The position numbers were made by a program, and so were the translations under genes. Positions 1 through 64,000 of a stretch of DNA of 64,000 nucleotides are shown in pieces (positions within the stretch are counted from its first letter, which is position 1; each line of letters begins with the position of its first letter). The DNA lies in contig NZ_JAPEQG010000001.1 of assembly GCF_026339735.1 (NCBI RefSeq), forward strand, positions 7,090,501 through 7,154,500, written 5' to 3'. Under the pieces are notes generated by a model. It did not search any database. It was not told the origin of the DNA and worked only from the letters and a program-made list of their open reading frames with translations. This DNA comes from Streptomyces sp. NBC_01669 (GTDB taxonomy: Bacteria; Actinomycetota; Actinomycetes; Streptomycetales; Streptomycetaceae).

Positions 1-28
1 CATTTATGCAGTAGCCGGAAGCGTTTCA

Positions 29-223
29 GTGTCCGGAACAATCCCATCAAGGACGGCCGTGAAGACCAACGAATCCACCTCATCCTTCGCCAATGCGAAG
101 AGCCGTGTGCCGCTCGCCGAGATCGACATCCGTGGCGTCGAAGCCACCAGGAAGCTCGATCGGGTATTCAGCACGTCAACCGGCCGTTCCACCAAGGCGT
201 CAACCTTCAGCTCGGCTCTCTGA
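29..223 (+). CDS. fxsA: FxsA-like precursor peptide (FxSxx-COOH family), possibly partial at its N-terminus
   Basis: This is a 64-aa peptide ending in TFSSAL, which fits the F-x-S-x-x carboxy-terminal signature of FxsA precursors. The central VPLAEIDIRGVEATRKLDRV stretch also resembles that family. It lies 30 bp upstream of an FxsB-type radical SAM enzyme, the usual partner that modifies this C-terminus. FxsB-type enzymes are reported to form three-residue cyclophanes on an aromatic residue; here the candidate triad is Phe-Ser-Ser (inference). I chose the GTG at 29 because GGAAG lies 7 bases upstream. The frame stays open to the first bases of the window, so a start outside the window cannot be excluded. 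Confidence 0.8.
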   Translation: MSGTIPSRTAVKTNESTSSFANAKSRVPLAEIDIRGVEATRKLDRVFSTSTGRSTKASTFSSAL

Positions 224-253
224 GTCGCGCCGCAAGGTGGCTAGACTGACGGA

Positions 254-2533
254 ATGACAGGACCCCTGGTCCCCTTCCGCGAAATTGTGCTCAAAGTGCA
301 CAGCAGGTGCGATCTTGCCTGCGATCATTGTTACGTCTATGAACATGCTGATCAGAGCTGGCGTACCCGCCCTAAGGCAATCTCTGACGAGGCTATTTCC
401 TGGACCGCTCAACGCTTGGCCGAGCATGCTCTGACGCATGCGCTGCCCTCCGTGTCAGTGATCCTGCACGGAGGGGAGCCTCTCCTGGCGGGCCCCGCGC
501 GTCTGCGGCGCGTCTGCGAGGAGCTCACCTCGGCGCTGCACGGCATCGCCGATCTCGATCTACGGATCCATACCAATGGTCTGCAGCTCAGCCCGCGCTA
601 TCTCGACCTCTTCGACGAGTTCGGCGTCAAGGTCGGCATCTCGCTCGACGGCGACCGGGCCGCCAACGACCGGCACCGCCGTTTCGCCGACGGACGCACC
701 AGCCACCCCCTGGTCCTGCGAGCCGTCGAGCTCCTCCGTCAGGAGCGCTACCGGCACCTCAACCTCGGCCTGCTGTGCACCGTCGACATCCGGAACGATC
801 CGCACGCGGTGTTCGACGCCCTGGCCGAACTCGATCCACCGCTCATCGACTTCCTGCTTCCGCACGCCACCTGGGACCAGCCGCCGCCACGTCCGGACGG
901 ATCGCCCACGGCCTATGCCGACTGGCTCCTCGCGATCTTCGACCGCTGGAGGGAACAGGGCCGGCCGGTGCCGGTGCGGTTCTTCTCCTCGGTCCTGTCC
1001 AGCCTGAGCGGCGGACCCAGCCTCACCGAATCCCTGGGCCTGGCCCCCACGGACCTCGTCGTCGTCGAGACCGACGGGCAGCTGGAACAGGTGGACTCGC
1101 TCAAGAGCGCCTATGAAGGCGCGGCCTCCACCGGGTTCGACGTCTTCACGCATGCCTTCGACGAGGTCGCGGCGCACCCCGGGGTGCGAGCGCGGCAGCT
1201 CGGCCTGGCCGGGGTCAGCGAGACCTGTCGCCGTTGCCCTGTCGTGCGTTCGTGCGGCGGGGGGCTCTACACACACCGCTACCGTTCGGACAGCGGATTC
1301 GACAACCCCTCGGTGTACTGCGCGGATCTCGAAGCGCTGGTGCGCGGCATCGAGGTGCGGACGGCGGCGGAAACCGAGTCGGCCGCGGTCGCGGAGCCGC
1401 ACGAGCTGGTCGCCGCGCACCAGGACCTGACGCGGACTCTGCTCGCCCGGCTCCACGCGGACCTCGACGGCCGGGGCGGAGAGCGCTGGGACGAGGCCTG
1501 GGAGCTGGTGCAGGCCTTGGACCGGACGGAGGCGGGCGCCGGTGGCCTGGACGGTGTTCTGACCCATCCCTACACCCGCACCTGGCTGCTCGACGCGCTG
1601 GACGCCGCGCACGACGGCCGGCCCGGTGCCGGCCGGCCGGCGACGCTGCGGCTGTCGTCGTCCGTGGCCGCTGCCGCCGTACGCGCCGGACTCGAACGGG
1701 ATGTCCCCGTCGCCTACCGGGACGGCAGCATCTTCCTCCCCACCCTCGGCGAGGCGCGGATCGGTGGGGCGGGGGAGCACGGCACTGCCCTCGTGCGCGC
1801 CACCGACGACGGATTTCTGATCCGGCGGGACGGGCACCCCGCCGAACGGCGGATCGTGCGGACGTCGACGGAAGACCCTGGCTGGCTTCCGGTGCGTCAC
1901 GTGGGTGTCGGCGGGGCGCCCGGCTTCGTACTCGACGACCTCGACCCGTACCGGGACTGTTTCGACACGCCCGTCGCTCCCCGGCTCGGGCAGTCCGAGG
2001 CCGATGCGTGGAGCGCGGGACTCGCCGGGGCCTGGGAACGGCTGACGGCGGTCGTGCCGGAGCAGGCGGCCGAAGCGGCGGGCAGCCTGATCGCGCTGAC
2101 GCCGCTCACCACCGGGCACCCCGCTGTGGGGCGGCACGGCTACGGGGCGTTGGGGATCGGCGTGTACACGGATACCGAGGAACTCGCGCTCGGCCTGCTC
2201 CGCGGATTCCGGCGGGCCAAGCTGAGGGCCCTCGTGGATGTCACGGATCTGTACGCATCGGACGGAGCCTGGGACCATCGGACGCCCTGGCAGGAAAAGT
2301 CCGTTCCCTTCTCCCGACTGCTGTCCATGACCTATGAGCGGGTGGGACTGGGTCTCTTCGACCCCCGGTTCCTCGACGGGGTGCCGCAGGCACTCGACAC
2401 ACTCGAAGCTGCGGCCGAACTGACCATCGACGGAAAGCAGCTGCTGGCCGCAGTCCGAAAGGAGATCAGCGGTACACACGGGACATCCGGGAAGAACAGT
2501 TGCAAGACTGTTCTTGATCAAGAACCTGATTGA
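254..2533 (+). CDS. fxsB: Radical SAM/SPASM peptide-modifying enzyme FxsB
   Basis: A 759-aa enzyme expected to modify the FxsA peptide encoded just upstream. The N-terminal CDLACDHC gives the radical SAM CX3CX2C cluster ligands at C19, C23 and C26. A SPASM region near residues 320-360 carries further cysteines (CRRCPVVRSCGGGL, then a YCADL motif) for auxiliary iron-sulfur clusters. The C-terminal half (about 380-740) matches in length and position the extension of FxsB proteins, which is described as an inactivated form of an HExxH metal-dependent domain. I see no HExxH there, only HELVAAH. The ATG at 254 is the first plausible start after fxsA. Cytoplasmic; no signal or membrane segment. Confidence 0.92.
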   Translation: MTGPLVPFREIVLKVHSRCDLACDHCYVYEHADQSWRTRPKAISDEAISWTAQRLAEHALTHALPSVSVILHGGEPLLAGPARLRRVCEELTSALHGIADLDLRIHTNGLQLSPRYLDLFDEFGVKVGISLDGDRAANDRHRRFADGRTSHPLVLRAVELLRQERYRHLNLGLLCTVDIRNDPHAVFDALAELDPPLIDFLLPHATWDQPPPRPDGSPTAYADWLLAIFDRWREQGRPVPVRFFSSVLSSLSGGPSLTESLGLAPTDLVVVETDGQLEQVDSLKSAYEGAASTGFDVFTHAFDEVAAHPGVRARQLGLAGVSETCRRCPVVRSCGGGLYTHRYRSDSGFDNPSVYCADLEALVRGIEVRTAAETESAAVAEPHELVAAHQDLTRTLLARLHADLDGRGGERWDEAWELVQALDRTEAGAGGLDGVLTHPYTRTWLLDALDAAHDGRPGAGRPATLRLSSSVAAAAVRAGLERDVPVAYRDGSIFLPTLGEARIGGAGEHGTALVRATDDGFLIRRDGHPAERRIVRTSTEDPGWLPVRHVGVGGAPGFVLDDLDPYRDCFDTPVAPRLGQSEADAWSAGLAGAWERLTAVVPEQAAEAAGSLIALTPLTTGHPAVGRHGYGALGIGVYTDTEELALGLLRGFRRAKLRALVDVTDLYASDGAWDHRTPWQEKSVPFSRLLSMTYERVGLGLFDPRFLDGVPQALDTLEAAAELTIDGKQLLAAVRKEISGTHGTSGKNSCKTVLDQEPD

Positions 2534-2648
2534 CCGGGCGTGAGGATGGATGACTGAAAAGCGGCGTTGAATGACCGAACGCCATGGGGGTGGAGCAAGG
2601 TCCGCTCCGGAATGATGAATTCGCTCGCATTCTTCCCACACTCCTCGG

Positions 2649-3995
2649 ATGCGAGTGCTCACACAGGACGGGGGTCGTGTGCACGCATCAACGCAACCGC
2701 GAGCGGCGGACCATCGGCCGTACTTCTTCTTGAGCTATGCGCATACACCGGGGTACGGCGGTGGAACGGACCCGGATATGTGGGTCGAGCGGCTGTTTCA
2801 GGATCTCTGCGGCCATGTAATGGCCATGACCGACCTCCCGGCGGGTGCCTCCGCCGGGTTCATGGACCGGGAGATACGGTCCGGCGAGGGGTGGTCGGAA
2901 CGGCTCGGCAGCGTGCTGGCCACCTGCCGGGTGTTCGTTCCGCTCTTCTCGCCGCGCTACTTCGCCAGCGAGATGTGCGGAAAGGAGTGGCACGCTTTCG
3001 AACAGCGCGCCATCGCCCACCGCGCCCGCAGTAATCAGCCCGCCGAAGCGATCGTGCCCGCGCTCTGGGTGCCGGTTCCACCGAACCAGCTGCCCGGGCC
3101 GGCGGAGCGGCTGCAGTTCAATCACCGTGATTTCGGGGACCGTTACGTCAGTGACGGGCTCTATGGGCTGATCAAACTCAGACTCTTCGCCCAGGAGTAC
3201 GAACGGGCCGTCTACGAACTCGCCAAACGCATCGTCAGCGTCGCGGCCACCGCCCGGATCGAAGTGGGCCGCCCCGTCGACTACCGGCTGGCCCCCAGCG
3301 CCTTCGGCTCGCAGAGCAGCGGTGCCGGTGCGCCTCGCCCGATGAAGGTGACCATCGCGGCTCCCACCCGGCACGACCTGCCCGAGGGACGCAACGCCGA
3401 CTACTACGGCGACAATCCGCACGACTGGAACCCCTACCACCCGGCCTCCGCACGGCCCCTGGCCTATGTCGCCGAGGACCTGGTGCGCTCCCTCAACTAC
3501 CAGGCCACCGTCACCTCGTTCGACGAGGAGTCCGGCCACGCGGAGAGCAAGGGGCCACCGAACAGGCCGGAAATCCTGGTCGTCGACCGCTGGGCGCTGA
3601 TGGACGAGGACCGACGCCGCAGGCTCGCGGCCTTCGACGCCGAGAACCGCCCGTGGGTGACCATGGTGGTGCCCTGGAACCGCGAGGACCCCCAGAGCAG
3701 GGCCGCCGAGGCGGAGCTGACCGAGAAGCTCGAACAGACCATGCCGTCCAAGATTCGACAGGGGCGCGCGTACTGCCGCGCCGCGGCAAGGGGAGTGCCC
3801 AGCATGGATGCCTTCGGACAGGTGCTGCCCCAGGTGGTGGAGGCGGCGGCCCAGCAGTATCTGCGCCACGCGGCGGTCTATCCGCCGGCGACGGGCGGCG
3901 GTCACACTGAACGAACACGACTGATGGGGCCCATGGGCAACACACAGTTCATACCGGACATGCACGACCCTGCGACGGATGCGGAGGACGTATGA
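2649..3995 (+). CDS. fxsC: TIR-like protein FxsC
   Basis: A 448-aa protein whose N-terminal 200 residues form a TIR-like domain, beginning YFFLSYAHTPGYGG near residue 25 and including CGKEWHAFE near residue 115. The second half (YYGDNPHDWNPY onward) is the FxsC-specific C-terminal domain. TIR-like modules either signal or cleave NAD in many immune proteins; its role in the Fxs system is not established. The stop overlaps the fxsT start in ATGA, so the two are probably translationally coupled. The start is uncertain: ATG 2649 has no clear ribosome site, and a GTG at 2679 preceded by GGGGG is an alternative that keeps the whole TIR domain. Confidence 0.88.
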   Translation: MRVLTQDGGRVHASTQPRAADHRPYFFLSYAHTPGYGGGTDPDMWVERLFQDLCGHVMAMTDLPAGASAGFMDREIRSGEGWSERLGSVLATCRVFVPLFSPRYFASEMCGKEWHAFEQRAIAHRARSNQPAEAIVPALWVPVPPNQLPGPAERLQFNHRDFGDRYVSDGLYGLIKLRLFAQEYERAVYELAKRIVSVAATARIEVGRPVDYRLAPSAFGSQSSGAGAPRPMKVTIAAPTRHDLPEGRNADYYGDNPHDWNPYHPASARPLAYVAEDLVRSLNYQATVTSFDEESGHAESKGPPNRPEILVVDRWALMDEDRRRRLAAFDAENRPWVTMVVPWNREDPQSRAAEAELTEKLEQTMPSKIRQGRAYCRAAARGVPSMDAFGQVLPQVVEAAAQQYLRHAAVYPPATGGGHTERTRLMGPMGNTQFIPDMHDPATDAEDV

Positions 3996-6900
3996 CGGCC
4001 GGGCGTGACGGACGCATCGTCACTTTCTACTCGTACAAAGGCGGTACCGGGCGCACCATGGCGCTGGCCAACACCGCCTGGATCCTGGCTGCCAACGGCA
4101 AACGGGTACTGGCCGTCGACTGGGACCTGGAGGCGCCCGGACTCCACCGGTTCTTCCATCCCTTCCTCGACCCGTCGACACTCGGCGCCACCACCGGCGT
4201 CATCGACCTGATCACCGAGTACGCCTGGGCCGCGACCAGCCCGGTCCAGCGTGCCGACGACTGGCACCGCGACTACGCCCGCATCCAGCCGCACGCCGTC
4301 TCCCTCGCCCCGGAGGCACTCGGCTGGGAGTTCCCGCAGGGGGGCACCCTCGACTTCGTTTCCGCCGGGCGCCAGAACCGCGAATACTCCGCGACCGTCT
4401 CCACCTTCGACTGGGACAACTTCTACGACCGGCTCGGCGGCGGGCACTTCTTCGACGCCCTGCGCGACGACATGAAGGCCAACTACGACTACGTCCTCAT
4501 CGACAGCCGGACCGGTCTCAGCGACATCGCCGACATCTGCACCGTCCACCTTCCGGACCTGCTCGTCGACTGCTTCACCCTCAGCGACCAGTCCATCGAC
4601 GGCGCGGCATCCGTCGCCCGGCAGATCTCCGAGCGCTACACCGGCCGCCCCATCTCGATCTTCCCCGTCCCGATGCGCATCGACGAGGGCGAGAAGGAGA
4701 AGGCCGACGCGGGCCGCGCCCTGGCCCGGCTGAAGTTCGACCGGCTGCCCCGGGACCTGTCCAGTGACGAACTCACCGCCTACTGGGGGGCGGTGGAGAT
4801 TCCGTACCGCCCCTACTACGCGTACGAGGAGACGCTGGCCACCTTCGGCGACGAGGCAGGTCTGACCAACTCGCTGCTCTCCGCCTTCGAGCGGCTCACC
4901 GCCGTCATCACCGACCGGCAGATCACCTCGATGCCCCCCGTGGGGGAAGAGGTGCGGCTCCGCATCCGCGACGCCTTCACCCGGCGCAGGCCCGCGCTGC
5001 CCGCCGATCTCTACCTCAACTATGTGGCGGAGAACCGGATGTGGGCCGACTGGATCGAATCGGTCCTCACCCGGGCCGGATTCCGCGTCGTCCCGCGCGA
5101 TGTCTCCGCCGAGCCCGGCATCCCCGATCCGCTCCAGGGAGAGCCCGAGACCGCCGCCCGTACCGTCGTCCTGCTCTCCAGCGCGTACCTCAAGTCGCAG
5201 CGCGGGGTGAACCTCTGGGACCGGGCCGTCGCGGAGGATCCCGGCGGCGGCCGACGCCATCTGCTGCCGCTCCGGGTCGGTGACGTACGGCTGTCCGCGC
5301 CCTACATCGACCGCAACCCCGTCGACCTCTTCCGGCTCGACGAGGTGCACGCCAGCGGCGCCCTGCTGCGCGCCCTGGACCGTCCCGTACAGCTCACCGA
5401 CGGTGTATCGCCCGGACCGCGCTTCCCCGGCACCGTCCCCAGGATCTGGAACGCGCCGCCGCGCAACCCCGGTTTCACCGGCCGCTCCATGGTCCTGGAA
5501 CGGATGCGCGACCAGCTCGGCGGTGGCATGGCCGTCGTGCTGCCGCAACCGCAGACCCTCTACGGACTCGGCGGTGTCGGCAAGACCCAGGTCGCTCTTG
5601 AGTACGTGCACCGGTTCATGGCCGACTACGACCTGGTCTGGTGGATATCGTCCGAGCAGACCGACGACGTGGTGGCCAGCCTTGCCGAACTTGCCGTCCG
5701 GCTCGGTGCCCAGGGCGGCGACGACATGGCCGCCGCCTCCCAGGAGGCCGTGGATCTGCTGCGGCGCGGTGTGCCGTCGGACCGCTGGCTGCTGGTCTTC
5801 GATAACGCCGACGACCCTGAACGGCTCAGGCGTTACTTCCCGCAGGGCGGCTCCGGCCACATCCTGGTCACCTCCCGGAACCAGGCATGGTCCCAGCACG
5901 GCGACGCGCTGCCCGTCGACGTCTTCCTGCGGGAGGAGTCCATTGAACACCTCCAGCGCCGGGCCCCGGGGCTGAGCGACGAGGACGCCGCGCAGGTGGC
6001 CACCGCCGTCGGTGACCTGCCGCTCGCCGTCGAACAGGCCGCGGCCTGGATCGCGGAGACCGCCACCCCGATCGACACCTATCTGGAGCAGCTGGCCCAA
6101 CAGGCCCCCGAGGTCCTGGCGCTGAACCAGCCCGCCGGCTATCCGGAACCGGTCGCCGCGACCTGGAACATCTCCATCGAACGCCTCAAGGAGCGCTCGC
6201 CCGCCGCGGTGCGGCTCCTGCAGCTCTGTGCCTTCTTCGCCCCCGAGCCGATCTCGGGGAACCTCCTGTACAGCAAGGAGATGATCGAGGCGCTGAAGCC
6301 GTACGACGCCTCGCTCCAGGAGAAGTTGGTGCTCGGCCGGGTCATCCGGGAGATCGGTCGGTTCGCCCTGGCCAAGGTCGACCAGGTCTCCAACTCCATT
6401 CAGGTGCACCGTCTTGTCCAGGCCGTGATCCGGGCGCAGCTCAGTGAGGAGGAGCAGCAGGACGCCCGGCATGTCGTGCACCGCATTCTGGCCGGTGCCC
6501 GGCCCGACGACGACGAGCCGATCGACAACCCGTCGACCTGGCCGCAGTTCGCCATCATCTGGCCGCACCTCGGCCCGTCCGACGCGCGCAACTGCAAGGA
6601 GCCCGAGGCCCGCAGGCTCTTGATCGACCGAGTCCGCTATCTGTGGAAGCGCGGTGACTTCAGGACCGCCACCACCGTCTGCGAGGAACTGCGTGCCATC
6701 TGGAAGGAGACGCTGGGGGAGCGTGACATCCAGTACCTCTACCTCTGCTTCCACCTCTCCAACATCTACCGTTCGCGCGGCCGTTACGTGGAGGCGAGGG
6801 AGCTCGACGAGATCACCCTCAGTCGGCAGCGGGAGATGCTGGGCCCGGAGCACCCGCACACGTACATGAGCACGAGCAGCCTCGCGACGGACCTCGGCAC

Positions 6901-7927
6901 GCTGGGGGAGTACAGCAGGGCGATCGAGCTGGCGACCGAGGCCACCGAGGGGTTCAGCCAGATCTTCCACGACTCGCACCCGAGGGCGCTGGCGGCGGCC
7001 AACAACTTGGCGTTCATCCTGCGGTCCGTCGGGCAGTACGCCAAGGCCCGGGAGATCGACCAGGACGTGTTCGACCGGCGCGTGGAGGTGCTCGGCGCGG
7101 AGCATCCGTACAGCCTGTCCTCCGCCATGAACCTGGCCCGCGATCTGCGTGATGTCGGACGGTACGAGGATTCCGTCTCCATCCTCAGCCGCACCTACGA
7201 CAGTTTCAAGGCCACACTCGGCCGGGCCTTCCCCGGCACGCTCAGCGCGGCAAAGAGCCTCGCGGTGTCGCTGCGCAGGGCGGGCAGACTGGAGGACGCC
7301 CGCAGGCTCACGGTGGCCACCCGCGCCAGGTACCGGGCCAAGTACACCTCCGCCAACCCCGAGTCACTGGCCTGTGACCTCAATCTGGCGGCCGACCTGT
7401 ACGCGGCGGGCGAGGCGACCGAGGCCAGGAACACCGCGCAGGAGGTCGTCGAGCAGTACATGAAGGTGCCGGGGGAGAAGCACCCGTACACCCTGGCCGC
7501 CCTGAACAACCTCGGCGTCTACCAGTCGGGTGTCGGCGCGTGGGACGAGGCCGAGCAGATCCTGACCCGGGTTCTCGCGTCGATGCGGGAGGTGTACGGG
7601 CCTGAGCACCCCAACACCCTGTTCTGCCTCATGAACCTGGCCAATGCGACGGCCGAAAGGGGCGATCTCGAACTGGTGCTGGAGTCCGAACGCAAGCTGG
7701 CCGGACAGCTCAGGCACGTCCTCGGGGCGCACCACCCCGAAACCGTGGCCATGACGGCGAACATGTCGATCACGCTCGACGCGCTGGGTCGCAAGGACGA
7801 GGCGCTGCGGATCAGGACCGAGACGGTCGAGGAGCTGTCCCGGCAGCTCGGTGACGATCACCCGATGACTCGGATCGCCCGGGAGGAGCGCAGGTTCGAG
7901 CGCGAGCTGGAACCGGTGGCGGTGTGA
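3992..7927 (+). CDS. fxsT: FxsT: MinD-like/TIR/NB-ARC/tetratricopeptide protein of the Fxs system
   Basis: A 1,311-aa multidomain protein. Residues 1-300 resemble MinD/ParA ATPases with a deviant Walker A (KGGTGRT, residues 16-22). A TIR-like segment starts at LYLNYVAENRMWADWIESVL (about 340-370). An NB-ARC-type NTPase follows, with P-loop GLGGVGKTQVALEY near residue 525 and DNADDPERL near 605. From about 900 to the end, TPR units each repeat GPEHPHT- or GAEHPYS-like cores. This is the layout of STAND sensor NTPases, so the protein may sense a partner through its repeats and signal through TIR (inference). ATGA overlap with fxsC indicates one operon. A 13-bp hairpin closes it. Confidence 0.9.
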   Translation: MTAGRDGRIVTFYSYKGGTGRTMALANTAWILAANGKRVLAVDWDLEAPGLHRFFHPFLDPSTLGATTGVIDLITEYAWAATSPVQRADDWHRDYARIQPHAVSLAPEALGWEFPQGGTLDFVSAGRQNREYSATVSTFDWDNFYDRLGGGHFFDALRDDMKANYDYVLIDSRTGLSDIADICTVHLPDLLVDCFTLSDQSIDGAASVARQISERYTGRPISIFPVPMRIDEGEKEKADAGRALARLKFDRLPRDLSSDELTAYWGAVEIPYRPYYAYEETLATFGDEAGLTNSLLSAFERLTAVITDRQITSMPPVGEEVRLRIRDAFTRRRPALPADLYLNYVAENRMWADWIESVLTRAGFRVVPRDVSAEPGIPDPLQGEPETAARTVVLLSSAYLKSQRGVNLWDRAVAEDPGGGRRHLLPLRVGDVRLSAPYIDRNPVDLFRLDEVHASGALLRALDRPVQLTDGVSPGPRFPGTVPRIWNAPPRNPGFTGRSMVLERMRDQLGGGMAVVLPQPQTLYGLGGVGKTQVALEYVHRFMADYDLVWWISSEQTDDVVASLAELAVRLGAQGGDDMAAASQEAVDLLRRGVPSDRWLLVFDNADDPERLRRYFPQGGSGHILVTSRNQAWSQHGDALPVDVFLREESIEHLQRRAPGLSDEDAAQVATAVGDLPLAVEQAAAWIAETATPIDTYLEQLAQQAPEVLALNQPAGYPEPVAATWNISIERLKERSPAAVRLLQLCAFFAPEPISGNLLYSKEMIEALKPYDASLQEKLVLGRVIREIGRFALAKVDQVSNSIQVHRLVQAVIRAQLSEEEQQDARHVVHRILAGARPDDDEPIDNPSTWPQFAIIWPHLGPSDARNCKEPEARRLLIDRVRYLWKRGDFRTATTVCEELRAIWKETLGERDIQYLYLCFHLSNIYRSRGRYVEARELDEITLSRQREMLGPEHPHTYMSTSSLATDLGTLGEYSRAIELATEATEGFSQIFHDSHPRALAAANNLAFILRSVGQYAKAREIDQDVFDRRVEVLGAEHPYSLSSAMNLARDLRDVGRYEDSVSILSRTYDSFKATLGRAFPGTLSAAKSLAVSLRRAGRLEDARRLTVATRARYRAKYTSANPESLACDLNLAADLYAAGEATEARNTAQEVVEQYMKVPGEKHPYTLAALNNLGVYQSGVGAWDEAEQILTRVLASMREVYGPEHPNTLFCLMNLANATAERGDLELVLESERKLAGQLRHVLGAHHPETVAMTANMSITLDALGRKDEALRIRTETVEELSRQLGDDHPMTRIAREERRFERELEPVAV

Positions 7928-7930
7928 GCC

Positions 7931-7959
7931 GGCCGGGCCCGCCCACGGCGGGCCCGGCC
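7931..7959. terminator. Bidirectional hairpin terminator between fxsT and the hydrolase gene
   Basis: A perfect 13-bp inverted repeat (GGCCGGGCCCGCC, loop CAC) sits between two convergent stops. It can end transcripts from both strands; no T-tract, as is usual in Streptomyces. Confidence 0.8.
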
Positions 7960-7963
7960 TGGG

Positions 7964-8857
7964 TCAGCCCTTCGAGGGGGAGGCGGTGGCCTCCTCCTCC
8001 AACAGCCAGTTGAGGACGGCAGGGAGCACGGACAGCGCATCGAAGTGCGCCGCCGCCGGCTCCAGCACCGCGGTGGCGCCCGGGATCCGTCCGGCCAGCC
8101 AGCGGGAGTGCCCGACCGGTGAGAACACGTCCTTCTCGCCGTGCCACAGCATCACGGAGCCTGTGATGTCCGCCGGGTCGAAGCCCCACGGGGTACAGAG
8201 CGCGATCGCATCGTCGATCCAGCCGTACGCCGAAGTGCGCAGCCCCTCACGGTAGTTGCGCAGCAGCATCGAACGGATCCCGGCGTCGTTGACAACGATC
8301 CGGTCGGAGTCGGTCAGCTCCCGGCGCAGATCGTCGAGGAGCTTGACCGGGTCCTGTCTGATCACGGCCGACCGGGAGATGAAAGACTCCGCGAGTCCGT
8401 CGGGGTCGGCCACCGCCGTGGAGTACGCCAGCACATTGGAGGCGGTCATCCCGTCGAACCAGTCCAGTCCGTCCGCGCCCCAGGGGGCGAGCCCGACCAG
8501 GGCGGCGGTACGGGTGACCCGGTCGGGCATCAGTGCGGCGCAGGCCAGGGCGTGCGGGGCGCCGCCGGAGCGGCCCACCACGGCGAACCGCTCCAGTCCG
8601 AGCGAGTCCGCGATGGCCCGGACATCCTCGACGACGTCCGCCACGCAGCGGCCCGCGAGTCGGTCGGAGTCGCCGTAGCCCGGCCGGTCGTAGGTGATGA
8701 GCTGTGTCTTGCGCTGGTACAGCACCATGCCGCGCGGGGCCGGACCGAGCCGGCTGCCGGGCATTCCGTGCAGCAGGAAGACCGGTCTGCCTCGAGGGTC
8801 GCCCAGACGCTCCACCATCAGATGCCGCCCGTCCCTTGCGTGCACCCGATTGCGCAC
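7964..8857 (-). CDS. Alpha/beta hydrolase
   Basis: A 297-aa single-domain hydrolase of unknown substrate. The oxyanion-hole HGMPGSRLG lies near residue 30, the nucleophile elbow GRSGGAPHA near 95, the acid [10 protein letters not shown] near 250 and the catalytic His in AAAHFDAL near 275. No signal peptide. I placed the start at GTG 8857 because GGAGGAGG lies just upstream. The frame runs open about 330 bases further, but that extension is arginine-rich and unlike the family. It is convergent with fxsT and divergent from the secreted protease; nothing ties it functionally to either. Confidence 0.85.
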
Positions 8858-9210
8858 TCCGCGCCTCCTCCGCTCCGTGCGGGCACGAAGTGCCCGACTT
8901 TTTCCACCGATTCGATGATGACCCATCAAAGTCCTTGGACGGAATGGCAATTGAGGTAAATCAACAGCGAATACCGGACAGGTCCAGTCCTCACCCATTG
9001 CCGACCGGCCGGTCGCACGGTGTGTTCGCAAACGGAACCGACGTGGTGCGGCTCCAGGTAGGTGAACGGGGCTGGGGCGAAGCGGTTCGGTCGTGTGTGC
9101 GTCCCGAAGTCGACCTTGTGTGCTATCTGCCCGGCCGGAACAGCGGGCGGCGCCATCCTCCGTACCCAGGCACCCCACTTGCCTGTGCACGGCCCCACAG
9201 GAGGTCGACG
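8858..9210. other. Divergent intergenic region between hydrolase and protease genes
   Basis: About 350 bases with no convincing gene. It must hold the two divergent promoters. A hairpin CGGGCAC-GAA-GTGCCCG at 8880-8896 is followed by a T-run on the + strand and could act as a small terminator or an operator; the sequence does not decide. Confidence 0.5.
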
Positions 9211-10296
9211 TTGAAGCATCGACACATATCCAGGAAGCGTGCGGTGATGGCCGGTTCGGCCGTTGTCGCCCTGGGCGCAGCGGGAATCACATTCCAGAAT
9301 GCGAACGCCGGTGACGAGGTACCGCAGTTCACCGTACGGACGCTGACGCCGAACGAGGCCGGAAAGGTCGCCACCGCCCTCGGCGACGACCTGGGCGGCG
9401 ACGCGGCCGGCGCGTACTACGACGCCGGCGCGAAGAACCTGGTCGTGAACGTGGTCGACGAGAGCGCCGCAGAACGGGTGCGGCAGGCGGGCGGCAGGGC
9501 CAGACTCGTGCCGAACTCGTCGGCCGAACTGAAGGCGGCCCGGCAGACCCTCACCGCGAAGGCCACGATCCCCGGCACCTCCTGGTCAGTCGACCCGGTC
9601 AGCAACAAGGTGATCGTCACCGCCGACCGTACGGTCGAGGGCGCGGCCTGGGCAAGGCTCGGGGCGGTCGTCGACGGGCTGGGCGGCAGGGTCGAACTCA
9701 AGAAGTCCGCAGGGGAGTTCAAGCCGCTCATCGCGGGAGGCGGCGCGATCTGGGGCGACGGCGGGCGCTGCTCGCTCGGCTTCAACGTGGTCAAGGACGG
9801 CGAGCCGTACTTCCTGACCGCAGGTCACTGCACCGAGGCGATCAGCAGCTGGTCCGACTCGCAGGGCGGCGCGGAGATCGGCACGAACGCGGGCTCCGAC
9901 TTCCCGGGCAACGACTTCGGCCTGGTGAAGTACACCGCCGGCACGGACCACCCGAGCGAGGTGGACCTCTACAACGGCTCGACCCAGCCGATCACCGAGG
10001 CGGGCGAGGCGACCGTCGGCATGACGGTGACCCGCAGCGGTTCCACCACCCAGGTGCACGACGGCGAGGTCACCGGCCTCGACGCCACGGTGAACTACGG
10101 CAACGGCGACATTGTGAGCGGGCTCATCCAGACGACGGTCTGCGCCGAGCCGGGCGACAGCGGCGGATCGCTCTTCGCGGGCGACACGGCGATCGGTCTG
10201 ACCTCCGGCGGCAGCGGCGACTGCTCATCGGGCGGCGAGACCTTCTTCCAGCCGGTGCCGGAGGCGCTGGCGGCGTTCGGGGCGGAGATCGGCTGA
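9211..10296 (+). CDS. Secreted S1 (streptogrisin/alpha-lytic type) serine protease precursor
   Basis: A 361-aa preproenzyme. The TTG start at 9211 is chosen because AGGAGG stands 6 bases upstream. A signal peptide with a twin-basic N-region ([21 protein letters not shown]) is followed by an alpha-lytic-type propeptide. The mature enzyme probably starts at [20 protein letters not shown] (about residue 174), which parallels the N-terminus of S. griseus protease B. The triad is His in LTAGHC (about 206), Asp in GNDFGLV (about 235) and Ser in PGDSGGS (about 316). Cysteine pairs RCSLGF/GHC and [15 protein letters not shown] fit conserved disulfides. The propeptide would act as a folding chaperone. 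Monocistronic, with a 21-bp terminator downstream. Confidence 0.93.
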
Positions 10297-10324
10297 CCGG
10301 GCGGGTCTCCGGGGCGCGCTGACG

Positions 10325-10370
10325 CCCGTTCGTCGGCCGGGCCCGGAAGCGGGCCCGGCCGACGAACGGG
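10325..10370. terminator. 21-bp perfect stem-loop terminator after the protease gene
   Basis: Two perfectly complementary 21-base arms around a GAAG loop, 28 bases after the protease stop. It also shields the convergent methylase gene. Confidence 0.88.
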
Positions 10371-10442
10371 TCCGGGCATGAGCTGGAGGGAAGGCTTCTG
10401 ACTGCGAGGCCGTCAATCGTGCGTCCGTCCTGGCACCGGCGA

Positions 10443-12437
10443 TCAGCCGAGGGCAGTTGCGAGACCGCCGGCAGCGAGCCGGTCGCCCACGTCGGCCACC
10501 AATCCCTTGCCCAGGCTTTCCGCCCTCGCCAGCAGCGCCTCGAAGGCAGTGAGCCGGCGGAAGGCGTCTGCGTACATGGCCTGTTCCTCCACAGGGAGTT
10601 GGAGCACCTGGAGCCGCCTGATGTCGACACGGGAGGAGCTGGAGGCGTGGGTGCCCGCCTGGCGGCCGTTGGCCGGTGCGCGCAGACAGCCGGCGAGGAA
10701 GTCGGCGTCCAGCATCTCGGGGGTGACGCGCAGGGCGTACAGCTGAGGCCCCAGTGCGATCGGTGGTCCTTGATGCACCCATGCCCTGAACGCGCGGACG
10801 ACCCCCGCGACCACGACGTCGCCCTCTTCTGCCACGGTCTGGGCGGCGCCCGGAGCCAGCAGTCCGCTGGGGGTGCCGTCCATCAGCAGGTCGGCAACGG
10901 TGAGCAGCGGAAAACCGGCTTCTTGCGGCCGCGCCGTGGTGTCCGAAGGTTGCTGCCCCGCAAGCAAGGTGAGCGCGCCTGCCTTGACGAGATCTCCCAC
11001 CGTGGCAGTCGTCCGCGGCTCCGCCGCCATGAGGCCGATCTTCGACAGGTACTTCGTCAGATCGCCGAGTTCATTCAGGGACCCGGCCAGCTCGTCCCAC
11101 GAAGCAGCGAGTTCGACCCCGGACGGTTCACTGCCGGATGCCGTGTAACGGCCCGGGGTGACATCCACCTCGTCGTCCAGCAGGTCCAGCAGGGAGACCC
11201 GTACGGCGCCTTCGGGCAGTTCGCCCCCGGGCTTGTCGAGTTCCGAGACGGCGGAGCGGACGAACCTGGTCAGTGCATCCCAGTCGGGCCCCTGCTCGCG
11301 TGTACCCGGCTTCCCCAGCCGTGTCGCGTCGACCAGGAGTGCGTCCTGAGCGCTCGGGCCTGCGTGGGGACCGTCCGGAGCTGCGCGGAGTAGCCACAGC
11401 TGAAGGGAGACGCTGTGCGGCTGCGCGCACCCCGGCGGCAGTGCCACGACAGCTCTCAGCAGTCCGGTGCGCAACAGGGACCCCCGGATACGGCGACCCG
11501 CCTTGCGGGAGGCGACGGCCGGAGGCAGGACGATGACTGCGGTGCCGCCGGGTCTGAGGTGGGTCAGCAGGTGCTGCACCCAGGCCAGTTCCGGCTCGGT
11601 GCGCGGCGGCAGGCCATGCGTCCAGCGTTGGTCGGTGGCCAGTTCCTCGTAGCCCCAGTCGCGCTCGTTGAACGGCGGGTTGCACAGCGCGATGTCCGCC
11701 CGCAGGCCGGTGAACGGATCGTCACGCAGAGCGTCGACGGTTGCGATCTCGGTATGGACGTCCCGGCCCCCGGTCGCGAATTCGAGGCGCGCGGACGCGA
11801 GGGCGGCCAGGGCCGGATCCCGTTCGCACCCCAGCAGAGCCAGGCCCGGACCGTCGTATTCCTGAGCGGCAGCTGCCGCCAGATGCCCCGTGCCGCACGC
11901 CGGATCGAAGACTGTGAGTCCTCCATCGCCTTCGCCGATCCGGCTGTCGAGCGCGATCCGGGCCATCAGCGTGGCCAGTTGGGTCGGCGTGGTGCTGAGC
12001 TGTCGCACATGGGTGTCCAGCCACCGTTGCAGCAAGAACTCGAACGTCTCGCGTGGGCCTTCGTTGCGCCCCAGACGCGCAGCATCGCCGACCAGGCTCT
12101 TCGCTTCGGCCGAGAGTTCCGGTGCCACGGAACGGGCCCGGGGCGAGCGCATCCGGCGGGCCGCCTCGGCGATGGCGAGCCCCGACTCGTCCCTGCTGCC
12201 GAGTGCCTCGAACCGCGGCCAGAGGAACTCGCGGGCGCCGGCGTCGGTCAGCTTCCCGTTGCTGCGCAGCCACTGCTCGACCTCGGACAGTGAGAACTGC
12301 GGGCTGACGTCCGTACCCCCGATGCGTGAGGGAAACGAGTCGTGGCGGCGGCGCCAGTTGCTCACCGCCGCGCGTCCGACCCCGGCGATCCGGGCGATCT
12401 CGGCCAGGCTGACCGGTACAGCGTTGGTTGTACTCAT
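10443..12437 (-). CDS. N6-adenine DNA methylase fused to a specificity-like domain (HsdM/HsdS-like)
   Basis: A 664-aa protein. Residues 1-65 hold a helix-turn-helix (SLAEIARIAGVGRAAVSNWR). The methylase core has SAM motif DPACGTGHLAA near residue 180 and catalytic NPPFNERDW near 251. The C-terminal 170 residues resemble one HsdS target-recognition half, ending in a DIRRLQVLQLPVEEQ segment and a helical tail. No cognate restriction subunit is adjacent. The start is ATG 12437, with GGAG 7 bases upstream; the frame extends 14 codons further without a ribosome site. It is divergent from a kinase gene, with the shared 15-bp island element between them, so I place it in the DISARM-associated island (inference). 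Confidence 0.85.
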   Translation of the reverse strand: MSTTNAVPVSLAEIARIAGVGRAAVSNWRRRHDSFPSRIGGTDVSPQFSLSEVEQWLRSNGKLTDAGAREFLWPRFEALGSRDESGLAIAEAARRMRSPRARSVAPELSAEAKSLVGDAARLGRNEGPRETFEFLLQRWLDTHVRQLSTTPTQLATLMARIALDSRIGEGDGGLTVFDPACGTGHLAAAAAQEYDGPGLALLGCERDPALAALASARLEFATGGRDVHTEIATVDALRDDPFTGLRADIALCNPPFNERDWGYEELATDQRWTHGLPPRTEPELAWVQHLLTHLRPGGTAVIVLPPAVASRKAGRRIRGSLLRTGLLRAVVALPPGCAQPHSVSLQLWLLRAAPDGPHAGPSAQDALLVDATRLGKPGTREQGPDWDALTRFVRSAVSELDKPGGELPEGAVRVSLLDLLDDEVDVTPGRYTASGSEPSGVELAASWDELAGSLNELGDLTKYLSKIGLMAAEPRTTATVGDLVKAGALTLLAGQQPSDTTARPQEAGFPLLTVADLLMDGTPSGLLAPGAAQTVAEEGDVVVAGVVRAFRAWVHQGPPIALGPQLYALRVTPEMLDADFLAGCLRAPANGRQAGTHASSSSRVDIRRLQVLQLPVEEQAMYADAFRRLTAFEALLARAESLGKGLVADVGDRLAAGGLATALG

Positions 12438-12518
12438 CGAAGATCTCCGGGGTCCTTGGCGGGCTAGGCGGGTCGGCATCCCGGCGGTGGCCGCAGTACT
12501 GGCAGGCTACTACGCACA

Positions 12519-12533
12519 TTGACTTTGTTCACA
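12519..12533 (-). promoter_or_regulatory. Island element, copy A (methylase/kinase intergenic region)
   Basis: The + strand reads TTGACTTTGTTCACA, the reverse complement of TGTGAACAAAGTCAA: two mismatches to the TGTGAACTGAGTCAA element found upstream of drmA. The TTGACT part could serve as a -35 box for the kinase gene at 12,582. A further TGTGAA lies 30 bases downstream and makes a spaced TTCACA/TGTGAA dyad. Confidence 0.65.
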
Positions 12534-12581
12534 GGCTCGACTTGTGGGATCACTGTGTGAATCGTGTGGAGGGTGGGAGAT

Positions 12582-13523
12582 ATGCAGACGTTCGCACCGG
12601 GAATGGTGCTGCGTGACCGGTACCGGCTCGAGTCCGTGCTCGGGCGGGGTGTGATGGGGCAGGTGTGGCGGGGGCGCGACCTCTATCTGGAGCGGCCCGT
12701 GGCGGTGAAGACCATTGCGTCGGAACTGCTGGCCGTTCCCCGGAGCCGGGACGAGGCGCTCGCCCGCTTCAAGCGGGAGGCTCAGGCCGCCGCCTGCCTC
12801 GACCATTCCAACATCACCACCGTGCACGACGCGTCGATCACTGACGACATCTGCTGTCTGGTGATGCAGCTGGTCGACGGAACGACCCTGGAGTACCTCT
12901 TCGACCAGCAGGAGGACGAACGGTTCGACGTGCCCACGGCTGCGGCCGTCGCCGCCCAGCTGTGCGCCGGGCTGTCGGCCGCCCACGCCGCCGGCCTCGT
13001 CCATCGTGACCTCAAGACGCAGAACGTCATGGTGCGACGTGACGGAGTCGTCAAGATCCTCGACTTCGGCCTGGTCAAGTCCCTCGCGGACGTGGACCCG
13101 CGCCTGACCATGACCGGGGAGGGTATCGGCAACATCCTCTGTGCCTCGCCCGAACTGCTCTCCGGCCGCGGTCGTCTCGACGGCCGCAGCGACCTCTATG
13201 CGGTGGGCTGCCTGCTGCACCACATGCTCACCGGCGCTCCGCCCTTCTCCACCGATCAGCCCGCACTCCTTGCTTCCCGGCATCTGACGGCGGCCCCTCC
13301 CCTCATCGCGGAATCAGGGGTGGATGTGCCGGCCTCGCTCCAGGAACTGGTGACTGCCCTGCTCGCCAAGCGCCCGGAGGACCGCCCTTCCTCCGCCACC
13401 GAGGTCTATGTGGCCCTCGCGCCCCATCTGCCGGGACCGGATCCCGCGGCGGCCGCCCACCGCGGTCTTCCCGAGGATCCGCGCCGCCCGTTCCTCGTCC
13501 CGCAGGGGCCGCAGCCCCTGTGA
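12582..13523 (+). CDS. Soluble Hanks-type Ser/Thr protein kinase (first of two)
   Basis: A 313-aa kinase with no transmembrane segment. The glycine loop is GRGVMG (residues 21-26; Val24 replaces the usual Gly). The ATP-binding lysine is K43 (VAVKT), the catalytic loop is HRDLKTQN with D143, and DFG begins at D161. The last 40 residues are a proline-rich tail. All catalytic residues are present, so it should be active. Start ATG 12582 has GGGAG close upstream. It is followed 97 bases later by a second kinase on the same strand. The shared regulatory element upstream suggests a role in the defence island, as signal input or effector (inference). The targets are unknown. Confidence 0.88.
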   Translation: MQTFAPGMVLRDRYRLESVLGRGVMGQVWRGRDLYLERPVAVKTIASELLAVPRSRDEALARFKREAQAAACLDHSNITTVHDASITDDICCLVMQLVDGTTLEYLFDQQEDERFDVPTAAAVAAQLCAGLSAAHAAGLVHRDLKTQNVMVRRDGVVKILDFGLVKSLADVDPRLTMTGEGIGNILCASPELLSGRGRLDGRSDLYAVGCLLHHMLTGAPPFSTDQPALLASRHLTAAPPLIAESGVDVPASLQELVTALLAKRPEDRPSSATEVYVALAPHLPGPDPAAAAHRGLPEDPRRPFLVPQGPQPL

Positions 13524-13620
13524 TCGGTGAGAGGATGGTGCGGCCGATCGGGTGCGCCGCACTGCCCCGGTCGTAGGGGTGCGACAGGCGCCGCCGGCGC
13601 CGGAACTGGGGACGGGCGCA

Positions 13621-14874
13621 ATGCGGCGAAGCATTGGGCGGTACGAGCTCACGCACGAGCTGGGCCGGGGAGGCATGGGCGTCGTATGGGCGGCGCGCGA
13701 CCGCGACAACGGGCGTGAAGTGGCCGTCAAGCTCCTCGCCCCACGGGGGTACGGCTCCGAACTCACGACCTTGGAGCGCCGGTTTCTGCGGGAGGCACGC
13801 CTCACCAGCCGCCTGAACCATCCCGGTATCCCCGTCGTGTACGACCACGGCAGTGACGACGGAGAGCTGTACCTCGTCATGGAACTCGTCCTGGGCCGTG
13901 CGCTGGACGCGGTGCTCAAGGACGAAGGAACGCTGGACGTGGAACGAGCCGCAGGCGTGGCACAGGGTGTCGCCGACGTCCTGGCGTACGCACACGGTCA
14001 AGGCGTCGTGCACCGCGACCTCAAGCCGTCGAACCTGATGATCACGCCCTCCGGCGAGATCAAAGTCCTGGACTTCGGTGTCGCAGCTGCCCTGGAGCCT
14101 CACCCCGGCGAGACCCGCTTCACTGCCGCCAACGCCACACCCGGCACCGTTGTCTACATGGCACCTGAACAAGCTGTCGGCAGAACCGTGCCCGCGAGTG
14201 ACCTCTACTCACTCGGCTGCGTCCTGTACGAACTGCTTGCGGGGAAGCCACCGTTCACGGACGGCAGCCTCTTCATGCTGTACCACCAGCATGCGAACGA
14301 ACCCGTGCCACCGCTCTCGGGTCACCGCCCCGACATACCCACCGGCCTGAAGAAACTGGTGGCAGGCCTGCTCGAAAAGAAGCCGGAGGACCGGCCCGGT
14401 TCGGCGGCCGAGGTGCGTGCGCTGCTTGCCGCCTGGGTTCCCGCTCCGGCCGAGACGGGCCTTACCCATCCGCGGCTGGCCGAAGTCGCGGCCCTCCGCC
14501 GCTCCGGCTGCCCCGCCCGCGCGCTGGAGGAATATCAGGAACTCCTCGCCGCCCCCGGTCTCGGACGCGCGGACTTCCTCGCCGCCCGAGTCGGGGCCGC
14601 CCTGTGTGATGGAGCGCTCGGCCGCACCCGCGAGGCCCTCGACGAGCTGAAGTCCGTCCTCGCTGAGCAGCGCAGCCTCCTTGGACCGGCGGACGCCGCC
14701 GTGCTGGACACGCGCTACGAGATCGCGGTCCTTCTCGTACGCACGGGAGAGCGCCATGCTGCGGTGGAGCTGCTGCGCCGCCTGGCCGACGACGAGGAGC
14801 GCATCCTGGCCGCGGAGGACCCGCGGTGCGGGCGTTCGCGCGCCCTGCTGAAGCGGCTCGACCGCATGGCCTGA
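13621..14874 (+). CDS. Soluble Ser/Thr protein kinase with helical-repeat C-terminus (second of two)
   Basis: A 417-aa kinase. The glycine loop is LGRGGMG (14-20), K37 in VAVKLL binds ATP, HRDLKPSN carries catalytic D133, and DFG starts at D151. The activation segment has several Thr/Ser residues (ETRFTAANATPGT). Residues about 290-417 are alanine/leucine-rich helices resembling TPR units, likely for protein contacts. No membrane segment, unlike PknB-type sensors. I chose ATG 13621 because it sits 7 residues before the kinase core; GTG 13552 is an alternative. It lies between kinase 1 and drmD on the same strand, and drmD has its own element-bearing leader. Confidence 0.85.
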   Translation: MRRSIGRYELTHELGRGGMGVVWAARDRDNGREVAVKLLAPRGYGSELTTLERRFLREARLTSRLNHPGIPVVYDHGSDDGELYLVMELVLGRALDAVLKDEGTLDVERAAGVAQGVADVLAYAHGQGVVHRDLKPSNLMITPSGEIKVLDFGVAAALEPHPGETRFTAANATPGTVVYMAPEQAVGRTVPASDLYSLGCVLYELLAGKPPFTDGSLFMLYHQHANEPVPPLSGHRPDIPTGLKKLVAGLLEKKPEDRPGSAAEVRALLAAWVPAPAETGLTHPRLAEVAALRRSGCPARALEEYQELLAAPGLGRADFLAARVGAALCDGALGRTREALDELKSVLAEQRSLLGPADAAVLDTRYEIAVLLVRTGERHAAVELLRRLADDEERILAAEDPRCGRSRALLKRLDRMA

Positions 14875-14920
14875 CGGTTACTCGGGGTTCGGCTTGACGG
14901 CCACTCAACTTCCATGGCTG

Positions 14921-14935
14921 TTATCTCTGTTCACA
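14921..14935 (-). promoter_or_regulatory. Island element, copy B (upstream of drmD)
   Basis: The + strand reads TTATCTCTGTTCACA, the reverse complement of TGTGAACAGAGATAA: three mismatches to the drmA copy, with the TGTGAAC half intact. It lies 100 bases before the drmD start. A TACGCT (TAnnnT -10 pattern) follows at 14951-14956, but spacing to TTATCT is too long for a standard promoter. Confidence 0.55.
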
Positions 14936-15034
14936 GGGAAAAGTGGATGTTACGCTGCGATCGCGCCGTTCGGGTGCGGGGCCGACATGGTCTACGGACG
15001 GCAGCAGCAATGCGGATCGAGGGGAACACTGCCG

Positions 15035-18000
15035 ATGTCGACAGCAGCCCAGCGCGAGAGCGGGCGGACCAGTACCGAGGAGCTTCCGGAAGAGGGGAAG
15101 CTTGTCGAGGTGCGCGGCCAGTCCTGGGTCGTCGCCCGCGTCGAGCCGTCCCCGGCTGCGAGCGAGAGCGACAAGCGCAGAGCCGCCACCCTCGTCCACC
15201 TCCAGTCCGTCGCCGACGGCCGCTTCGGCGACACCCTCTCCGTCATCTGGGAGGTCGAGCCCGGCCGCCGCGTGCTGCCCGCAGGTTCCCTCCCGAACGC
15301 TGCCACCGGCCAGTACGACTCTCCGTCCCGCCTCGCCGCGTTCCTCGATGCCGTCCGCTGGTCCGCCGTGGCCTCCGCCGACGGAAAGACTCTCCAGGCA
15401 CCCTTCCGTTCCGGCGTCGCCGTCGAGCCGTACCAGCTGGAGCCGGTCTCCCGCGCCGTCGGCGCCCCCCGCGTCAACCTGCTCCTCGCCGACGACGTCG
15501 GCCTCGGCAAGACCGTCGAGGCGGGGCTCGTTGCCCAGGAGCTGCTACTGCGCGGCCGGGCCCGGCGCATCATGGTCGTCTGTCCCGCGGGGCTCACCCT
15601 CAAGTGGCGCGACGAGATGGCGGAGAAGTTCGGCCTGGACTTCACCATCGTCAACTCCGAACACTGCGCCCGGCTCCGCCGCACCCATGGCACCGCGGCC
15701 AACCCGTTCCGTGTGCACCCGCTGACCATCGTGTCCCTGCCCTGGCTGCGCGGCACGAAGGCCCAGCGCCTCCTCGACGAGGTCATCGGCGCCCCCGAGG
15801 AGAGCAGCAACGGCGACCACAAGCGGTTCTTCGACCTGCTCGTCCTCGACGAGGCCCACCACGTCGCCCCGTCCGCCCCCAAGCAGGTCTACGCCGTCGA
15901 CTCCCAGCAGACGAAGCTGATCCGGCGCCTCGTCCCGCACTTCGAGCACCGTCTCTTCCTCTCCGCCACGCCGCACAACGGCTACCCCGAGTCGTACACC
16001 GCGCTCCTGGAGCTGATCGACGACCAGCGCTTCGCCCGGGGCATGGACCCCGACAAGGAAGCGCTGAAGGACACCGTCGTACGCCGGCTCAAGGCCTCGG
16101 TCACCAACGCCGACGGCACGCCCCGCTTCCGTACGCGAAAGACCGAACAGCTCGCCGTCGCCTACACGGACGCTGAACGCGAGATCCACGGACTGCTCAG
16201 CTCGTTCGCCGATCTGCGCCGCAAGAAGCTCGTCCCGACCGCCCGCGGTGGCCGCCGCGCCGCCGACTTGGTGACGCTGCTGCTGAAGAAGCGTCTCTTC
16301 TCCTCCCCGGCCGCCTTCCTCCACACGGTCCGCGTCTACCTGTCCCACCTGGAGGACACGGGCTCCCGTACGCGTACGGCGGCGGCCGAAGTCCCCGACT
16401 GGCTCGACGACTTCGCGGACATGGTCGCGGACCTGGACGACCTGGGCCTTGTCGACGCCGAGGACGCGGCTCTCACCCGCTCCACGTCCCTCACCCCCGC
16501 CGAGGACAACCAGGAACTCGACCTGCTGCAGCGCATGGAGCGCTGGGCGGTCACCCACGAGGCCGCCGCGGACTCCAAGGCCGACGTCCTCATCCGTACG
16601 CTCAAGGCCATCTGCCGCACCTCCGACGGCAAGCACTGGACAGGCGAGCGCATCGTCGTCTTCACCGAGTACCGCGACACCCTGGACTGGCTCCTCACCC
16701 TGCTCCGCCAGGAAAAGCTCACCGACGAAGGCCGCGTAGCGGTCCTCCACGGCGGTCTCACCGCCGAGGACCGCGAGCGCATCCGCCTCGGCTTCCAGGC
16801 CGATCCGTCCACCGACGAGGGCGCGGTGCGCATCCTGCTCGCCACCGACGCGGCCGGCGAGGGCATCGACCTGCAGAACCACTGCCACCGTCTGATCAAT
16901 TACGACATACCCTTCAACCCCAACAAGCTCGAGCAGCGAATAGGCCGCATCGACCGTTGGGGTCAGCGCAACGACCCGCAGATATCCCACTTCATCGGCT
17001 CCGGATGGCAGCAGGCCCAGGCCGGATCGTACGAAGCGGACCTGGAGTTCCTGTCCCGCGTAGCGAAGAAGGTCGCGCGCATGGAACAGGACCTCGGCTC
17101 GGTCAACGCCGTCATCGCCGAGGCCGTCCAGCGCCGTATGACCGGCGACACGATGCCCGTCGACATCGAGAACGCCAAGCCCCGCACCATCCAGGGCCGC
17201 CGCACGGGCGGCGAGGTCGCCCCCGAGCAGAACGTCACCGCCCAGTCCAAGCGCCTGGCCGACCAGTACGACGAGACCGTCTCCACGCTCGGCCTCACCC
17301 CGGCCAACATCAAGCGCGTCGTCGACACCGCCCTCGCCCTGGACCACCAGCCGCCCCTGGCCCCCGACCGCACCCTCGCCGAGGACTTCGAACCAGGCCA
17401 GCTGTACGAGGTCCCGCCCCTGTCCGGCACCTGGGAACGAGCGACCCGTGGCCTCGCCCACAAGCTGCGCGAGGACGAACAGCGCCCCATCACCTTCGAC
17501 GCCGCCGTCGCCGCCAAGGGCCGCGAGGACGTCGTCCTCACCCACCTCAAGCACCCGCTGGTCGCCCTCTCCACGCGCCTGCTGACCGCCGCCGTCTGGA
17601 ACGCCGACTCCGTCGGCCTGCACCGAGTCACCGCCGTCGTCAGCGACGACCCGGCCATCACCACCACCCTCGTCTCCGCGTACGCCCGGTACGTCCTCGT
17701 CGGTAACGACGGCACCCGCCTCCACGAGGAAGTCGTTCACGCCGGCGGCTGGTTCGGCGACACAGGCCGCTTCCGCCGCTGGGAGTCCGTACGCACCCAG
17801 GGGGCCGTCCTCGCGAAGGCGCTCACCGAAGGTACCGAGGCGGCCCCACACCTCAGGCAGGAACTCACCACGGCCTGGGAGAAGCTGGCCAAGCCGCTCA
17901 ACACCTCCCTCGAAGCCCGCGCCCGCGAGCGAGGCGACAGCCTGGAGCGAGCGCTCGCCGAGCGGCAGGCCGAGGAAGAACGCCGCATCACCGCGACCCT

Positions 18001-18274
18001 CGGCCGCTTCGAAGCCACCTTGCGCGCCAAGCTCAAGGAGGAGGGCGACGGCTCCAGCGAACAGTTCGCCCTCTTCAGCCGGCACGACATCACCGCCGCC
18101 GAACGCCGTCAGTACGACGACGACCGGGCCCGCTGGCAGCAGCGCCTCGACGGCCTGCCCGCCGAACGCGAACGGGAACTCGCCGCCATCGCAGCCCGCT
18201 ACCGCGACCCGCGCGCCCACCTCTTCCCCGTCGCCGTCGTGTTCGTGATCCCCGCAAAGGAAGCCCGTCGATGA
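15035..18274 (+). CDS. drmD: DISARM class 1 SNF2-like helicase DrmD
   Basis: A 1,079-aa SNF2-type ATPase. Walker A is DDVGLGKTVEAGL (about residue 152), the DEAH box is LVLDEAHHVAP (about 270), and the helicase C-terminal lobe spans about 540-650 with DAAGEGIDLQ and QRIGRIDRWGQ. A long C-terminal region includes a coiled-coil-like stretch (about 960-1,050). DrmD with the methylase DrmMI defines class 1 DISARM, a phage-restricting system. Start ATG 15035 has GAGGGG 11 bases upstream; the upstream frame extension (to 14,894) overlaps the putative regulatory element and is rejected. ATGA overlap with drmMI shows coupling. drmABC lie 32 kb downstream rather than adjacent. Confidence 0.9.
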   Translation: MSTAAQRESGRTSTEELPEEGKLVEVRGQSWVVARVEPSPAASESDKRRAATLVHLQSVADGRFGDTLSVIWEVEPGRRVLPAGSLPNAATGQYDSPSRLAAFLDAVRWSAVASADGKTLQAPFRSGVAVEPYQLEPVSRAVGAPRVNLLLADDVGLGKTVEAGLVAQELLLRGRARRIMVVCPAGLTLKWRDEMAEKFGLDFTIVNSEHCARLRRTHGTAANPFRVHPLTIVSLPWLRGTKAQRLLDEVIGAPEESSNGDHKRFFDLLVLDEAHHVAPSAPKQVYAVDSQQTKLIRRLVPHFEHRLFLSATPHNGYPESYTALLELIDDQRFARGMDPDKEALKDTVVRRLKASVTNADGTPRFRTRKTEQLAVAYTDAEREIHGLLSSFADLRRKKLVPTARGGRRAADLVTLLLKKRLFSSPAAFLHTVRVYLSHLEDTGSRTRTAAAEVPDWLDDFADMVADLDDLGLVDAEDAALTRSTSLTPAEDNQELDLLQRMERWAVTHEAAADSKADVLIRTLKAICRTSDGKHWTGERIVVFTEYRDTLDWLLTLLRQEKLTDEGRVAVLHGGLTAEDRERIRLGFQADPSTDEGAVRILLATDAAGEGIDLQNHCHRLINYDIPFNPNKLEQRIGRIDRWGQRNDPQISHFIGSGWQQAQAGSYEADLEFLSRVAKKVARMEQDLGSVNAVIAEAVQRRMTGDTMPVDIENAKPRTIQGRRTGGEVAPEQNVTAQSKRLADQYDETVSTLGLTPANIKRVVDTALALDHQPPLAPDRTLAEDFEPGQLYEVPPLSGTWERATRGLAHKLREDEQRPITFDAAVAAKGREDVVLTHLKHPLVALSTRLLTAAVWNADSVGLHRVTAVVSDDPAITTTLVSAYARYVLVGNDGTRLHEEVVHAGGWFGDTGRFRRWESVRTQGAVLAKALTEGTEAAPHLRQELTTAWEKLAKPLNTSLEARARERGDSLERALAERQAEEERRITATLGRFEATLRAKLKEEGDGSSEQFALFSRHDITAAERRQYDDDRARWQQRLDGLPAERERELAAIAARYRDPRAHLFPVAVVFVIPAKEARR

Positions 18275-21200
18275 GCCCTCGCCCCGTCTCCCGTGGTCTC
18301 GCCGCAGCCAAGGCCCAAGCGCTTGACGGCCGCCGTCAGCACCAGGAATGGCTCGACCTCACCGAGGTCTCCGGCCCGTTCCTCACCATGCCGGTCCTCC
18401 GCCAGGCATGGCCGCAGCTCGACACCCTGGAGAAGGACGAACGGGCCCGTCTGCGCGCCCGTCACGCCGACTGGCAGAACGACACCACCGCGGGCCGCGA
18501 CGAGTGGGTCGCCTACGTCCTGCGCTCCCTCCTCGGCTGGGGCGACGCACTCACGCTGCGCCAGGGCGAGTCCGACGACCTCGGACTCGACCGCCTCACC
18601 CTCCACGTCCCGGAACACGGCGCCGTCCTGTGCCCCGACTTTGCCCTTGTCGAACCGGGTACTGACCTCGCTACCGAACCCAACACCGCGGCCGCCGCCA
18701 AACGCGTACGTCTTCTCGGCACGACCGTGCCCGCCGGAACCGTCCCCACCTCCCGCGCCGCCGCGGGCGGCGACTGGGCGGCGGCCCCAGCCGACCGCCT
18801 CGCCCGGCTGCTGCGCCACCACGACATCCCGCTCGGCCTGGTCACCGACGGCCGCTGGTGGTGCCTGGTCTGGGCGCCCATCGGCGGCGTCACGACCACC
18901 GCCGTCTTCGACACCATCGGCTGGAACGAGGCCGCCGAACGCAACGTCGTCCGCGCCTTCGTCTCCCTCCTGCGCCGCCGCCGCTTCTTCGAGTACGAGG
19001 AGGCCGAGACACTGGTCGGCCTGCTCAAGGCCAGCCTGGCCGCGGGCGAGGATGTCACCGAAGCACTCGGCATCCAGGTCCGCCAAGCCGTCGAACTCCT
19101 CGTCGACGCCATAGGGCGAGCCGACGTCCGCGCGATGGACGCGGGCGCACCGGGCCTGCACGCATCGGGCGTCGCGGCAGGTGAGGTCTACCGGGGCGCG
19201 GTCGCCGTCATGATGCGTGTCGTCTTCCTCCTGTACGCGGAGGAGCGCGGCCTGCTCCCGGCGGACAACGAGGTGTACGCGACGGCATACTCCGCCCGCT
19301 TCCTGCGCGCCGAACTCAAGGCCCGCGCCGACGCGGACGGCGAGAGCGCCCTGGAACACACCACCTCCGCCTGGCACCGCCTGATAGCCCTCTTCCACGC
19401 GGTGTACGGAGGAGTCGACCACCCCGAGCTGCAGCTGCCCGCGTACGACGGCTCGATCTTCGCCCCCGACACGTACGCCTGGCTCGAACTCACCACCCCG
19501 CTCCTCCCGATCGACGACCGCACCGTCCTGCACATGCTCCAGTCGGTGCAGGAGGTCCGCGTCGGCACGGGCAAGAACGCCGAAGTCCGCACCCTGAGCT
19601 TCCGCGCCCTGGACGTCGAGCAGATCGGTTACGTGTACGAGGGCCTGCTCTCGTACGGCGGCGAGCGTGCGGTCGAGGACATGGTCGGACTGATCGGTCC
19701 GGAGGGTCTTGAACACGAGGTGCCGTTGCGCGAGCTGGAGTTGCTGGCCGCGAAGCCCGGTGGGTCGGTCAAGTCCCTCGCCAAAGCGATCCACGACAAG
19801 TGGAACGACCCGAAGCCCCCGGCGAGCGCGGCCAAGCTGGAGAAGCTGCTTGCCCCCGCCAAGGACGGGGTGGAGGCCCGCAGGCAGTTGAACGCCGTGA
19901 CGAAGGACGCGGCCCTGAGCGAACGCCTGTTGCCATTCTTCGACATCCTGCGCCGGGACCTCCGTGACCTGCCGATGGTCATCCCGAACGGTTCGCTGTA
20001 CGTCACCGAGTCTACGCTCCGCAAGAACACTGGCACGCACTACACGCCCCGCTTTCTGGCCGAGGACGTCGTCCGGCACGCGCTGGAACCCCTGGTCTAC
20101 GAGCCGGGCCCGCTGCAGACGTCGGACACGGGGGAGTGGCGGCTCAAGTCGCCCGAACAGATCCTGAAGCTGAAGGTCGCGGACATCGCTATGGGCTCGG
20201 CGGCCTTCCTGGTCGCAGCCTGCCGTTACCTGGGCGACCGCCTGATCGAGGCATGGGAGAACGAGGGCCGCACGGACGCGATGACGTACCGGGCGGGCCG
20301 GGCGGTGGACGCGGTGACGGCTGCGGACGCGGAGCAGGACCCGGTGGTCGTCGAATCGCGTCGCCAAATAATTGAGCACTGCCTGTACGGGGTGGACATC
20401 AACCCGATGGCAGTGGAGATGGCCAAGCTGTCGCTGTGGCTGGTTTCGATGGACCCGACTCGCCCATTCACGTTCCTGGACGACCGGCTGGTGGCGGGGG
20501 ACTCGCTGCTGGGCGTGCACAGCATGGAGCAGCTGCAGTCGGTGCATTTGAAGCCGCAGCAGCAGTCCGACGTACTGGCCGAGCAGGCGCGGCAGTTGGT
20601 GGACCAGCTGACGCATGAGCGCCTGGCGATCACGGCGATCAAGGGCGTGGACCTGCCCGCGCTTCAGCGGAAGCGCGCGGGTCTTGCGGAGGTCAACCGC
20701 CACTCGCGGCGGCTGCGCCTGGTAGGCGACCTGATCGCGGGGGCCGCGCTGGCGACGTGCGCGTCGGGCCGCGTGGAGTGGTACGCGCCGGACGGCGGCG
20801 ACCGGGTCAAGGACCTGTTCCCGCAGGCGGCGTGGATCGTGGAGACGATCGTCGCGGACGGCGTCGAGGACGACTCGGACGTGGTGCGCGAGGCGCGGGC
20901 CACGGCGGAGGAATGGCTGGCGGCGGAACTGCCGGAGGGGGGACTGGAACAGCGGCCGGTGCATTGGCCGTTGGTGTTTCCAGAGGTGTTTTCGCTGGGG
21001 GGCGGGTTTGATGCGATTTTGGGCAACCCGCCATTTCTGGGCGGCAGGAAACTCACCGGGGTGTTCGGAGAGGCATACCGAGAGTTTCTAGTGAGATATC
21101 TTGCAGGAGGAAAGCGGGGTAGCGCGGACTTGGTGGCTTATTTCGAGCTCCGCGCACATGAGCTGCTTAACAGAAATGGTCAGTCAGGACTGATCGCCAC

Positions 21201-22578
21201 GAACACGCTCGCGCAGGGTGAGACACGTGATGTGGGCCTAGATCAACTAACGGCCGCAGGAGTAGTAATCCGACGGGCTATCAAGAGCGCGCCCTGGCCT
21301 TCGAATTCTGCGGTGCTGGAGTACTGCGCAGTTTGGACAAGTAAGACACCCGTGGCGGCAGAGGGGGTGACGATGTTGGGCGGGGTTATCGCGCCAAACG
21401 GCATATCGACATCGTTGAATCCGGCGACACGAGAGACCTCGTGGGCCGAGCCGTTGGAGGTAAATGCCGATGTATCGTTCCAGGGTGCAATCGTGCTAGG
21501 GCTCGGCTTCACTCTGCCCGAAGCGGAAGCTCGTGCTTGGATCGGAGAGAACGAGCGGTATGCGGATGTGCTCTTCCCCTATCTTAATGGTCAGGACGTC
21601 AACAATCGTCCGGATCACGGAACGGACCGGTGGGTCGTCAACTTTCATAATTGGCCGCTAGAAAAAGCTCGGCTGTACGAGAGGGCTTACGATCAGATTG
21701 AGCGAGAGGTAAAGCCTGAGCGCCAGCGTCGGGATGCGTCAGGAAGTTACGTGCTTCGTAAGCCGCTTCCCCAGCGGTACTGGCACTATGCAGACAAGCG
21801 ACCCGCATTGACTGCGGCTCTTTCATCGCTTCAACGTTGTATCGTGATTACACTGAGCAGTGCTACACAGATTCCGGTCATGGTTCCAATCGGATCAGTG
21901 TTCTCGCACATGCTGGTCGTCATTCCTAGCGACGACTTTGCCCAGCTTGGACTCCGGACTAGTGCGGTGCAGTATTGGTGGACGGCCGAAAGGTGTTCCA
22001 GTCTTAAGTCTGATCTGCGCTTCACGCCATCCGACGCGGTAAGGCCTTTGGTTCAACCGCCACTCACCGAGCGTCTACGAAACGCTGGTACTCACCTTGA
22101 CTCCTACCGCCGCGAACTGATGATCCGCCGCAACGCTGGTCTAACAAGCACCTACAACCTGGTCCACAACTGCGACTGCCACGACGAAGACATCGTCGAG
22201 CTCCGCCGCATCCACGAGGAGATCGACCGCGCCACCGTCGAGGCATACGGCTGGTTCGACCTGCTGGACGACTCCGGGCAGACCCCGCACGCGGACCCGA
22301 CCCACGAAACGTTCCCTCTCGACCACGGCTTCCACGAGACCGACCAGGGCACCCGCTACACCATCGGCCTTCTCGCCCGGACCGAGATCATCGACCGGCT
22401 GCGCCAGCTGAACCACCAGGCGTACGCCGACGAGGTCCACCTCGGCCTGCACAAGAAGCCGGCGAAGCACCCGGACATGCCGAAGCCCTCCGCCGATGCC
22501 ATCCGGAAGCGCAAGGAGCAGCTGGCAGCGCGAGGCGGTTCGGATTTCGGTGAGGGCGCTGAGGGCGCCCTCTTCTGA
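18271..22578 (+). CDS. drmMI: DISARM class 1 adenine methylase DrmMI
   Basis: A 1,435-aa Eco57I/PglX-like N6-adenine methyltransferase, which marks host DNA as self in DISARM. SAM motif I is the variant DIAMGSAAFLVAACRYLG (near residue 640). Catalytic motif IV is LGNPPFLGG (near 920). The N-terminal 600 residues are the large helical region usual for this family. Residues about 925-1,290 carry the presumed target-recognition domain, encoded by clearly lower-GC DNA than the rest. The last 130 residues return to high GC. The start overlaps the drmD stop (ATGA). Full length, no frameshift seen. Confidence 0.9.
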   Translation: MSPRPVSRGLAAAKAQALDGRRQHQEWLDLTEVSGPFLTMPVLRQAWPQLDTLEKDERARLRARHADWQNDTTAGRDEWVAYVLRSLLGWGDALTLRQGESDDLGLDRLTLHVPEHGAVLCPDFALVEPGTDLATEPNTAAAAKRVRLLGTTVPAGTVPTSRAAAGGDWAAAPADRLARLLRHHDIPLGLVTDGRWWCLVWAPIGGVTTTAVFDTIGWNEAAERNVVRAFVSLLRRRRFFEYEEAETLVGLLKASLAAGEDVTEALGIQVRQAVELLVDAIGRADVRAMDAGAPGLHASGVAAGEVYRGAVAVMMRVVFLLYAEERGLLPADNEVYATAYSARFLRAELKARADADGESALEHTTSAWHRLIALFHAVYGGVDHPELQLPAYDGSIFAPDTYAWLELTTPLLPIDDRTVLHMLQSVQEVRVGTGKNAEVRTLSFRALDVEQIGYVYEGLLSYGGERAVEDMVGLIGPEGLEHEVPLRELELLAAKPGGSVKSLAKAIHDKWNDPKPPASAAKLEKLLAPAKDGVEARRQLNAVTKDAALSERLLPFFDILRRDLRDLPMVIPNGSLYVTESTLRKNTGTHYTPRFLAEDVVRHALEPLVYEPGPLQTSDTGEWRLKSPEQILKLKVADIAMGSAAFLVAACRYLGDRLIEAWENEGRTDAMTYRAGRAVDAVTAADAEQDPVVVESRRQIIEHCLYGVDINPMAVEMAKLSLWLVSMDPTRPFTFLDDRLVAGDSLLGVHSMEQLQSVHLKPQQQSDVLAEQARQLVDQLTHERLAITAIKGVDLPALQRKRAGLAEVNRHSRRLRLVGDLIAGAALATCASGRVEWYAPDGGDRVKDLFPQAAWIVETIVADGVEDDSDVVREARATAEEWLAAELPEGGLEQRPVHWPLVFPEVFSLGGGFDAILGNPPFLGGRKLTGVFGEAYREFLVRYLAGGKRGSADLVAYFELRAHELLNRNGQSGLIATNTLAQGETRDVGLDQLTAAGVVIRRAIKSAPWPSNSAVLEYCAVWTSKTPVAAEGVTMLGGVIAPNGISTSLNPATRETSWAEPLEVNADVSFQGAIVLGLGFTLPEAEARAWIGENERYADVLFPYLNGQDVNNRPDHGTDRWVVNFHNWPLEKARLYERAYDQIEREVKPERQRRDASGSYVLRKPLPQRYWHYADKRPALTAALSSLQRCIVITLSSATQIPVMVPIGSVFSHMLVVIPSDDFAQLGLRTSAVQYWWTAERCSSLKSDLRFTPSDAVRPLVQPPLTERLRNAGTHLDSYRRELMIRRNAGLTSTYNLVHNCDCHDEDIVELRRIHEEIDRATVEAYGWFDLLDDSGQTPHADPTHETFPLDHGFHETDQGTRYTIGLLARTEIIDRLRQLNHQAYADEVHLGLHKKPAKHPDMPKPSADAIRKRKEQLAARGGSDFGEGAEGALF
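21030..22140 (+). other. Low-GC segment inside drmMI (presumed target-recognition domain)
   Basis: Just after the NPPF motif the base composition falls: the line 21061-21120 has 31 G/C of 60, whereas drmD and the front of drmMI run around 70-80% by eye. It rises again near 22,141. Both edges are fairly sharp and fall within one reading frame. This fits replacement of the target-recognition module by recombination; relaxed selection is a weaker alternative. Confidence 0.6.
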
Positions 22579-22975
22579 GGGCTTTGCCGACCCAACTCAA
22601 AAAATTCCGTATGGCCAACCAGATCTTCTGCCGTTCGAGCTTCTAACCCTCGGTCGAAACTGTCGGGCATGCCACTCTCTGGCCAGTCGTAGCCACATTG
22701 CTCTCTCGGGGGTTAGTCGGTTTGCACCTCTGTCTTTAGAGGCGCTAGGACATATTGGAGCGGCGGTTGGGAATTGGGCGAAAGCGCGGCTCAAGCGGCG
22801 ATCGCACCGCGTGGCCGGGCGATGGGCGGAAGGTCGCGGGGGCGAAGTCGCTCCCGGGGTGCTTCTGGGCGGGAAGGCTTCAGACGGCAGGGAATCGCGG
22901 GGCTCGTCCGCTGGCTGTCGGAGGTCACCGTCAAAATGTGGGGAAACAAGCCAGGACGACGAACGGAACCGCGGC
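22579..22975. other. Intergenic region after drmMI
   Basis: About 400 bases of mixed composition without a convincing gene. It begins with a short A-run after drmMI and becomes lower in GC. It is one edge of the cargo block that separates drmD-drmMI from the rest of the island. Confidence 0.4.
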
Positions 22976-23488
22976 ATGGGCTACAAGAACGAAGCTGAGA
23001 TCATGCAGGAGCTTGGGATCGAGTCCTGGAGGAACCTCTCCAAAGACAAGATGATCAGGTTCGCGGCAATGATGCCTGACATGGACACAGAGGTGGCTCT
23101 AAAGATCGTTGAGCAGTTCCCCGTGTTCAAGGAGTTCGCCATGGACACTGTGGATGCGATGGAGAAAGCGCATGAGTCCACGCTCTCGGCGAACAAGCAA
23201 AGCCAGGAATATGTACACCAGGCCTTCCAGGAGATCAGGGAAATCCTCAAGGGCGAACTCAGCAAGGGCGACCTGAGTTGGGAAGAGAAGAAGTTCCTCA
23301 TCGAGAGGATCCAGGAAACTGGAAGGCTCGAGTTCCAGAAGGACAGTGAGAACAAGAAGTTCTTGGATGGGGTGCTCAAGAAGGTGGTGGTTGGCGCTGG
23401 TGCTGCACTGGCTCTAGGCGTGGTTTTTGTCGGCGGCAAGCTGATGGCAGAAAGTAAGGACAGCCCCGAAGACTCCCCGGAGGCTTGA
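22976..23488 (+). CDS. Small C-terminally anchored membrane protein, unknown function
   Basis: A 170-aa protein I do not recognise. The first 130 residues are charged and helix-rich, with methionine- and lysine-rich stretches and likely coiled coil (SWEEKKFLIERIQETGRLEF). One hydrophobic segment (VVVGAGAALALGVVFVGGKL, about 135-155) is followed by a short acidic tail, as in a tail-anchored protein. Codon use is much less GC-biased than in its neighbours, which suggests recent transfer. The start ATG 22976 is the first Met consistent with the composition change; the frame stays open further upstream. It follows drmMI on the same strand but about 400 bases away, so membership in the defence operon is doubtful. 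Ends before a strong terminator. Confidence 0.65.
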   Translation: MGYKNEAEIMQELGIESWRNLSKDKMIRFAAMMPDMDTEVALKIVEQFPVFKEFAMDTVDAMEKAHESTLSANKQSQEYVHQAFQEIREILKGELSKGDLSWEEKKFLIERIQETGRLEFQKDSENKKFLDGVLKKVVVGAGAALALGVVFVGGKLMAESKDSPEDSPEA

Positions 23489-23540
23489 CCAAGTCTCTTC
23501 AGGTAAATAGGCGCGCTTTGGATGAGCTTGCGCGATCTGT

Positions 23541-23579
23541 GTGCTCGCCCATGTCACGCGCGGTGACGTGGGCGAGCAC
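23541..23579. terminator. 17-bp stem-loop terminator between convergent genes
   Basis: Arms GTGCTCGCCCATGTCAC and GTGACGTGGGCGAGCAC pair over 17 positions with one G-U pair and a 5-base loop. It separates the small membrane protein gene from the DUF397 gene on the other strand. Confidence 0.85.
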
Positions 23580-23597
23580 GTTGACGTGAGCGGTGTC

Positions 23598-23813
23598 CTA
23601 TCCTTCAGTTTTGCTAGCCAAGGTAACGAACAATCCCCACGCACCCCGGCTGGCCCGTAGCACTGGTCCACCGCCCGCAACCTTCGAGTCCCGCACGAAC
23701 ACCGCGTCGCGTCCGCCAGCCACCTCCACGCAGTCGCCACCGTCCGACCCGCTGTAGCTGCTCTTGAACCAGCGCAGCTCGTCAACGTTTCCGGTTACCT
23801 GCTCCACGCTCAT
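23598..23813 (-). CDS. DUF397 protein (locus 1)
   Basis: A 71-aa protein with the DUF397 core LRWFKSSYSGSDGGDCVEVA and the VRDSKVAGGGPVL segment. Genes of this family nearly always follow an XRE/DUF5753 regulator in Streptomyces, as here (ATGA overlap with the regulator stop). Members of such pairs influence antibiotic production and development (WhiJ- and AbaA-like loci); DUF397 proteins are thought to bind or antagonise the regulator. It is a close paralogue of the gene at 27,223. Confidence 0.9.
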   Translation of the reverse strand: MSVEQVTGNVDELRWFKSSYSGSDGGDCVEVAGGRDAVFVRDSKVAGGGPVLRASRGAWGLFVTLASKTEG

Positions 23814-24655
23814 GTCTCTCCCACCAGCCGTTCGATGAGCCGCGCAGACGCCTCGACGTTCAGGGCCTGCGATCGCAGCTTGCCATACCGCAACCCGAAC
23901 GAGCTGACCTCTGCCGGATCACCGACGACACACCCAACACCCTGTGACTCGAAGTAGCCGAGGTGCCGGAGTTCCTTCGTCTGAACCGTCACGAATGGCC
24001 CGTTCTTCCCAGGATGGAACCCCTGCCCGGCAGGCATGACCTGAACCTCTACGTTGCGCAACGTGCCTGCTTTCAGCAGGTGTTGCCATTGCGAGCGCAT
24101 CACCTCGCCGTCGCCCACCGGGTCGCGCAGCGCCTCCTCCCCGATGATGAACGACAACTCCGCCAGCGGATCCCGCGTCAGCAGCTTCTGCCTGCTCAGT
24201 CGCGCCTCCGTGTGCCGGTCGATGATCTCCTCGCTGAACGGCGGGCAGTGGCCGCCGAACACGGCCCGTGCGTACGGCTCCGTCTGCAGCAGGCCCGGCA
24301 CCAGTAGCGGGTCGTACGAGAAGCGGCTCAGCACCTCCGCCTCAATGAGGGCGAAGTTGCGGAAGAACTGCGGGAGCTTCGCCCGGTCCACATCGGCCTG
24401 GAGTACTTCCAGTACCCCGCCCGCAGCCAGCACCCGGTCCGCCGCGACGGTGAACGCCTCCTTCGCGGGTCGTCGCCCCTGCTCGACCGAGGCGACCTGT
24501 TCCAGGGAGTAGCCGATGGCATCTCCGAGTGCCTGCTGGTTCAACTCGGCCCGCTTGCACAGGTGCTGGAGAAGCTTGCCGTAGGCCACCCACACCCCTG
24601 GCAGCTCGCTGTCCTCCTTCGTCTTCGCCGCACGGCCGTTCCGCGTGTCCCGCAT
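23810..24655 (-). CDS. XRE-family regulator with DUF5753 domain (locus 1)
   Basis: A 281-aa WhiJ-like regulator. The helix-turn-helix lies at about residues 25-75 (AELNQQALGDAIGYSLEQVASVEQG). The rest is the DUF5753 ligand/partner domain, with landmark SRFSYDPLLVPGLLQTEPYA. It starts at ATG 24655 after GAGG. Its promoter region has been interrupted: an IS4-family element is inserted 62 bases upstream, leaving the presumed triple operator (26,201-26,231) about 1.5 kb away. Expression of this copy may thus be altered or lost. It is a close paralogue of the regulator at 27,426-28,274. Confidence 0.9.
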   Translation of the reverse strand: MRDTRNGRAAKTKEDSELPGVWVAYGKLLQHLCKRAELNQQALGDAIGYSLEQVASVEQGRRPAKEAFTVAADRVLAAGGVLEVLQADVDRAKLPQFFRNFALIEAEVLSRFSYDPLLVPGLLQTEPYARAVFGGHCPPFSEEIIDRHTEARLSRQKLLTRDPLAELSFIIGEEALRDPVGDGEVMRSQWQHLLKAGTLRNVEVQVMPAGQGFHPGKNGPFVTVQTKELRHLGYFESQGVGCVVGDPAEVSSFGLRYGKLRSQALNVEASARLIERLVGET

Positions 24656-24726
24656 GTGCCCTCACGCCCTTCCGCTCACCCCACTGCGACTGGGCATGGT
24701 TCAACAGAAACGGCCATTCCTAGGAC

Positions 24727-26179
24727 CAATACCGTTCAGTTAGTGGACCCGGATGGTGATGTGGGGGCTGTGTTTGGGCTGGGGCCAGTGTGCGTGGTGG
24801 GAGCGTTTCGCGGCCCATTTCAGGACCTTGCGTTTGACGACTCGCGGGTGTGAGCGTTTTCGGCGGGGTGGGTTGAGGTGTTGGGTGAGCCATCGGATGG
24901 CGTGACGCCATGCTGCGTCGGCCGTGTCAGCGCTCGGAGGGGGAAAATGCGCCCTGCGCGACTGAACGGCGGGCGATGCGGAGGGCCTTGACGAAGGAGA
25001 CTCTGTCGGGGTCCTGGCCGGTGTGCGCGGCGGTGTCGGCCATCAGGGTGCGGATGGCGTAGTGGCAGCACAGGTGTCCCCAGATTTCTTGCTGGACAAG
25101 GTCGGGGGCTTTCGAGCGCAGTACCCCGCGGGGCCCGCGTTGATGGGTCTTCAGTTCGTCGAAGGTTGTCTCGATCTCCCATCGTTGGGCATAGACGGCT
25201 GCGAGGTCCTCGGCGCCGACGTCGGCCGGGTCGAGGATCGTGGTCAGCAGCCGGTATTCCTCGGGGTTGTCCCGGCCGTCATCGACCGTGTAGTCGATCA
25301 CTCTGACTGTGAGCGGCTGCGTCGTGGCCCGGTTCGTGCCCGACGTCGGGACGATCCGGGCCAGCCAGGACCCATCGGCCAGTGTTTCCAGATGCCGGGG
25401 CCGCAGGTTCGTTTTCACTCGCCACAGAAGATCCGCGCCCGTGGCGGCGGCCTGCTGCCACAGACGGAACCCGTAGAAGCCCCGGTCGGCCAGGACCAGT
25501 TGGCCCAGCTCCAGCCGACCGACGAGCTGCCGGGACAACTCGATCTCCGACACGCTGCACGGGCCGGTGACAGCGTCGAAGACGGCATGAGTGCCGCATT
25601 CCGCCAATGCCACCAGGCGGGCCTGCGGAAACGCGGACTGCTCCCCCCGGCTGGAAGCCGGCCGCCCGAAGAATTCTGCGTTGGCTGCCGTGTCTGCCAC
25701 ATCCAGGCACGTCCCGTCGATCGCCACCAGACGACGCCCGGCCAGCCACGACCCCGGCGTGTCCGGCCCTGCCAGCGGACGCGCGACCCGCGCGAAGAGA
25801 TCCCGCACCGGCTCGAACCCCAGACGAGCCCTGGCCTGAAAGATCGCCGACTTCGAGGGCGGCGTGAACGACTCCGACCACCCCGACGCCCACGACAGCC
25901 CATCCGTGAGCTGCGCGAACACATCCTCGTAGGAGCCATCCGAATACAGCGCCATCCCCATCGAGAAGTACGCCATCACCCGCGCGGGCAAGGACCGGTG
26001 ACGCCGCTCAGTACGCCCCGCCTCCTCGATCACCGCGTCAACCACATCTGCGGGAAACACCCGCGTCAGCAACCCCACAGACACCAAATCCGACAACCGG
26101 ACATCAGAAGACGGCTTCACCCAACCAGAACGTGGCATCCCCCCACAATAACCCAGAAGCACTTAACTGAACGGTATTG
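24727..26179 (-). mobile_element. IS4-family insertion sequence, 1,453 bp, with 10-bp target duplication
   Basis: Terminal inverted repeats CAATACCGTTCAGTTA are perfect over 16 bp (24727-24742 and 26164-26179). They are flanked by the direct repeat TTCCTAGGAC (24717-24726 and 26180-26189). A 10-bp duplication is usual for IS4-family insertions. The element carries one transposase, which is frameshifted near its end. The intact duplication suggests a fairly recent insertion. Confidence 0.93.
24740..26138 (-). pseudogene. IS4-family DDE transposase with a frameshift near the C-terminus
   Basis: The first frame (26138 to 24927) encodes about 403 aa with the DDE residues in AIDGTCLDVAD, LADRGFYGF and the IS4 YREK signature YAQRWEIETTFDELK. 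It stops at GAFSPSER. Shifting one base in a TTTTCCCCC run restores a further 55-60 codons (SADTADAAWRHAIRWLTQ onward, basic tail) ending at TAA 24740, just inside the left terminal repeat. That tail looks like the normal end of this transposase type, so one extra T is the simplest explanation. Programmed slippage on the T/C run is possible but unproven. The catalytic core is intact, so residual activity cannot be excluded. Confidence 0.82.
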
Positions 26180-26200
26180 TTCCTAGGACACGCCCCCGGA

Positions 26201-26231
26201 CCCGTACAACACCCGTACAAGCCCCGTACAG
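26201..26231. repeat. Three 9-bp iterons at 11-bp spacing (orphaned operator of locus 1)
   Basis: CCCGTACAA occurs at 26201 and 26212, and CCCGTACAG at 26223, so the spacing is exactly 11 bases. The same triplet lies upstream of the paralogous regulator of locus 2. This copy is now separated from its regulator by the IS4-family element. Confidence 0.8.
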
Positions 26232-26355
26232 CGTTCGTCCGCGCCCCGGTCCACCCTCCGCCCAGGTGGCGCATCGCTGTCCCCTCGGGCGCCGAGTCTG
26301 GCGGCAAGGTGATGAACGGCACGACGCCGGGAGCGGTGGGAACTGGGAACTCCCG

Positions 26356-26985
26356 TCAGCGGGCCGAAGTAGCCACAAGCCAGTGCCACGATTCGTTTCG
26401 GTACGTGGTGCCGAACTCATGGACCATGACGAAGTCCTCCATCCACCGCCCACGGCCGTGGTACTTCGCCCTGCACGAGCAGGTGCAGTACGGTCCCTCG
26501 GCGTTCTTGCAGCGGGCGTTGCACCTCTCACTCGGCCTGTACTCGCGGCCCAGGATCAGATGCCTGTGACGCTTCAGGAGCCTGTTGGAAAGCGTCAAGA
26601 AGTGGCCCTTCGGCGCTGTCCAGCAATCGCGTTGCCCATCCCACATCGGCCGAGTGGCCGTCGGCATCATGGTGTTGATCGCAGCGAGGTGGCCCAAGGA
26701 AGTCGTGTTGGGCAGCCAGATGCGCACGTCGCCCGAAGCCGGGAGGGCGAGTGAGGCCAGGTGCCGCTGCTGCCAAGGGGGAAGCCAGTCCGGGGCGGGA
26801 AGCTCGTGGGTCGCCTCCGTCTGGTCGGCGGACGTGTCCTCAGAATCCGTGCCACGTACACCGCGTACGGGCTGTGCCCCTTCCCCCTTGCATCGGAGGT
26901 CGCTGTACGCGGTCAGGAGGTGAGCCGCCACGCGACCCGAGCGGGTCCGTCTGACGGGCTGCGCACAGTGTGGGCACAAGTACAT
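26356..26985 (-). CDS. Zinc-ribbon/cysteine-rich protein, unknown function
   Basis: A 209-aa protein. The N-terminus has a CPHC...H...C zinc-ribbon pattern (CPHCAQPVRRTRSGRVAAH, then RCKG), a form common in short actinobacterial and actinophage proteins. Residues about 155-180 hold a second cluster, CNARCKNAEGPYCTCSCRAKYHG, also seen in actinophage-type proteins as I recall. The middle (VRIWLPNTTSLGHLAAINTM) is not recognised. No clear ribosome site precedes ATG 26985. It lies between the two XRE/DUF397 loci and was probably brought in with mobile DNA. Nucleic-acid binding is a reasonable guess only. Confidence 0.65.
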   Translation of the reverse strand: MYLCPHCAQPVRRTRSGRVAAHLLTAYSDLRCKGEGAQPVRGVRGTDSEDTSADQTEATHELPAPDWLPPWQQRHLASLALPASGDVRIWLPNTTSLGHLAAINTMMPTATRPMWDGQRDCWTAPKGHFLTLSNRLLKRHRHLILGREYRPSERCNARCKNAEGPYCTCSCRAKYHGRGRWMEDFVMVHEFGTTYRNESWHWLVATSAR

Positions 26986-27222
26986 ATCGTATTCTTACAG
27001 CACCTGACGCGGCGGCGGACACCTCCGCGTCGCAGTCAGCCCGGACTCGAGTGGGACCAGCCCACCACTGGTACGACGGGCCAACTGGAATGCCGATGGA
27101 GTGCCTCGGCGCGTGCTCCTGCCGCCTCGGCATTCAGGCCTTGCCCGAGGTACCGCTCGCGCGACGACGTGCCCGACAAGGTGGTGGTGTTCGGAGCGCC
27201 GGGCGATCGGGTTTCGTCGGGG

Positions 27223-27429
27223 TTACCCTCGTGCGAGCGAAGTGAACGCTGCCCACTCATCTCGGCCGACCCGCAGCACCGGCCCGCCACCCGCGACCTT
27301 CGAGTCCCGTACGTAGACCGCACCGTGGTCGGCAGCCACCTCGACGCAGTCCCCACCACTCGTCCCGCTGTAGCTGCTCTTGAACCACGCGAGCTCGAGG
27401 GGCCGCTTCGTCTGCTGGTCGTTACTCAT
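27223..27429 (-). CDS. DUF397 protein (locus 2)
   Basis: A 68-aa protein with core LAWFKSSYSGTSGGDCVEVA and VYVRDSKVAGGGPVLRV. It overlaps the upstream XRE regulator stop by ATGA and is presumably its cognate partner. It is highly similar to the DUF397 gene at 23,598, which indicates duplication or separate acquisition of related loci. Confidence 0.9.
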   Translation of the reverse strand: MSNDQQTKRPLELAWFKSSYSGTSGGDCVEVAADHGAVYVRDSKVAGGGPVLRVGRDEWAAFTSLARG

Positions 27430-28274
27430 AGCTCCCTAGCCACGCGCTCGATGAGCAGTGAGGACTCCTCGGTGTTGAGGGCCTGGGTCCGCAGCATTCC
27501 ACATCGCAACCAGAATTCGCTGACCTCATGACGATCAGACCTGACGTTCACGACGTCCTGAGCTTCCACGTACACACACTGCTTGTGGTCCCTCGTCTCC
27601 AGCAACACCATCGGGCCGTTGAGGCCGCTGTGCGCCGCCTGGGATGTCGGCATGATCTGGAGCTCCACGTTCCTCATGCGTGAGCGTTCCAACAATTTTT
27701 CCAACTGCTCCCTCCTCACCGCAGCACCACCCACATCGCGGTGAAGCGCCGACTCCTCGACGATGAACACGAACACCAGGGGCGGGTTCCTTCGAGTCAG
27801 CAGGGCTTGTCGGGCGAGACGGGCGGAGACTCGCTGTTCGACGGTCTCCTCATCCAGCGGTGGGAAATGGGCGTTGAGTAGCGTCTCGGCGTACGCCTCA
27901 GTCTGTAGTAACCCCAGGACGAGCAGCGGATCGTACGAGAAGCGGCTCACAGCCTCGGTTTCCAGCAGGGCCACGTCGCGGAAGAACCGGGGAAGCTTCG
28001 CCCGGTCCACCTCGCCCTGGAGGACTTCCAGGACGCCGCCCGCCGCCAGGATTCGCTCCGCGGCGACCGTGAACGCCTCCTTCGCAGGGCGTCGTCCCTG
28101 CTCGACCGAGGCGACCTGCTCCAAGGAGTAGCCGATGGCTTCCCCCAACGCCTGCTGGTTCAACTCGGCTCGCCTGCGCAGATGCTGGAGAAGCGTCCCG
28201 TACGCCACCCACACCCCTGGCAGTTCGCTGTCCTCCTTCGTCTTCGTCGCCCGGCCGTTCCGCGTATCCCGCAT
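27426..28274 (-). CDS. XRE-family regulator with DUF5753 domain (locus 2)
   Basis: A 282-aa WhiJ-like regulator with the helix-turn-helix RAELNQQALGEAIGYSLEQV and a DUF5753 domain (SRFSYDPLLVLGLLQTEAYA). I chose ATG 28274 (MRDTRNGRATKTKED) because it matches the paralogue's start and is preceded by GAGGG; the frame extends 16 codons further to 28,322. The gene is divergent from a HATPase-domain protein, and three 11-bp-spaced iterons lie between them at 28,356-28,386, a likely autoregulatory operator. Regulator, DUF397 and ATPase together are the classic AbaA-like trio of Streptomyces. Confidence 0.9.
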   Translation of the reverse strand: MRDTRNGRATKTKEDSELPGVWVAYGTLLQHLRRRAELNQQALGEAIGYSLEQVASVEQGRRPAKEAFTVAAERILAAGGVLEVLQGEVDRAKLPRFFRDVALLETEAVSRFSYDPLLVLGLLQTEAYAETLLNAHFPPLDEETVEQRVSARLARQALLTRRNPPLVFVFIVEESALHRDVGGAAVRREQLEKLLERSRMRNVELQIMPTSQAAHSGLNGPMVLLETRDHKQCVYVEAQDVVNVRSDRHEVSEFWLRCGMLRTQALNTEESSLLIERVAREL

Positions 28275-28355
28275 TGCCCTCACGCCCTTCCGGTCACCCC
28301 ACTGCGACTGGGCATGGTTCAACAGGAAGGGCTATTCCCGGGACACGGCCCCGGA

Positions 28356-28386
28356 CCCGTACAACGCCCGTACAAGCCCCGTACAA
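28356..28386. repeat. Three 9-bp iterons at 11-bp spacing (operator of locus 2)
   Basis: CCCGTACAA is repeated exactly at 28356, 28367 and 28378. One-turn spacing puts all three on the same DNA face, as expected for cooperative binding. It sits between the XRE regulator and the divergent ATPase gene, with partial CCGTACGA-like matches further right. Confidence 0.82.
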
Positions 28387-28481
28387 CCAAGGCCGGCACC
28401 CGCACCCCACCCCGTACGACCACCACCGCGTACGGCCATCACACCTGGTCAGCGCCACATCCACCCGCCCACGATGGCACG

Positions 28482-28958
28482 GTGAAGCACCAGGCGATCA
28501 CCCCCGAACCCCGCCCGACCGTGCCAGAGTTCAGCCTCCGCCTCAGCAGCACCGGACGAGGCGCCCGGCTGGCCCGCACGCTTGCCGTGCAGCAGCTCAC
28601 CGAGTGGTGCGGCATTCCGTACGACTCCGACCCGGTCCGGACCGTCGCCCTGATCACGGCCGAGCTGGCCTCCAACGCGATCACTCACGGCCACCTACTC
28701 GGCCGTGACTTCAGGCTGACGCTCCTCCTCCTGCCTCAGGCGGTCCGCATCGAGGTAACAGACACCCGCCCGGACCGCCTCCCGCCCCAGCCGCCACCGG
28801 GTCCCGTCCCCACCGACGCCGGCTCGGGCCGCGGTCTCCTCCTGATTGACGCCTACGCGAACCGCTGGGGCTGCACAGTCCGCGACGCCTACACCAAGAC
28901 GGTCTGGGCGGAAGTGACGCTCTCGCAGAGCTACGGGGACGGAGGCGGGCGCCGGTAG
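28482..28958 (+). CDS. ATP-binding (HATPase_c, anti-sigma-factor-like) protein
   Basis: A 158-aa protein of the RsbW/SpoIIAB-like HATPase fold. The N box is ALITAELASNAITHG (about residues 65-80), the G1 region is RIEVTDTRPD, and the G2-like segment is GSGRGLLLIDAYANRWG. GTG 28482 is the start that puts about 20 residues before the domain; upstream codons are proline-rich noise. In AbaA-like loci such ATPases accompany the XRE/DUF397 pair and may act as anti-sigma factors or kinases. Transcription diverges from the regulator across the iterons. Confidence 0.85.
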   Translation: MKHQAITPEPRPTVPEFSLRLSSTGRGARLARTLAVQQLTEWCGIPYDSDPVRTVALITAELASNAITHGHLLGRDFRLTLLLLPQAVRIEVTDTRPDRLPPQPPPGPVPTDAGSGRGLLLIDAYANRWGCTVRDAYTKTVWAEVTLSQSYGDGGGRR

Positions 28959-29330
28959 CCCTCTACAGGGCCCGTCACTCCTACGTCCAAATCCTCAACG
29001 CCCGGCCACGGCTCCCCGCCCGGCGTCGGACCACTCGCAGAGCGGTCCGGATCAGGAGGCCTTCGACTCCAGGTGGTAGGTCGTGTCGACCCAGAAACCG
29101 TTCGTGGCCCTGGCCTTGATCTCCAGTACGTACTGTCCGGGAGTCAGCGACGCGATGCCGCCCCAGATGCCCCATGCGTAGCGCTGGGTCAGCCCCGTCC
29201 TGAACGGCGCGGAGAACTCCTGCAGCGGCAACGGAATGCCGTTGAGCGATGCCGTGGCCTCTGCCACCGTCATAGACTGAGGGACCCTCGAGTACGACCT
29301 GGTGTGCTGCATATTGAGCACCGGGAAGAA

Positions 29331-30779
29331 CCCGGGTTCAAGGAGTCGTCGCAACACTTCCGTTTTGTGTTGATAGTAGATGACTGTTGAGAGTCTCGGA
29401 GGGTGTCCTCCAGCCCAGGGTTTTGCGGGGGCGGCCGTTGAGGGCAGCTGCGACGGCAGCGAGATCCTCGCGGGTGTGTCTGCTGAGGTCGGTGCCCTTC
29501 GGGAAGTACTGCCGTAGCAGCCCGTTGGTGTTCTCGTTCGTGCCGCGCTGCCAGGGGCTGTGCGGGTCGGCGAAGTAGATCTCCAGGCCGGTGTCGATGC
29601 GGAGTTCGGCGTGCTGCGCCATTTCCGAACCCTGGTCCCAGGTAAGGGACTTGCGTAGTTGGGCGGGTAGGCGGGTGATCGCTTCCGTCAGGGCGTCGCG
29701 TACGGCTGCGGCTCCGTGGCCGGCCAGTGGGGGGCCGTTCTTGGCCCGTGTGCCGTCGTGGCCGGGCATGGGCGGTAGGTGCAGCAGCATCGTGAACCTG
29801 CTGGTGCGTTCGACCAGGGTGCCGATCGCGGAGCTGTTGAGGCCGATGATGAGGTCGCCCTCCCAGTGGCCGGGGACAGCCCGGTCCTCCGCCTCGGCCG
29901 GCCGCTGACTGATCAGCACGTCCTCGGTGACGAACTTCTTTCCCCGGCCGGAGGTGCGAGCCCGGGGCACCCGCAGCGCACGGCCGGTGCGCAGGCAGGC
30001 GACCAGCTCGCGCTTGAGTGCTCCGCGGCCCTGGATGTAGAGGGCCTGGTAGATCGCCTCGTGAGAGATGCGCATGGACTCATCATCGGGGAAGTCGACC
30101 TTGAGCCGGTGGGAGATCTGCTGCGGACTCCACGAGTTGACCCAACGGCGGTCCTGGCGCCTCGGCTTGTTCCGTCCCTTCCACGGCGGTGCCGCAGGTC
30201 CCGGCGCCGGCATGCCGTCCGGGCGGTGGATCTCTCCGGCCAGGCGGTCCTGGACGTACTCGTGCAGCCGCTCGCTGCAGGCAAGTTTGGACGGCTTCGG
30301 CCGCCGCGCGGCCAGCTCGGCCTTCCACTGCGCGATCGACGCCCGGTAGGCGAGTTGTCCGCTGCGGGTGGCCGCATTGCGCCGCAGTTCCCGCGAAACA
30401 GTGGACGGGTGCCTGCCCAGCCGACGGGCGATCTCTCGGACCCCGGTGTTCTGAGCCTTCAGCACAGCGATCTCCTCGCGCTCTGCAAAGGAGAGATACC
30501 TGCCCGACACCGGGCCCAGCTCGATCGACGGCATACCGCCACGTTCCCGGAACCATCGCGAGCCGACCGGCCCCGACACGCCGCACGCGATCGCCGCGTC
30601 CTCGCTGGTCAGCCCGTCAGCGATCTTCTTCCAGAAGGCACGCTCCACATCCCGGCGGACCGGTGGCCTGCCCGGAGACCGCATCGCCGGGCGCCCCGTC
30701 ACCGCCGTCGTCCACCCTGCCGGTCGCCCCATCGGACACCTCCATGATCGAGGTGTTGCGACGACCGGTTGAATCCACC
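29331..30779 (-). mobile_element. IS30-family insertion sequence, about 1,449 bp
   Basis: Imperfect terminal inverted repeats share TTCAA-n3-GTCGTCGCAACAC at both ends. The element is flanked by GAA (29328-29330 and 30780-30782), a 3-bp duplication typical of IS30-family insertion. The boundaries are supported by in-frame restoration of the interrupted host gene. It carries one full-length transposase. Confidence 0.88.
29338..30732 (-). CDS. IS30-family transposase
   Basis: A 464-aa transposase. Two N-terminal helix-turn-helix regions (EDAAIACGVSGPVGSRWF, and GVREIARRLGRHPSTVSREL typical of IS30) are followed by the DDE core: Asp in GHWEGDLIIG, Asp in LTWDQGSEM and Glu in RGTNENTNGLLRQYFPKG. 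The C-terminus has the usual NGRPRKTLGWRTPSE motif. No frameshift or stop, so it is likely active. It fills almost the whole element, and its stop lies in the left terminal repeat. Confidence 0.95.
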   Translation of the reverse strand: MGRPAGWTTAVTGRPAMRSPGRPPVRRDVERAFWKKIADGLTSEDAAIACGVSGPVGSRWFRERGGMPSIELGPVSGRYLSFAEREEIAVLKAQNTGVREIARRLGRHPSTVSRELRRNAATRSGQLAYRASIAQWKAELAARRPKPSKLACSERLHEYVQDRLAGEIHRPDGMPAPGPAAPPWKGRNKPRRQDRRWVNSWSPQQISHRLKVDFPDDESMRISHEAIYQALYIQGRGALKRELVACLRTGRALRVPRARTSGRGKKFVTEDVLISQRPAEAEDRAVPGHWEGDLIIGLNSSAIGTLVERTSRFTMLLHLPPMPGHDGTRAKNGPPLAGHGAAAVRDALTEAITRLPAQLRKSLTWDQGSEMAQHAELRIDTGLEIYFADPHSPWQRGTNENTNGLLRQYFPKGTDLSRHTREDLAAVAAALNGRPRKTLGWRTPSETLNSHLLSTQNGSVATTP

Positions 30780-31016
30780 GAAGACCGGCCGGTCCGAGGG
30801 GATCGCGCAGCGCCGCACCACGCGGCCGCCGTATGTGCCGGCCAGGAACCAGAGGTCGTCCGGCTGGTTCCAGGCGGCGTGCTCGCCTGTTGTGTCCTTG
30901 ACCGGGCTGCGGTCGTCAGGGGCGGACAGGGCCCACTTCCACCACCGGCCCGCGAGCGCCCCGCCCTCTTCGTTGCTCAGCTTCCACGTACTGTCGACCG
31001 ATTCCGTACCACTCAT

Positions 31017-31365
31017 GACGCCCCTCCCGCGTGCAGCCCCTGGCTCGGGGCTCGTTTCGAACAAGCGGACAGTACCCGGGGCGGATGAAGGGCTCGGCGC
31101 CGGCCTCTGCGACTGGTTGCTTCGGTCCGTCGGGACAGATCTGCCGGAACTGCTCGGCATGGGCTTCGAGTTCGCGCAGGTCATCGACGGTCAGTTCACG
31201 GCCGCTCTTGGGATACGGCTTCATCGATACGGGTGGCATGCGCTCATCATCTCGGGATGTCTTGGTGTTCACACCCTGTCAATTCGTCACTCCTACCTTC
31301 CGGAAGCGTGCGACCCCGCCGCCGACCGGTTGCGGGCAAGTCACCACCTCCCCCTGGAGTGACAC
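31017..31365. other. Intergenic region between the interrupted gene and the PhoX-like gene
   Basis: About 350 bases. It contains the ribosome site of the interrupted gene at the left and a PHO-box-like pair at 31,267-31,288. An open frame starting near 31,239 on the minus strand (MPPVSMKPYPKSGREL) is not convincing. Confidence 0.4.
31267..31288 (+). promoter_or_regulatory. PHO-box-like direct repeat upstream of the PhoX-like gene
   Basis: Two adjacent 11-base units, GTTCACACCCT and GTCAATTCGTC, weakly match the Streptomyces PhoP direct-repeat pattern (GTTCACC-type). The position about 80-100 bases before a phosphatase-like gene makes phosphate control plausible; the second unit is poor. Confidence 0.3.
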
Positions 31366-32526
31366 GTGGAACGTCGCAATTTCCTTCGTGGAGCGGTCAT
31401 CGGCGGTTCGGTCGCGGCCTTCGGCGGAACCCTGATGCACGGCGCCGCCTACGCGGCCCCGGCTCAGCCCGGTTCCGGACCCTACGGGGCACTGGGCGGC
31501 GCGGACACCAACGGCATACAGCTGCCTGCCGGGTTCACCAGCAGGGTCATCGCCCGGTCCGGCCAGAAGGTCGGCTCCACCAACTACACCTGGCACAACG
31601 CCCCCGACGGCGGCGCCTGCTTCGCCGACGGCACCGGCTGGATCTACGTCTCCAACTCGGAGATCAACCCCTCCGGTGGCGCGAGCGCGGTCAAGTTCTC
31701 CTCGACCGGCGTGACCATCGGCGCGTACCGGATCCTCTCCAGCACCCGGCAGAACTGCGCGGGTGGCGCCACCCCGTGGAACACCTGGCTCTCCTGCGAG
31801 GAGGTCAGCCTCGGGTACGTGTACGAGACCGACCCGTGGGGTGTGAACGCGGCCGTCCGCCGGGACGCGATGGGCAAGTTCAAGCACGAGGCGGCTGCGG
31901 CCGACCCGGTCCGCAAGGTGATCTACCTGACCGAGGACGAGACCAACGGCTGCTTCTACCGTTTCATCCCGACGACCTGGGGCAACCTGTCCGCCGGCAC
32001 GCTCCAGGTGCTGAAGGCCGGCACCGCCACCTCCGGCTCGTTCACCTGGGCGACCGTGCCGGACCCGGACGGCGCCCCGACCGTGACCCGTGACCAGGTC
32101 TCCGGTGCCAAGCGATTCAACGGCGGTGAGGGCTGCCACTACTCGAACGACACCGTCTGGTTCACCACCAAGGGCGACAACCGCGTCTGGCAGGTCAACC
32201 TGGCCACGAACACCTATGAACTCGCCTACGACGACTCGCTGGTGGTGGGCGGCGGTGCCCCGCTGACCGGTGTCGACAATGTCACCGGCTCCTCCTCCGG
32301 TGACCTGTTCGTCGCCGAGGACGGCGGCAACATGGAGATCTGCATCATCACGCCCGACGACGTGGTGGCTCCCTTCCTGCGGATCACCGGCCAGTCCGCC
32401 TCCGAGATCACCGGACCGGCCTTCTCGCCCGACGGCAAGCGGCTGTACTTCTCCAGCCAGCGCGGTACGACCGGCAGCTCGTCCGCCGGTATCACGTACG
32501 AGGTGACCGGTCCCTTCCGGGCGTAG
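31366..32526 (+). CDS. PhoX/DUF839-family Tat-exported protein
   Basis: A 386-aa secreted protein. The N-terminus RRNFLRGAVIGGSVAAFGG is a twin-arginine signal, cleaved probably after AYA. The mature part is a beta-propeller-like DUF839/PhoX region with landmarks WNTWLSCEEVS, YLTEDETNGCFYRF, GDNRVWQV and FVAEDGGNMEI. PhoX enzymes are calcium/iron phosphatases; this member is shorter than classical PhoX, so the activity is not certain. GTG 31366 has GGAG 7 bases upstream. A hairpin terminator follows. Monocistronic. Confidence 0.85.
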   Translation: MERRNFLRGAVIGGSVAAFGGTLMHGAAYAAPAQPGSGPYGALGGADTNGIQLPAGFTSRVIARSGQKVGSTNYTWHNAPDGGACFADGTGWIYVSNSEINPSGGASAVKFSSTGVTIGAYRILSSTRQNCAGGATPWNTWLSCEEVSLGYVYETDPWGVNAAVRRDAMGKFKHEAAAADPVRKVIYLTEDETNGCFYRFIPTTWGNLSAGTLQVLKAGTATSGSFTWATVPDPDGAPTVTRDQVSGAKRFNGGEGCHYSNDTVWFTTKGDNRVWQVNLATNTYELAYDDSLVVGGGAPLTGVDNVTGSSSGDLFVAEDGGNMEICIITPDDVVAPFLRITGQSASEITGPAFSPDGKRLYFSSQRGTTGSSSAGITYEVTGPFRA

Positions 32527-32536
32527 GCACCTCCGG

Positions 32537-32569
32537 CTGGGCGCTGCCACTCAACAGGGCGGCGCCCAG
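32537..32569. terminator. Hairpin terminator between the PhoX-like and lipoprotein genes
   Basis: Arms CTGGGCGC and GCGCCCAG with further inner pairing lie between convergent stops at 32,526 and 32,616. Confidence 0.7.
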
Positions 32570-32615
32570 TCCGCCCTCCGGCAGGGGCCCGGCCGGTCGA
32601 CGTGATCCGGCGAGG

Positions 32616-33494
32616 TCAGCCGGCCCAGACCGCGGCTTCGTCGGCCGGGACGGTGGTGGCGAGCTTCAGCTCCTTGCGGGCGGCGACCGTCTTGCCCGGG
32701 TCGATACCGGCGAAGGCCTGGTCGTAGGCGAGGTAGAAGGCGTCCGTGTCACCGGCCGAGGCGGCCTTTTCCCACGCACCGGCGGTCTCCTCCAGCCGTG
32801 CACGGAGCTTGGCGGTCTCCGGCTGCTGAATGCTCTTCAGAGCCTTGAGGTGGGTGCCGAGCGCGGCGGTAACGGCTTTGGCCTGCTTCTTGTAGCCGGC
32901 GAAGTCGTCCTCGACCTGCTCTGCTTCGGGCTGGTTCGTCCCGAGGGCCTCGTAGACGGCGCTCGAACCCTTCAGGTACGCGAGCTGGTCGGCGTTCAGG
33001 GGCTTGCTCTTCAACGAACCGGAGAATGTGCCCGCTGCCTTGGTGTACGTGCAGCTCACGGCCCGATCGCCCGTCGCCCAGCTCTCCTTGGTGGGGGAGT
33101 AGTAGTAGACGTCGACGCCCTTGGGCAGGGCCCAGGTGTCGGGGGTGAACTTTTGCGCCTCGGCCGGGCATCGTTCGTCGGCGATCTGCGCGGTTCGGTC
33201 CGCACCGGGGTACGCCGACTGCCCGTCGATCTTGAACTCGCCGATGACTTGGCCCTCGTGCGGTTCCTCGCACGGCACGACCTCGACGCTGAACTCCTCG
33301 CTCTTGGGCGCCCCGTTGTTCGGGTTGTAGCAGTCGCCGGTCGCGAGCGAGAAGACCGATCGCTGGCGAACCACCTTCTTGGCGCCGGCCTTTGCGCTGT
33401 CGAGGGTTTCGGAGCACCCCACCGCTCCGACCGAGATCAGGGCTACGACAGCGGATATACCGCGCAGGGAACGGGACGTGACACCGAGAGACAT
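32616..33494 (-). CDS. Lipoprotein with septum-formation-type domain
   Basis: A 292-aa exported lipoprotein. The signal ends in the lipobox ISVGAVGC at about residue 27. The segment SVFSLATGDCYNPNNG... VEVVPCEEPHEGQVIGEF ... ERCPAEAQ is the cysteine pattern of the actinobacterial Septum_form domain. The C-terminal 110 residues are helical and alanine/lysine-rich, possibly spanning the cell wall. It probably acts at the outer membrane face in cell-wall or septation functions; evidence for that is family-level only. Its promoter lies in the 418-base region that also carries island element C. Confidence 0.78.
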   Translation of the reverse strand: MSLGVTSRSLRGISAVVALISVGAVGCSETLDSAKAGAKKVVRQRSVFSLATGDCYNPNNGAPKSEEFSVEVVPCEEPHEGQVIGEFKIDGQSAYPGADRTAQIADERCPAEAQKFTPDTWALPKGVDVYYYSPTKESWATGDRAVSCTYTKAAGTFSGSLKSKPLNADQLAYLKGSSAVYEALGTNQPEAEQVEDDFAGYKKQAKAVTAALGTHLKALKSIQQPETAKLRARLEETAGAWEKAASAGDTDAFYLAYDQAFAGIDPGKTVAARKELKLATTVPADEAAVWAG

Positions 33495-33912
33495 GACGTA
33501 GGCATCCTCAAACGGAACGGTTGCGAACAGGTGTGCGCATCGTATGGCATGTCAGTGACAGCGCTGTGTGCAGGCACCTGGGTGCACCGGCGGTGGTTGT
33601 GCAGGTGATATCCGGACGCGTTGTCGTCCGGCACTCAAGGGTGGCCGAGAAGTGCCGGATGAGATTGTGAACTCAGTCAATGACTGACATGCTTGAGGTG
33701 GTGGCAGCTTCAGAAGGGTGCCGTGTTCGCGACTGTCGCCGTGCAGAAGGCCGGCCCACGCGTGACCTGATCCGCGTTCAACAGGGGGCGGGAGTCCGGC
33801 TCGGGGCAAGGCTCCGACTCGCCGTGATGAAACGGGTCCTGATGGCCATTCGGCGTGGCGTACGTACACCCGGTGCGGCGTTCCGCCGGACGGAGCCAGG
33901 GAGGGGCAGCAG
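33495..33912. other. Divergent intergenic region at the left edge of the right half-island
   Basis: No convincing gene in about 420 bases. It carries island element copy C (33666-33680). A 10-bp inverted repeat, GCATGTCAGT (33547-33556) and ACTGACATGC (33683-33692), brackets 126 bases. A 78-codon frame from 33,680 has no support. Confidence 0.5.
33666..33680 (+). promoter_or_regulatory. Island element, copy C (upstream of the HelD-like gene)
   Basis: TGTGAACTCAGTCAA differs at one position from the copies upstream of drmA and of the ParB-like operon. It lies 230 bases before the HelD-like start. A ACATGCT follows it, resembling the ACATGTT and CTATGTT that follow the other two + strand copies. 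Confidence 0.7.
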
Positions 33913-36900
33913 ATGAACACCATCGCTCGTAACCAGGTCATTGCAGAGGAGCAGAAGGCCGTCGACCGGGCGTACGACTGCTATACCGCGCGCCTCGCAG
34001 AGATGACCGGGACGTCGGCCGCCCAGGCCGCGGCCAGCGGCAAGGACGGTATCGCCAACCGGCTCGACGTCGTGAAGAAGGCCGAGGCGTACGGGGGACT
34101 GGGCGAGGAGTCCCTGGTGATCGCCCGTGTCGACGCGCCGGAAGATCCGGGCGAGGAGCCCCGCCCCTGGTACGTGGGCCGCCGTGCCGTATCCGATGTC
34201 CGGACCCGCGACACCGTCGTTGTGCTGTGGACCAGCCCGCTGGCCACGAAGTGGTTCGAGGCGCAGCCGCACACGCCGGGCGACGTCGTCCTGCGGCGGC
34301 AACTACGCTGTGCACAGAAGGTCGTTGAGGACTACTTCGACGACATCACCTCGGCGACTCCCGTACCCGTCGGCCCTGTGCTGGAAACCGTCCCGGAACC
34401 GCGGCCCGCCGCGGACGACGCGATCACGGCGGAGCCCGCCACCGCCGACGAGGCCGAGGCGGAAGCACCGCCCCGAGCCGCGAAGCAGCCGGAATCCAGC
34501 GAGCGCGGAAGACGCACATCGGCCCACACGCCCGCCGACGTAGCCCGGTTCCAGCGCCGCAAGCCCCTCCAGCCGGACGACTTCCTGCTCCGCGAGCTCC
34601 AGCGTTCGCGCAGCGGCCGCATGCGGGACATTGTCGAGACCATCCGCCGTGACCAGATGGACCTGGTCACGGGTTCACCCTCCGACATCCTCGTCGTGCA
34701 GGGCGGCCCGGGTACGGGCAAGTCCGCCGTCGGTCTGCACCGCGTGACCTGGCTCGTCAACAACGACCACTTCAAGGCGCAGGACATCCTCGTCATCGGC
34801 CCGCACCAGCGGTTCCTCGACTACGTCGGCCAGGTCCTGCCCACCCTCGGCACCCGCGATGTCAACGCCGTCCAGCTCTCCCGCCTGTGGGACGGCGAGA
34901 TCCTCGGCACCGACACTCCGCGGGCACGGCTGGTGAAGTCCGACGAGCGCATGGCGGCCGTCCTGCGGCGCCGCGTCGAGCACGAGTGCCGCCCCGAGGC
35001 CCTCGACGGCCACCTCACCCCACCCTCCTTCGAGGACGACGAACCGGCGTTCACCGTCACCGCCGGCAGCACGACCCTGCGCGTCCCGCGCTCGGAGGTC
35101 CGCGCCCTTCTTGATGAGGCGCGCGACGGTGACGGCTCCTACCGCGAGCGCCGCGACCGCTTCCGCAGCCTGCTCGTCGACCGGCTCCTGCGGGAACTCG
35201 TCGCCCTCGCCCCGCGTCGCGGCGCGGACGGCACGATCCGCCGCAGCCTGGAACGCAACCGCCGGGTGGAGCGCCTCCTCGAGCGTGTCTGGCCCTCGCC
35301 GGGCGCCCGGGAGGCCCTGCGCAGCCTCTACGACTCGCCCGACCTCCTGCGGGCCTGCGCCGACGGCATCCTCGACGAGGAGGAGCAGGCCGCCCTGCAC
35401 CGTCCCCGGGCCGACAAGGCCGAGGACGACCCCTGGACCCTGGACGACCGCGTCTGCCTGGAAGAACTCCGTTACCTCATCACGGGCGAGACGACGCGGC
35501 GCTACGGTCACATCGTCGTCGACGAGGCCCAGGACCTCACCCCCATGCAGGCCCGCGCCCTGCGCCGTCGCGTCGCGAGGGGCGGCTCGATGACCGTCCT
35601 CGGTGATCTCGCCCAGGCCACCGGCCCTTATCCGTACGCCGGGTGGGACCGCTTGGGGGCGCTGCTGTCCGACCATGGCGACTGGCGCGTCGCAGAGCTG
35701 ACCACCAGCTACCGCGTACCCGCCGAGATCATGGAGTTCGTCGCGCCCCTGGCCCGTGCGGTCGCCCCCTCGCTGCCTTACCCGCGAGCCGTGCGCGAGG
35801 CCGGCGCGGACGCCGTACGGACGATCGTGACCGAGCCGTGGAAGCTGCTCGGCGACACCGTCGCCCAGGCCGTTCGCCTCGTCGGCACCAGCGACGGGCG
35901 CACGCTGCGATCCGTGGCCGTCATCGTTCCCGACGACTCCGGCTGGCTCGACGAGATCGGCCGCCACCTGGACGAGGCCGACGGCATCACCGAACAGGAA
36001 CGCGAGGCGGTCTCCGTCCTGGCCGCCGCCCAGGCCAAGGGCATGGAGTACGACCACGTCCTCGTCGTCGAGCCCACCACCATTGCCGATCGCGGCCCGT
36101 CCGGCCTGCGCCAGCTCTACATCGCGCTGACCCGCAGCACCCAGAGCCTGACCGTCCTGCACACCGCGCCGCTTCCCAAGGCTCTGACGGACACCGACGG
36201 CGCCACGGAGCAGACGCTCGCCGGCATCGACGCCGACTCCGGCATTGCACCGGTGACGGAGGGAGACATCCCGGAGATCGGCACCGACATCCGGGTCCGG
36301 GTGATCGGCCACACCACCGGTGGCAACTACAAGGTCGAGGCCGTCTCACCCGCCACGGACCGCCCGCTGCTCATGGCCGTGCGCCACGGCTCCACTCCCC
36401 CCGCCGCCGGGGTGGAGCTGGACGCCTGGGTGCTCCGCCACGCCTCCAGCGTCAGCTTCGTCACGGTCGACGAGCGCGGCCGCCGGCCCATCTCGCCGAC
36501 CATGGCCACGCGGTACGCGGACGCGCTCGGCGTCGTCGAGGAACTGGCCGGCGGGAACGTCCCGGACGACGTCCGCGCCCGGCTCTCGGAGCTCAAGGGC
36601 ATGGCCAACCGCTGCCTGCGTCTGGACCAGCACGACTGGCTGGACGTCTGGCGCGTACTCGGCTCCCCGGACAGGACCCGCCTGAACCTGCTGCGGGATC
36701 TGGCGGCCAACGCCAACCGTGCGTCGGCCTCCGGCACAGCGGACCTGGACCGGTTCCGGGCCGAGCTGGAGCGCAGCGGCTGGGCCGAAGACCTGGCCGA
36801 GGCGCGGCGGACCATCGAGCGGCGCATCGGCGCCGCAGTCGACCCGGCGACGGCGAGCGAGCAGGACCGTGCATTTTCCGCGCCGCGGTCCGAGACGCCC

Positions 36901-37437
36901 GCTCCGCCCGCGCAACTCGGGGCACGCGAGGTGCCCATGCAGTCAGAGCCGAAGGAAGTCGAACCCATGACCACCACCGCAGCCGCTCCCGCCACACCGG
37001 AAGAGGCAGATCCGAGCGCGAGCTTCCGCCATGTCCTGGAGGCCTCGGTCGCAGTGGACCGCACCTGCAAGACCCATGAGGCGGTGCGCTTCGAACTGAT
37101 GGCGGCCCTCCTGCGAGCGGACCGGCAGCCGAAGTCCGACTCCCCGGTGGCCGACGTCGACTGCGTGACCGAGGACGGTCACGTGCTCTACGAAGTACTC
37201 GGCGCAGGCCTTGCCACGTACGCCGATCTCCGCTCGGGAGTGGCCCGCCTCCATGAGGTCAACCACACCCTGCCTACGCCTGCCGACCGTCTCTGCCTCA
37301 TCCTGGCCGGGCCCCCGGCCGAGGACTGGTCGGCCGCCACAGTCCACGGCGTCTTCGGCGTCCACGTCCTGTGGCGCACTCCGCAGGGCTGGGCCGGCCG
37401 GGACGTCGAAACCGCCCTGGGTACCGTCCAGGCGTGA
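33913..37437 (+). CDS. HelD-like UvrD/Rep-family helicase with C-terminal nuclease-like domain
   Basis: A 1,174-aa protein. The N-terminal 130 residues (coiled region, then PWYVGRRAVSDVRTRDTVVV) resemble HelD, an ATPase that remodels RNA polymerase. Walker A is VQGGPGTGKSAVGL (about 260), Walker B HIVVDEAQDLTPM (about 533), and late motifs AQAKGMEYDHVLVVE and QLYIALTRS (about 705-740). The last 140 residues form a separate domain with PVADVDCVTEDGHVLYEVLGAG, a pattern like a PD-(D/E)xK nuclease core but with Leu where Lys is expected. ATG 33913 follows AGGGAGGGG. It is convergent with the DUF262 gene. The island element upstream links it to DISARM. Confidence 0.82.
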   Translation: MNTIARNQVIAEEQKAVDRAYDCYTARLAEMTGTSAAQAAASGKDGIANRLDVVKKAEAYGGLGEESLVIARVDAPEDPGEEPRPWYVGRRAVSDVRTRDTVVVLWTSPLATKWFEAQPHTPGDVVLRRQLRCAQKVVEDYFDDITSATPVPVGPVLETVPEPRPAADDAITAEPATADEAEAEAPPRAAKQPESSERGRRTSAHTPADVARFQRRKPLQPDDFLLRELQRSRSGRMRDIVETIRRDQMDLVTGSPSDILVVQGGPGTGKSAVGLHRVTWLVNNDHFKAQDILVIGPHQRFLDYVGQVLPTLGTRDVNAVQLSRLWDGEILGTDTPRARLVKSDERMAAVLRRRVEHECRPEALDGHLTPPSFEDDEPAFTVTAGSTTLRVPRSEVRALLDEARDGDGSYRERRDRFRSLLVDRLLRELVALAPRRGADGTIRRSLERNRRVERLLERVWPSPGAREALRSLYDSPDLLRACADGILDEEEQAALHRPRADKAEDDPWTLDDRVCLEELRYLITGETTRRYGHIVVDEAQDLTPMQARALRRRVARGGSMTVLGDLAQATGPYPYAGWDRLGALLSDHGDWRVAELTTSYRVPAEIMEFVAPLARAVAPSLPYPRAVREAGADAVRTIVTEPWKLLGDTVAQAVRLVGTSDGRTLRSVAVIVPDDSGWLDEIGRHLDEADGITEQEREAVSVLAAAQAKGMEYDHVLVVEPTTIADRGPSGLRQLYIALTRSTQSLTVLHTAPLPKALTDTDGATEQTLAGIDADSGIAPVTEGDIPEIGTDIRVRVIGHTTGGNYKVEAVSPATDRPLLMAVRHGSTPPAAGVELDAWVLRHASSVSFVTVDERGRRPISPTMATRYADALGVVEELAGGNVPDDVRARLSELKGMANRCLRLDQHDWLDVWRVLGSPDRTRLNLLRDLAANANRASASGTADLDRFRAELERSGWAEDLAEARRTIERRIGAAVDPATASEQDRAFSAPRSETPAPPAQLGAREVPMQSEPKEVEPMTTTAAAPATPEEADPSASFRHVLEASVAVDRTCKTHEAVRFELMAALLRADRQPKSDSPVADVDCVTEDGHVLYEVLGAGLATYADLRSGVARLHEVNHTLPTPADRLCLILAGPPAEDWSAATVHGVFGVHVLWRTPQGWAGRDVETALGTVQA

Positions 37438-37441
37438 CCGG

Positions 37442-37489
37442 CACCGCCGCGGCGGTGGCCTCAGCACGGTGCCGAAAACGGCTTGAGGC
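37442..37489. terminator. Possible hairpins between convergent HelD-like and DUF262 genes
   Basis: A 16-base palindrome CACCGCCGCGGCGGTG at 37442-37457 is followed by a nested hairpin (GCCTCA...GCCG-AAAA-CGGC...TGAGGC). Imperfect, but correctly placed 5 bases after the HelD-like stop. The remaining 147 bases up to 37,636 show nothing clear. Confidence 0.4.
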
Positions 37490-37636
37490 ATGGGTGCGCC
37501 ACACGTTCGGCGAGAGTGCCCCGCCCGTGTGAACCGTTGAATGATCTGTGTGTCACGGGTCACGACCTGCTGGGCCGCCCACTGGGCGGTGTCGCGCAGG
37601 TCTCTGCCGCGCGTGAGACGGAGGTGGGCCGCGGCC

Positions 37637-40186
37637 TCAGGCCCTCCGGGCCAGGTCCAGGGCCGCTGTGTGGATGAACCAGTCCAGTGCCTCGCATATG
37701 GCCTCGCTGTGCTCGGCGAAGACGGCGAGCGGAAACGACGGACGCAGCTCCAGTTTGGCCTCGGGGAGGTCGATGCCGTCGATCTTGTTGAGCCGCTGCA
37801 GCAGCTCGCGGCGCTGCTCCGTGTCGTCGAACGGGCTGCGGTCCTTGAGGTACTGGAAGACGACCTCGGCGGTTCCGGTGACCGGGTAGAGAGCCATTGG
37901 CCACAACACGTGTGGGTGCGTACTCGTACCGGCGTCGAGCATGGGGAAGCAGCTCGTCTCGTCGTGGCGTCCGTAAGTGAGGTAGCCGCCCTGGTGACGC
38001 CAGAAGTCGAGAGTGGTGTTTACCCCGGCCACCGCCTCCGGCCGGTGTTCCCGCAGCTGGCTGCGGAAGCGCTCAGCTGCCTCCGCGTTCTCGTCGTCCG
38101 GCAGGGGATCGTGCGGGGTCTGCTGGGCGACGTCCTTGCCCAGCAGGGTGGCCAGTTCCGCGGCCGTCAGGCGCTGGGAGCGATTGGCCCGGCTGTACCG
38201 GTCGAACTGTACGCCCTCGCTCTGCAACAGCTCCTGGGGAGGCATCCGGTCGCTGCCCTCGACCCAGCGGAACGACGGCGAGATCTTGCCCTCGGAGTTC
38301 AGCACACGATAGGCGCCGATCACCGTCGGATTGGCTGCCAAGTAGGCGCCGACTGGCACCGGGTGGCTGCCGATGAGCTCGGCGACGTCGCCGTACGCCG
38401 TCCATGTGCCGCTGGGCATCGCGACCAGCGCTGCCCGCAGTTCCGCCCAGCTCGACAACTCCTCGGCGGCCGGGCGGAACCCACCGATCGGACCCGGCCA
38501 CAGCTCCACGGCACGCTCCCAGAGGCGGTCGGCGCGGGCCGTGATCTCCGCTTTGCCCCAGCGATTCGAGGAGGCGATCTCCAGGTTCATCCGCAGCGCG
38601 CTGGAGTCGAGGATCTGCTGCTTGCGCTGGAACGGGTGGTTGGAGAGCTTGGAGTTGTCGCCGGTCAGGGTCAGGTTGCCCAGGGTGTGCACCAGCAGGT
38701 CGTGCAGCTCCTGGGGTGACTGGCCCTCCTCCGTCTCGTCGGCGAGGAGATCGAACCACGCCTGCGCCGGCCGCTGGGGGAGGATGTGCTCGACGCTGAG
38801 GGACGCCTTGGCGAAGTCGACGGGCTCGGTGGGGGAGTAGCTCTCCTCCAGGCGGCGCAGGATGTAACTGCGCTGCGGCGGGCGTCCGCCCCAGTAGAAC
38901 GGCTTGCTGCGGATCGCTGTCCGCAGCTCCTCGTCGCTCGGCCACCGGCGCCGCTTCCCCGACAGGAAGCGCCGGACGGCCTCGGCCGCCGGGCGGTCGG
39001 TCTCCAGGTCCTTCGGAGCCTCCATGAAGATGCGGTTGATACCGGCGGTCGGTGTCTGGCAGATCAGGCGCCTGGCCAGGTAGGACTCGACGTACCGCAG
39101 AGCCTCGGCCGCGTCCTCCGGGCTCGTGGAGCCCGCGTCGATGAGGTCCAGCAGATGCAGGGCCAGGGGGTAGTGCGTCTGTCCGCCCCATGCGGCCAGG
39201 CGTTCCAGCGCCGCGCGCAGGGGCGCCGACCGCTCGCGGTCGGGTTCGACGATGCGGAGGAACCGCTGGGCGCGCTCCGACAACTGGGCGATCTCGTGCT
39301 GCAGCGCCTTCTCGTCACCGGCGAGCGGCTGCAGCCGCTTCTGCTGCTCGCGGTAGATCTCGCTCTGCTTGGTCTTGTAGTGACCGCGTACGACCAGATC
39401 CAGCCAGACCAGCAGTTCGAGGTTCTTGGGGCCGAGGCTCTGCTGCATGGGGAGCCACAGCTCCTGGTAGACGCGCTCGCCGCGCTGGGGCAGCAGCATG
39501 AACACGTAGTTGCGCAGCAGGTCGCTCTGGCTGAGGCCGACGCCCGTGTTGTTGATCGACTCGAAGATCCGGTAGACGTTGTCACCCGGCTCGGCGGTGA
39601 TCTCCACGATCGACAGCAGACCCTTGAGAACGCTCTCCACGGTTTCCAGCCAGCCCTCCGAGGCGGCAGCCTCCTGCCCCTCGGTGAGTACTCCGCGGAA
39701 GAACCGGTACGCGCCGCCGATGTTGTCGCCGCCGCCGGCCTGAGGCGTGGACGCGACGCACGCCGTGTACGCCTCCCGGTCCGCCTGCGTGGGCAGCAGA
39801 CGGTAGTGGCCCAGGCCGTCCTGGTATTCGTTGACGAGGATCTGCCGGTGCACCCGATCGGCGCCACGTGGGTCACCCGACTCCTTGAGCTGGTCGCGCA
39901 GCGCGGTGAACGCCAGCATCAACGTGGTGAGACGCTGCTGACCGTCCACGACCAGCCATTTCTGTACTCCGCCGGCCTGGATCTGGCCCGGCGCGAGAAC
40001 GACGGAGCCGAGGAAGTGCGGTGCCGCTGCCTCACCCGCCCGGTGCTGCTCGACGAGCTCGCCCACGTCCTCCCAGAGTCGCAGCAGCTGATCCCTGCCC
40101 CAGCTGTACGTCCGCTGGTAGAGCGGGACTTGGAACTGCTTCTCCCCCTGGACGAGATTGAGGAAGGTGATTTCCTGGGCGCGCAT
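37637..40186 (-). CDS. DUF262-DUF1524 (GmrSD/BrxU-like) nuclease with internal alkyltransferase-like domain
   Basis: An 849-aa protein. DUF262 is N-terminal with the NTP-linked motif KWLVVDGQQRLTTL near residue 83. A long helical middle is followed by the DUF1524 HNH nuclease: SLSVEHILPQ near 464 and HTLGNLTLTGDNSKLSNHPFQRK near 500-525. Residues about 588-640 (TWTAYGDVAELIGSHPVPVG ... AYRVLNSEGKIS) match the DNA-binding fold of MGMT/ATL alkyltransferase-like proteins without an active cysteine. The C-terminal 200 residues are unrecognised. GmrSD, BrxU and SspE of this class cut modified phage DNA or act on phosphorothioate signals. ATG 40186 follows AAAGGAAG. Last gene of a three-gene operon. 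Confidence 0.85.
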   Translation of the reverse strand: MRAQEITFLNLVQGEKQFQVPLYQRTYSWGRDQLLRLWEDVGELVEQHRAGEAAAPHFLGSVVLAPGQIQAGGVQKWLVVDGQQRLTTLMLAFTALRDQLKESGDPRGADRVHRQILVNEYQDGLGHYRLLPTQADREAYTACVASTPQAGGGDNIGGAYRFFRGVLTEGQEAAASEGWLETVESVLKGLLSIVEITAEPGDNVYRIFESINNTGVGLSQSDLLRNYVFMLLPQRGERVYQELWLPMQQSLGPKNLELLVWLDLVVRGHYKTKQSEIYREQQKRLQPLAGDEKALQHEIAQLSERAQRFLRIVEPDRERSAPLRAALERLAAWGGQTHYPLALHLLDLIDAGSTSPEDAAEALRYVESYLARRLICQTPTAGINRIFMEAPKDLETDRPAAEAVRRFLSGKRRRWPSDEELRTAIRSKPFYWGGRPPQRSYILRRLEESYSPTEPVDFAKASLSVEHILPQRPAQAWFDLLADETEEGQSPQELHDLLVHTLGNLTLTGDNSKLSNHPFQRKQQILDSSALRMNLEIASSNRWGKAEITARADRLWERAVELWPGPIGGFRPAAEELSSWAELRAALVAMPSGTWTAYGDVAELIGSHPVPVGAYLAANPTVIGAYRVLNSEGKISPSFRWVEGSDRMPPQELLQSEGVQFDRYSRANRSQRLTAAELATLLGKDVAQQTPHDPLPDDENAEAAERFRSQLREHRPEAVAGVNTTLDFWRHQGGYLTYGRHDETSCFPMLDAGTSTHPHVLWPMALYPVTGTAEVVFQYLKDRSPFDDTEQRRELLQRLNKIDGIDLPEAKLELRPSFPLAVFAEHSEAICEALDWFIHTAALDLARRA

Positions 40187-40230
40187 GTGCTTCCTTTCCC
40201 TGCCGCGAACCGGCGACTGTACGGAGCGCC

Positions 40231-40599
40231 TCAGCGCGATCGGTAGTGCTTCGCCAGGTGCGCGAGCTCGCGTGCCCAGAGCTCGGTGTCGTCACCGGGG
40301 CGGGAGAAATGGTCGCGGCGGGCGAGCTGGAAGAAGCCGCCGGACGGCCACATGGTGGCTTTGAGTACGACGAGGGCGGACAGCATCGGCAGAGATCCGT
40401 CGGGGCTCCGGCGCAAGGACGCGTCCTCCAGGAGATACGACATCGGCCCTCGGTGAGCCGGTACGTCATGTCCCTGCCGGGCCGGCTCGGCGCTGAGTGC
40501 GCCGTAGGTGAGGGGTTCCGCACCGGCGGCGGCGCGCGTCTGCAGGACGCCCACCGTGGCGTCCAAGGCCTGCTCGTACTCCAGCGTGTTCCTCTTCAA
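40231..40599 (-). CDS. Small protein upstream of the DUF262 nuclease
   Basis: About 122 aa, starting at TTG 40599 after GGGAGGG (a TTG at 40620 lacks a ribosome site). The C-terminal segment PMLSALVVLKATMWPSGGFFQLA is a recognisable motif in uncharacterised actinobacterial proteins often seen beside restriction-like genes (from memory). No catalytic motif or membrane segment. It ends 44 bases before the nuclease start on the same strand, so the two are almost surely co-transcribed; a regulator, inhibitor or substrate adaptor of the nuclease is a guess. Confidence 0.7.
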   Translation of the reverse strand: MKRNTLEYEQALDATVGVLQTRAAAGAEPLTYGALSAEPARQGHDVPAHRGPMSYLLEDASLRRSPDGSLPMLSALVVLKATMWPSGGFFQLARRDHFSRPGDDTELWARELAHLAKHYRSR

Positions 40600-40707
40600 G
40601 TGCCCTCCCCAGGACTGCAACTGACACGGTAGTGGATCAGCCTGGTGGTGCGTGACGGTTCATGTGCACAGGGTTGCTGCTGCCGGTCGATCGTGCGGTC
40701 ATGCCTG

Positions 40708-41538
40708 CTAGCCGGCGCCCATGACCACTGTGTGGTTCGAGATCTTGGGCATCGTCTCGTTGGGGGAGCGGCGCAGCAGTTTCATGCTGCGGCCTTCGAC
40801 CCACGCGTTCCAGGACTTGAGGTAGTACAGGAGGTGCTCGCGGGAGTCGTCGCGGCGGCGGTGGGCCTTGCCGCTGGCCAGGCTGAGCATGGTGTTGCGC
40901 AGGGTGAGGCGTGGGTCGCCGGACTCCAGCAGTGCGCCCGTGAGGATGCCGTCCCGCCATGCGGTCTGGTCGATGTCGGGCCGTGTTTCGGTGGTGACGT
41001 ACCAGCCGATCGTCGCTGCGGTGACGGTGATGCGGCAGGCGCGATTGAGTGCGACGCCGTGGTGGAGGGCGTCGCGCATGCCGGGGTGCTGCTCCAGCAT
41101 CACCAGAAGTTGATCGTTGCTGGTGACCGACGAGCCGCCGCTCCACGCGGAGTCCGGGGCGTTCAGGTAGAGGTGGAGGCCGCGCAGGGCTGCTGCGAGG
41201 TGTGTGGCGTTGGCTTCGCCTGCGAGTGCGAGAGCATCGCGGCCAGTGCGCTTGCGGCCTGTGTCCATGACCGTGAAGGCGGTCCGGGGCACGCCGTGTG
41301 TGACGGTGAGGGGCACCGTCGTGCCTGCTTTGACGATCGCGGCCAGGCGGTGCTGACCGTCGATCAGTACATCGTCCTCGTCGAAGGCGATGCCCTGATG
41401 CGTGAGCTGCCATTCGCCCCGCTGGATCTGGGCGGCGAGCTGTTGAACGGTGTTCTTGCTGAGCGGCCGGTTGTTGGTGTTGAGCGTCAGCCACTGAGCG
41501 GCCAACTCGGGTGAAACGCTCAGAACTTCCATATGCAT
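40708..41538 (-). CDS. ParB/sulfiredoxin-fold (DGQHR-motif) protein
   Basis: A 276-aa protein with a ParB-N-like core: QLAAQIQRGEWQLTHQGIAF followed by VLIDGQHRLAAIVKAGTTVP, the DGQHR box at residues 60-64. ParB-fold proteins bind or hydrolyse CTP or act as nucleases (Srx/DndB/DGQHR families); DndB-type members regulate defence islands. No helix-turn-helix is evident in the remainder. ATG 41538 is chosen over the longer frame to 41,631, which would run through the regulatory element. It is the first gene of the operon running into the small protein and the DUF262 nuclease, and divergent from the large helicase. Confidence 0.75.
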   Translation of the reverse strand: MHMEVLSVSPELAAQWLTLNTNNRPLSKNTVQQLAAQIQRGEWQLTHQGIAFDEDDVLIDGQHRLAAIVKAGTTVPLTVTHGVPRTAFTVMDTGRKRTGRDALALAGEANATHLAAALRGLHLYLNAPDSAWSGGSSVTSNDQLLVMLEQHPGMRDALHHGVALNRACRITVTAATIGWYVTTETRPDIDQTAWRDGILTGALLESGDPRLTLRNTMLSLASGKAHRRRDDSREHLLYYLKSWNAWVEGRSMKLLRRSPNETMPKISNHTVVMGAG

Positions 41539-41609
41539 GGCGTGATGGCCCTTCCGGAGGCGACACAGGGCGGCGTGTGAAACGCTGCAGGATCGAGTGT
41601 GCTTCAGTC

Positions 41610-41624
41610 TGTGAACTGAGTCAA
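41610..41624 (+). promoter_or_regulatory. Island element, copy D1 (ParB-like operon / large helicase)
   Basis: TGTGAACTGAGTCAA, identical over 15 bp to the drmA copy. On the minus strand its TTGACT end can serve as a -35 box: 17 bases later is CACACT (41596-41601), a near -10, 58 bases before the ParB-like start. On the + strand it is followed by CATGTTG. Confidence 0.8.
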
Positions 41625-41980
41625 TCGACATGTTGCGTGGATTATGCGACGTTGCCTGAAACTTGGTGCCGGTGGTGCGGTCGGGTAGGTGAGGACTCTT
41701 GCGGCAGTCGGGGAGGTGAGTGCGGGGGTGTCGGGCTCGGTGGTGAGTTTCGGCAGTGACCCTCGTGGGTCGCAGGTGGGTTGGGGCCGGCCGATCGCAT
41801 GGCTGCGATGCCTGGAGGGGCGGTTTGTGGTGCGAGGTTGCTGGTACGCTCCGTGCGTGTGCTCAGTTCACACTGGGGTGGGTTGCGCTGGGGGGCGCGT
41901 GCTGCACTCGTACCCCGGGTGGCTGGGGTGGGATTTCACAAGCAGGCCACCTCGTGGCCTCAGTAGCAGTGGAGTGGCGT
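41625..41980. other. Long leader of the large helicase gene
   Basis: About 355 bases between element D1 and the GTG start at 41,981. The helicase frame is open in the last 225 bases but reads as low-complexity Gly/Arg/Trp/Cys with atypical codons, so I treat it as untranslated. It carries element copy D2 and long G-rich stretches near 41,770-41,930. Confidence 0.5.
41858..41872 (-). promoter_or_regulatory. Island element, copy D2 (large helicase leader)
   Basis: The + strand TGTGCTCAGTTCACA is the reverse complement of TGTGAACTGAGCACA: three mismatches, all at the TTGACT end, to copy D1. It lies 108 bases before the GTG start, so it may be the element that serves this gene directly. The sequence is also a near palindrome (TGTGC...TCACA). 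Confidence 0.55.
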
Positions 41981-44900
41981 GTGAGCCAGAGTGAGAGTGC
42001 GCTGAGCGACGGCATTCGGCCGGTCGGTTCCGTTCATCATTACGACGACGGGCTGCACGTCCGCGTCGACGGCGTGATGCCGTACGAGCTGGTGGACGCC
42101 GATGACTCCCACGGGTACCGGCAGGGCGATGACCTGGTCCGATGCACTCTGTACCTGAGCAACGGAACCGGACGGCCCTTGGAGGTCGACGGGATCAGTC
42201 TGTTGGTCCGTGGTGGCCCGTACGGAAAGACGGCCCGCCAGGTGCAGGACTACCGGACCGAGTTGCTCGACGACGAACTGGGCGGAACGCTGCGCACGGG
42301 GCGGAGGATTTCGGCGACCTGGGCGTACAGCATTCCGGCCGGCACCGCCGGAGAGCTGGACTTCGAAGTGCAGTTCAGGGGCAATCACGAACGTGAGAGC
42401 GTCACGTTCACCACTGCAGGTGCGACGGCCACGACATACCCCATCGACCCCCGCGTACCGGCCGCACGAAAGGAACAGGCACCGCTTCCCGATCAGGCCG
42501 TGCTGTTCGGGGACGAACAGCGTTCCCTGTTCGGGACTGCCGAGCCGGACGTTGCCGACGACTACGTCCTCGGCGCTGCGGAGAGGCCGGCCGCCACGGT
42601 CCCTTCCGACTCCTCGGTCATGCCTGTGCAGCCTGCCGTTCCCGCCCGCGCTGCCGTACCCGCGCGGACGCAGCAACTGTCCGCCGACGAGACCGACGCC
42701 CTGCGCGTCCGCCAGATCTTCCGTTTCCTCGCCGAGGCCGAGGAGTCCAAGGCCCGCCCGGTCCGCACCCTGGACGGGGCAGCCGGAACCGTGTGGTTCG
42801 ACGAACTGCCGGACGACCCCGCGGTCGCTGTGATGCTCGACGGGGTGCTCTCCACCGACGAACCCGCCTGGCTGACGGTCGCCCGCCCCGACCGTGAGGA
42901 TGCCCCGCAGCCGCAGCCGCTCCTCGCACCCTGGGTCGACGAGACGCGCGTTCGTGACTTCAAGCAGACCCGAGCCCCGCATCTGCGCCGACGCATCGAG
43001 CCTGAGTTCCCCGACTGGTCCGCGGGAATTCCGCTGGAGAAGACCTACCACGAGCTGGAGGACCACCCGAAGCGGGAAAGGATCGAGAAGCTGTACGCGG
43101 CCTGGGAGCAGGCGTGGACGGCCTGGGCCGAGCGACGGCGTGCGATCGACCCGCTCGTCAGACTGTACGACCGGCTCCACAAGATGCACGAGGACGCAGC
43201 GAACCTCGGCGAGGCCTATGAACTCGTCCTCGGGTTCGGCCGGCTGACCTGGCAGACGACCGGCGGCCAGCGCGTGGAACGGCACCTCGTCACCCACCGT
43301 GCCACCATTCAGCTCGACCCGTCCACCGGCACGCTCACCGCCGCACCGGACCCGACCGGCATCGGCATGGAGCTCGAAGAGGGCATGCTCGACGGCGCGC
43401 AACATGTCCCGGGCCCGGTACGCGAGGCCATTGTCGAGGTGCTCGAAGGTGCCTCGGACGCCAGCGACCCCGAACACCTGGAAGCCCTGCACACTGCCCT
43501 ACGCAGCTGGGTCAACGCCGCCCACAGTGCCGGGAGTTATCTGCCGACCGCCGAGCGTGTCAAGCCGCGCAGCCTCGACGTACCGTATGTCGGGCTCACA
43601 CCGGCGCTCGTGCTGCGCGAGCGCAACCGCCGCTCCACGCTTGACGCCCTCAAGGCCATCGCCCGCCAGATCGACGGCGGTACACCCCCCACCGAGCTGC
43701 TCGGCTACATTGCGGGCCGCGACGGAGCCCTCACCGCCGCCGACCTGGCGGCGGCGGACGCCCACGGGACGCCGCCCGGGACCGGCGAGATGTTCTTCGC
43801 GCTGCCCGCCAACGAGGAGCAGCGCACCATCGCGGAACGCCTGCGTGCCAACCGGCTGGTGGTCGTGCAAGGCCCCCCAGGCACCGGCAAGACGCACACC
43901 ATCGCCAATCTGGTGACGGACCTCCTCGCACAGGGCAAGCGTGTTCTGATCACCAGCCACACACCGCGCGCGCTGCGTGTGCTGCGGGACAAGCTGCCCG
44001 AATCGGTGCGCGACCTGTGCGTGAGCCGCACCGAGGACGGCGCGGCAGCGCAGCGTGAGCTCGAAGCGTCCGTCAGCAAGATCCTCAGCGAGTACTCCGG
44101 TTACGACCAGAAGGCCTCACAGCGCGAGATCGACGCTCTGCAGGCGCGGCTGACCCGCGCCCGGTCCGTGCAGCAGACCATGCTGCGTGACCTGGCCGTG
44201 CTGCGGGAGCAGGAGACTCGTCGCTTCCCGGCGGAGATCGGCGACTACAGCGGAAGTCTCCAGGAGATCGCCGAGCGTGTGGCCGCGGAGACCGGGACGT
44301 ACGAGTGGATCGGTCCGGTGCCGCAGGAGCAGCCCGCTCCGGTCACCGACGACGCGATACGGCTCCTGCACGCCACCCGTGCGTTCACACCGCATCACCA
44401 GACGCTCGCTGCCGAGGTACCCGGACCCTCCGAACTGGTGGGACCCGGCGACTTCGAGGAGGCCGTCGGCGTCGTGCGCTCGGCGGCGGAGGCGCACGCG
44501 GCGGTGCGTCAGGACCCGCTGAGTCTGCAGTACGACACCGCTGTGCGCGGTCTCGCCGAGAACGACCAGCAGCGGCTCTCGACGACCCTCGATGCGTTCG
44601 CCGGGGCACGGGCGCGTGCCGGGTCGCTGGCCGGTGCGGCAGGTGAGTGGGCCGAGGTGCTCCTGCGAGAGGTGGCCGCGGGACAGGACTGGCAGACCCG
44701 CAGCCGGCACGCCGCTGTGACCGGTGCCCTTGCTGCCGTCGATGCCTCGCTCTCGACCCTGCGTAACTGCATGGTCAGCGGACTGGAGCAGTACGACCCG
44801 GCCGCTGCGCTCGGCCAGGCCATCGCGCTGCTCGACGGGCTGCGGCAGGGACAGAAACTGCGCGGCCCGCTAGGCATACGGTCGAAACTCGCCAAGGCCG

Positions 44901-47900
44901 TCGGTCCGTTCGTGGAAGGCGTGCGCGTCGACGGGCGATCCCCCGAGGACACCGACACCGCAGCCGTCGTCATCGCCCGGATCCAGCTCGAACTGCACCT
45001 CTCCCAGGTTGAGTCCGAGTGGGGAACGCCCGCGGCTCCGTGGCAGGGACACGGCCCGCGCCTGGCCCGTCTCAGGCAGGAGGCCGAAGCTCTCGAAGCA
45101 CTCCTTGCGGTCGCAGCCGCCCGCACCGATGTGCTCACTGCTGCCGCGACCTCCCCGGAACTGTCCGCGGCCACATGGCACGACCGGGCCGTCGAGAACG
45201 CCGTACGGGCACTCCTTCGCGCAGCGACCACCCTTCGCGCCGCCGAACAGTCGCGCCGGATCATCGCAGACACCGAGGAACTGCTGCGTGTGTGGAGCGA
45301 CCGGCCGGGCGTCTCGCCCGCCGTGCCTCGCGCTCTTGACGCCGTGCGCGCCCAGAACCCGGACGGCTACCGCGAATTCAGCCAGGAGATCGCTGAGGTC
45401 CGCGAGGCTGCCCGGCTCCGGGCCGAGCAGCACGAGGCCATGACAACAGTGCGCGAGCTCTTCCCGTCCCTTGCCGAGCGGATCGCCCGGACTCCCGAAG
45501 ATCCCGACTGGGACGAGTGCCTGCCCGCCCTGGCCAGGGCCTGGGCCTGGTCCGCGTGGCGGGACCGGATGGAGCGGCTCACGGACCCCGACGCCGACCG
45601 CACCTTGCGGAAACGGCTGACTGAAGCCGACGACGAGGCCCGGATCATGCTCGCGCGGCTTGCCGCGGCCCGGGCCTGGCACCGCTGTCTCGGACTGCTC
45701 ACCGGCGACCAGTCGCGTGCGCTGAGCGCGTACCAGCAGGCCGCCCGCCGGATCAAGGGCAAGTACCAGCATCGCTACCGGCGCGATGCACAGGAGGCGC
45801 TGCGCAAGGCACAGAGCGCCGTGCCCGCCTGGATCATGCCTCTGCACCAGGTCGCGGAGACAGTGCCCATGGACCGGCCCGGTATGTTCGACGTCGTCAT
45901 TGTCGACGAGGCCAGTCAGTCCGGTCTCGAGGCCATGCTGCTCAGCTGGCTCGCCGACCGGATGGTCGTCGTCGGTGACAGCAAGCAGGTCAGCCCTTCC
46001 AACGTCGGTCTCAAGCAGGACGAGTACTTCCAGCTCCGGGACCGGCTCCTCACCGGTCTCGAAGGGGACGTGCGCAGTCTCTTCGGGCCCGAGTCCAGCT
46101 TCTTCGATCTCACCGAGGCGCTGTCGGCAGGGCGCGGCACGCTCATGCTCAAGGAGCACTTCCGGTGCATGCCGGAGATCATCTCCTTCTCCAACGAGCT
46201 CTGCTACAACGGCCGGCTGCAGCCCCTGCGGCAGTACGGCGCCGACCGGCTGCCCCCGGTGCGGACGGTGTACGTCGAGAACGGTGAGGCGGTCGGTGCC
46301 AACAGTCGCCTGGCCAATGTCGCCGAGGCCGAAGCGCTCGTCGCCGAGATCGTGCGCTGCTGCGCCGACCCCGCGTACGACGGCAAGACCATGGGAGTCA
46401 TCAGCCTGCGGGGAAGCAAGGCACACCTGGCTGAACTGGAGAACCTGCTGGCGGAGCGGCTCGACTACGAGCAGCGGGAGGAGCGGCGCATAAGGGTCGG
46501 CGACGCCGAGGATTTCCAGGGCGACGAACGCAACGTCATGTTCATTTCGACCGTCAACTCACCCACGACCGCTGCCGGGACAGTACCCGGAGGCTTCAAC
46601 GGAAAGACGTACGAGCAGCGTCTCAACGTGGCTGCCTCCCGTGCCCAGGACCAGCTCTGGGTGTTCCACAGCGCCCGCACCGAGCAGTTCCACGAGAACG
46701 ACCTCCGTCGCCAGTGGCTGGACCACCTCGGCCGGCCCGCGGAGGAGGAGACCGTCGCGGTCGTGGGCGAGGTGCTGCCCGACGTACGGCACGAGGCGTT
46801 CGACAGCCTCTTCCAGCAGCAGGTCTACCTGGAACTGACGGGGCGCGACTATCGCGTGCGCCCCGGGTACCGGGTGGGCCGCCACGCCATCGACCTGGTT
46901 GTCGAGGGCGGTACGCGGCGGCTCGCCGTGGCCTGTGACGGCGACGTGTTCGCACAGGGAGAGGACGCCTCGACCGCGGCGGCCCGCCAGCGCGACCTGG
47001 AGCGTGTCGACTGGACCTTTGTCCGTATCCGGGGGAGCCGCTTCCACCTGGACCGTGAGCAGGCACTGGCCCCGCTGTGGGCGGAACTGGAGCGGCTGGG
47101 GATCGAGCCGGTCACCGATGCACCGGAGGCCGATGTTCCCCAGGGCGAGCTTCCCGGGACGACCGGAAGCGTGGAGGGCGACGAGAACGCCGAGATCCTG
47201 GCCGGGCCCGGGGAGAGGGACGGGATCACGGGCATCGGGGCGGCAAGGACCGCGGCTGTCGGGACTGTGCGTTCGCAGGCGGAGGTTCCGGCGGTGATCG
47301 ATTCCGAGCCGGCGGAGCCGGCTGTCTCCGCACCCACGCCCCTGGCCGTGCCCGCTCCCGTCACCGTGAACTCGGTGGCTTCCGCGACACCACCCGCTTC
47401 TGTGACGCCGCCTGCGGCCACTCGTGACGCACAGAAGTACCGCGACACTCCGCTAACCCCGCCTGGTGCATTCCCGGTGCGGGAGATCCCCGTCGCAGCC
47501 TTCCAGCGGCTGGTTCGGGAGATGCAAGAGCTGCAGCTCACTCTCGATGCTCCCGAAGAGACGCCGGAAGGCCTCGATGTCCGTCTCGACGCCGCGAAAC
47601 TCGTATTCCTGCGCAAGACCCAGGCCGATCAGCGTGATCGCCGCGCCAAGCGTCTGGCCTTCCTGCGGGCGTTCGTCGACGCGGTTGCCGTCGGAGACTC
47701 GGCCGAAGCACCGCAGGTGGTCATTCCCGGCGCGCTTCTCGTCCTGGAGTTCGACGGTCAGGTAGACGGGGAGACTCTGTACACGGTCGCCGAACTGGCC
47801 GAGGACGGCGCGGACATCGTCTCCCCATCCTCGCCGCTGGGGCATGCCCTGATGTGGCAGCGAGCGGGGCGTGAGCTGTCGTACCAGGCATCCCAGGACA

Positions 47901-47938
47901 AGGCGCACACGGTGGTCGTGCGCGAGATTCGGGCCTGA
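41981..47938 (+). CDS. Giant SF1 helicase with DUF559/Vsr-like nuclease and GreA/B-C-like C-terminal domain
   Basis: A 1,985-aa protein. After a unique 550-residue N-terminus comes Walker A VVVQGPPGTGKTHTIANL (about 630), a long helical insertion (700-1,290), FDVVIVDEASQSGL (about 1,302), HFRCMPEIISFSNELCYNGR (about 1,393), DAEDFQGDERNV and RLNVAASRAQDQLWV (about 1,500-1,555), the SF1 Upf1-like set. Residues about 1,605-1,710 form a PD-(D/E)xK nuclease (HAIDLVV ... LAVACDGD) of the DUF559/Vsr type. A Pro/Ala linker leads to residues about 1,913-1,985, VVIPGALLVLEFDG ... IVSPSSPLGHAL, like the RNA-polymerase-binding C domain of GreA/GreB. GTG 41981 has GGAG 6 bases upstream. Confidence 0.82.
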   Translation: MSQSESALSDGIRPVGSVHHYDDGLHVRVDGVMPYELVDADDSHGYRQGDDLVRCTLYLSNGTGRPLEVDGISLLVRGGPYGKTARQVQDYRTELLDDELGGTLRTGRRISATWAYSIPAGTAGELDFEVQFRGNHERESVTFTTAGATATTYPIDPRVPAARKEQAPLPDQAVLFGDEQRSLFGTAEPDVADDYVLGAAERPAATVPSDSSVMPVQPAVPARAAVPARTQQLSADETDALRVRQIFRFLAEAEESKARPVRTLDGAAGTVWFDELPDDPAVAVMLDGVLSTDEPAWLTVARPDREDAPQPQPLLAPWVDETRVRDFKQTRAPHLRRRIEPEFPDWSAGIPLEKTYHELEDHPKRERIEKLYAAWEQAWTAWAERRRAIDPLVRLYDRLHKMHEDAANLGEAYELVLGFGRLTWQTTGGQRVERHLVTHRATIQLDPSTGTLTAAPDPTGIGMELEEGMLDGAQHVPGPVREAIVEVLEGASDASDPEHLEALHTALRSWVNAAHSAGSYLPTAERVKPRSLDVPYVGLTPALVLRERNRRSTLDALKAIARQIDGGTPPTELLGYIAGRDGALTAADLAAADAHGTPPGTGEMFFALPANEEQRTIAERLRANRLVVVQGPPGTGKTHTIANLVTDLLAQGKRVLITSHTPRALRVLRDKLPESVRDLCVSRTEDGAAAQRELEASVSKILSEYSGYDQKASQREIDALQARLTRARSVQQTMLRDLAVLREQETRRFPAEIGDYSGSLQEIAERVAAETGTYEWIGPVPQEQPAPVTDDAIRLLHATRAFTPHHQTLAAEVPGPSELVGPGDFEEAVGVVRSAAEAHAAVRQDPLSLQYDTAVRGLAENDQQRLSTTLDAFAGARARAGSLAGAAGEWAEVLLREVAAGQDWQTRSRHAAVTGALAAVDASLSTLRNCMVSGLEQYDPAAALGQAIALLDGLRQGQKLRGPLGIRSKLAKAVGPFVEGVRVDGRSPEDTDTAAVVIARIQLELHLSQVESEWGTPAAPWQGHGPRLARLRQEAEALEALLAVAAARTDVLTAAATSPELSAATWHDRAVENAVRALLRAATTLRAAEQSRRIIADTEELLRVWSDRPGVSPAVPRALDAVRAQNPDGYREFSQEIAEVREAARLRAEQHEAMTTVRELFPSLAERIARTPEDPDWDECLPALARAWAWSAWRDRMERLTDPDADRTLRKRLTEADDEARIMLARLAAARAWHRCLGLLTGDQSRALSAYQQAARRIKGKYQHRYRRDAQEALRKAQSAVPAWIMPLHQVAETVPMDRPGMFDVVIVDEASQSGLEAMLLSWLADRMVVVGDSKQVSPSNVGLKQDEYFQLRDRLLTGLEGDVRSLFGPESSFFDLTEALSAGRGTLMLKEHFRCMPEIISFSNELCYNGRLQPLRQYGADRLPPVRTVYVENGEAVGANSRLANVAEAEALVAEIVRCCADPAYDGKTMGVISLRGSKAHLAELENLLAERLDYEQREERRIRVGDAEDFQGDERNVMFISTVNSPTTAAGTVPGGFNGKTYEQRLNVAASRAQDQLWVFHSARTEQFHENDLRRQWLDHLGRPAEEETVAVVGEVLPDVRHEAFDSLFQQQVYLELTGRDYRVRPGYRVGRHAIDLVVEGGTRRLAVACDGDVFAQGEDASTAAARQRDLERVDWTFVRIRGSRFHLDREQALAPLWAELERLGIEPVTDAPEADVPQGELPGTTGSVEGDENAEILAGPGERDGITGIGAARTAAVGTVRSQAEVPAVIDSEPAEPAVSAPTPLAVPAPVTVNSVASATPPASVTPPAATRDAQKYRDTPLTPPGAFPVREIPVAAFQRLVREMQELQLTLDAPEETPEGLDVRLDAAKLVFLRKTQADQRDRRAKRLAFLRAFVDAVAVGDSAEAPQVVIPGALLVLEFDGQVDGETLYTVAELAEDGADIVSPSSPLGHALMWQRAGRELSYQASQDKAHTVVVREIRA

Positions 47939-47953
47939 CACCAGGGCCGAACA

Positions 47954-47995
47954 CCCCGACGGACCAATCGCCTTGAGCCGGGCGGTCCGTCGGGG
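47954..47995. terminator. Bidirectional hairpin terminator
   Basis: Perfect 12-bp arms CCCCGACGGACC and GGTCCGTCGGGG around an 18-base loop, between the convergent stops of the large helicase and the UvrD-type helicase. Confidence 0.82.
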
Positions 47996-47999
47996 CTGC

Positions 48000-50171
48000 T
48001 CAGCCGGCGACCGGGTCGAGCATCGGGCTGCGCTGCCCGCTCCACGAGATGGCCAACGCGTCACGGGCGCGTGTGCACGCCACGAAGAGCAGACAGTGCT
48101 CGGCCAGCAGATCCGCCTGATGCTGCAGGGGATCCACTTCGGCGGACGTGACCTGGTGTGCGAACGGCAGCACGGCGGAGGTCACACCGACCACGGCCAC
48201 ACAGCGGAACTCCAGTCCCTTCATGGCATGCATGGTGGCCACGCGTACCCCCGACGTCCCTGGACCCGGATCGTCCTTCACCGCGACTGCGGGGATGCCC
48301 TCCCGGCGCAACCGAGCGATGACCGCGTCGACCAGGGTGTTGAAACGGGCGCACACCGCGACCTCGGAAGGCTTCACCCCGTCCTGATCGATCCAGATCC
48401 GGACCTGCTCGATGAGTGCCCGGAGCTCCTCGTCCTGACTGCCGTACCCGCGTGCCGCAGGAATGCGGCCGTGCAGCTGGGAGCGGTAGCCCCGCAGCGA
48501 GTCGCGGCCGCCGTCGTCCTCGTCGTCCTCACCGAGTCGGCCCACCGGTTGACCATCCAGCAGCGACGCCGACCAGCGCAGGATCTCCTCCGTGCTGCGG
48601 TAGTTGAGACGCAGCCGCGAGGTCCGGCCACGGACCTGGACACCCAGCGAGCGCAGCGACACCCGGGAGTCGTAGATGCGCTGATGGGGATCGCCGACGA
48701 GGAACATGTCGTCCGACCGAGGTGCCACACCGGCGCGCAGCACCCGCCACTGCGCGGGGTGAAGGTCCTGGGCCTCGTCGACCACGACATGGCGGTAGCG
48801 CGGACCGCTGTCGGCGAGGGTGCGCGCGGCCCGGTCGCACAGCTGTGTGTACGTGGCCGAGTCACGGGACGCGAGGTCGGCCGTGAACCGTTCCATCACG
48901 CGCCACAGCCGGGCCCGTTGCACGCGCCCCACCTGTGTGCCGCGCCCCCGCCGTACACAGCGCAGATACTCCTCAGGCGTACGCAGTCCCTGGGCGAGGA
49001 CGACGTTGCGGAACTCCTGGGACAGGAACTGTTCGGTCCACGGCAAATCCTCGCGGGCCGTGGCACGGGTCCAAGCGCTCTTTTCGGCGGCGGCAGAGAG
49101 AGGTCTGGGAGTGCTGCCCCGCGCCTCCCGGATGACCCGGGCGGCGAATGAGTCCACCGTCGTCACGTCGACGCGTTCCAGAAGGTGTGCGTCCGCCTCA
49201 CCGAGCAGGAGCGCCAGGCTGTCCCGCAGTGCGGACGCCATGGCGTTGGTGAACGTGGTCAGCAGTATCCGGTCGCCGTCGCGGCCGGTGCGCAGCAGGT
49301 GGCGTACACGGTGCAGTGCCACCACCGTCTTGCCGGTGCCGGGCCCACCCGTGACCTGGGCCGGTCCGTTGAAGCCCGGATGATAGGCATAGCGACGCTG
49401 AGCGGGATGAAGGAAGATCCGCCAGCGGGTGAGATCCTCGGTGAGGATGCGCTCCAGTTCACCAGGACCGGTGACCTCCACGATGCGATTGGGGGTGTTG
49501 AGAATCGCTTCGGCGAAGGTGACGGTGGGCCGGTCCTCGGCCGTACGGACCGTCTGGCCGCGCGGAGCGATCAGTTGCTCCCACACGTCTTCGGCGGAGT
49601 AGTCGGCCGCGAGGTACTCCAGCACCTCGTACTGGTCGGCGGGCATCATCGGCGGTGCCATGACTGTCAGGTCCTCAGCGGTGACGCAGACGCGGGCCAG
49701 GCGCAGGACCTGGTCGTCGATACCGAGGTCGCGCAGCACGGTGTCGGAGTGCTGTTCGAAGAGGCGGGTGGGGGTGGTGACCGCCTTCGTTTCGAAGTAT
49801 GTCTCCATCTGTTCCAAGGCTTCGACATTGCGTACTTCGAGGCCTCCGGTTGCGCCGTTGACGGAGTACGCGCGCTTGCAGGCCCAGTTGATCGCCTCGT
49901 CGTGCGCGGCGACCCTCAACAGCGTGAACAGCTCACTTCCGTCGTCCGGAGCGAGAAGCACACCTCGGTAGAACTTGGTGATGCGTATCGTGCGGATCCG
50001 GTGGTCGCGAGCCCGTTCGAGCTTCTCGAGATGCATGCCCTTGCTGGCATGGAGCTGCGGGACGGTCATGCTCCGGAACATCTGGATCGCGTCGTTGACC
50101 TCCTTCTGTACAGGTCGCTGCAGCGAGATGAGGTCTGCGACGAAGTCGTCGGAGAGAGCGAGTCGGGGCAT
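48000..50171 (-). CDS. UvrD/Rep-type helicase with RelE/ParE-like N-terminal domain
   Basis: A 723-aa protein. Residues 1-105 (LISLQRPVQKEVNDAIQMF ... RTIRITKFYRGVLL ... RVAAHDEAINWACKR) match the RelE/ParE-like fold that precedes many bacterial UvrD-type helicases. Helicase motifs: VTGGPGTGKTVVALHR (about 275), YRHVVVDEAQDLHPAQW (about 460), GDPHQRIYDSRVSLRSLG, LRLNYRSTEEIL, ATMHAMKGLEFRCVAVVG (about 648) and LLFVACTRARD. An SF1A 3'-5' helicase is expected. ATG 50171 is just inside the divergent region with drmA, which carries element E. No C-terminal nuclease. Confidence 0.85.
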   Translation of the reverse strand: MPRLALSDDFVADLISLQRPVQKEVNDAIQMFRSMTVPQLHASKGMHLEKLERARDHRIRTIRITKFYRGVLLAPDDGSELFTLLRVAAHDEAINWACKRAYSVNGATGGLEVRNVEALEQMETYFETKAVTTPTRLFEQHSDTVLRDLGIDDQVLRLARVCVTAEDLTVMAPPMMPADQYEVLEYLAADYSAEDVWEQLIAPRGQTVRTAEDRPTVTFAEAILNTPNRIVEVTGPGELERILTEDLTRWRIFLHPAQRRYAYHPGFNGPAQVTGGPGTGKTVVALHRVRHLLRTGRDGDRILLTTFTNAMASALRDSLALLLGEADAHLLERVDVTTVDSFAARVIREARGSTPRPLSAAAEKSAWTRATAREDLPWTEQFLSQEFRNVVLAQGLRTPEEYLRCVRRGRGTQVGRVQRARLWRVMERFTADLASRDSATYTQLCDRAARTLADSGPRYRHVVVDEAQDLHPAQWRVLRAGVAPRSDDMFLVGDPHQRIYDSRVSLRSLGVQVRGRTSRLRLNYRSTEEILRWSASLLDGQPVGRLGEDDEDDGGRDSLRGYRSQLHGRIPAARGYGSQDEELRALIEQVRIWIDQDGVKPSEVAVCARFNTLVDAVIARLRREGIPAVAVKDDPGPGTSGVRVATMHAMKGLEFRCVAVVGVTSAVLPFAHQVTSAEVDPLQHQADLLAEHCLLFVACTRARDALAISWSGQRSPMLDPVAG

Positions 50172-50260
50172 GGGTGTCCTCGGGGCGCGCGCGGTGGCCG
50201 ATGGTCGGGAACAGACTAAAGACTCCGCGTCCTCAAGAGCGAGGACAGTACGGTGCGTTG

Positions 50261-50275
50261 TGTGAACTGAGTCAA
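50261..50275 (+). promoter_or_regulatory. Island element, copy E, within the drmA/UvrD divergent promoter
   Basis: TGTGAACTGAGTCAA, identical to copy D1. It lies between a + strand -35-like TTGTGT (50258-50263) and a TATGTT -10 (50281-50286) with a 17-base spacer, so it overlaps the spacer of the likely drmA promoter, 67 bases before the drmA start. A bound protein would block or bend that promoter. On the minus strand its TTGACT could serve the UvrD gene with TACTGT 19 bases on. Confidence 0.8.
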
Positions 50276-50352
50276 CGGTCTATGTTGTTGGTGTTGTTGT
50301 ATGCTCGCCCAAGACTTCGTGCCTCACCGGCCCGTCCGAAAGGACCCACAGC

Positions 50353-53300
50353 ATGCCGGCCCAGCCCGACCAGGCCGCCGTCCCGCATCCGCTCGACGAC
50401 GTGCCGCAGACGTTCCTCTCCGGCGACTCGTACGGTGTGCGCGACGGACTCGTCACCTATATCCGGCGTGATCTGCTGGGGCCGTGGGACGGGGAGACGG
50501 AGACACTGCCCCGATCGTCCTCCGGGCCCCGCGACCGGTACCTCGTCGGCATGCTCGGGCCGCGGCCCCACGCCACGACCTCGGGCGAAATCGCGCTGGC
50601 CGCCGCGCAGAGCGCGGACAGCGATTCCGGGGACGAGAGTGAGGGCGACGACAGCGCGCCCCAGGACCGCTTGACCCCGCAGGCAGCCGGCCACATTTGG
50701 GCCTCGTCCATGGGATTGTCCTTCACTGTCCCCGCTTCGGTCGGCACGCTCAGCGTCACCGCACGCTGGGGTCACTACACCCAGTCTGAGGAAACCACGG
50801 ACCAGGGCACGACCCGCAGGGTGTGGTCACGCGAGCCTGTCGAGCACCCGGTTGATATCGACGTCACCAGCGCCGCCGGCCGGAGTGTTTCCCTTGAGGG
50901 CGATACCGTCGTCCTTGACGTACAGGTACGGAATCACCGTTCGGGGAACGGCGGCGAGGACCTGCGCATCGTCGAACTCGCCCTGGTGAACGGGCAGGAG
51001 GACAGTCGCGAGGCGCGCGATGCCCGCTGGCTCTTCCAGACCTCCCTCGAGGTCACCGCCTTCCCGGACGGCCAAGCGGCAGTGTTCTTCCCCGTCGACG
51101 ACCCTCTCGATCCGGCGAACCGGGGCAACGCCTCCGAGGACCGCGAGGAGCGTCGCCTGCGTCTCCTCTACCGGGACAGCCTCAGCCACGCCAAGGGCCG
51201 TAACGTCGCGGTACACGCCCACGTACGCGACGGCGAACGCAACGCACACCGGCTCACCACCACGTGGCTCCCCGAGTACGACGTCCGGGCAACCACCGCA
51301 CCCACCGTCGAGGACCAGGACCTGCTGCGTGGACTGGAGCTCGGTATGGACGAGCTCGCCGCGCTCGCGGTACCGGGGCGCCGCAGCGAACTCAGTGCCG
51401 CCCTCGCCCCGCTTGCCGACGGCTACGCCACCTGGCTCGAACAGCAGCGACGTAGCGCCCGGTCGCTCCCGGACGACCTGCGGGACTCGGCGCTGGTCGC
51501 CATCGAACAGGCCCTGGAGATCTGCGACCGCATCACCCTGGGCATAGACACGCTCGCTGCCGACGACACCGCTCTCGCGGCCTTCCGGTTTGCCAACCGG
51601 GCCATGGCGCTCCAGCGCCGCAACACCGCGATCGCCACTGCCAGGACTGGGCGTGAGGAGGACCACGGCTCCTACCGGGAGGCGCGGGACGAGGTGTACG
51701 GCAAGGGCAAGGAAGGGGCCAGCTGGCGGCCGTTCCAGCTCGCCTTCGTGCTGCTCAACCTTGTCTCCCTCAGTAAGCCGGGCCACCCGCACCGCGGGAC
51801 GGGACGCGAGGCACTCGTGGACCTGCTGTTCTTCCCGACCGGTGGCGGCAAGACCGAGGCATACCTCGGGCTCGCCGCATACACCTTCGCGCTGCGCCGT
51901 CTGCAGGGCACCATCGGCTCCGGCGCCGATGCCCGCAGCGGGGAGGCCGGCGTCGGCGTTCTCATGCGCTACACCCTGCGTCTCCTGACAGCTCAGCAGT
52001 TCCAGCGCGCCGCAGCTCTCGTGACCGCCTGCGAGGTACTGCGGCGCGAGGAGTTCGCACGGGACGTGCGCTGGGGTGCCACCCCGTTCCGTATCGGTCT
52101 GTGGGTGGGAACCTCCGTCTCGCCCAACTGGTTCGACGAGGCCAAGGAACAGATCGCCGGTGCCCGCGAGAGCGCCAGTGACAAGCACGCCCGGGTCCTG
52201 CAGGTCCTCACCTGCCCATGGTGCGGCAGCGGTCTGACCGCCCGCTCCCACATGGAGTACGACGAGGCACGGCGCCGTGTACTGCTGTACTGCCCGCGCG
52301 GCGAGGGGGCGGACCGGTGCCCGTTCTCCCGGCTGGAATCCCCAGGCGAGGGCATCCCGGTCCTCACCGTCGACGAGGAGATCTACCGGCTTGCGCCGTC
52401 GCTGCTGATCGCCACCGTGGACAAGTTCGCCCAGCTCCCCTGGAACGGGTACGCGGGCCTGCTGTTCGGCCGGGTCACCGAGATCTGTCCGCGCCACGGA
52501 TACCGCCACGACGACCTGGATGCCAAGACCGGTTGCGGAAGTCGCCACCATGCCAAGGGCGATCTGCCCGGGGTCACCGCGCAGCCCGTCGCCCGCCTGC
52601 GGCCACCGGACCTGATCATCCAGGACGAGCTGCACCTGATCTCCGGTGCGCTCGGCACCATCGTGGGTTTGTTCGAGTCGGCCATCGATCAACTATGCAG
52701 TTGGAGCTTCACAGACGCCCAGGGACGACGGCACGAGGCCGGACCCAAAATTGTCGCATCGACGGCGACCACCAAGCGGGCCGCGGACCAAGTCCTCGGA
52801 GTCTTCGGCCGTAAGGTCGCCGTCTTCCCGCCACAGGTCCTCGACGTCGGGGACACCTTCTTCTCCCGCCAGGTTGAGCTCAGCCGCGAGAACCCGGGCA
52901 GGCGCTACCTGGGGGTGTGCGCCCACGGCACCCGTCTCAAGGCAGCCGAGATCCGGGTTGCAGAGATCCTTCTTCTGGCAGGACAGCAGCTCTTCGACGA
53001 CTACGGCAAGCCTGCCGACCCGTACATGACTCTGGTCGGCTACTTCAATGCCACCCGCGAACTTGCCGGTATGCGACGGTACATGGACGACGACATCACG
53101 ACCCGGGTGCGTTCCAACGGGAGTCGTAAGGGACAGGACACCCTCTCCGACCGCATTGTCAGCAAGTCGGGGATGCTCAGCATTCAGGAGCTGACATCGC
53201 GTATCTCCTCCACCGACATCGGCTCCGCGCTCAAGCGGCTGGAGACCGGATTCGATCCGGAACGCGACACCTCGCAACGGCGACGCGCCTTCCTGCGCGA

Positions 53301-54177
53301 GTATGCCGCTGCCAGGATGGAGAAGCGCGAACCTCGCGCCTTGATGACGCCGATGGTCCGGCAGGCCGTCGACGTCGCCCTCGCTACATCCATGCTTCAG
53401 GTCGGCGTCGACGTCTCCCGGTTCGGACTGATGCTGGTTGTCGGTCAGCCCAAGAACACCGCCGAATACATCCAGGCGTCGTCCCGGGTCGGCCGTGACG
53501 CCAAGCGTCCCGGTCTCGTCGTCACCCTCTACAACTGGTCACGCCCACGCGACCTTGCCCACTACGAGGACTTCGAGCACTACCACGCCACCTTCTATCG
53601 GCAGGTCGAGGCGCTTTCCGTCACCCCGTTCACCCGCCGCGCCCTCGACCGGGGAGCGACCGCCACGTACATCGCCGCACTGCGCCAGGCCGCGTACGAC
53701 ACCTCCCGCAATCTCGACGCCCATGACGTCGATCTGGGCGGCCCGGTCGCCGCCGGTGTCGAAAGCCGCTTCCTGGAACGTGCCGAGAGGGTAGGCGGGG
53801 ACCGGGCCCGTAGATATCTCAGCGAACGGCTGGACCGGCTGAAGGATGAGTGGCGCCGCCAGCGCGATGAGAACAGCGCCGCGCTCGGATACCGGAAGGA
53901 GAAGCGGAAGAACACGATCGTGAGCGGTCTGCTCAAGCGTGCCGACGGATCCCGGTGGACCGAACTCACTGTCGGCATGTCCATGCGTGAGACGGAGAAC
54001 GAGATCAATCTGCTTCTGCCAGGCGGTGGCACCTTCCTCGAAGAATCCGCGGGCGGAGGCCCTGACTGGAACTTCGGCGAGACGCACACCGACAGCGACC
54101 CCGACGCGGTCGCCACCGTGGACAGCGACGAGTACGGACCCACCACCGCCGGCGGAACCGGGAAGGGACAGCGATGA
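50353..54177 (+). CDS. drmA: DISARM helicase DrmA
   Basis: A 1,274-aa SF2 helicase of the DISARM core. Walker A is the variant FFPTGGGKTEAYLG (about 495), the DExH box is LIIQDELHLISG (about 755), and the C-terminal lobe has VALATSMLQVGVDVSRFGLM and AEYIQASSRVGRD (about 1,010-1,050). Cysteines in CPWCGSG (about 620), YCPRGEGADRCPF and CPRHGYRHDD suggest zinc sites between the lobes. The N-terminal 400 residues are DrmA-specific. DrmA with DrmB forms the ssDNA-bound complex that senses incoming phage DNA. Start ATG 50353; drmB overlaps by ATGA. Confidence 0.93.
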   Translation: MPAQPDQAAVPHPLDDVPQTFLSGDSYGVRDGLVTYIRRDLLGPWDGETETLPRSSSGPRDRYLVGMLGPRPHATTSGEIALAAAQSADSDSGDESEGDDSAPQDRLTPQAAGHIWASSMGLSFTVPASVGTLSVTARWGHYTQSEETTDQGTTRRVWSREPVEHPVDIDVTSAAGRSVSLEGDTVVLDVQVRNHRSGNGGEDLRIVELALVNGQEDSREARDARWLFQTSLEVTAFPDGQAAVFFPVDDPLDPANRGNASEDREERRLRLLYRDSLSHAKGRNVAVHAHVRDGERNAHRLTTTWLPEYDVRATTAPTVEDQDLLRGLELGMDELAALAVPGRRSELSAALAPLADGYATWLEQQRRSARSLPDDLRDSALVAIEQALEICDRITLGIDTLAADDTALAAFRFANRAMALQRRNTAIATARTGREEDHGSYREARDEVYGKGKEGASWRPFQLAFVLLNLVSLSKPGHPHRGTGREALVDLLFFPTGGGKTEAYLGLAAYTFALRRLQGTIGSGADARSGEAGVGVLMRYTLRLLTAQQFQRAAALVTACEVLRREEFARDVRWGATPFRIGLWVGTSVSPNWFDEAKEQIAGARESASDKHARVLQVLTCPWCGSGLTARSHMEYDEARRRVLLYCPRGEGADRCPFSRLESPGEGIPVLTVDEEIYRLAPSLLIATVDKFAQLPWNGYAGLLFGRVTEICPRHGYRHDDLDAKTGCGSRHHAKGDLPGVTAQPVARLRPPDLIIQDELHLISGALGTIVGLFESAIDQLCSWSFTDAQGRRHEAGPKIVASTATTKRAADQVLGVFGRKVAVFPPQVLDVGDTFFSRQVELSRENPGRRYLGVCAHGTRLKAAEIRVAEILLLAGQQLFDDYGKPADPYMTLVGYFNATRELAGMRRYMDDDITTRVRSNGSRKGQDTLSDRIVSKSGMLSIQELTSRISSTDIGSALKRLETGFDPERDTSQRRRAFLREYAAARMEKREPRALMTPMVRQAVDVALATSMLQVGVDVSRFGLMLVVGQPKNTAEYIQASSRVGRDAKRPGLVVTLYNWSRPRDLAHYEDFEHYHATFYRQVEALSVTPFTRRALDRGATATYIAALRQAAYDTSRNLDAHDVDLGGPVAAGVESRFLERAERVGGDRARRYLSERLDRLKDEWRRQRDENSAALGYRKEKRKNTIVSGLLKRADGSRWTELTVGMSMRETENEINLLLPGGGTFLEESAGGGPDWNFGETHTDSDPDAVATVDSDEYGPTTAGGTGKGQR

Positions 54178-56066
54178 GCAACAACTCGAACCGCAGGGTC
54201 GGCGCTGTCCGGCCCAGCCACCTCATGTTCACCGCCGGAATCGGTTCCCTCGTGGACCTGCCGAACTTCTCGGTCCTCATCAAGGGGCTTGATTCCTGGA
54301 GCTACAACGGGATCACCGAGTACGACATCGACGAACCGAGGCTGCGCGCCGCCGTCAACCGCTCCCTCCAGCGCTACGGGCGCGGGCAGATCGAACAGCT
54401 GCGTGCTGCTCCCTGGCTGGAGGGCGGCGACAGCGACCCGAAGGGCTGGGCTGCGCAGGGTATCGGGGTGCCGGTGACCCCGTTCCCGCAGTGGCTGCGT
54501 TGCACCGCCTGCAATGTCCTCGCCGCGGTCGACTCGGGCGAGTTCGCCTTCATCAACTCCAACCCGCGTACCCCGCACGAGGCGAAGTTCGTCCACGACT
54601 GCAAGCGGGGCAAGCCCCTTGCCGTCGCGGCCCGCTTCACCCTCGTCTGCACGGCAGGTCATCTGGACGAGTTTCCGTACACGGCATACGTCCACCACGG
54701 GCAGACCTGTGCCAAGACCCCTCGTCCCAAGCTGCGCATGAAGGACCACGGCGGAAATCAGGCGGCCAACGTCACCATCGAATGCGTCGCCTGCGGTACG
54801 AAGCGCAACATCCGTGAGGCGATGGGAGAACGTGGTCGCCGAAATCTGCCGGCGTGCCGCGGACGCCACCCGCACCTGGGTACGTACGAGGGAAACGGTT
54901 GCACCCAGGGCGCCGTACTGATGGTCGCAGGTGCGTCCAACCAGTGGTTCCCGTTGACCCTCAGCGCTCTTGCCCTGCCCAAGGGGCAGGGTGGCGACAT
55001 CGAGAAGCTGCTCGACGATCACTGGCCCGATCTCCAGATCGTCGTTGAACGGGCCCAGTTCGACTTCATGGCAAGCATGAGCAAGTTCGGGTTCCTGCAA
55101 CAGTTCGACGCCGATGCGGTGGTCGCTGCCATTGCCGCTCGCAAGGCCGGGACAGCCGGGCCGGCCCCCTCAGCGCCCGATGTCCAAGCGGACCTGTACG
55201 GCCCCGAGTGGGACGCCCTCTCCGGTCCCATTCCGCAGTCGAGCGACGACTTCACGTTGCGGCAGATACGTGTGCCGGCGTCACTCGACGAGTTGTTCTC
55301 CGATGTGCGGCAGGTGGAGCGCCTTCGGGAGGCCCGCGCTCTTATCGGCTTCACCCGCCTCGACGCCCCCGATCCCGAGTCGCCCGAAATCGCCACCCGG
55401 GTCGATCTTTCCCGCGGTACGCAGAACTGGGTGCCGGCCAGCGAGGTGCGCGGTGAAGGTATCTTCCTGAGGGTGCACGACCAGCTCATGGCCGAGTGGG
55501 TGGCGAGGGTGGAGAAGTCGCCGCATATGGAGGCCCACCGGGAAGCCTTCGGCCGATTCCGTACCAATCGCAAGTCGGATCGCATGACCAGCGACTTCGA
55601 TCCCCTGCACGGCTGGCCGGGGGCGCGCTACATCGCTCTTCATACCCTCTCGCACCTTCTGATACGGACAATTGCGCTGGAATGCGGCTACAACTCGGCT
55701 TCTCTCGCCGAGCGGATCTATGCAGGCGATGAGGAGAACCCGAGGACGGGGATCCTCATCTACACCGCTGTGCCGGACTCAGAAGGCACCCTCGGTGGCC
55801 TTGTCTCACTGGCGGAGGAGCGAGAGTTCGACCGGATCGTCCGCCGTGCTCTGGCAGATGCGTCGCACTGCTCGGCCGACCCGTTGTGCTCCGAGAGGCT
55901 GCCGCACGACCCCGCCGACTTCCTTCACGGAGCTGCCTGCCACGTCTGTCTGTTCGTCTCCGAGACCACCTGTGAGCGCGGCAACCGCTTTCTCGACCGC
56001 CGCTTCCTCGTCCCGCTCACCGGAGACAATGACCAGGTGCTCACACCGGTCGGTCTGCTGTCGTGA
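54174..56066 (+). CDS. drmB: DISARM DUF1998 protein DrmB
   Basis: A 630-aa partner of DrmA. The DUF1998 region is C-terminal with ALHTLSHLLIRTIALECGYN and the cysteine set CSADPLCSER ... ACHVCLFVSETTCERGNRFLDR (about 565-606), a probable zinc site. Further CxxC pairs occur at LRCTACNVLAA (about 107) and CVACGTKR (about 205). The N-terminus RVGAVRPSHLMFTAGIGSLV is the conserved entry to the family. It overlaps drmA (ATGA) and drmC (GTGA), so the three are translationally coupled. Confidence 0.93.
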   Translation: MSNNSNRRVGAVRPSHLMFTAGIGSLVDLPNFSVLIKGLDSWSYNGITEYDIDEPRLRAAVNRSLQRYGRGQIEQLRAAPWLEGGDSDPKGWAAQGIGVPVTPFPQWLRCTACNVLAAVDSGEFAFINSNPRTPHEAKFVHDCKRGKPLAVAARFTLVCTAGHLDEFPYTAYVHHGQTCAKTPRPKLRMKDHGGNQAANVTIECVACGTKRNIREAMGERGRRNLPACRGRHPHLGTYEGNGCTQGAVLMVAGASNQWFPLTLSALALPKGQGGDIEKLLDDHWPDLQIVVERAQFDFMASMSKFGFLQQFDADAVVAAIAARKAGTAGPAPSAPDVQADLYGPEWDALSGPIPQSSDDFTLRQIRVPASLDELFSDVRQVERLREARALIGFTRLDAPDPESPEIATRVDLSRGTQNWVPASEVRGEGIFLRVHDQLMAEWVARVEKSPHMEAHREAFGRFRTNRKSDRMTSDFDPLHGWPGARYIALHTLSHLLIRTIALECGYNSASLAERIYAGDEENPRTGILIYTAVPDSEGTLGGLVSLAEEREFDRIVRRALADASHCSADPLCSERLPHDPADFLHGAACHVCLFVSETTCERGNRFLDRRFLVPLTGDNDQVLTPVGLLS

Positions 56067-56827
56067 GCAGACGCAGTTTCGAGTCCGCGGCCGAGGCGGC
56101 GGCCGTGGCTCTCGGTCCCTCCCGTACGAAGGACCTGGCCGGGCTGTTGGCCCGGGGGCACAGCAGGGAACGGGCTCTGACCGAACTTGCGACGCCGGGA
56201 GTCCGGGAGGCCGTCGCGAAGCTGTACGAGGCAGTGGAGGAGGACTCGCTGCCCTGTCCGGAAGCCGCGGCCTACCTGCGGGGCTATGTCGCGGCGCAAC
56301 TGCGTGCACAGGACGCGGTCCAGGTCAGAACGGTGTGGAGCGGGCCCTCCACGCCCGCGGTACCGGTGCGGGCGACCGCTCAGGTACTGGTCGAGGTCAT
56401 CGATGATGCCCGTGACGAACTGCTCGCCATGACCTATGCGGCCCGCCCCTATCCGGCGCTGACACAGGCCCTGACCGAGGCCACCGCCAGAGGCGTGCAG
56501 ACGCATGTGGTGGTCGAGACGCTGGCCGGCGCGCGCGGCCTCCTCTCTGGCCGCGAGCCGGCCGGCGCGTTCGCATCCGTGCCCGGATTGCGTCTTTGGC
56601 ACTGGGTGCGCGACCCAGACGCCGACTCCTATGCACGCCAGCACGCGAAACTCGCAGTCGCCGACCGCCGTGTCCTCTTCCTGGGCAGCGCGAACCTTAC
56701 GGAGTCCGCTGCCCGGCGCAACATCGAGGCGGGCGTTCTGGTACGTGGCGGAGATGCGCCGCAACGGGCCGCCGAGCACATCGTGGAGCTTCAGCGCCGA
56801 GGAATACTTCGGCGCTTCCACGTATGA
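56063..56827 (+). CDS. drmC: DISARM phospholipase D-like protein DrmC
   Basis: A 254-aa PLD-family protein. One HKD-type motif is visible, QHAKLAVADRRVLFLGSANL (about 193-212), with downstream NIEAGVLV. A single motif implies dimerisation for activity. Residues 80-150 hold the first PLD lobe (VEVIDDARDELLAMTYAAR). DrmC was reported to be less essential than the rest for DISARM protection (from memory). GTG 56063 overlaps the drmB stop. Its end marks the right border of the recognisable island; the next DNA is a decayed gene. Confidence 0.92.
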   Translation: MSRRSFESAAEAAAVALGPSRTKDLAGLLARGHSRERALTELATPGVREAVAKLYEAVEEDSLPCPEAAAYLRGYVAAQLRAQDAVQVRTVWSGPSTPAVPVRATAQVLVEVIDDARDELLAMTYAARPYPALTQALTEATARGVQTHVVVETLAGARGLLSGREPAGAFASVPGLRLWHWVRDPDADSYARQHAKLAVADRRVLFLGSANLTESAARRNIEAGVLVRGGDAPQRAAEHIVELQRRGILRRFHV

Positions 56828-56908
56828 GGAAGCTCCGGATCTCCTTGTCGAAGCGACAGGGCGCCCCATTGCCCCCGCAGACGGGCGGCGCGGTTACCGG
56901 GACATGCC

Positions 56909-57384
56909 TCAGGTGAGCGCCGGGCCCCCGGGGATGGTCTGCGTGCGCGTCGCGTCCGTATCGTCCTGCCTGCGGCGCATGGCGAGCAGCAGGGTGAGCG
57001 CCGTGCCGACGACCGCCCACGCGGACAGCACCAGCAGCGGTCGTCACCGCGTTTCCGTTGAAGTACGCGATCGAGCGCGCCACCCAGGTCCCCGCACCCG
57101 GTGGCAGCGCGGGGCCGATCGCCCGCCAGAAGTCCGGCAGCATCGGCAGCGGGAAGGCGCCGCCCGCGCTCGGGTTGCCCGCGATCACGATGATCAGGAC
57201 GGCCAGGCCGATGCCGACGTGCTGGTGAGCGCCTGCAGGGCGAGTGTGATCACGCCGTCGCCTTCGGGGCGTGCAGCACCCCGATGTAGGACGCGATGAA
57301 CAGCAGTTGCAGCGCGAGCACGCCGATGACGGGCAGTGCGGCCCGTGGAGTGACGGCCTTCTTCGCCTCGTCAGCGAAAGTCAT
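56909..57384 (-). pseudogene. Decayed membrane-protein gene (DUF3533/ABC-2-permease-like)
   Basis: From ATG 57384 the minus strand encodes an N-terminus with one membrane segment (AALPVIGVLALQLLFIASYI), then stops at KATA after about 43 codons. A second stretch in another frame (AVLIIVIAGNPSAGGAFPLP, then LPDFWRAIGPALPPGAGTWV) resembles the C-terminal part of DUF3533/YhgE-like membrane proteins. A further one-base shift is needed to read the last membrane segment (LLVLSAWAVVGTALTLLLAM) to the stop at 56909. Most of the middle of such a protein (usually over 350 aa) is missing. So this is a remnant with an internal deletion and at least one frameshift. Confidence 0.75.
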
Positions 57385-57650
57385 GCCCCCCACGGTCCCG
57401 GGTGTCCCCTGTCGGCGCAGGTGGGGCCGGGCCGAATGGCTGCCCGGCTCACCCGCCGGATGACCCGTGCCTGGCGCGCATCGCTGCGCAGCATGCTGTG
57501 GTTTTCCTGCCGACGCCTTGCGTGAGGAGAGTTCCCTCGCGGTGACGGTGAGTCCCGATGGAGTCGCGGTGAGCCGCTGTGTGGAATGCCACGAAATAGA
57601 TCACGCGCTCGAATCGCACCATCGATCGAGGTGGATGGGGGTTAGAGTAA
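57385..57650. other. Intergenic region upstream of dnaE2
   Basis: About 265 bases with no supported gene. Open frames crossing it lack a ribosome site and codon bias. It ends in the dnaE2 promoter. Confidence 0.45.
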
Positions 57651-57666
57651 TCGAACGCGCGTACGA
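57643..57666 (+). promoter_or_regulatory. LexA (SOS) box and -10 region of the dnaE2 operon
   Basis: TCGAACGCGCGTACGA at 57651-57666 matches the actinobacterial SOS box TCGAAC-N4-GTTCGA with one mismatch (GTACGA). A TAGAGT at 57643-57648 fits a -10 box, so LexA would cover the transcription start. It is 50 bases before the dnaE2 ATG. DNA-damage control of dnaE2 is established in mycobacteria. Confidence 0.8.
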
Positions 57667-57716
57667 TGAATGTATCGGGCAAAGGACTCAAATGGGGTGA
57701 GTGATGGAGGTGCGGC

Positions 57717-60700
57717 ATGGCGGGTTACGCCCATCTGCACGTCGCGTCCGGATACTCCGCCCGCTACGGTGCCGCCCATCCCGAACAGCTTGTCCGGCGA
57801 GCGGCTGAGCGCGGCACGACGGCGCTCGCGCTCACCGACCGGGACACGGTCACCGGTGCCGTACGGTTCGCGAAAGCCTGCGCCGAAGCCGGGATCAAGC
57901 CGGTCTTCGGCATCGATCTGGCCGTGGAGGCCATCGCACCCCCTCCTCCGGTGCAGCGCCGCCGCACCCCGGCGCGCGGTGGCGCGCACGTCGTCGAGCC
58001 GCCCCTGCGGGTGGTGTTGCTCGCGCGGAACCGGACGGGATGGGCGCGGCTGTGCCGCATCACGTCGGCCGCGCACACGGGCACGGCAGGCGGCGCGGCC
58101 CCGGTGGTGGTGCCGTGGGAAGCGCTGCGCGAGTACGGCGGTCCCGGTCTGATCGTGCTGCTCGGACCGCTCTCGGAGCCGGTACGGGCCCTGGCGGCAG
58201 GCCGGGAGGACGTCGCGGCGAAGCTGCTGGCGCCGTGGCGGGAGATCTTCGGCAGAGGTGTACGGCTGGAGGCTGTCGTGCACAGGCGGTCCGGTACGGG
58301 CCCGGGATCACTGCGGCTGGCCGCCCGCACCCTGGCGCTGGCCGACCGTACCGGCACCACCGTCGTGCTCTCCAATGCCGTCCGCTATGCCGACCCGGAC
58401 CAGCACCGGCTCGCCGACATCCTTGATGCCGCGCGGCTGCTGCGCCCCATCGACCGGCGCCGCCTGGACAGCGGGCAGCGCTGGCTCAAGGGTGAAGGAG
58501 CGATGGCGCGCATCGCGCAGTTGATCGCCGAGTGTGCCGGAGCGGACACCCGGCGGGCAGGCCGTTTGCTGGCGGACACCGCCGCCACGGCGGCCGAGTG
58601 CTCCGTCGATCCCAGGGCGGACCTGGGGCTGGGCACACCCCACTTTCCGGAACCGGAAGTGCTCGGAGTCGAGCCGGGAACGGGCGGCGCGGCACAGTTT
58701 CTGCGTCGCCAGTGCGAGGCCGGCATGGTCCGGCGCGGCCTGGACCGTGACCGGGCGGCGCTCGACCGGCTGGACGAAGAGCTCGGCGTGATCTCCGAGC
58801 TGAACTACGACTCGTACTTCCTCGCCGTCGGCCAGGTCGTGGCCGATATCCGGGAGCTGGGCATTCGGGTCGCGGCCCGCGGCTCGGGCGCCGGTTCGAT
58901 GGTCTGCCACGCGCTGGGCATCGCCACGGCCAACCCGCTCGATCACCGCCTGCTGTTCGAACGCTTCCTGAGCGTGCGACGGGCGTCCCTGCCCGACATC
59001 GACATCGACGTGGAGTCCGCCAGAAGGCTGGAGTGCTACGACGCGATCTTCGCCCGGTTCGGCACCGAGCGCGTGGCGGTCACCGCGATGCCCGAGACCT
59101 ATCGGGCCCGCCGGGCGCTGAGGGACACCGGCCTCGCACTGGGGATCGCACCGGCGGACGTCGACCGAATCGCCAAGAGCTTCCCGCACCTGCGGGCATC
59201 GGACATCACCAGCGCACTCGCCGAACTGCCCGAAATGCGTCAACTGGCGGCCGAAGCGAAGCGGTACGGGCCGTTGTGGGAGCTCGCCGAAGGCCTCGAC
59301 TCCCTGGTTCACGGCATGGCCATGCACCCCTGCGGAGTGATTATCAGCGACGCGACGCTCCTGGACCGGCTGCCCGTGCAGCCCACCCCCCAGGGCAACT
59401 ATCCGATGGCGATGGCGGCCAAGGAGGAGATCGAGGCGCTGGGCAACATCAAACTGGACGTTCTGGGGGTGCGGATGCAGTCCGCGATGGCCCACGCCGT
59501 CGCCGATATCGAACGGGCGACCGGCGACCGTATCGATCTGGACGATCCACGGCAGGTGCCGCTCGACGACGTCTTCGCGTTCAAACTCATTCAGGAGAGC
59601 CAGACCATAGGACTGTTCCAGCTCGAATCGCCCGGCCAGCAGGATCTTCTCTCGCGCCTGCAACCCCGCGACCCGCAGGACGTCATCGCCGACATCAGTC
59701 TCTTCCGCCCCGGACCGGTTGCCGGGGGAATGCCCGAGCGGTACATCGCCGCACGTCATGGCGGTACACCGGCCTACGCCCACCCGGACCTCGAACCCGT
59801 GCTCGCCGACACCTACGGCGTGACCATCTGGCACGAGCAGGTCATTGAGACGCTGTCGGTGCTGACCGGCTGCGATCGCGCTCTGGCCGAGGTCGCCCGG
59901 CGGGCACTCGGCGACAAGCACCGACTGCCCAAGATCAAGGACTGGTTCCACCGCCGGGCGGCCGCCCGCGGTTACAGCCCTGCGGTCCGGGACCAGGTGT
60001 GGAAGACCATCGAGGCCTTCGGTGCCTACGGCTTCTGCCGGGCGCACGCGGTCGCCTTCGCCGTACCGGCTCTGCAGAGCGCCTGGCTCAAGGCGCACTA
60101 TCCGGCCTTCCTGCTGGCCGGCCTCCTCGAACACGACCCCGGTATGTGGCCCAAGCGCGTCATTGTCGCCGACGCCCGCCGACGCGGCGTCCCGGTCCTG
60201 CCCGTCGACGTCAACCACTCCAGGACGAAGCACACCGTGGAGCGGGCCGACGGGGAGCAGTGGGGCGTGCGGCTCGCGCTGTCCGCGGTGCGCGGTATCA
60301 GCGAGGAGGAATGCGCGCGGATCGAGGAGGCCCAGCCGTACGGATCGCTGTCGGACTTCTGGCAGCGGGCCCGGCCCAGCCGACCGGTCGCCGAACGCCT
60401 CGCGGAGATCGGCGCGCTGAACTCCCTGCACGACGGGCGCCTCACGCGGCGGGATCTGCTGCTGCAGATCGTCGAACTCCACCGGCAGTCCCGCGCCCGG
60501 TCCGCGAGCAAGGGCCAGTTGCCCATCGACGTGGAGGCGGTCGGCGGAGCGGAGCCGAGCGGCCTGCCGGAGATGACCGGACGCGAAGCCCTCAGCGCGG
60601 AGCTGAACACGCTCGGCATCGACGTGTCCAGGCATCTGATGGAGCACCATCACCGGCTGCTGCGGGAGATCGGTGCCACCGACGCGGCGCATCTGGCCGG

Positions 60701-61172
60701 AGCCCGTCCGGGCGGGCAGGTTCTCGTCGCCGGGGTACGGGCCTCGACGCAGACCCCGCCGATCGCCAGCGGCAAGCGCATCATCTTCGTCACCCTGGAG
60801 GACGGCTCCGGCCTGGTCGACCTGGCCTTCTTCGAGGACTCCCACCCCGCCTGCGCGTACACCGTCTTCCACAGCGGGCTGTTGCTGGTCCGCGGCACGG
60901 TCCAGGTGCGCGGCACCCGCCGCACCGTCGTCGGCACCATGGCCTGGGACCTGGACCGGATCGCCGTCGCCCGTCGCGATCACGGCCCCGAAGCCGCTCT
61001 CTCCCTGCTCGGAGTCAGCCATCCGCAACCGACCCCCGCGCAGCCGCGGCGCACCCTGATCAACGGCACGACAGGCGCCCGGCTGCATCCCTATGCCGAC
61101 CTGCAGCCTGCCGGCAGCGGTTCAGCCGATCTGAGAAAGCTCGGCTACACCAGCCCAGGGAGCGCAGGATGA
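57717..61172 (+). CDS. dnaE2: Error-prone DNA polymerase III alpha subunit DnaE2
   Basis: A 1,151-aa C-family polymerase for translesion synthesis. The PHP domain opens with YAHLHVASGYSARYGAAHPE. The polymerase core contains VAARGSGAGSMVCHALGI and the catalytic aspartates in LPDIDIDVESARR (about residues 420-432), then FQLESPGQQDLLSRLQPRDP and AYGFCRAHAVAFA. A C-terminal OB-fold (about 990-1,070) completes the DnaE2 layout. ATG 57717 is preceded by GGAGGTG. It overlaps the next gene by ATGA. The SOS box upstream supports DNA-damage induction. Confidence 0.93.
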   Translation: MAGYAHLHVASGYSARYGAAHPEQLVRRAAERGTTALALTDRDTVTGAVRFAKACAEAGIKPVFGIDLAVEAIAPPPPVQRRRTPARGGAHVVEPPLRVVLLARNRTGWARLCRITSAAHTGTAGGAAPVVVPWEALREYGGPGLIVLLGPLSEPVRALAAGREDVAAKLLAPWREIFGRGVRLEAVVHRRSGTGPGSLRLAARTLALADRTGTTVVLSNAVRYADPDQHRLADILDAARLLRPIDRRRLDSGQRWLKGEGAMARIAQLIAECAGADTRRAGRLLADTAATAAECSVDPRADLGLGTPHFPEPEVLGVEPGTGGAAQFLRRQCEAGMVRRGLDRDRAALDRLDEELGVISELNYDSYFLAVGQVVADIRELGIRVAARGSGAGSMVCHALGIATANPLDHRLLFERFLSVRRASLPDIDIDVESARRLECYDAIFARFGTERVAVTAMPETYRARRALRDTGLALGIAPADVDRIAKSFPHLRASDITSALAELPEMRQLAAEAKRYGPLWELAEGLDSLVHGMAMHPCGVIISDATLLDRLPVQPTPQGNYPMAMAAKEEIEALGNIKLDVLGVRMQSAMAHAVADIERATGDRIDLDDPRQVPLDDVFAFKLIQESQTIGLFQLESPGQQDLLSRLQPRDPQDVIADISLFRPGPVAGGMPERYIAARHGGTPAYAHPDLEPVLADTYGVTIWHEQVIETLSVLTGCDRALAEVARRALGDKHRLPKIKDWFHRRAAARGYSPAVRDQVWKTIEAFGAYGFCRAHAVAFAVPALQSAWLKAHYPAFLLAGLLEHDPGMWPKRVIVADARRRGVPVLPVDVNHSRTKHTVERADGEQWGVRLALSAVRGISEEECARIEEAQPYGSLSDFWQRARPSRPVAERLAEIGALNSLHDGRLTRRDLLLQIVELHRQSRARSASKGQLPIDVEAVGGAEPSGLPEMTGREALSAELNTLGIDVSRHLMEHHHRLLREIGATDAAHLAGARPGGQVLVAGVRASTQTPPIASGKRIIFVTLEDGSGLVDLAFFEDSHPACAYTVFHSGLLLVRGTVQVRGTRRTVVGTMAWDLDRIAVARRDHGPEAALSLLGVSHPQPTPAQPRRTLINGTTGARLHPYADLQPAGSGSADLRKLGYTSPGSAG

Positions 61173-62170
61173 CCACGCGCCGACGGCACATCGCCCACCT
61201 GCACCTGCACGCCCTGCCGTACGAAGGACGGTACGTGGACGCGATCGACCTGCTGACCGGCATCACCCCCCATGTGCAGGCGGTGTCGCCCGATGCTGTC
61301 CAGCTCGACCTGACGTCCGCGCTCAGGTACTTCGACCTCACCCCGTACGACGTGGTTCAGCTTGCGAAACTCAGACTGTTGGCCTTGTACGGCATCGAGA
61401 GCAGTGCAGGGCTCGCCGGCAACCGCATGCTGGCCACCATGGCGGCCGACTCGTCCGCGTCGGGACACACCACCTGGGTTCCCGTCGAACAGGCCGCCGC
61501 CTGGCTGCGCCCCCGCCCGGTCACCGCGCTGCCCGGAATCGGCCGCGCCACCGCGGCCACGCTCGGCCGGTACGGCCTGCACACCATCGGTCAGGTTGCC
61601 GACGTACCCCCGGCGACCCTGCAACGCATTCTCGGCGTCGGCCAGGCCCGACTGCTGACCGAGCGGGCCCGCGGTCATGATCCCCGCCCGGTCGTCCCGC
61701 TGGAACCGGCGGCACATCTGATGGCCGATCTCGTGCTCGACCAGGACTGTCTCGACCCGGTGCGGCATCACCGCGCGGTCCTGGGACTCGCCGACCGGAT
61801 CGGCCAACGCCTGCGTGGTGAAAGCCAGGTCACCGGCCGCCTCACGCTCACGGTGCGGTACGCCGACCGCAGCTCCACCACGCGTACGTGCACGCTGGCG
61901 GAACCCACCGACCACTCGCCCGCCCTCGTCACGGCTGCTCTGGGTCTGCTGACCGCTCTCGGGCTGCAGCGAGCACGAGTCCGTGCCTTCGTGATCCGCG
62001 CCGACGACCTGCTGCCGGCCGACAGGGCTCACCGCCAACTCTCCCTGGACCCGGGCGATTACCGTGCCCGTGCCGCCGAAGCCGCCGCGGACCGGGCCAG
62101 GCGGCGCTTCGGACCCGAGGCCGTACATCCCGCCGCTCTGGCCGGCGAGCGACTCGGACCTCGGCGATGA
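61169..62170 (+). CDS. ImuB-like, catalytically degenerate Y-family polymerase homologue
   Basis: A 333-aa protein related to DinB/ImuB. The helix-hairpin-helix/thumb region is clear (AWLRPRPVTALPGIGRATAATLGRYGLHTIGQVADVPP, about 112-150 in the text split here), and a little-finger-like domain follows. The N-terminal catalytic aspartate motif is replaced by RRHIAHLHLH, and the SxDE motif is degenerate (SPDAVQLDLTSA), so it should not polymerise. In mycobacteria ImuB is an inactive hub linking DnaE2 to the beta clamp. No ImuA' gene is present. ATG 61169 overlaps the dnaE2 stop; the long upstream open frame is a shadow of dnaE2. Confidence 0.85.
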   Translation: MTTRRRHIAHLHLHALPYEGRYVDAIDLLTGITPHVQAVSPDAVQLDLTSALRYFDLTPYDVVQLAKLRLLALYGIESSAGLAGNRMLATMAADSSASGHTTWVPVEQAAAWLRPRPVTALPGIGRATAATLGRYGLHTIGQVADVPPATLQRILGVGQARLLTERARGHDPRPVVPLEPAAHLMADLVLDQDCLDPVRHHRAVLGLADRIGQRLRGESQVTGRLTLTVRYADRSSTTRTCTLAEPTDHSPALVTAALGLLTALGLQRARVRAFVIRADDLLPADRAHRQLSLDPGDYRARAAEAAADRARRRFGPEAVHPAALAGERLGPRR

Positions 62171-62378
62171 GGATCCTCGGGGGCCGGACGCGACCGACCT
62201 GTGGTCACGATCGCCCCGCCGGAGCGCACCGATGCCGTCTCCGCCCTGCAGCGCACGTTTTCGACGACGTGATACGTCCCCGGGCGAGGCGTGCACAGCT
62301 GTACGCGGTCGTCGTGGATGATCGACCCGTTGCCTGACGTGTCGTCATATCGGGTTCGCGTGAACCTGGGATGATGCT

Positions 62379-62398
62379 GCGTCAGTTTTTACTGACGC
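62379..62398. promoter_or_regulatory. Palindrome GCGTCAGT-TTTT-ACTGACGC
   Basis: Perfect 8-bp arms and a 4-base T loop. It could be the terminator of the dnaE2-imuB operon (208 bases after its stop) or an operator for the lipase. The T-run lies in the loop rather than after the stem, so terminator use is uncertain. Confidence 0.45.
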
Positions 62399-62453
62399 GT
62401 AACTTCCCTCGCTACCTTACTCGCGCGTAATTTGGCATGAGCGCATAGAGCGT

Positions 62454-62489
62454 GGTACCGAACATCGGTACGGAACGTCGGTACAGAAC
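62454..62489. repeat. Three GGTACnGAAC direct repeats at 13-bp spacing upstream of the lipase
   Basis: GGTACCGAAC at 62454, GGTACGGAAC at 62467 and GGTACAGAAC at 62480 differ only at the sixth base. They end 64 bases before the lipase start, where a regulator could bind cooperatively. I do not recognise the binding protein. Confidence 0.7.
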
Positions 62490-62553
62490 TTGTGGTCCGG
62501 GCCGCAGGGCGCATTGACATCGCAACTCCCTTGAGCCGCAAGGAGACCACACG

Positions 62554-63444
62554 ATGCTGCCCTGGACACGTGCGCCGCGCACCCCACGTGCGCGGAGGAC
62601 CCTCGCCGCACTGCTCCTCGCCGTCGCAGCGTTCGCCGCCCCCACGGCGACCGCCACCGCAGCCACCCCCGCCGCCACGGCCCCCTCCCGGGGCTGGAAC
62701 GACTACTCCTGCAAACCCTCCGTAGCCCACCCCCGCCCCGTCGTCCTGGTCCACGGAACCTTCGGGAACTCGATCGACAACTGGCTCGTCCTCGCTCCGT
62801 ACCTGGTCAACCGGGGCTACTGCGTCTACTCGCTCGACTACGGCCAACTGCCCGGCGTCCCGTTCTTCAACGGCCTCGGTCCGATCGACAAATCGGCCGG
62901 GCAGCTCGCCACCTTCGTCGACCAGGTGCTCGCCGCCACCGGAGCGCCCAAGGCCGACATCGTCGGTCACTCCCAGGGCGGCATGATGCCCAACTACTAC
63001 CTGAAGTTCCTCGGCGGCGCCGCGAAGGTGAATGCCATGATCGGGCTCGCCCCCGACAACCACGGCACCACCCTCCTCGGGCTGACGAAACTGCTGCCGT
63101 ACTTCCCCGGCGCCGAGGACCTGCTGAACGCCGGCACGCCCGGTCTCGCGGACCAGGTCGCCGGATCCCCGTTCATCACCAAGCTCAACGCGGGCGGCGA
63201 CACCGTGCCCGGCGTGCGCTACACGGTCGTCGCGACCAAGTACGACGAGGTCGTGACCCCGTACCGCACGCAGTTCCTGGACGGGCCGAACGTACGCAAT
63301 GTCCTGCTCCAGGACCTGTGCCCGGTCGACCTGTCCGAGCATGTGGCGATCGGGACCGTGGACCGGATCGCGTACCACGAGGTGGCGAACGCCCTGGACC
63401 CGGCGCACGCCACCCCGACCACCTGCGCCTCGGCCATCGGCTGA
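62554..63444 (+). CDS. Secreted lipase/esterase (class 2 lipase family)
   Basis: A 296-aa exported alpha/beta hydrolase. The signal peptide (PRARRTLAALLLAVAAFA) is probably cleaved near residue 41. VVLVHGTFGNSIDNW gives the oxyanion hole, and GHSQGG the nucleophile at about residue 138. Asp in VVATKYDEVVTPY and His in DLSEHVAIGTVDRIAYHE are likely triad members. Cysteine pairs near the N-terminus (YSCKPS, YCVYS) and at the C-terminus (QDLCP, TTCAS) fit disulfides. ATG 62554 has AGGAGA 9 bases upstream. A 14-bp stem-loop follows. Neighbouring genes resemble the S. coelicolor region I recall as SCO1734-SCO1739; the locus tags are from memory. Confidence 0.9.
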   Translation: MLPWTRAPRTPRARRTLAALLLAVAAFAAPTATATAATPAATAPSRGWNDYSCKPSVAHPRPVVLVHGTFGNSIDNWLVLAPYLVNRGYCVYSLDYGQLPGVPFFNGLGPIDKSAGQLATFVDQVLAATGAPKADIVGHSQGGMMPNYYLKFLGGAAKVNAMIGLAPDNHGTTLLGLTKLLPYFPGAEDLLNAGTPGLADQVAGSPFITKLNAGGDTVPGVRYTVVATKYDEVVTPYRTQFLDGPNVRNVLLQDLCPVDLSEHVAIGTVDRIAYHEVANALDPAHATPTTCASAIG

Positions 63445-63450
63445 GGTCTT

Positions 63451-63496
63451 TCGTTCGGATCATGCCGGACCCGCGAGCCCGTCATGATCCGAACGA
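63451..63496. terminator. 14-bp stem-loop terminator shared by the lipase and AA10 genes
   Basis: Arms TCGTTCGGATCATG (63451-63464) and CATGATCCGAACGA (63483-63496) pair perfectly around an 18-base loop. The last codons and the stop of the minus-strand AA10 gene lie inside this structure. Confidence 0.82.
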
Positions 63497-63999
63497 GGGG
63501 CCGTGGCAAAGGGCTTCGCCTCCAGGTCCGACCATTTCAGGGGTTTCGCCGGGTCGTAGCCGGCCCTGGTGAGATACAGCTCGAAGGTGCCCCTGTGCGG
63601 TGCCGTGGCCCGGAAGCGGAAGGTGTGGGTGCCCGCCTTCATCTTCGTCGCCGGCCAGTCGGCGCGCGGCAGATCGAGCCCCTTGAACTTGTCGTTGCCC
63701 GCACTGCACAGTTTGCCGTCCGGGATCAACTGCCGGTGCTGTCCTGCCGCGTTGGCGATGTTGACTCCGTTCCAGTCGTACAGCGCCTGCGTCCCGCCCG
63801 CCGCGACCGCGGCCACGCACGCAGCCCACTTCGGGTGCTCGGGCCCCTCGGCGAAGCAGGCGGAGACCCGGCTGACCGGATCCGTCAGCGAACCATGGGC
63901 GGCGGACGGCGCCGCGGCGAGACCCGTCAGCGCGAGCGGCGCCGCGCCGAGCGCGACGATTGCGGCGGCCTTGCGGCGGGCGGTCCTGATCACGGCCAT
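63460..63999 (-). CDS. AA10 lytic polysaccharide monooxygenase (chitin/cellulose-binding), C-terminally truncated
   Basis: A 179-aa secreted copper enzyme. A signal peptide with RTARRK start ends at PSAAH, so the mature protein begins HGSLTDPVSR with the N-terminal His of the copper brace. The second brace His is in ATAPHRGTFELYLT. The usual middle (QALYDWNGVNIANAAGQHRQ, then LIPDGKLCSAGNDKFKG) is intact. After SDLEAKPFATA the frame runs into the terminator hairpin and stops. Full AA10 domains continue about 45 more residues, including an axial Phe/Tyr near a final YSCSDV. So the protein is probably inactive or unstable. ATG 63999 touches the window edge; a longer N-terminus is possible but not needed. 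Confidence 0.83.
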   Translation of the reverse strand: MAVIRTARRKAAAIVALGAAPLALTGLAAAPSAAHGSLTDPVSRVSACFAEGPEHPKWAACVAAVAAGGTQALYDWNGVNIANAAGQHRQLIPDGKLCSAGNDKFKGLDLPRADWPATKMKAGTHTFRFRATAPHRGTFELYLTRAGYDPAKPLKWSDLEAKPFATAPRSDHDGLAGPA

Positions 64000-64000
64000 G

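Follow-up and report, generated by a model that had tools for sequence, protein, structure and literature searches.

The locus described here raises the question of whether the genes lodged within a DISARM locus of Streptomyces sp. NBC_01669 constitute a new defence system of their own or belong, together with the genes around them, to one jointly controlled set. Defence islands are usually described as sets of independent systems. An earlier note, made from the letters of the window (the whole stretch of 64,000 nucleotides analysed), had proposed a candidate new defence module at positions 33913-50171. This block is read as part of a regulon rather than as a module, and the interpretation preferred here, with a probability of about 0.55, is that it makes up the accessory part of a type 1 DISARM island forming one regulon under N6MT, an HTH-headed DNA methyltransferase. 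Such an enzyme is proposed as the controller because the block, DISARM and other defence systems carry one control site, the sharing of which suggests that the methyltransferase controls an antiviral gene set.

Organisation of the island

A complete type 1 DISARM system was identified at one locus using PADLOC models, with DrmD (14894..18274) and DrmMI (18271..22578) on one side of the block and DrmA (50353..54177), DrmB (54174..56066) and DrmC (56063..56827) on the other, all on the forward strand; the block at 33913-50171 interrupts the locus between these two halves, as had been described earlier. Two PD-T4-6-like Ser/Thr kinases (PADLOC; kinase 1, 12564..13523, and kinase 2, 13552..14874, both forward) precede drmD. 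Beyond them lies N6MT (10443..12479, reverse strand), with an HTH_17-like head and an N6-adenine DNA methylase domain in Pfam, which is the candidate island regulator in view of the site in its own promoter and its co-occurrence with the operator. The gene content and order were directly observed, as were the operator, its positions and its association with N6MT. All five genes of type 1 DISARM are present here, but the island differs from that system in being interrupted by accessory genes and flanked by N6MT and two kinases, in having gene E divergent from drmA, and in carrying one operator over several units. Six ORFs are supported within the block, instead of the seven proteins counted previously, and are referred to as A, B, the small ORF, C, D and E.

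Constituents and recurrence of the block

Gene A (33913..37437, forward strand) encodes a HelD-family helicase, as judged by Pfam and a PDB match; its similarity to the RNA-polymerase-associated HelD of M. smegmatis (6yxu, E 2e-46) bears out the HelD-like label given earlier, whereas no match in Pfam or the PDB was found for the nuclease proposed in its tail. Among the loci examined, A occurs otherwise only in G065, G116, G201, G222 and G029, adjoining B in G201 and lying near it in G065 and G222, and is an optional part of the island (cargo). Upstream it neighbours a Septum_form gene (32616-33494).

Gene B (37637..40186, reverse strand) was recognised from Pfam, homologues and motifs as a GmrSD-type enzyme with GmrSD_N, GmrSD_C and an ATL-like PF01035 domain, in agreement with the DUF262/DUF1524 nuclease with ATL domain read earlier; DUF262 carries DGQQR and DUF1524 an HNH-type motif, in a single chain. 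Going by its sequence, B is of a known type IV enzyme architecture, since both domains in one chain, as well as the PF01035 fusion, known mainly from Streptomyces, are on record for GmrSD and BrxU (PMC4619093, PMC8565348). It lies inside another system, like brxU inside BREX, and differs in about 190 extra C-terminal residues without a Pfam match. BrxU complements BREX (excerpts of PMC8565348), and B would in the same way cut cytosine-modified phage DNA missed by DISARM.

The small ORF (40231..40620, reverse strand), thought earlier to be a partner of B, appears from locus comparison to be mobile cargo. Among the loci examined, only this one and G065 have a clear homologue next to B; a weak match (34%) lies 0.5 kb from B in G009, other homologues are kilobases away, and the partnership was rejected. 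Gene C (40708..41538, reverse strand; 276 aa) was defined by locus comparison. Its ParB-like label found no support in Pfam or the PDB, where a profile of C matched nothing useful, and goes back to a DGQHRL motif read by eye. In the loci examined C occurs only together with B and D and never outside the B-D block, and the gene-call clusters agree. The start of C is most likely at 41538 and that of D near 41981.

Gene D (41981..47938, forward strand; the ORF opens at 41756) combines an SF1 helicase (AAA_11/AAA_12) with an MTES_1575 nuclease fold in Pfam. PF01272 (Gre) matches the C terminus in nine of nine members, including the window, whose score is below the Pfam cut-off, and the first 12 Foldseek matches of a model of this region are all Gre factors (best E 0.029, at a mean pLDDT of only 57). 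The earlier picture of a helicase-nuclease with a Gre-like domain is thus upheld, and the window adds a helicase with a Gre-factor-like end. The nuclease may be inactive, because its motif reads ACDGD (an E-to-A change) in place of the ECDGD of three more distant D proteins and the D of G173. D, together with A where present, would act on transcription complexes by way of contacts of the Gre and HelD kind. Assignment of D to the Mokosh, Hhe or PDC-S37 helicases was discarded, as the matches were partial, the best being PDC-S37 over 1346-1781.

Gene E (48000..50171, reverse strand), convergent with D, is a UvrD helicase by Pfam, as stated earlier. The RelE-like head also claimed for it was not confirmed: no RelE/ParE family is among the 25/29 Pfam families listed for 12 members, the fold model of the first 120 residues (pLDDT 45) is too poor for use, and the label rests on full-length similarity to ArmD. 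Along its whole length E shares 34% identity with the product of the fourth gene in a run of ARMADA type carried by an E. coli plasmid, and this similarity places it, as an ArmD-type subunit, in the ARMADA type II/DISARM-like family already in print (ArmA-ArmD; PMC12458937, according to which ArmD is essential in ARMADA). E also lies near other DrmA-like helicases elsewhere, and would here partner DrmA as ArmD partners ArmC in ARMADA type II. The island nevertheless differs from ARMADA type II in having DISARM-type, split DrmA/DrmB, DrmC and another gene order, with no ArmC-type helicase among the proteins scanned. Neither the YprA-like helicase of the ARMADA branch with fused Vsr nor the strict order ArmA-B-C-D was found, and the best matches of DrmA are DISARM models. 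A DISARM with an ArmD-type subunit links DISARM and ARMADA.

The order B-C-D-E is kept beside drmA in 10 of the 295 Streptomyces genomes, and a close D always occurs with a close E (14/14 genomes, four of them without DrmA; Fisher p 3.8e-22), close D being taken at 79% and close E at 66%, thresholds set after the lists had been seen. B-(C)-D-E without DISARM is found in G131 and, within the stretch examined, in Actinacidiphila acididurans. Such conservation favours B-C-D-E (with A) as a new defence system complete in itself and lodged inside DISARM, an unlikely reading given that E is ArmD-like and keeps company with other DrmA-like helicases, B has a known architecture, A, present in few loci, and the small ORF can be missing, and drmA and other systems share the operator. 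The parts also separate: the divergent B-E pair occurs without D in nine genomes, D and E occur without adjoining B in G173, in L110 of G113 and in L170 (G173 and G113 having no DrmA match either), and D at 62% lacks a close E in three genomes (G097, G248, G033). The earlier expectation that the genes associate is borne out for D/E, B-C-D-E, B-E and A/B, and that of a single new system is not; the island genes look like exchangeable parts.

The shared operator-like element

The operator-like element that the earlier note had seen in several units is confirmed, GTGAACTSAGTCAA being present three times genome-wide, always in this island. A whole-genome pattern search with TGTGAACWNAGTCAAY located four copies in the 10.8-Mb genome, all inside the island: TGTGAACAAAGTCAAT between N6MT and kinase 1 (12518..12533, reverse strand), TGTGAACTCAGTCAAT between the Septum_form gene and A (33666..33681, forward), TGTGAACTGAGTCAAT on the C side (41610..41625, forward) and TGTGAACTGAGTCAAC between E and drmA (50261..50276, forward), falling between the two hexamers of a possible drmA promoter, TTGTGT-17-TATGTT. 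The site at 12518-12533, the fourth and related one, brings the N6MT/kinase promoter under the shared element. Site scoring added a weaker variant, TGTGAACTGAGCACAC (41857..41872, reverse), at the presumed D promoter, with a weight matrix built from the same sites it rescored.

The TGTGAACWNAGTCAAY pattern occurs at 62 sites in 32 of the 295 Streptomyces genomes, as against none of the 295 for a reversed control pattern. Promoters that bear it belong to drmA, the block and variable cargo, and also to islands of the ARMADA-like and pPIWI-RE kinds; the A/Septum_form pair of G029 likewise carries it. DISARM-clade and D-bearing islands (650 kb) contain 53 sites where 0.1 would be expected, and 50 of these 53 lie no further than 350 bp ahead of a called gene start (random positions, 21%). 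This near confinement to promoters argues against the element being mainly a methylation target of N6MT, that is, an epigenetic mark or self-label rather than a transcriptional operator; the HTH could act in target recognition and both strands of the site carry adenines, but four exact sites in 10.8 Mb are much too small a number to label a whole genome as self, and this explanation is judged quite improbable. In titles and abstract starts of openly licensed PMC papers, no account was found of an operator or regulon common to DISARM or to several defence systems.

N6MT as the candidate regulator

Of the 32 genomes with the site, 30 have an N6MT orthologue among the matches listed, as against 5 of the 263 others (p 1.5e-33), and for 55 of the 62 sites an orthologue lies no more than 60 kb away on the same contig. 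Orthologues were defined by E <=1e-118 and an alignment that begins no later than query residue 19, a threshold set after the list had been seen; inclusion of G088, G089 and G186, left out for shorter matches that reach the HTH, gives counts of 30, 2, 8 and 255 (p 2e-31). The family itself is common, with some match at 1e-40 in 215/295 genomes, most of which, among the matches listed, begin past the HTH. HTH_17 matches the N6MT head in six of six members, though weakly (18.4 bits for the window, below the cut-off of 27; the best E of the six is 0.001), and all six carry the methylase motifs NPPF and DPACG. The N6MT promoter itself bears the element by eye, exactly or nearly so in 22 of 22 loci; the information content over these loci is partly built in, as most letters of the operator are set by the regular expression and the loci come from the by-eye set.

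Among the matches listed, site and orthologue part in a few genomes. G053 and G220 have the site and lack the orthologue, and the five genomes that have an orthologue but not the exact pattern carry a variant upstream of N6MT (only half of it in G087). Both occur in all 13 genomes with DrmA at 73% or above, and neither in those with DrmA at 61-63% (G015, G110, G122, G227) or in G113 with its D-E; G039 has DISARM (DrmA 61%) and an N6MT (47%, another contig) without an exact site. This comparison follows two DrmA clades and is therefore not free of descent.

It is conceivable that N6MT is tied to the regulon yet does not regulate it. The operator may instead be read by another protein, with N6MT only a frequent target gene, a possibility held to be rather unlikely. 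An HTH_31-DUF5753 regulator (Pfam; 23810..24655, reverse strand) adjoins drmMI in many DISARM loci, but the maps of 18 loci with the site (L130-L147, each covering 9.6 to 20 kb) show no relative of it, and it was rejected as a general regulator. C is confined to the B-D block in the loci examined, and a chromosomal factor is disfavoured because 263 of the 295 genomes lack the exact site.

As regards the preferred reading, of a regulon under N6MT, we infer that the enzyme would bind TGTGAACTNAGTCAAC in its own promoter and in those of the kinase-DISARM operon, A, C/D and E/drmA. It would keep them low until it is titrated or disabled by phage DNA, or the methylation state of the site shifts, when the whole island would rise together. 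Repression by a methyltransferase of its own gene, through an N-terminal HTH at a promoter-overlapping operator, is established (excerpts of PMC3874152). N6MT resembles EcoRII, SsoII and Ecl18kI in its putative, weakly matched N-terminal HTH and the operator-like site in its promoter, and differs as an N6-adenine enzyme whose site recurs at numerous promoters that are not homologous and belong to several defence systems. BrxR (WYL) and RptR (excerpts of PMC12255303) likewise represent one regulator per defence island, but are other proteins with other sites, while the sites here span separate systems and variable cargo.

On a wider scale, the evidence leans slightly towards an HTH-N6-adenine methyltransferase as the master switch of a modular, operator-tagged Streptomyces defence regulon, which DISARM, ARMADA-like, pPIWI-RE, GmrSD, helicase and cargo genes join via the 16-bp site, related methyltransferases with other HTH heads running parallel regulons through matching sites. 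If so, systems with one operator at non-homologous DISARM, ARMADA-like, pPIWI-RE and cargo promoters would be switched together, new genes would be recruited by gaining the site, and the site would serve as a search key for undescribed defence genes.

By eye, site variants broadly track the HTH of N6MT: GVGRAAVSNWRRRHDSFP pairs with TGTGAAC-N3-GTCAAY, GVTRAAVSNWRRRY with TGTGTACGNNGTCAAC or a site one letter off (4/7 loci), and GVTRATVSNWRRRH with GAAAGC-N3-GTCAAACA-like sites (3/3). This covariation is likewise not free of descent. McrBC-linked DISARM-like islands (mentioned in PMC11090510) share with the present island an N6MT relative, an ArmD-type E, DrmA/DrmB-like genes and related sites, but McrB, McrC and a sigma factor stand where the present island has DrmD, DrmMI and B-D.

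Organisation of the island and its proteins

The window (G000:C3:7090501-7154500 of a 10.8-Mb genome), whose genes, like those of the loci compared, were called with a simple codon-bias script, encodes DrmD, DrmMI, DrmA, DrmB and DrmC, all recognised by PADLOC models, and is thus a type 1 DISARM locus. The interval between DrmMI and DrmA holds an HTH-DUF5753 gene, two transposases (IS4-like, 24927-26162; IS30-like, 29338-30732; both by Pfam) and then the block formed by A (33913-37437), B (37637-40186), C, D (an ORF of 2060 residues) and E, with a small ORF of 129 residues between B and C. Upstream lie N6MT, an HTH-headed N6-adenine methylase (10443-12479), and two Ser/Thr kinases. Cargo of the transposase zone, from the HTH-DUF5753 gene to A, differs among related genomes. 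Positions 254-7927 encode a radical SAM protein, weakly similar to pVip, together with a TIR protein and a ParA-like/TIR/NB-ARC/TPR protein of 1311 aa; a relative of the last, 88% identical, lies near N6MT in G029 (L143). A DNA polymerase III alpha-type (DnaE2-like) gene at 57717-61172, found downstream of drmC in the window, G065 and G179, may mark where the island gives way to the chromosome.

The domain assignments of the earlier note were partly borne out. Protein A, described there as a HelD-like helicase, is similar (E 2e-46) to the HelD protein that associates with RNA polymerase in M. smegmatis, and B, described as a DUF262/DUF1524 nuclease with an ATL domain, matches GmrSD_N, GmrSD_C and PF01035 in Pfam. 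Repair enzymes of PF01035 carry the alkyl-accepting cysteine in a PCHR motif; the four B sequences compared have AYRV or AHRV at this position, which would fit a binding-only domain. The GmrSD-PF01035 fusion was known before, mainly from Streptomyces, according to PMC4619093. In G289 (L085-L086) and G047 (L089-L090), B is divided between two open frames that overlap.

Protein D contains AAA_11, AAA_12 and MTES_1575 (Pfam), and the GreC-like domain ascribed to this giant helicase-nuclease is recovered in its C-terminal 170 residues by a GreA_GreB match in 9/9 members, by a weak profile match to the PDB (Gfh1 first, E 0.045) and by a low-confidence model (pLDDT 57) whose first 12 structural matches are Gre factors (best E 0.029). 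Of 17 D proteins compared, 11 read ACDGD in the nuclease where those of G173, G097, G248 and G033 read ECDGD, and two yielded no such motif; nuclease activity of D is therefore doubtful.

E, for which a UvrD helicase with a RelE-like domain had been proposed, is a UvrD helicase; the RelE-like fold found no independent confirmation. Full-length relatives were detected on E. coli plasmids by tblastn (33.6%). One of them, which aligns with E at 34% identity over residues 2-718, comes fourth in a run whose first three genes encode a DrmD/BrxHII-like helicase, a methyltransferase and a DruE-like helicase. By this similarity E is assigned to the ArmD type. Relatives of E at 52-55% in other Streptomyces islands have DrmA-like and DrmB-like genes nearby, and several of these islands also hold McrB and McrC, a sigma factor and an N6MT relative. 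PMC11090510 mentions that McrBC can be associated with DISARM-like genes. Loci L091-L093 and L098 combine an N6MT relative, E, McrC, McrB, a sigma-70 protein (MzaA-like), DrmA-like, DrmB-like and UvrD-like genes with related operator variants.

Association of the block genes across genomes

Homologues were sought in 295 species of one genus, eight genome-scan loci, plasmids and individually fetched sequences. B matched at E 1e-30 or better in 62/295 Streptomyces genomes, and its neighbourhood was fetched for 41 (30 + 11) of the 61 other genomes. Inspection of all genomes with a close D (at least 79% across a core of 452 residues) placed the order B-C-D-E beside drmA in 10/295 genomes, namely that of the window, G065, G179, G157, G136, G009, G197, G230, G099 (D shortened) and G032. 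Close D occurs in 14/295 genomes and close E (66% or better) in 16/295, and close E was found in 14/14 close-D genomes; one close E match, at the end of a contig, is partial. Below the close class and above the 44-47% relatives, the comparison covered D at 62%, which occurs without close E in G097, G248 and G033.

At E 1e-50, four of the 14 close-D genomes (G131, G173, G113, G221) lack a DrmA match; G289 has D and E at full length and fragments of DrmA and DrmD. Actinacidiphila acididurans has N6MT, B, D and E, and the 7.7 kb on the far side of E contain no drmA; S. poonensis (L170) carries D-E-drmA and neither B nor C. A divergent pair of B and a 44-47% E occurs without D in nine genomes, with DISARM genes within the fetched stretch in some and not in others. 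A adjoins B in G201 too and lies near B in G065 and G222. The genes of the candidate new defence module in the earlier note thus keep occurring together in varying combinations, also where drmA is lacking, and do not form a single fixed system. Among cargo proteins, c23 (L039:14297-15439), which joins a MerR-type HTH to DNA polymerase III beta-clamp domains, is also encoded close to B in G109, and c46 (L048:1714-2553) has, by eye, a BRCT-like stretch ahead of a nuclease-like region.

The shared operator-like element and its candidate reader

The operator-like element said to be shared by the units of the block was verified: GTGAACTSAGTCAA occurs at 33667, 41611 and 50262 and nowhere else in the genome, and the wider pattern TGTGAACWNAGTCAAY adds a fourth copy at 12518, between N6MT and kinase 1. 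TGTGAACWNAGTCAAY gives 62 sites in 32/295 genomes; read backwards as a control, it gives 0 sites in the 295 genomes. DISARM-clade and D-bearing islands (650 kb) contain 53 sites against 0.1 expected from first-order shuffles, and 50 of these are located at most 350 bp upstream of a called gene start, a range that takes in 21% of random positions; of the remainder, one is inside an overlong drmA call and two are elsewhere. A site precedes E, facing drmA where drmA is present, in 13/13 genomes listed, among them G131, which has no drmA, and G289, whose drmA is broken. Between C and D there are two sites as a rule, the D-side one being the low-scoring TGTGAACTNAGCACAC, and sites also precede A, the small ORF and cargo genes varying between genomes (c17, c31, c32, c43), often in a weaker form ending GTGCAT or GTGCAC. 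In most loci shown the drmA site falls within the 17-bp spacer of TTGTGT-TATATT-like boxes, a position that would fit repression, activation being the other possibility.

N6MT orthologues, defined as including the HTH (E at most 1e-118, match starting at query residue 19 or before), were found, among the matches listed, in 35/295 genomes: 30 of the 32 site-bearing genomes and 5 of the 263 others (p 1.5e-33). Fifty-five of the 62 sites share a contig with N6MT, at a distance of up to 60 kb; of the other seven, four are in split assemblies (G032, G099), one is in G029, where N6MT is on other contigs, and two are in genomes without N6MT. The sequence upstream of N6MT was read in 29 of the 35 genomes, and in five others the coordinates place an exact site directly upstream (G009 lies outside). 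Where an orthologue genome lacks the exact pattern, as five do, a variant takes its place, reduced to half of the site in G087. With DrmA at 73% or better, N6MT and site are both present in 13/13 genomes; with DrmA at 61-63%, both are absent from G015, G110, G122 and G227, and G039 lacks the exact site, its N6MT (47%) lying on a different contig. G113, which has D and E, lacks both.

The HTH segment of N6MT is near-invariant across six orthologues, and HTH variants broadly track site variants, GVTRAAVSNWRRRY loci carrying TGTGTACGNNGTCAAC or a form one letter off in 4/7. The GVTRAAVSNWRRRY islands contain 11 related sites against 0.3 expected, 10 of them upstream of genes, including sites at the promoters of N6MT, McrB/sigma-factor and SMC-like genes. 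Such covariation supports N6MT as the putative reader and is not proof, because HTH and site both follow descent. In restriction-modification systems it is established (PMC3874152) that a methyltransferase can use an N-terminal HTH to repress the gene that encodes it. A regulon of several systems under an HTH-headed methyltransferase would, if true, be new; a literature search, thin on subscription journals, found no account of one.

The operator-like element beyond DISARM

In loci that do not belong to the DISARM clade, the site is found at N6MT and in two further settings. In L139 it lies at a kinase, opposite a run of genes for a DruE/YprA-like and a DpdE/DrmD-like helicase, a DrmMI-like methylase and an E relative; this run is called ARMADA-like, since it has the ARMADA components but not in the strict gene order of ARMADA type II. 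The other setting is pPIWI-RE systems, in which a kinase and N6MT cluster with relatives of PprPDDEXK, PprDinG and PprPIWI (L085, by PADLOC models; L130, L133, L135, L136, L138, L142, L146 and L147, by similarity to L085). Passages of PMC3702460 describe pPIWI-RE as a three-gene system and associate no methylase gene with it. An additional site variant, ending in CCAT, is present in L135, L142, L146 and L147.
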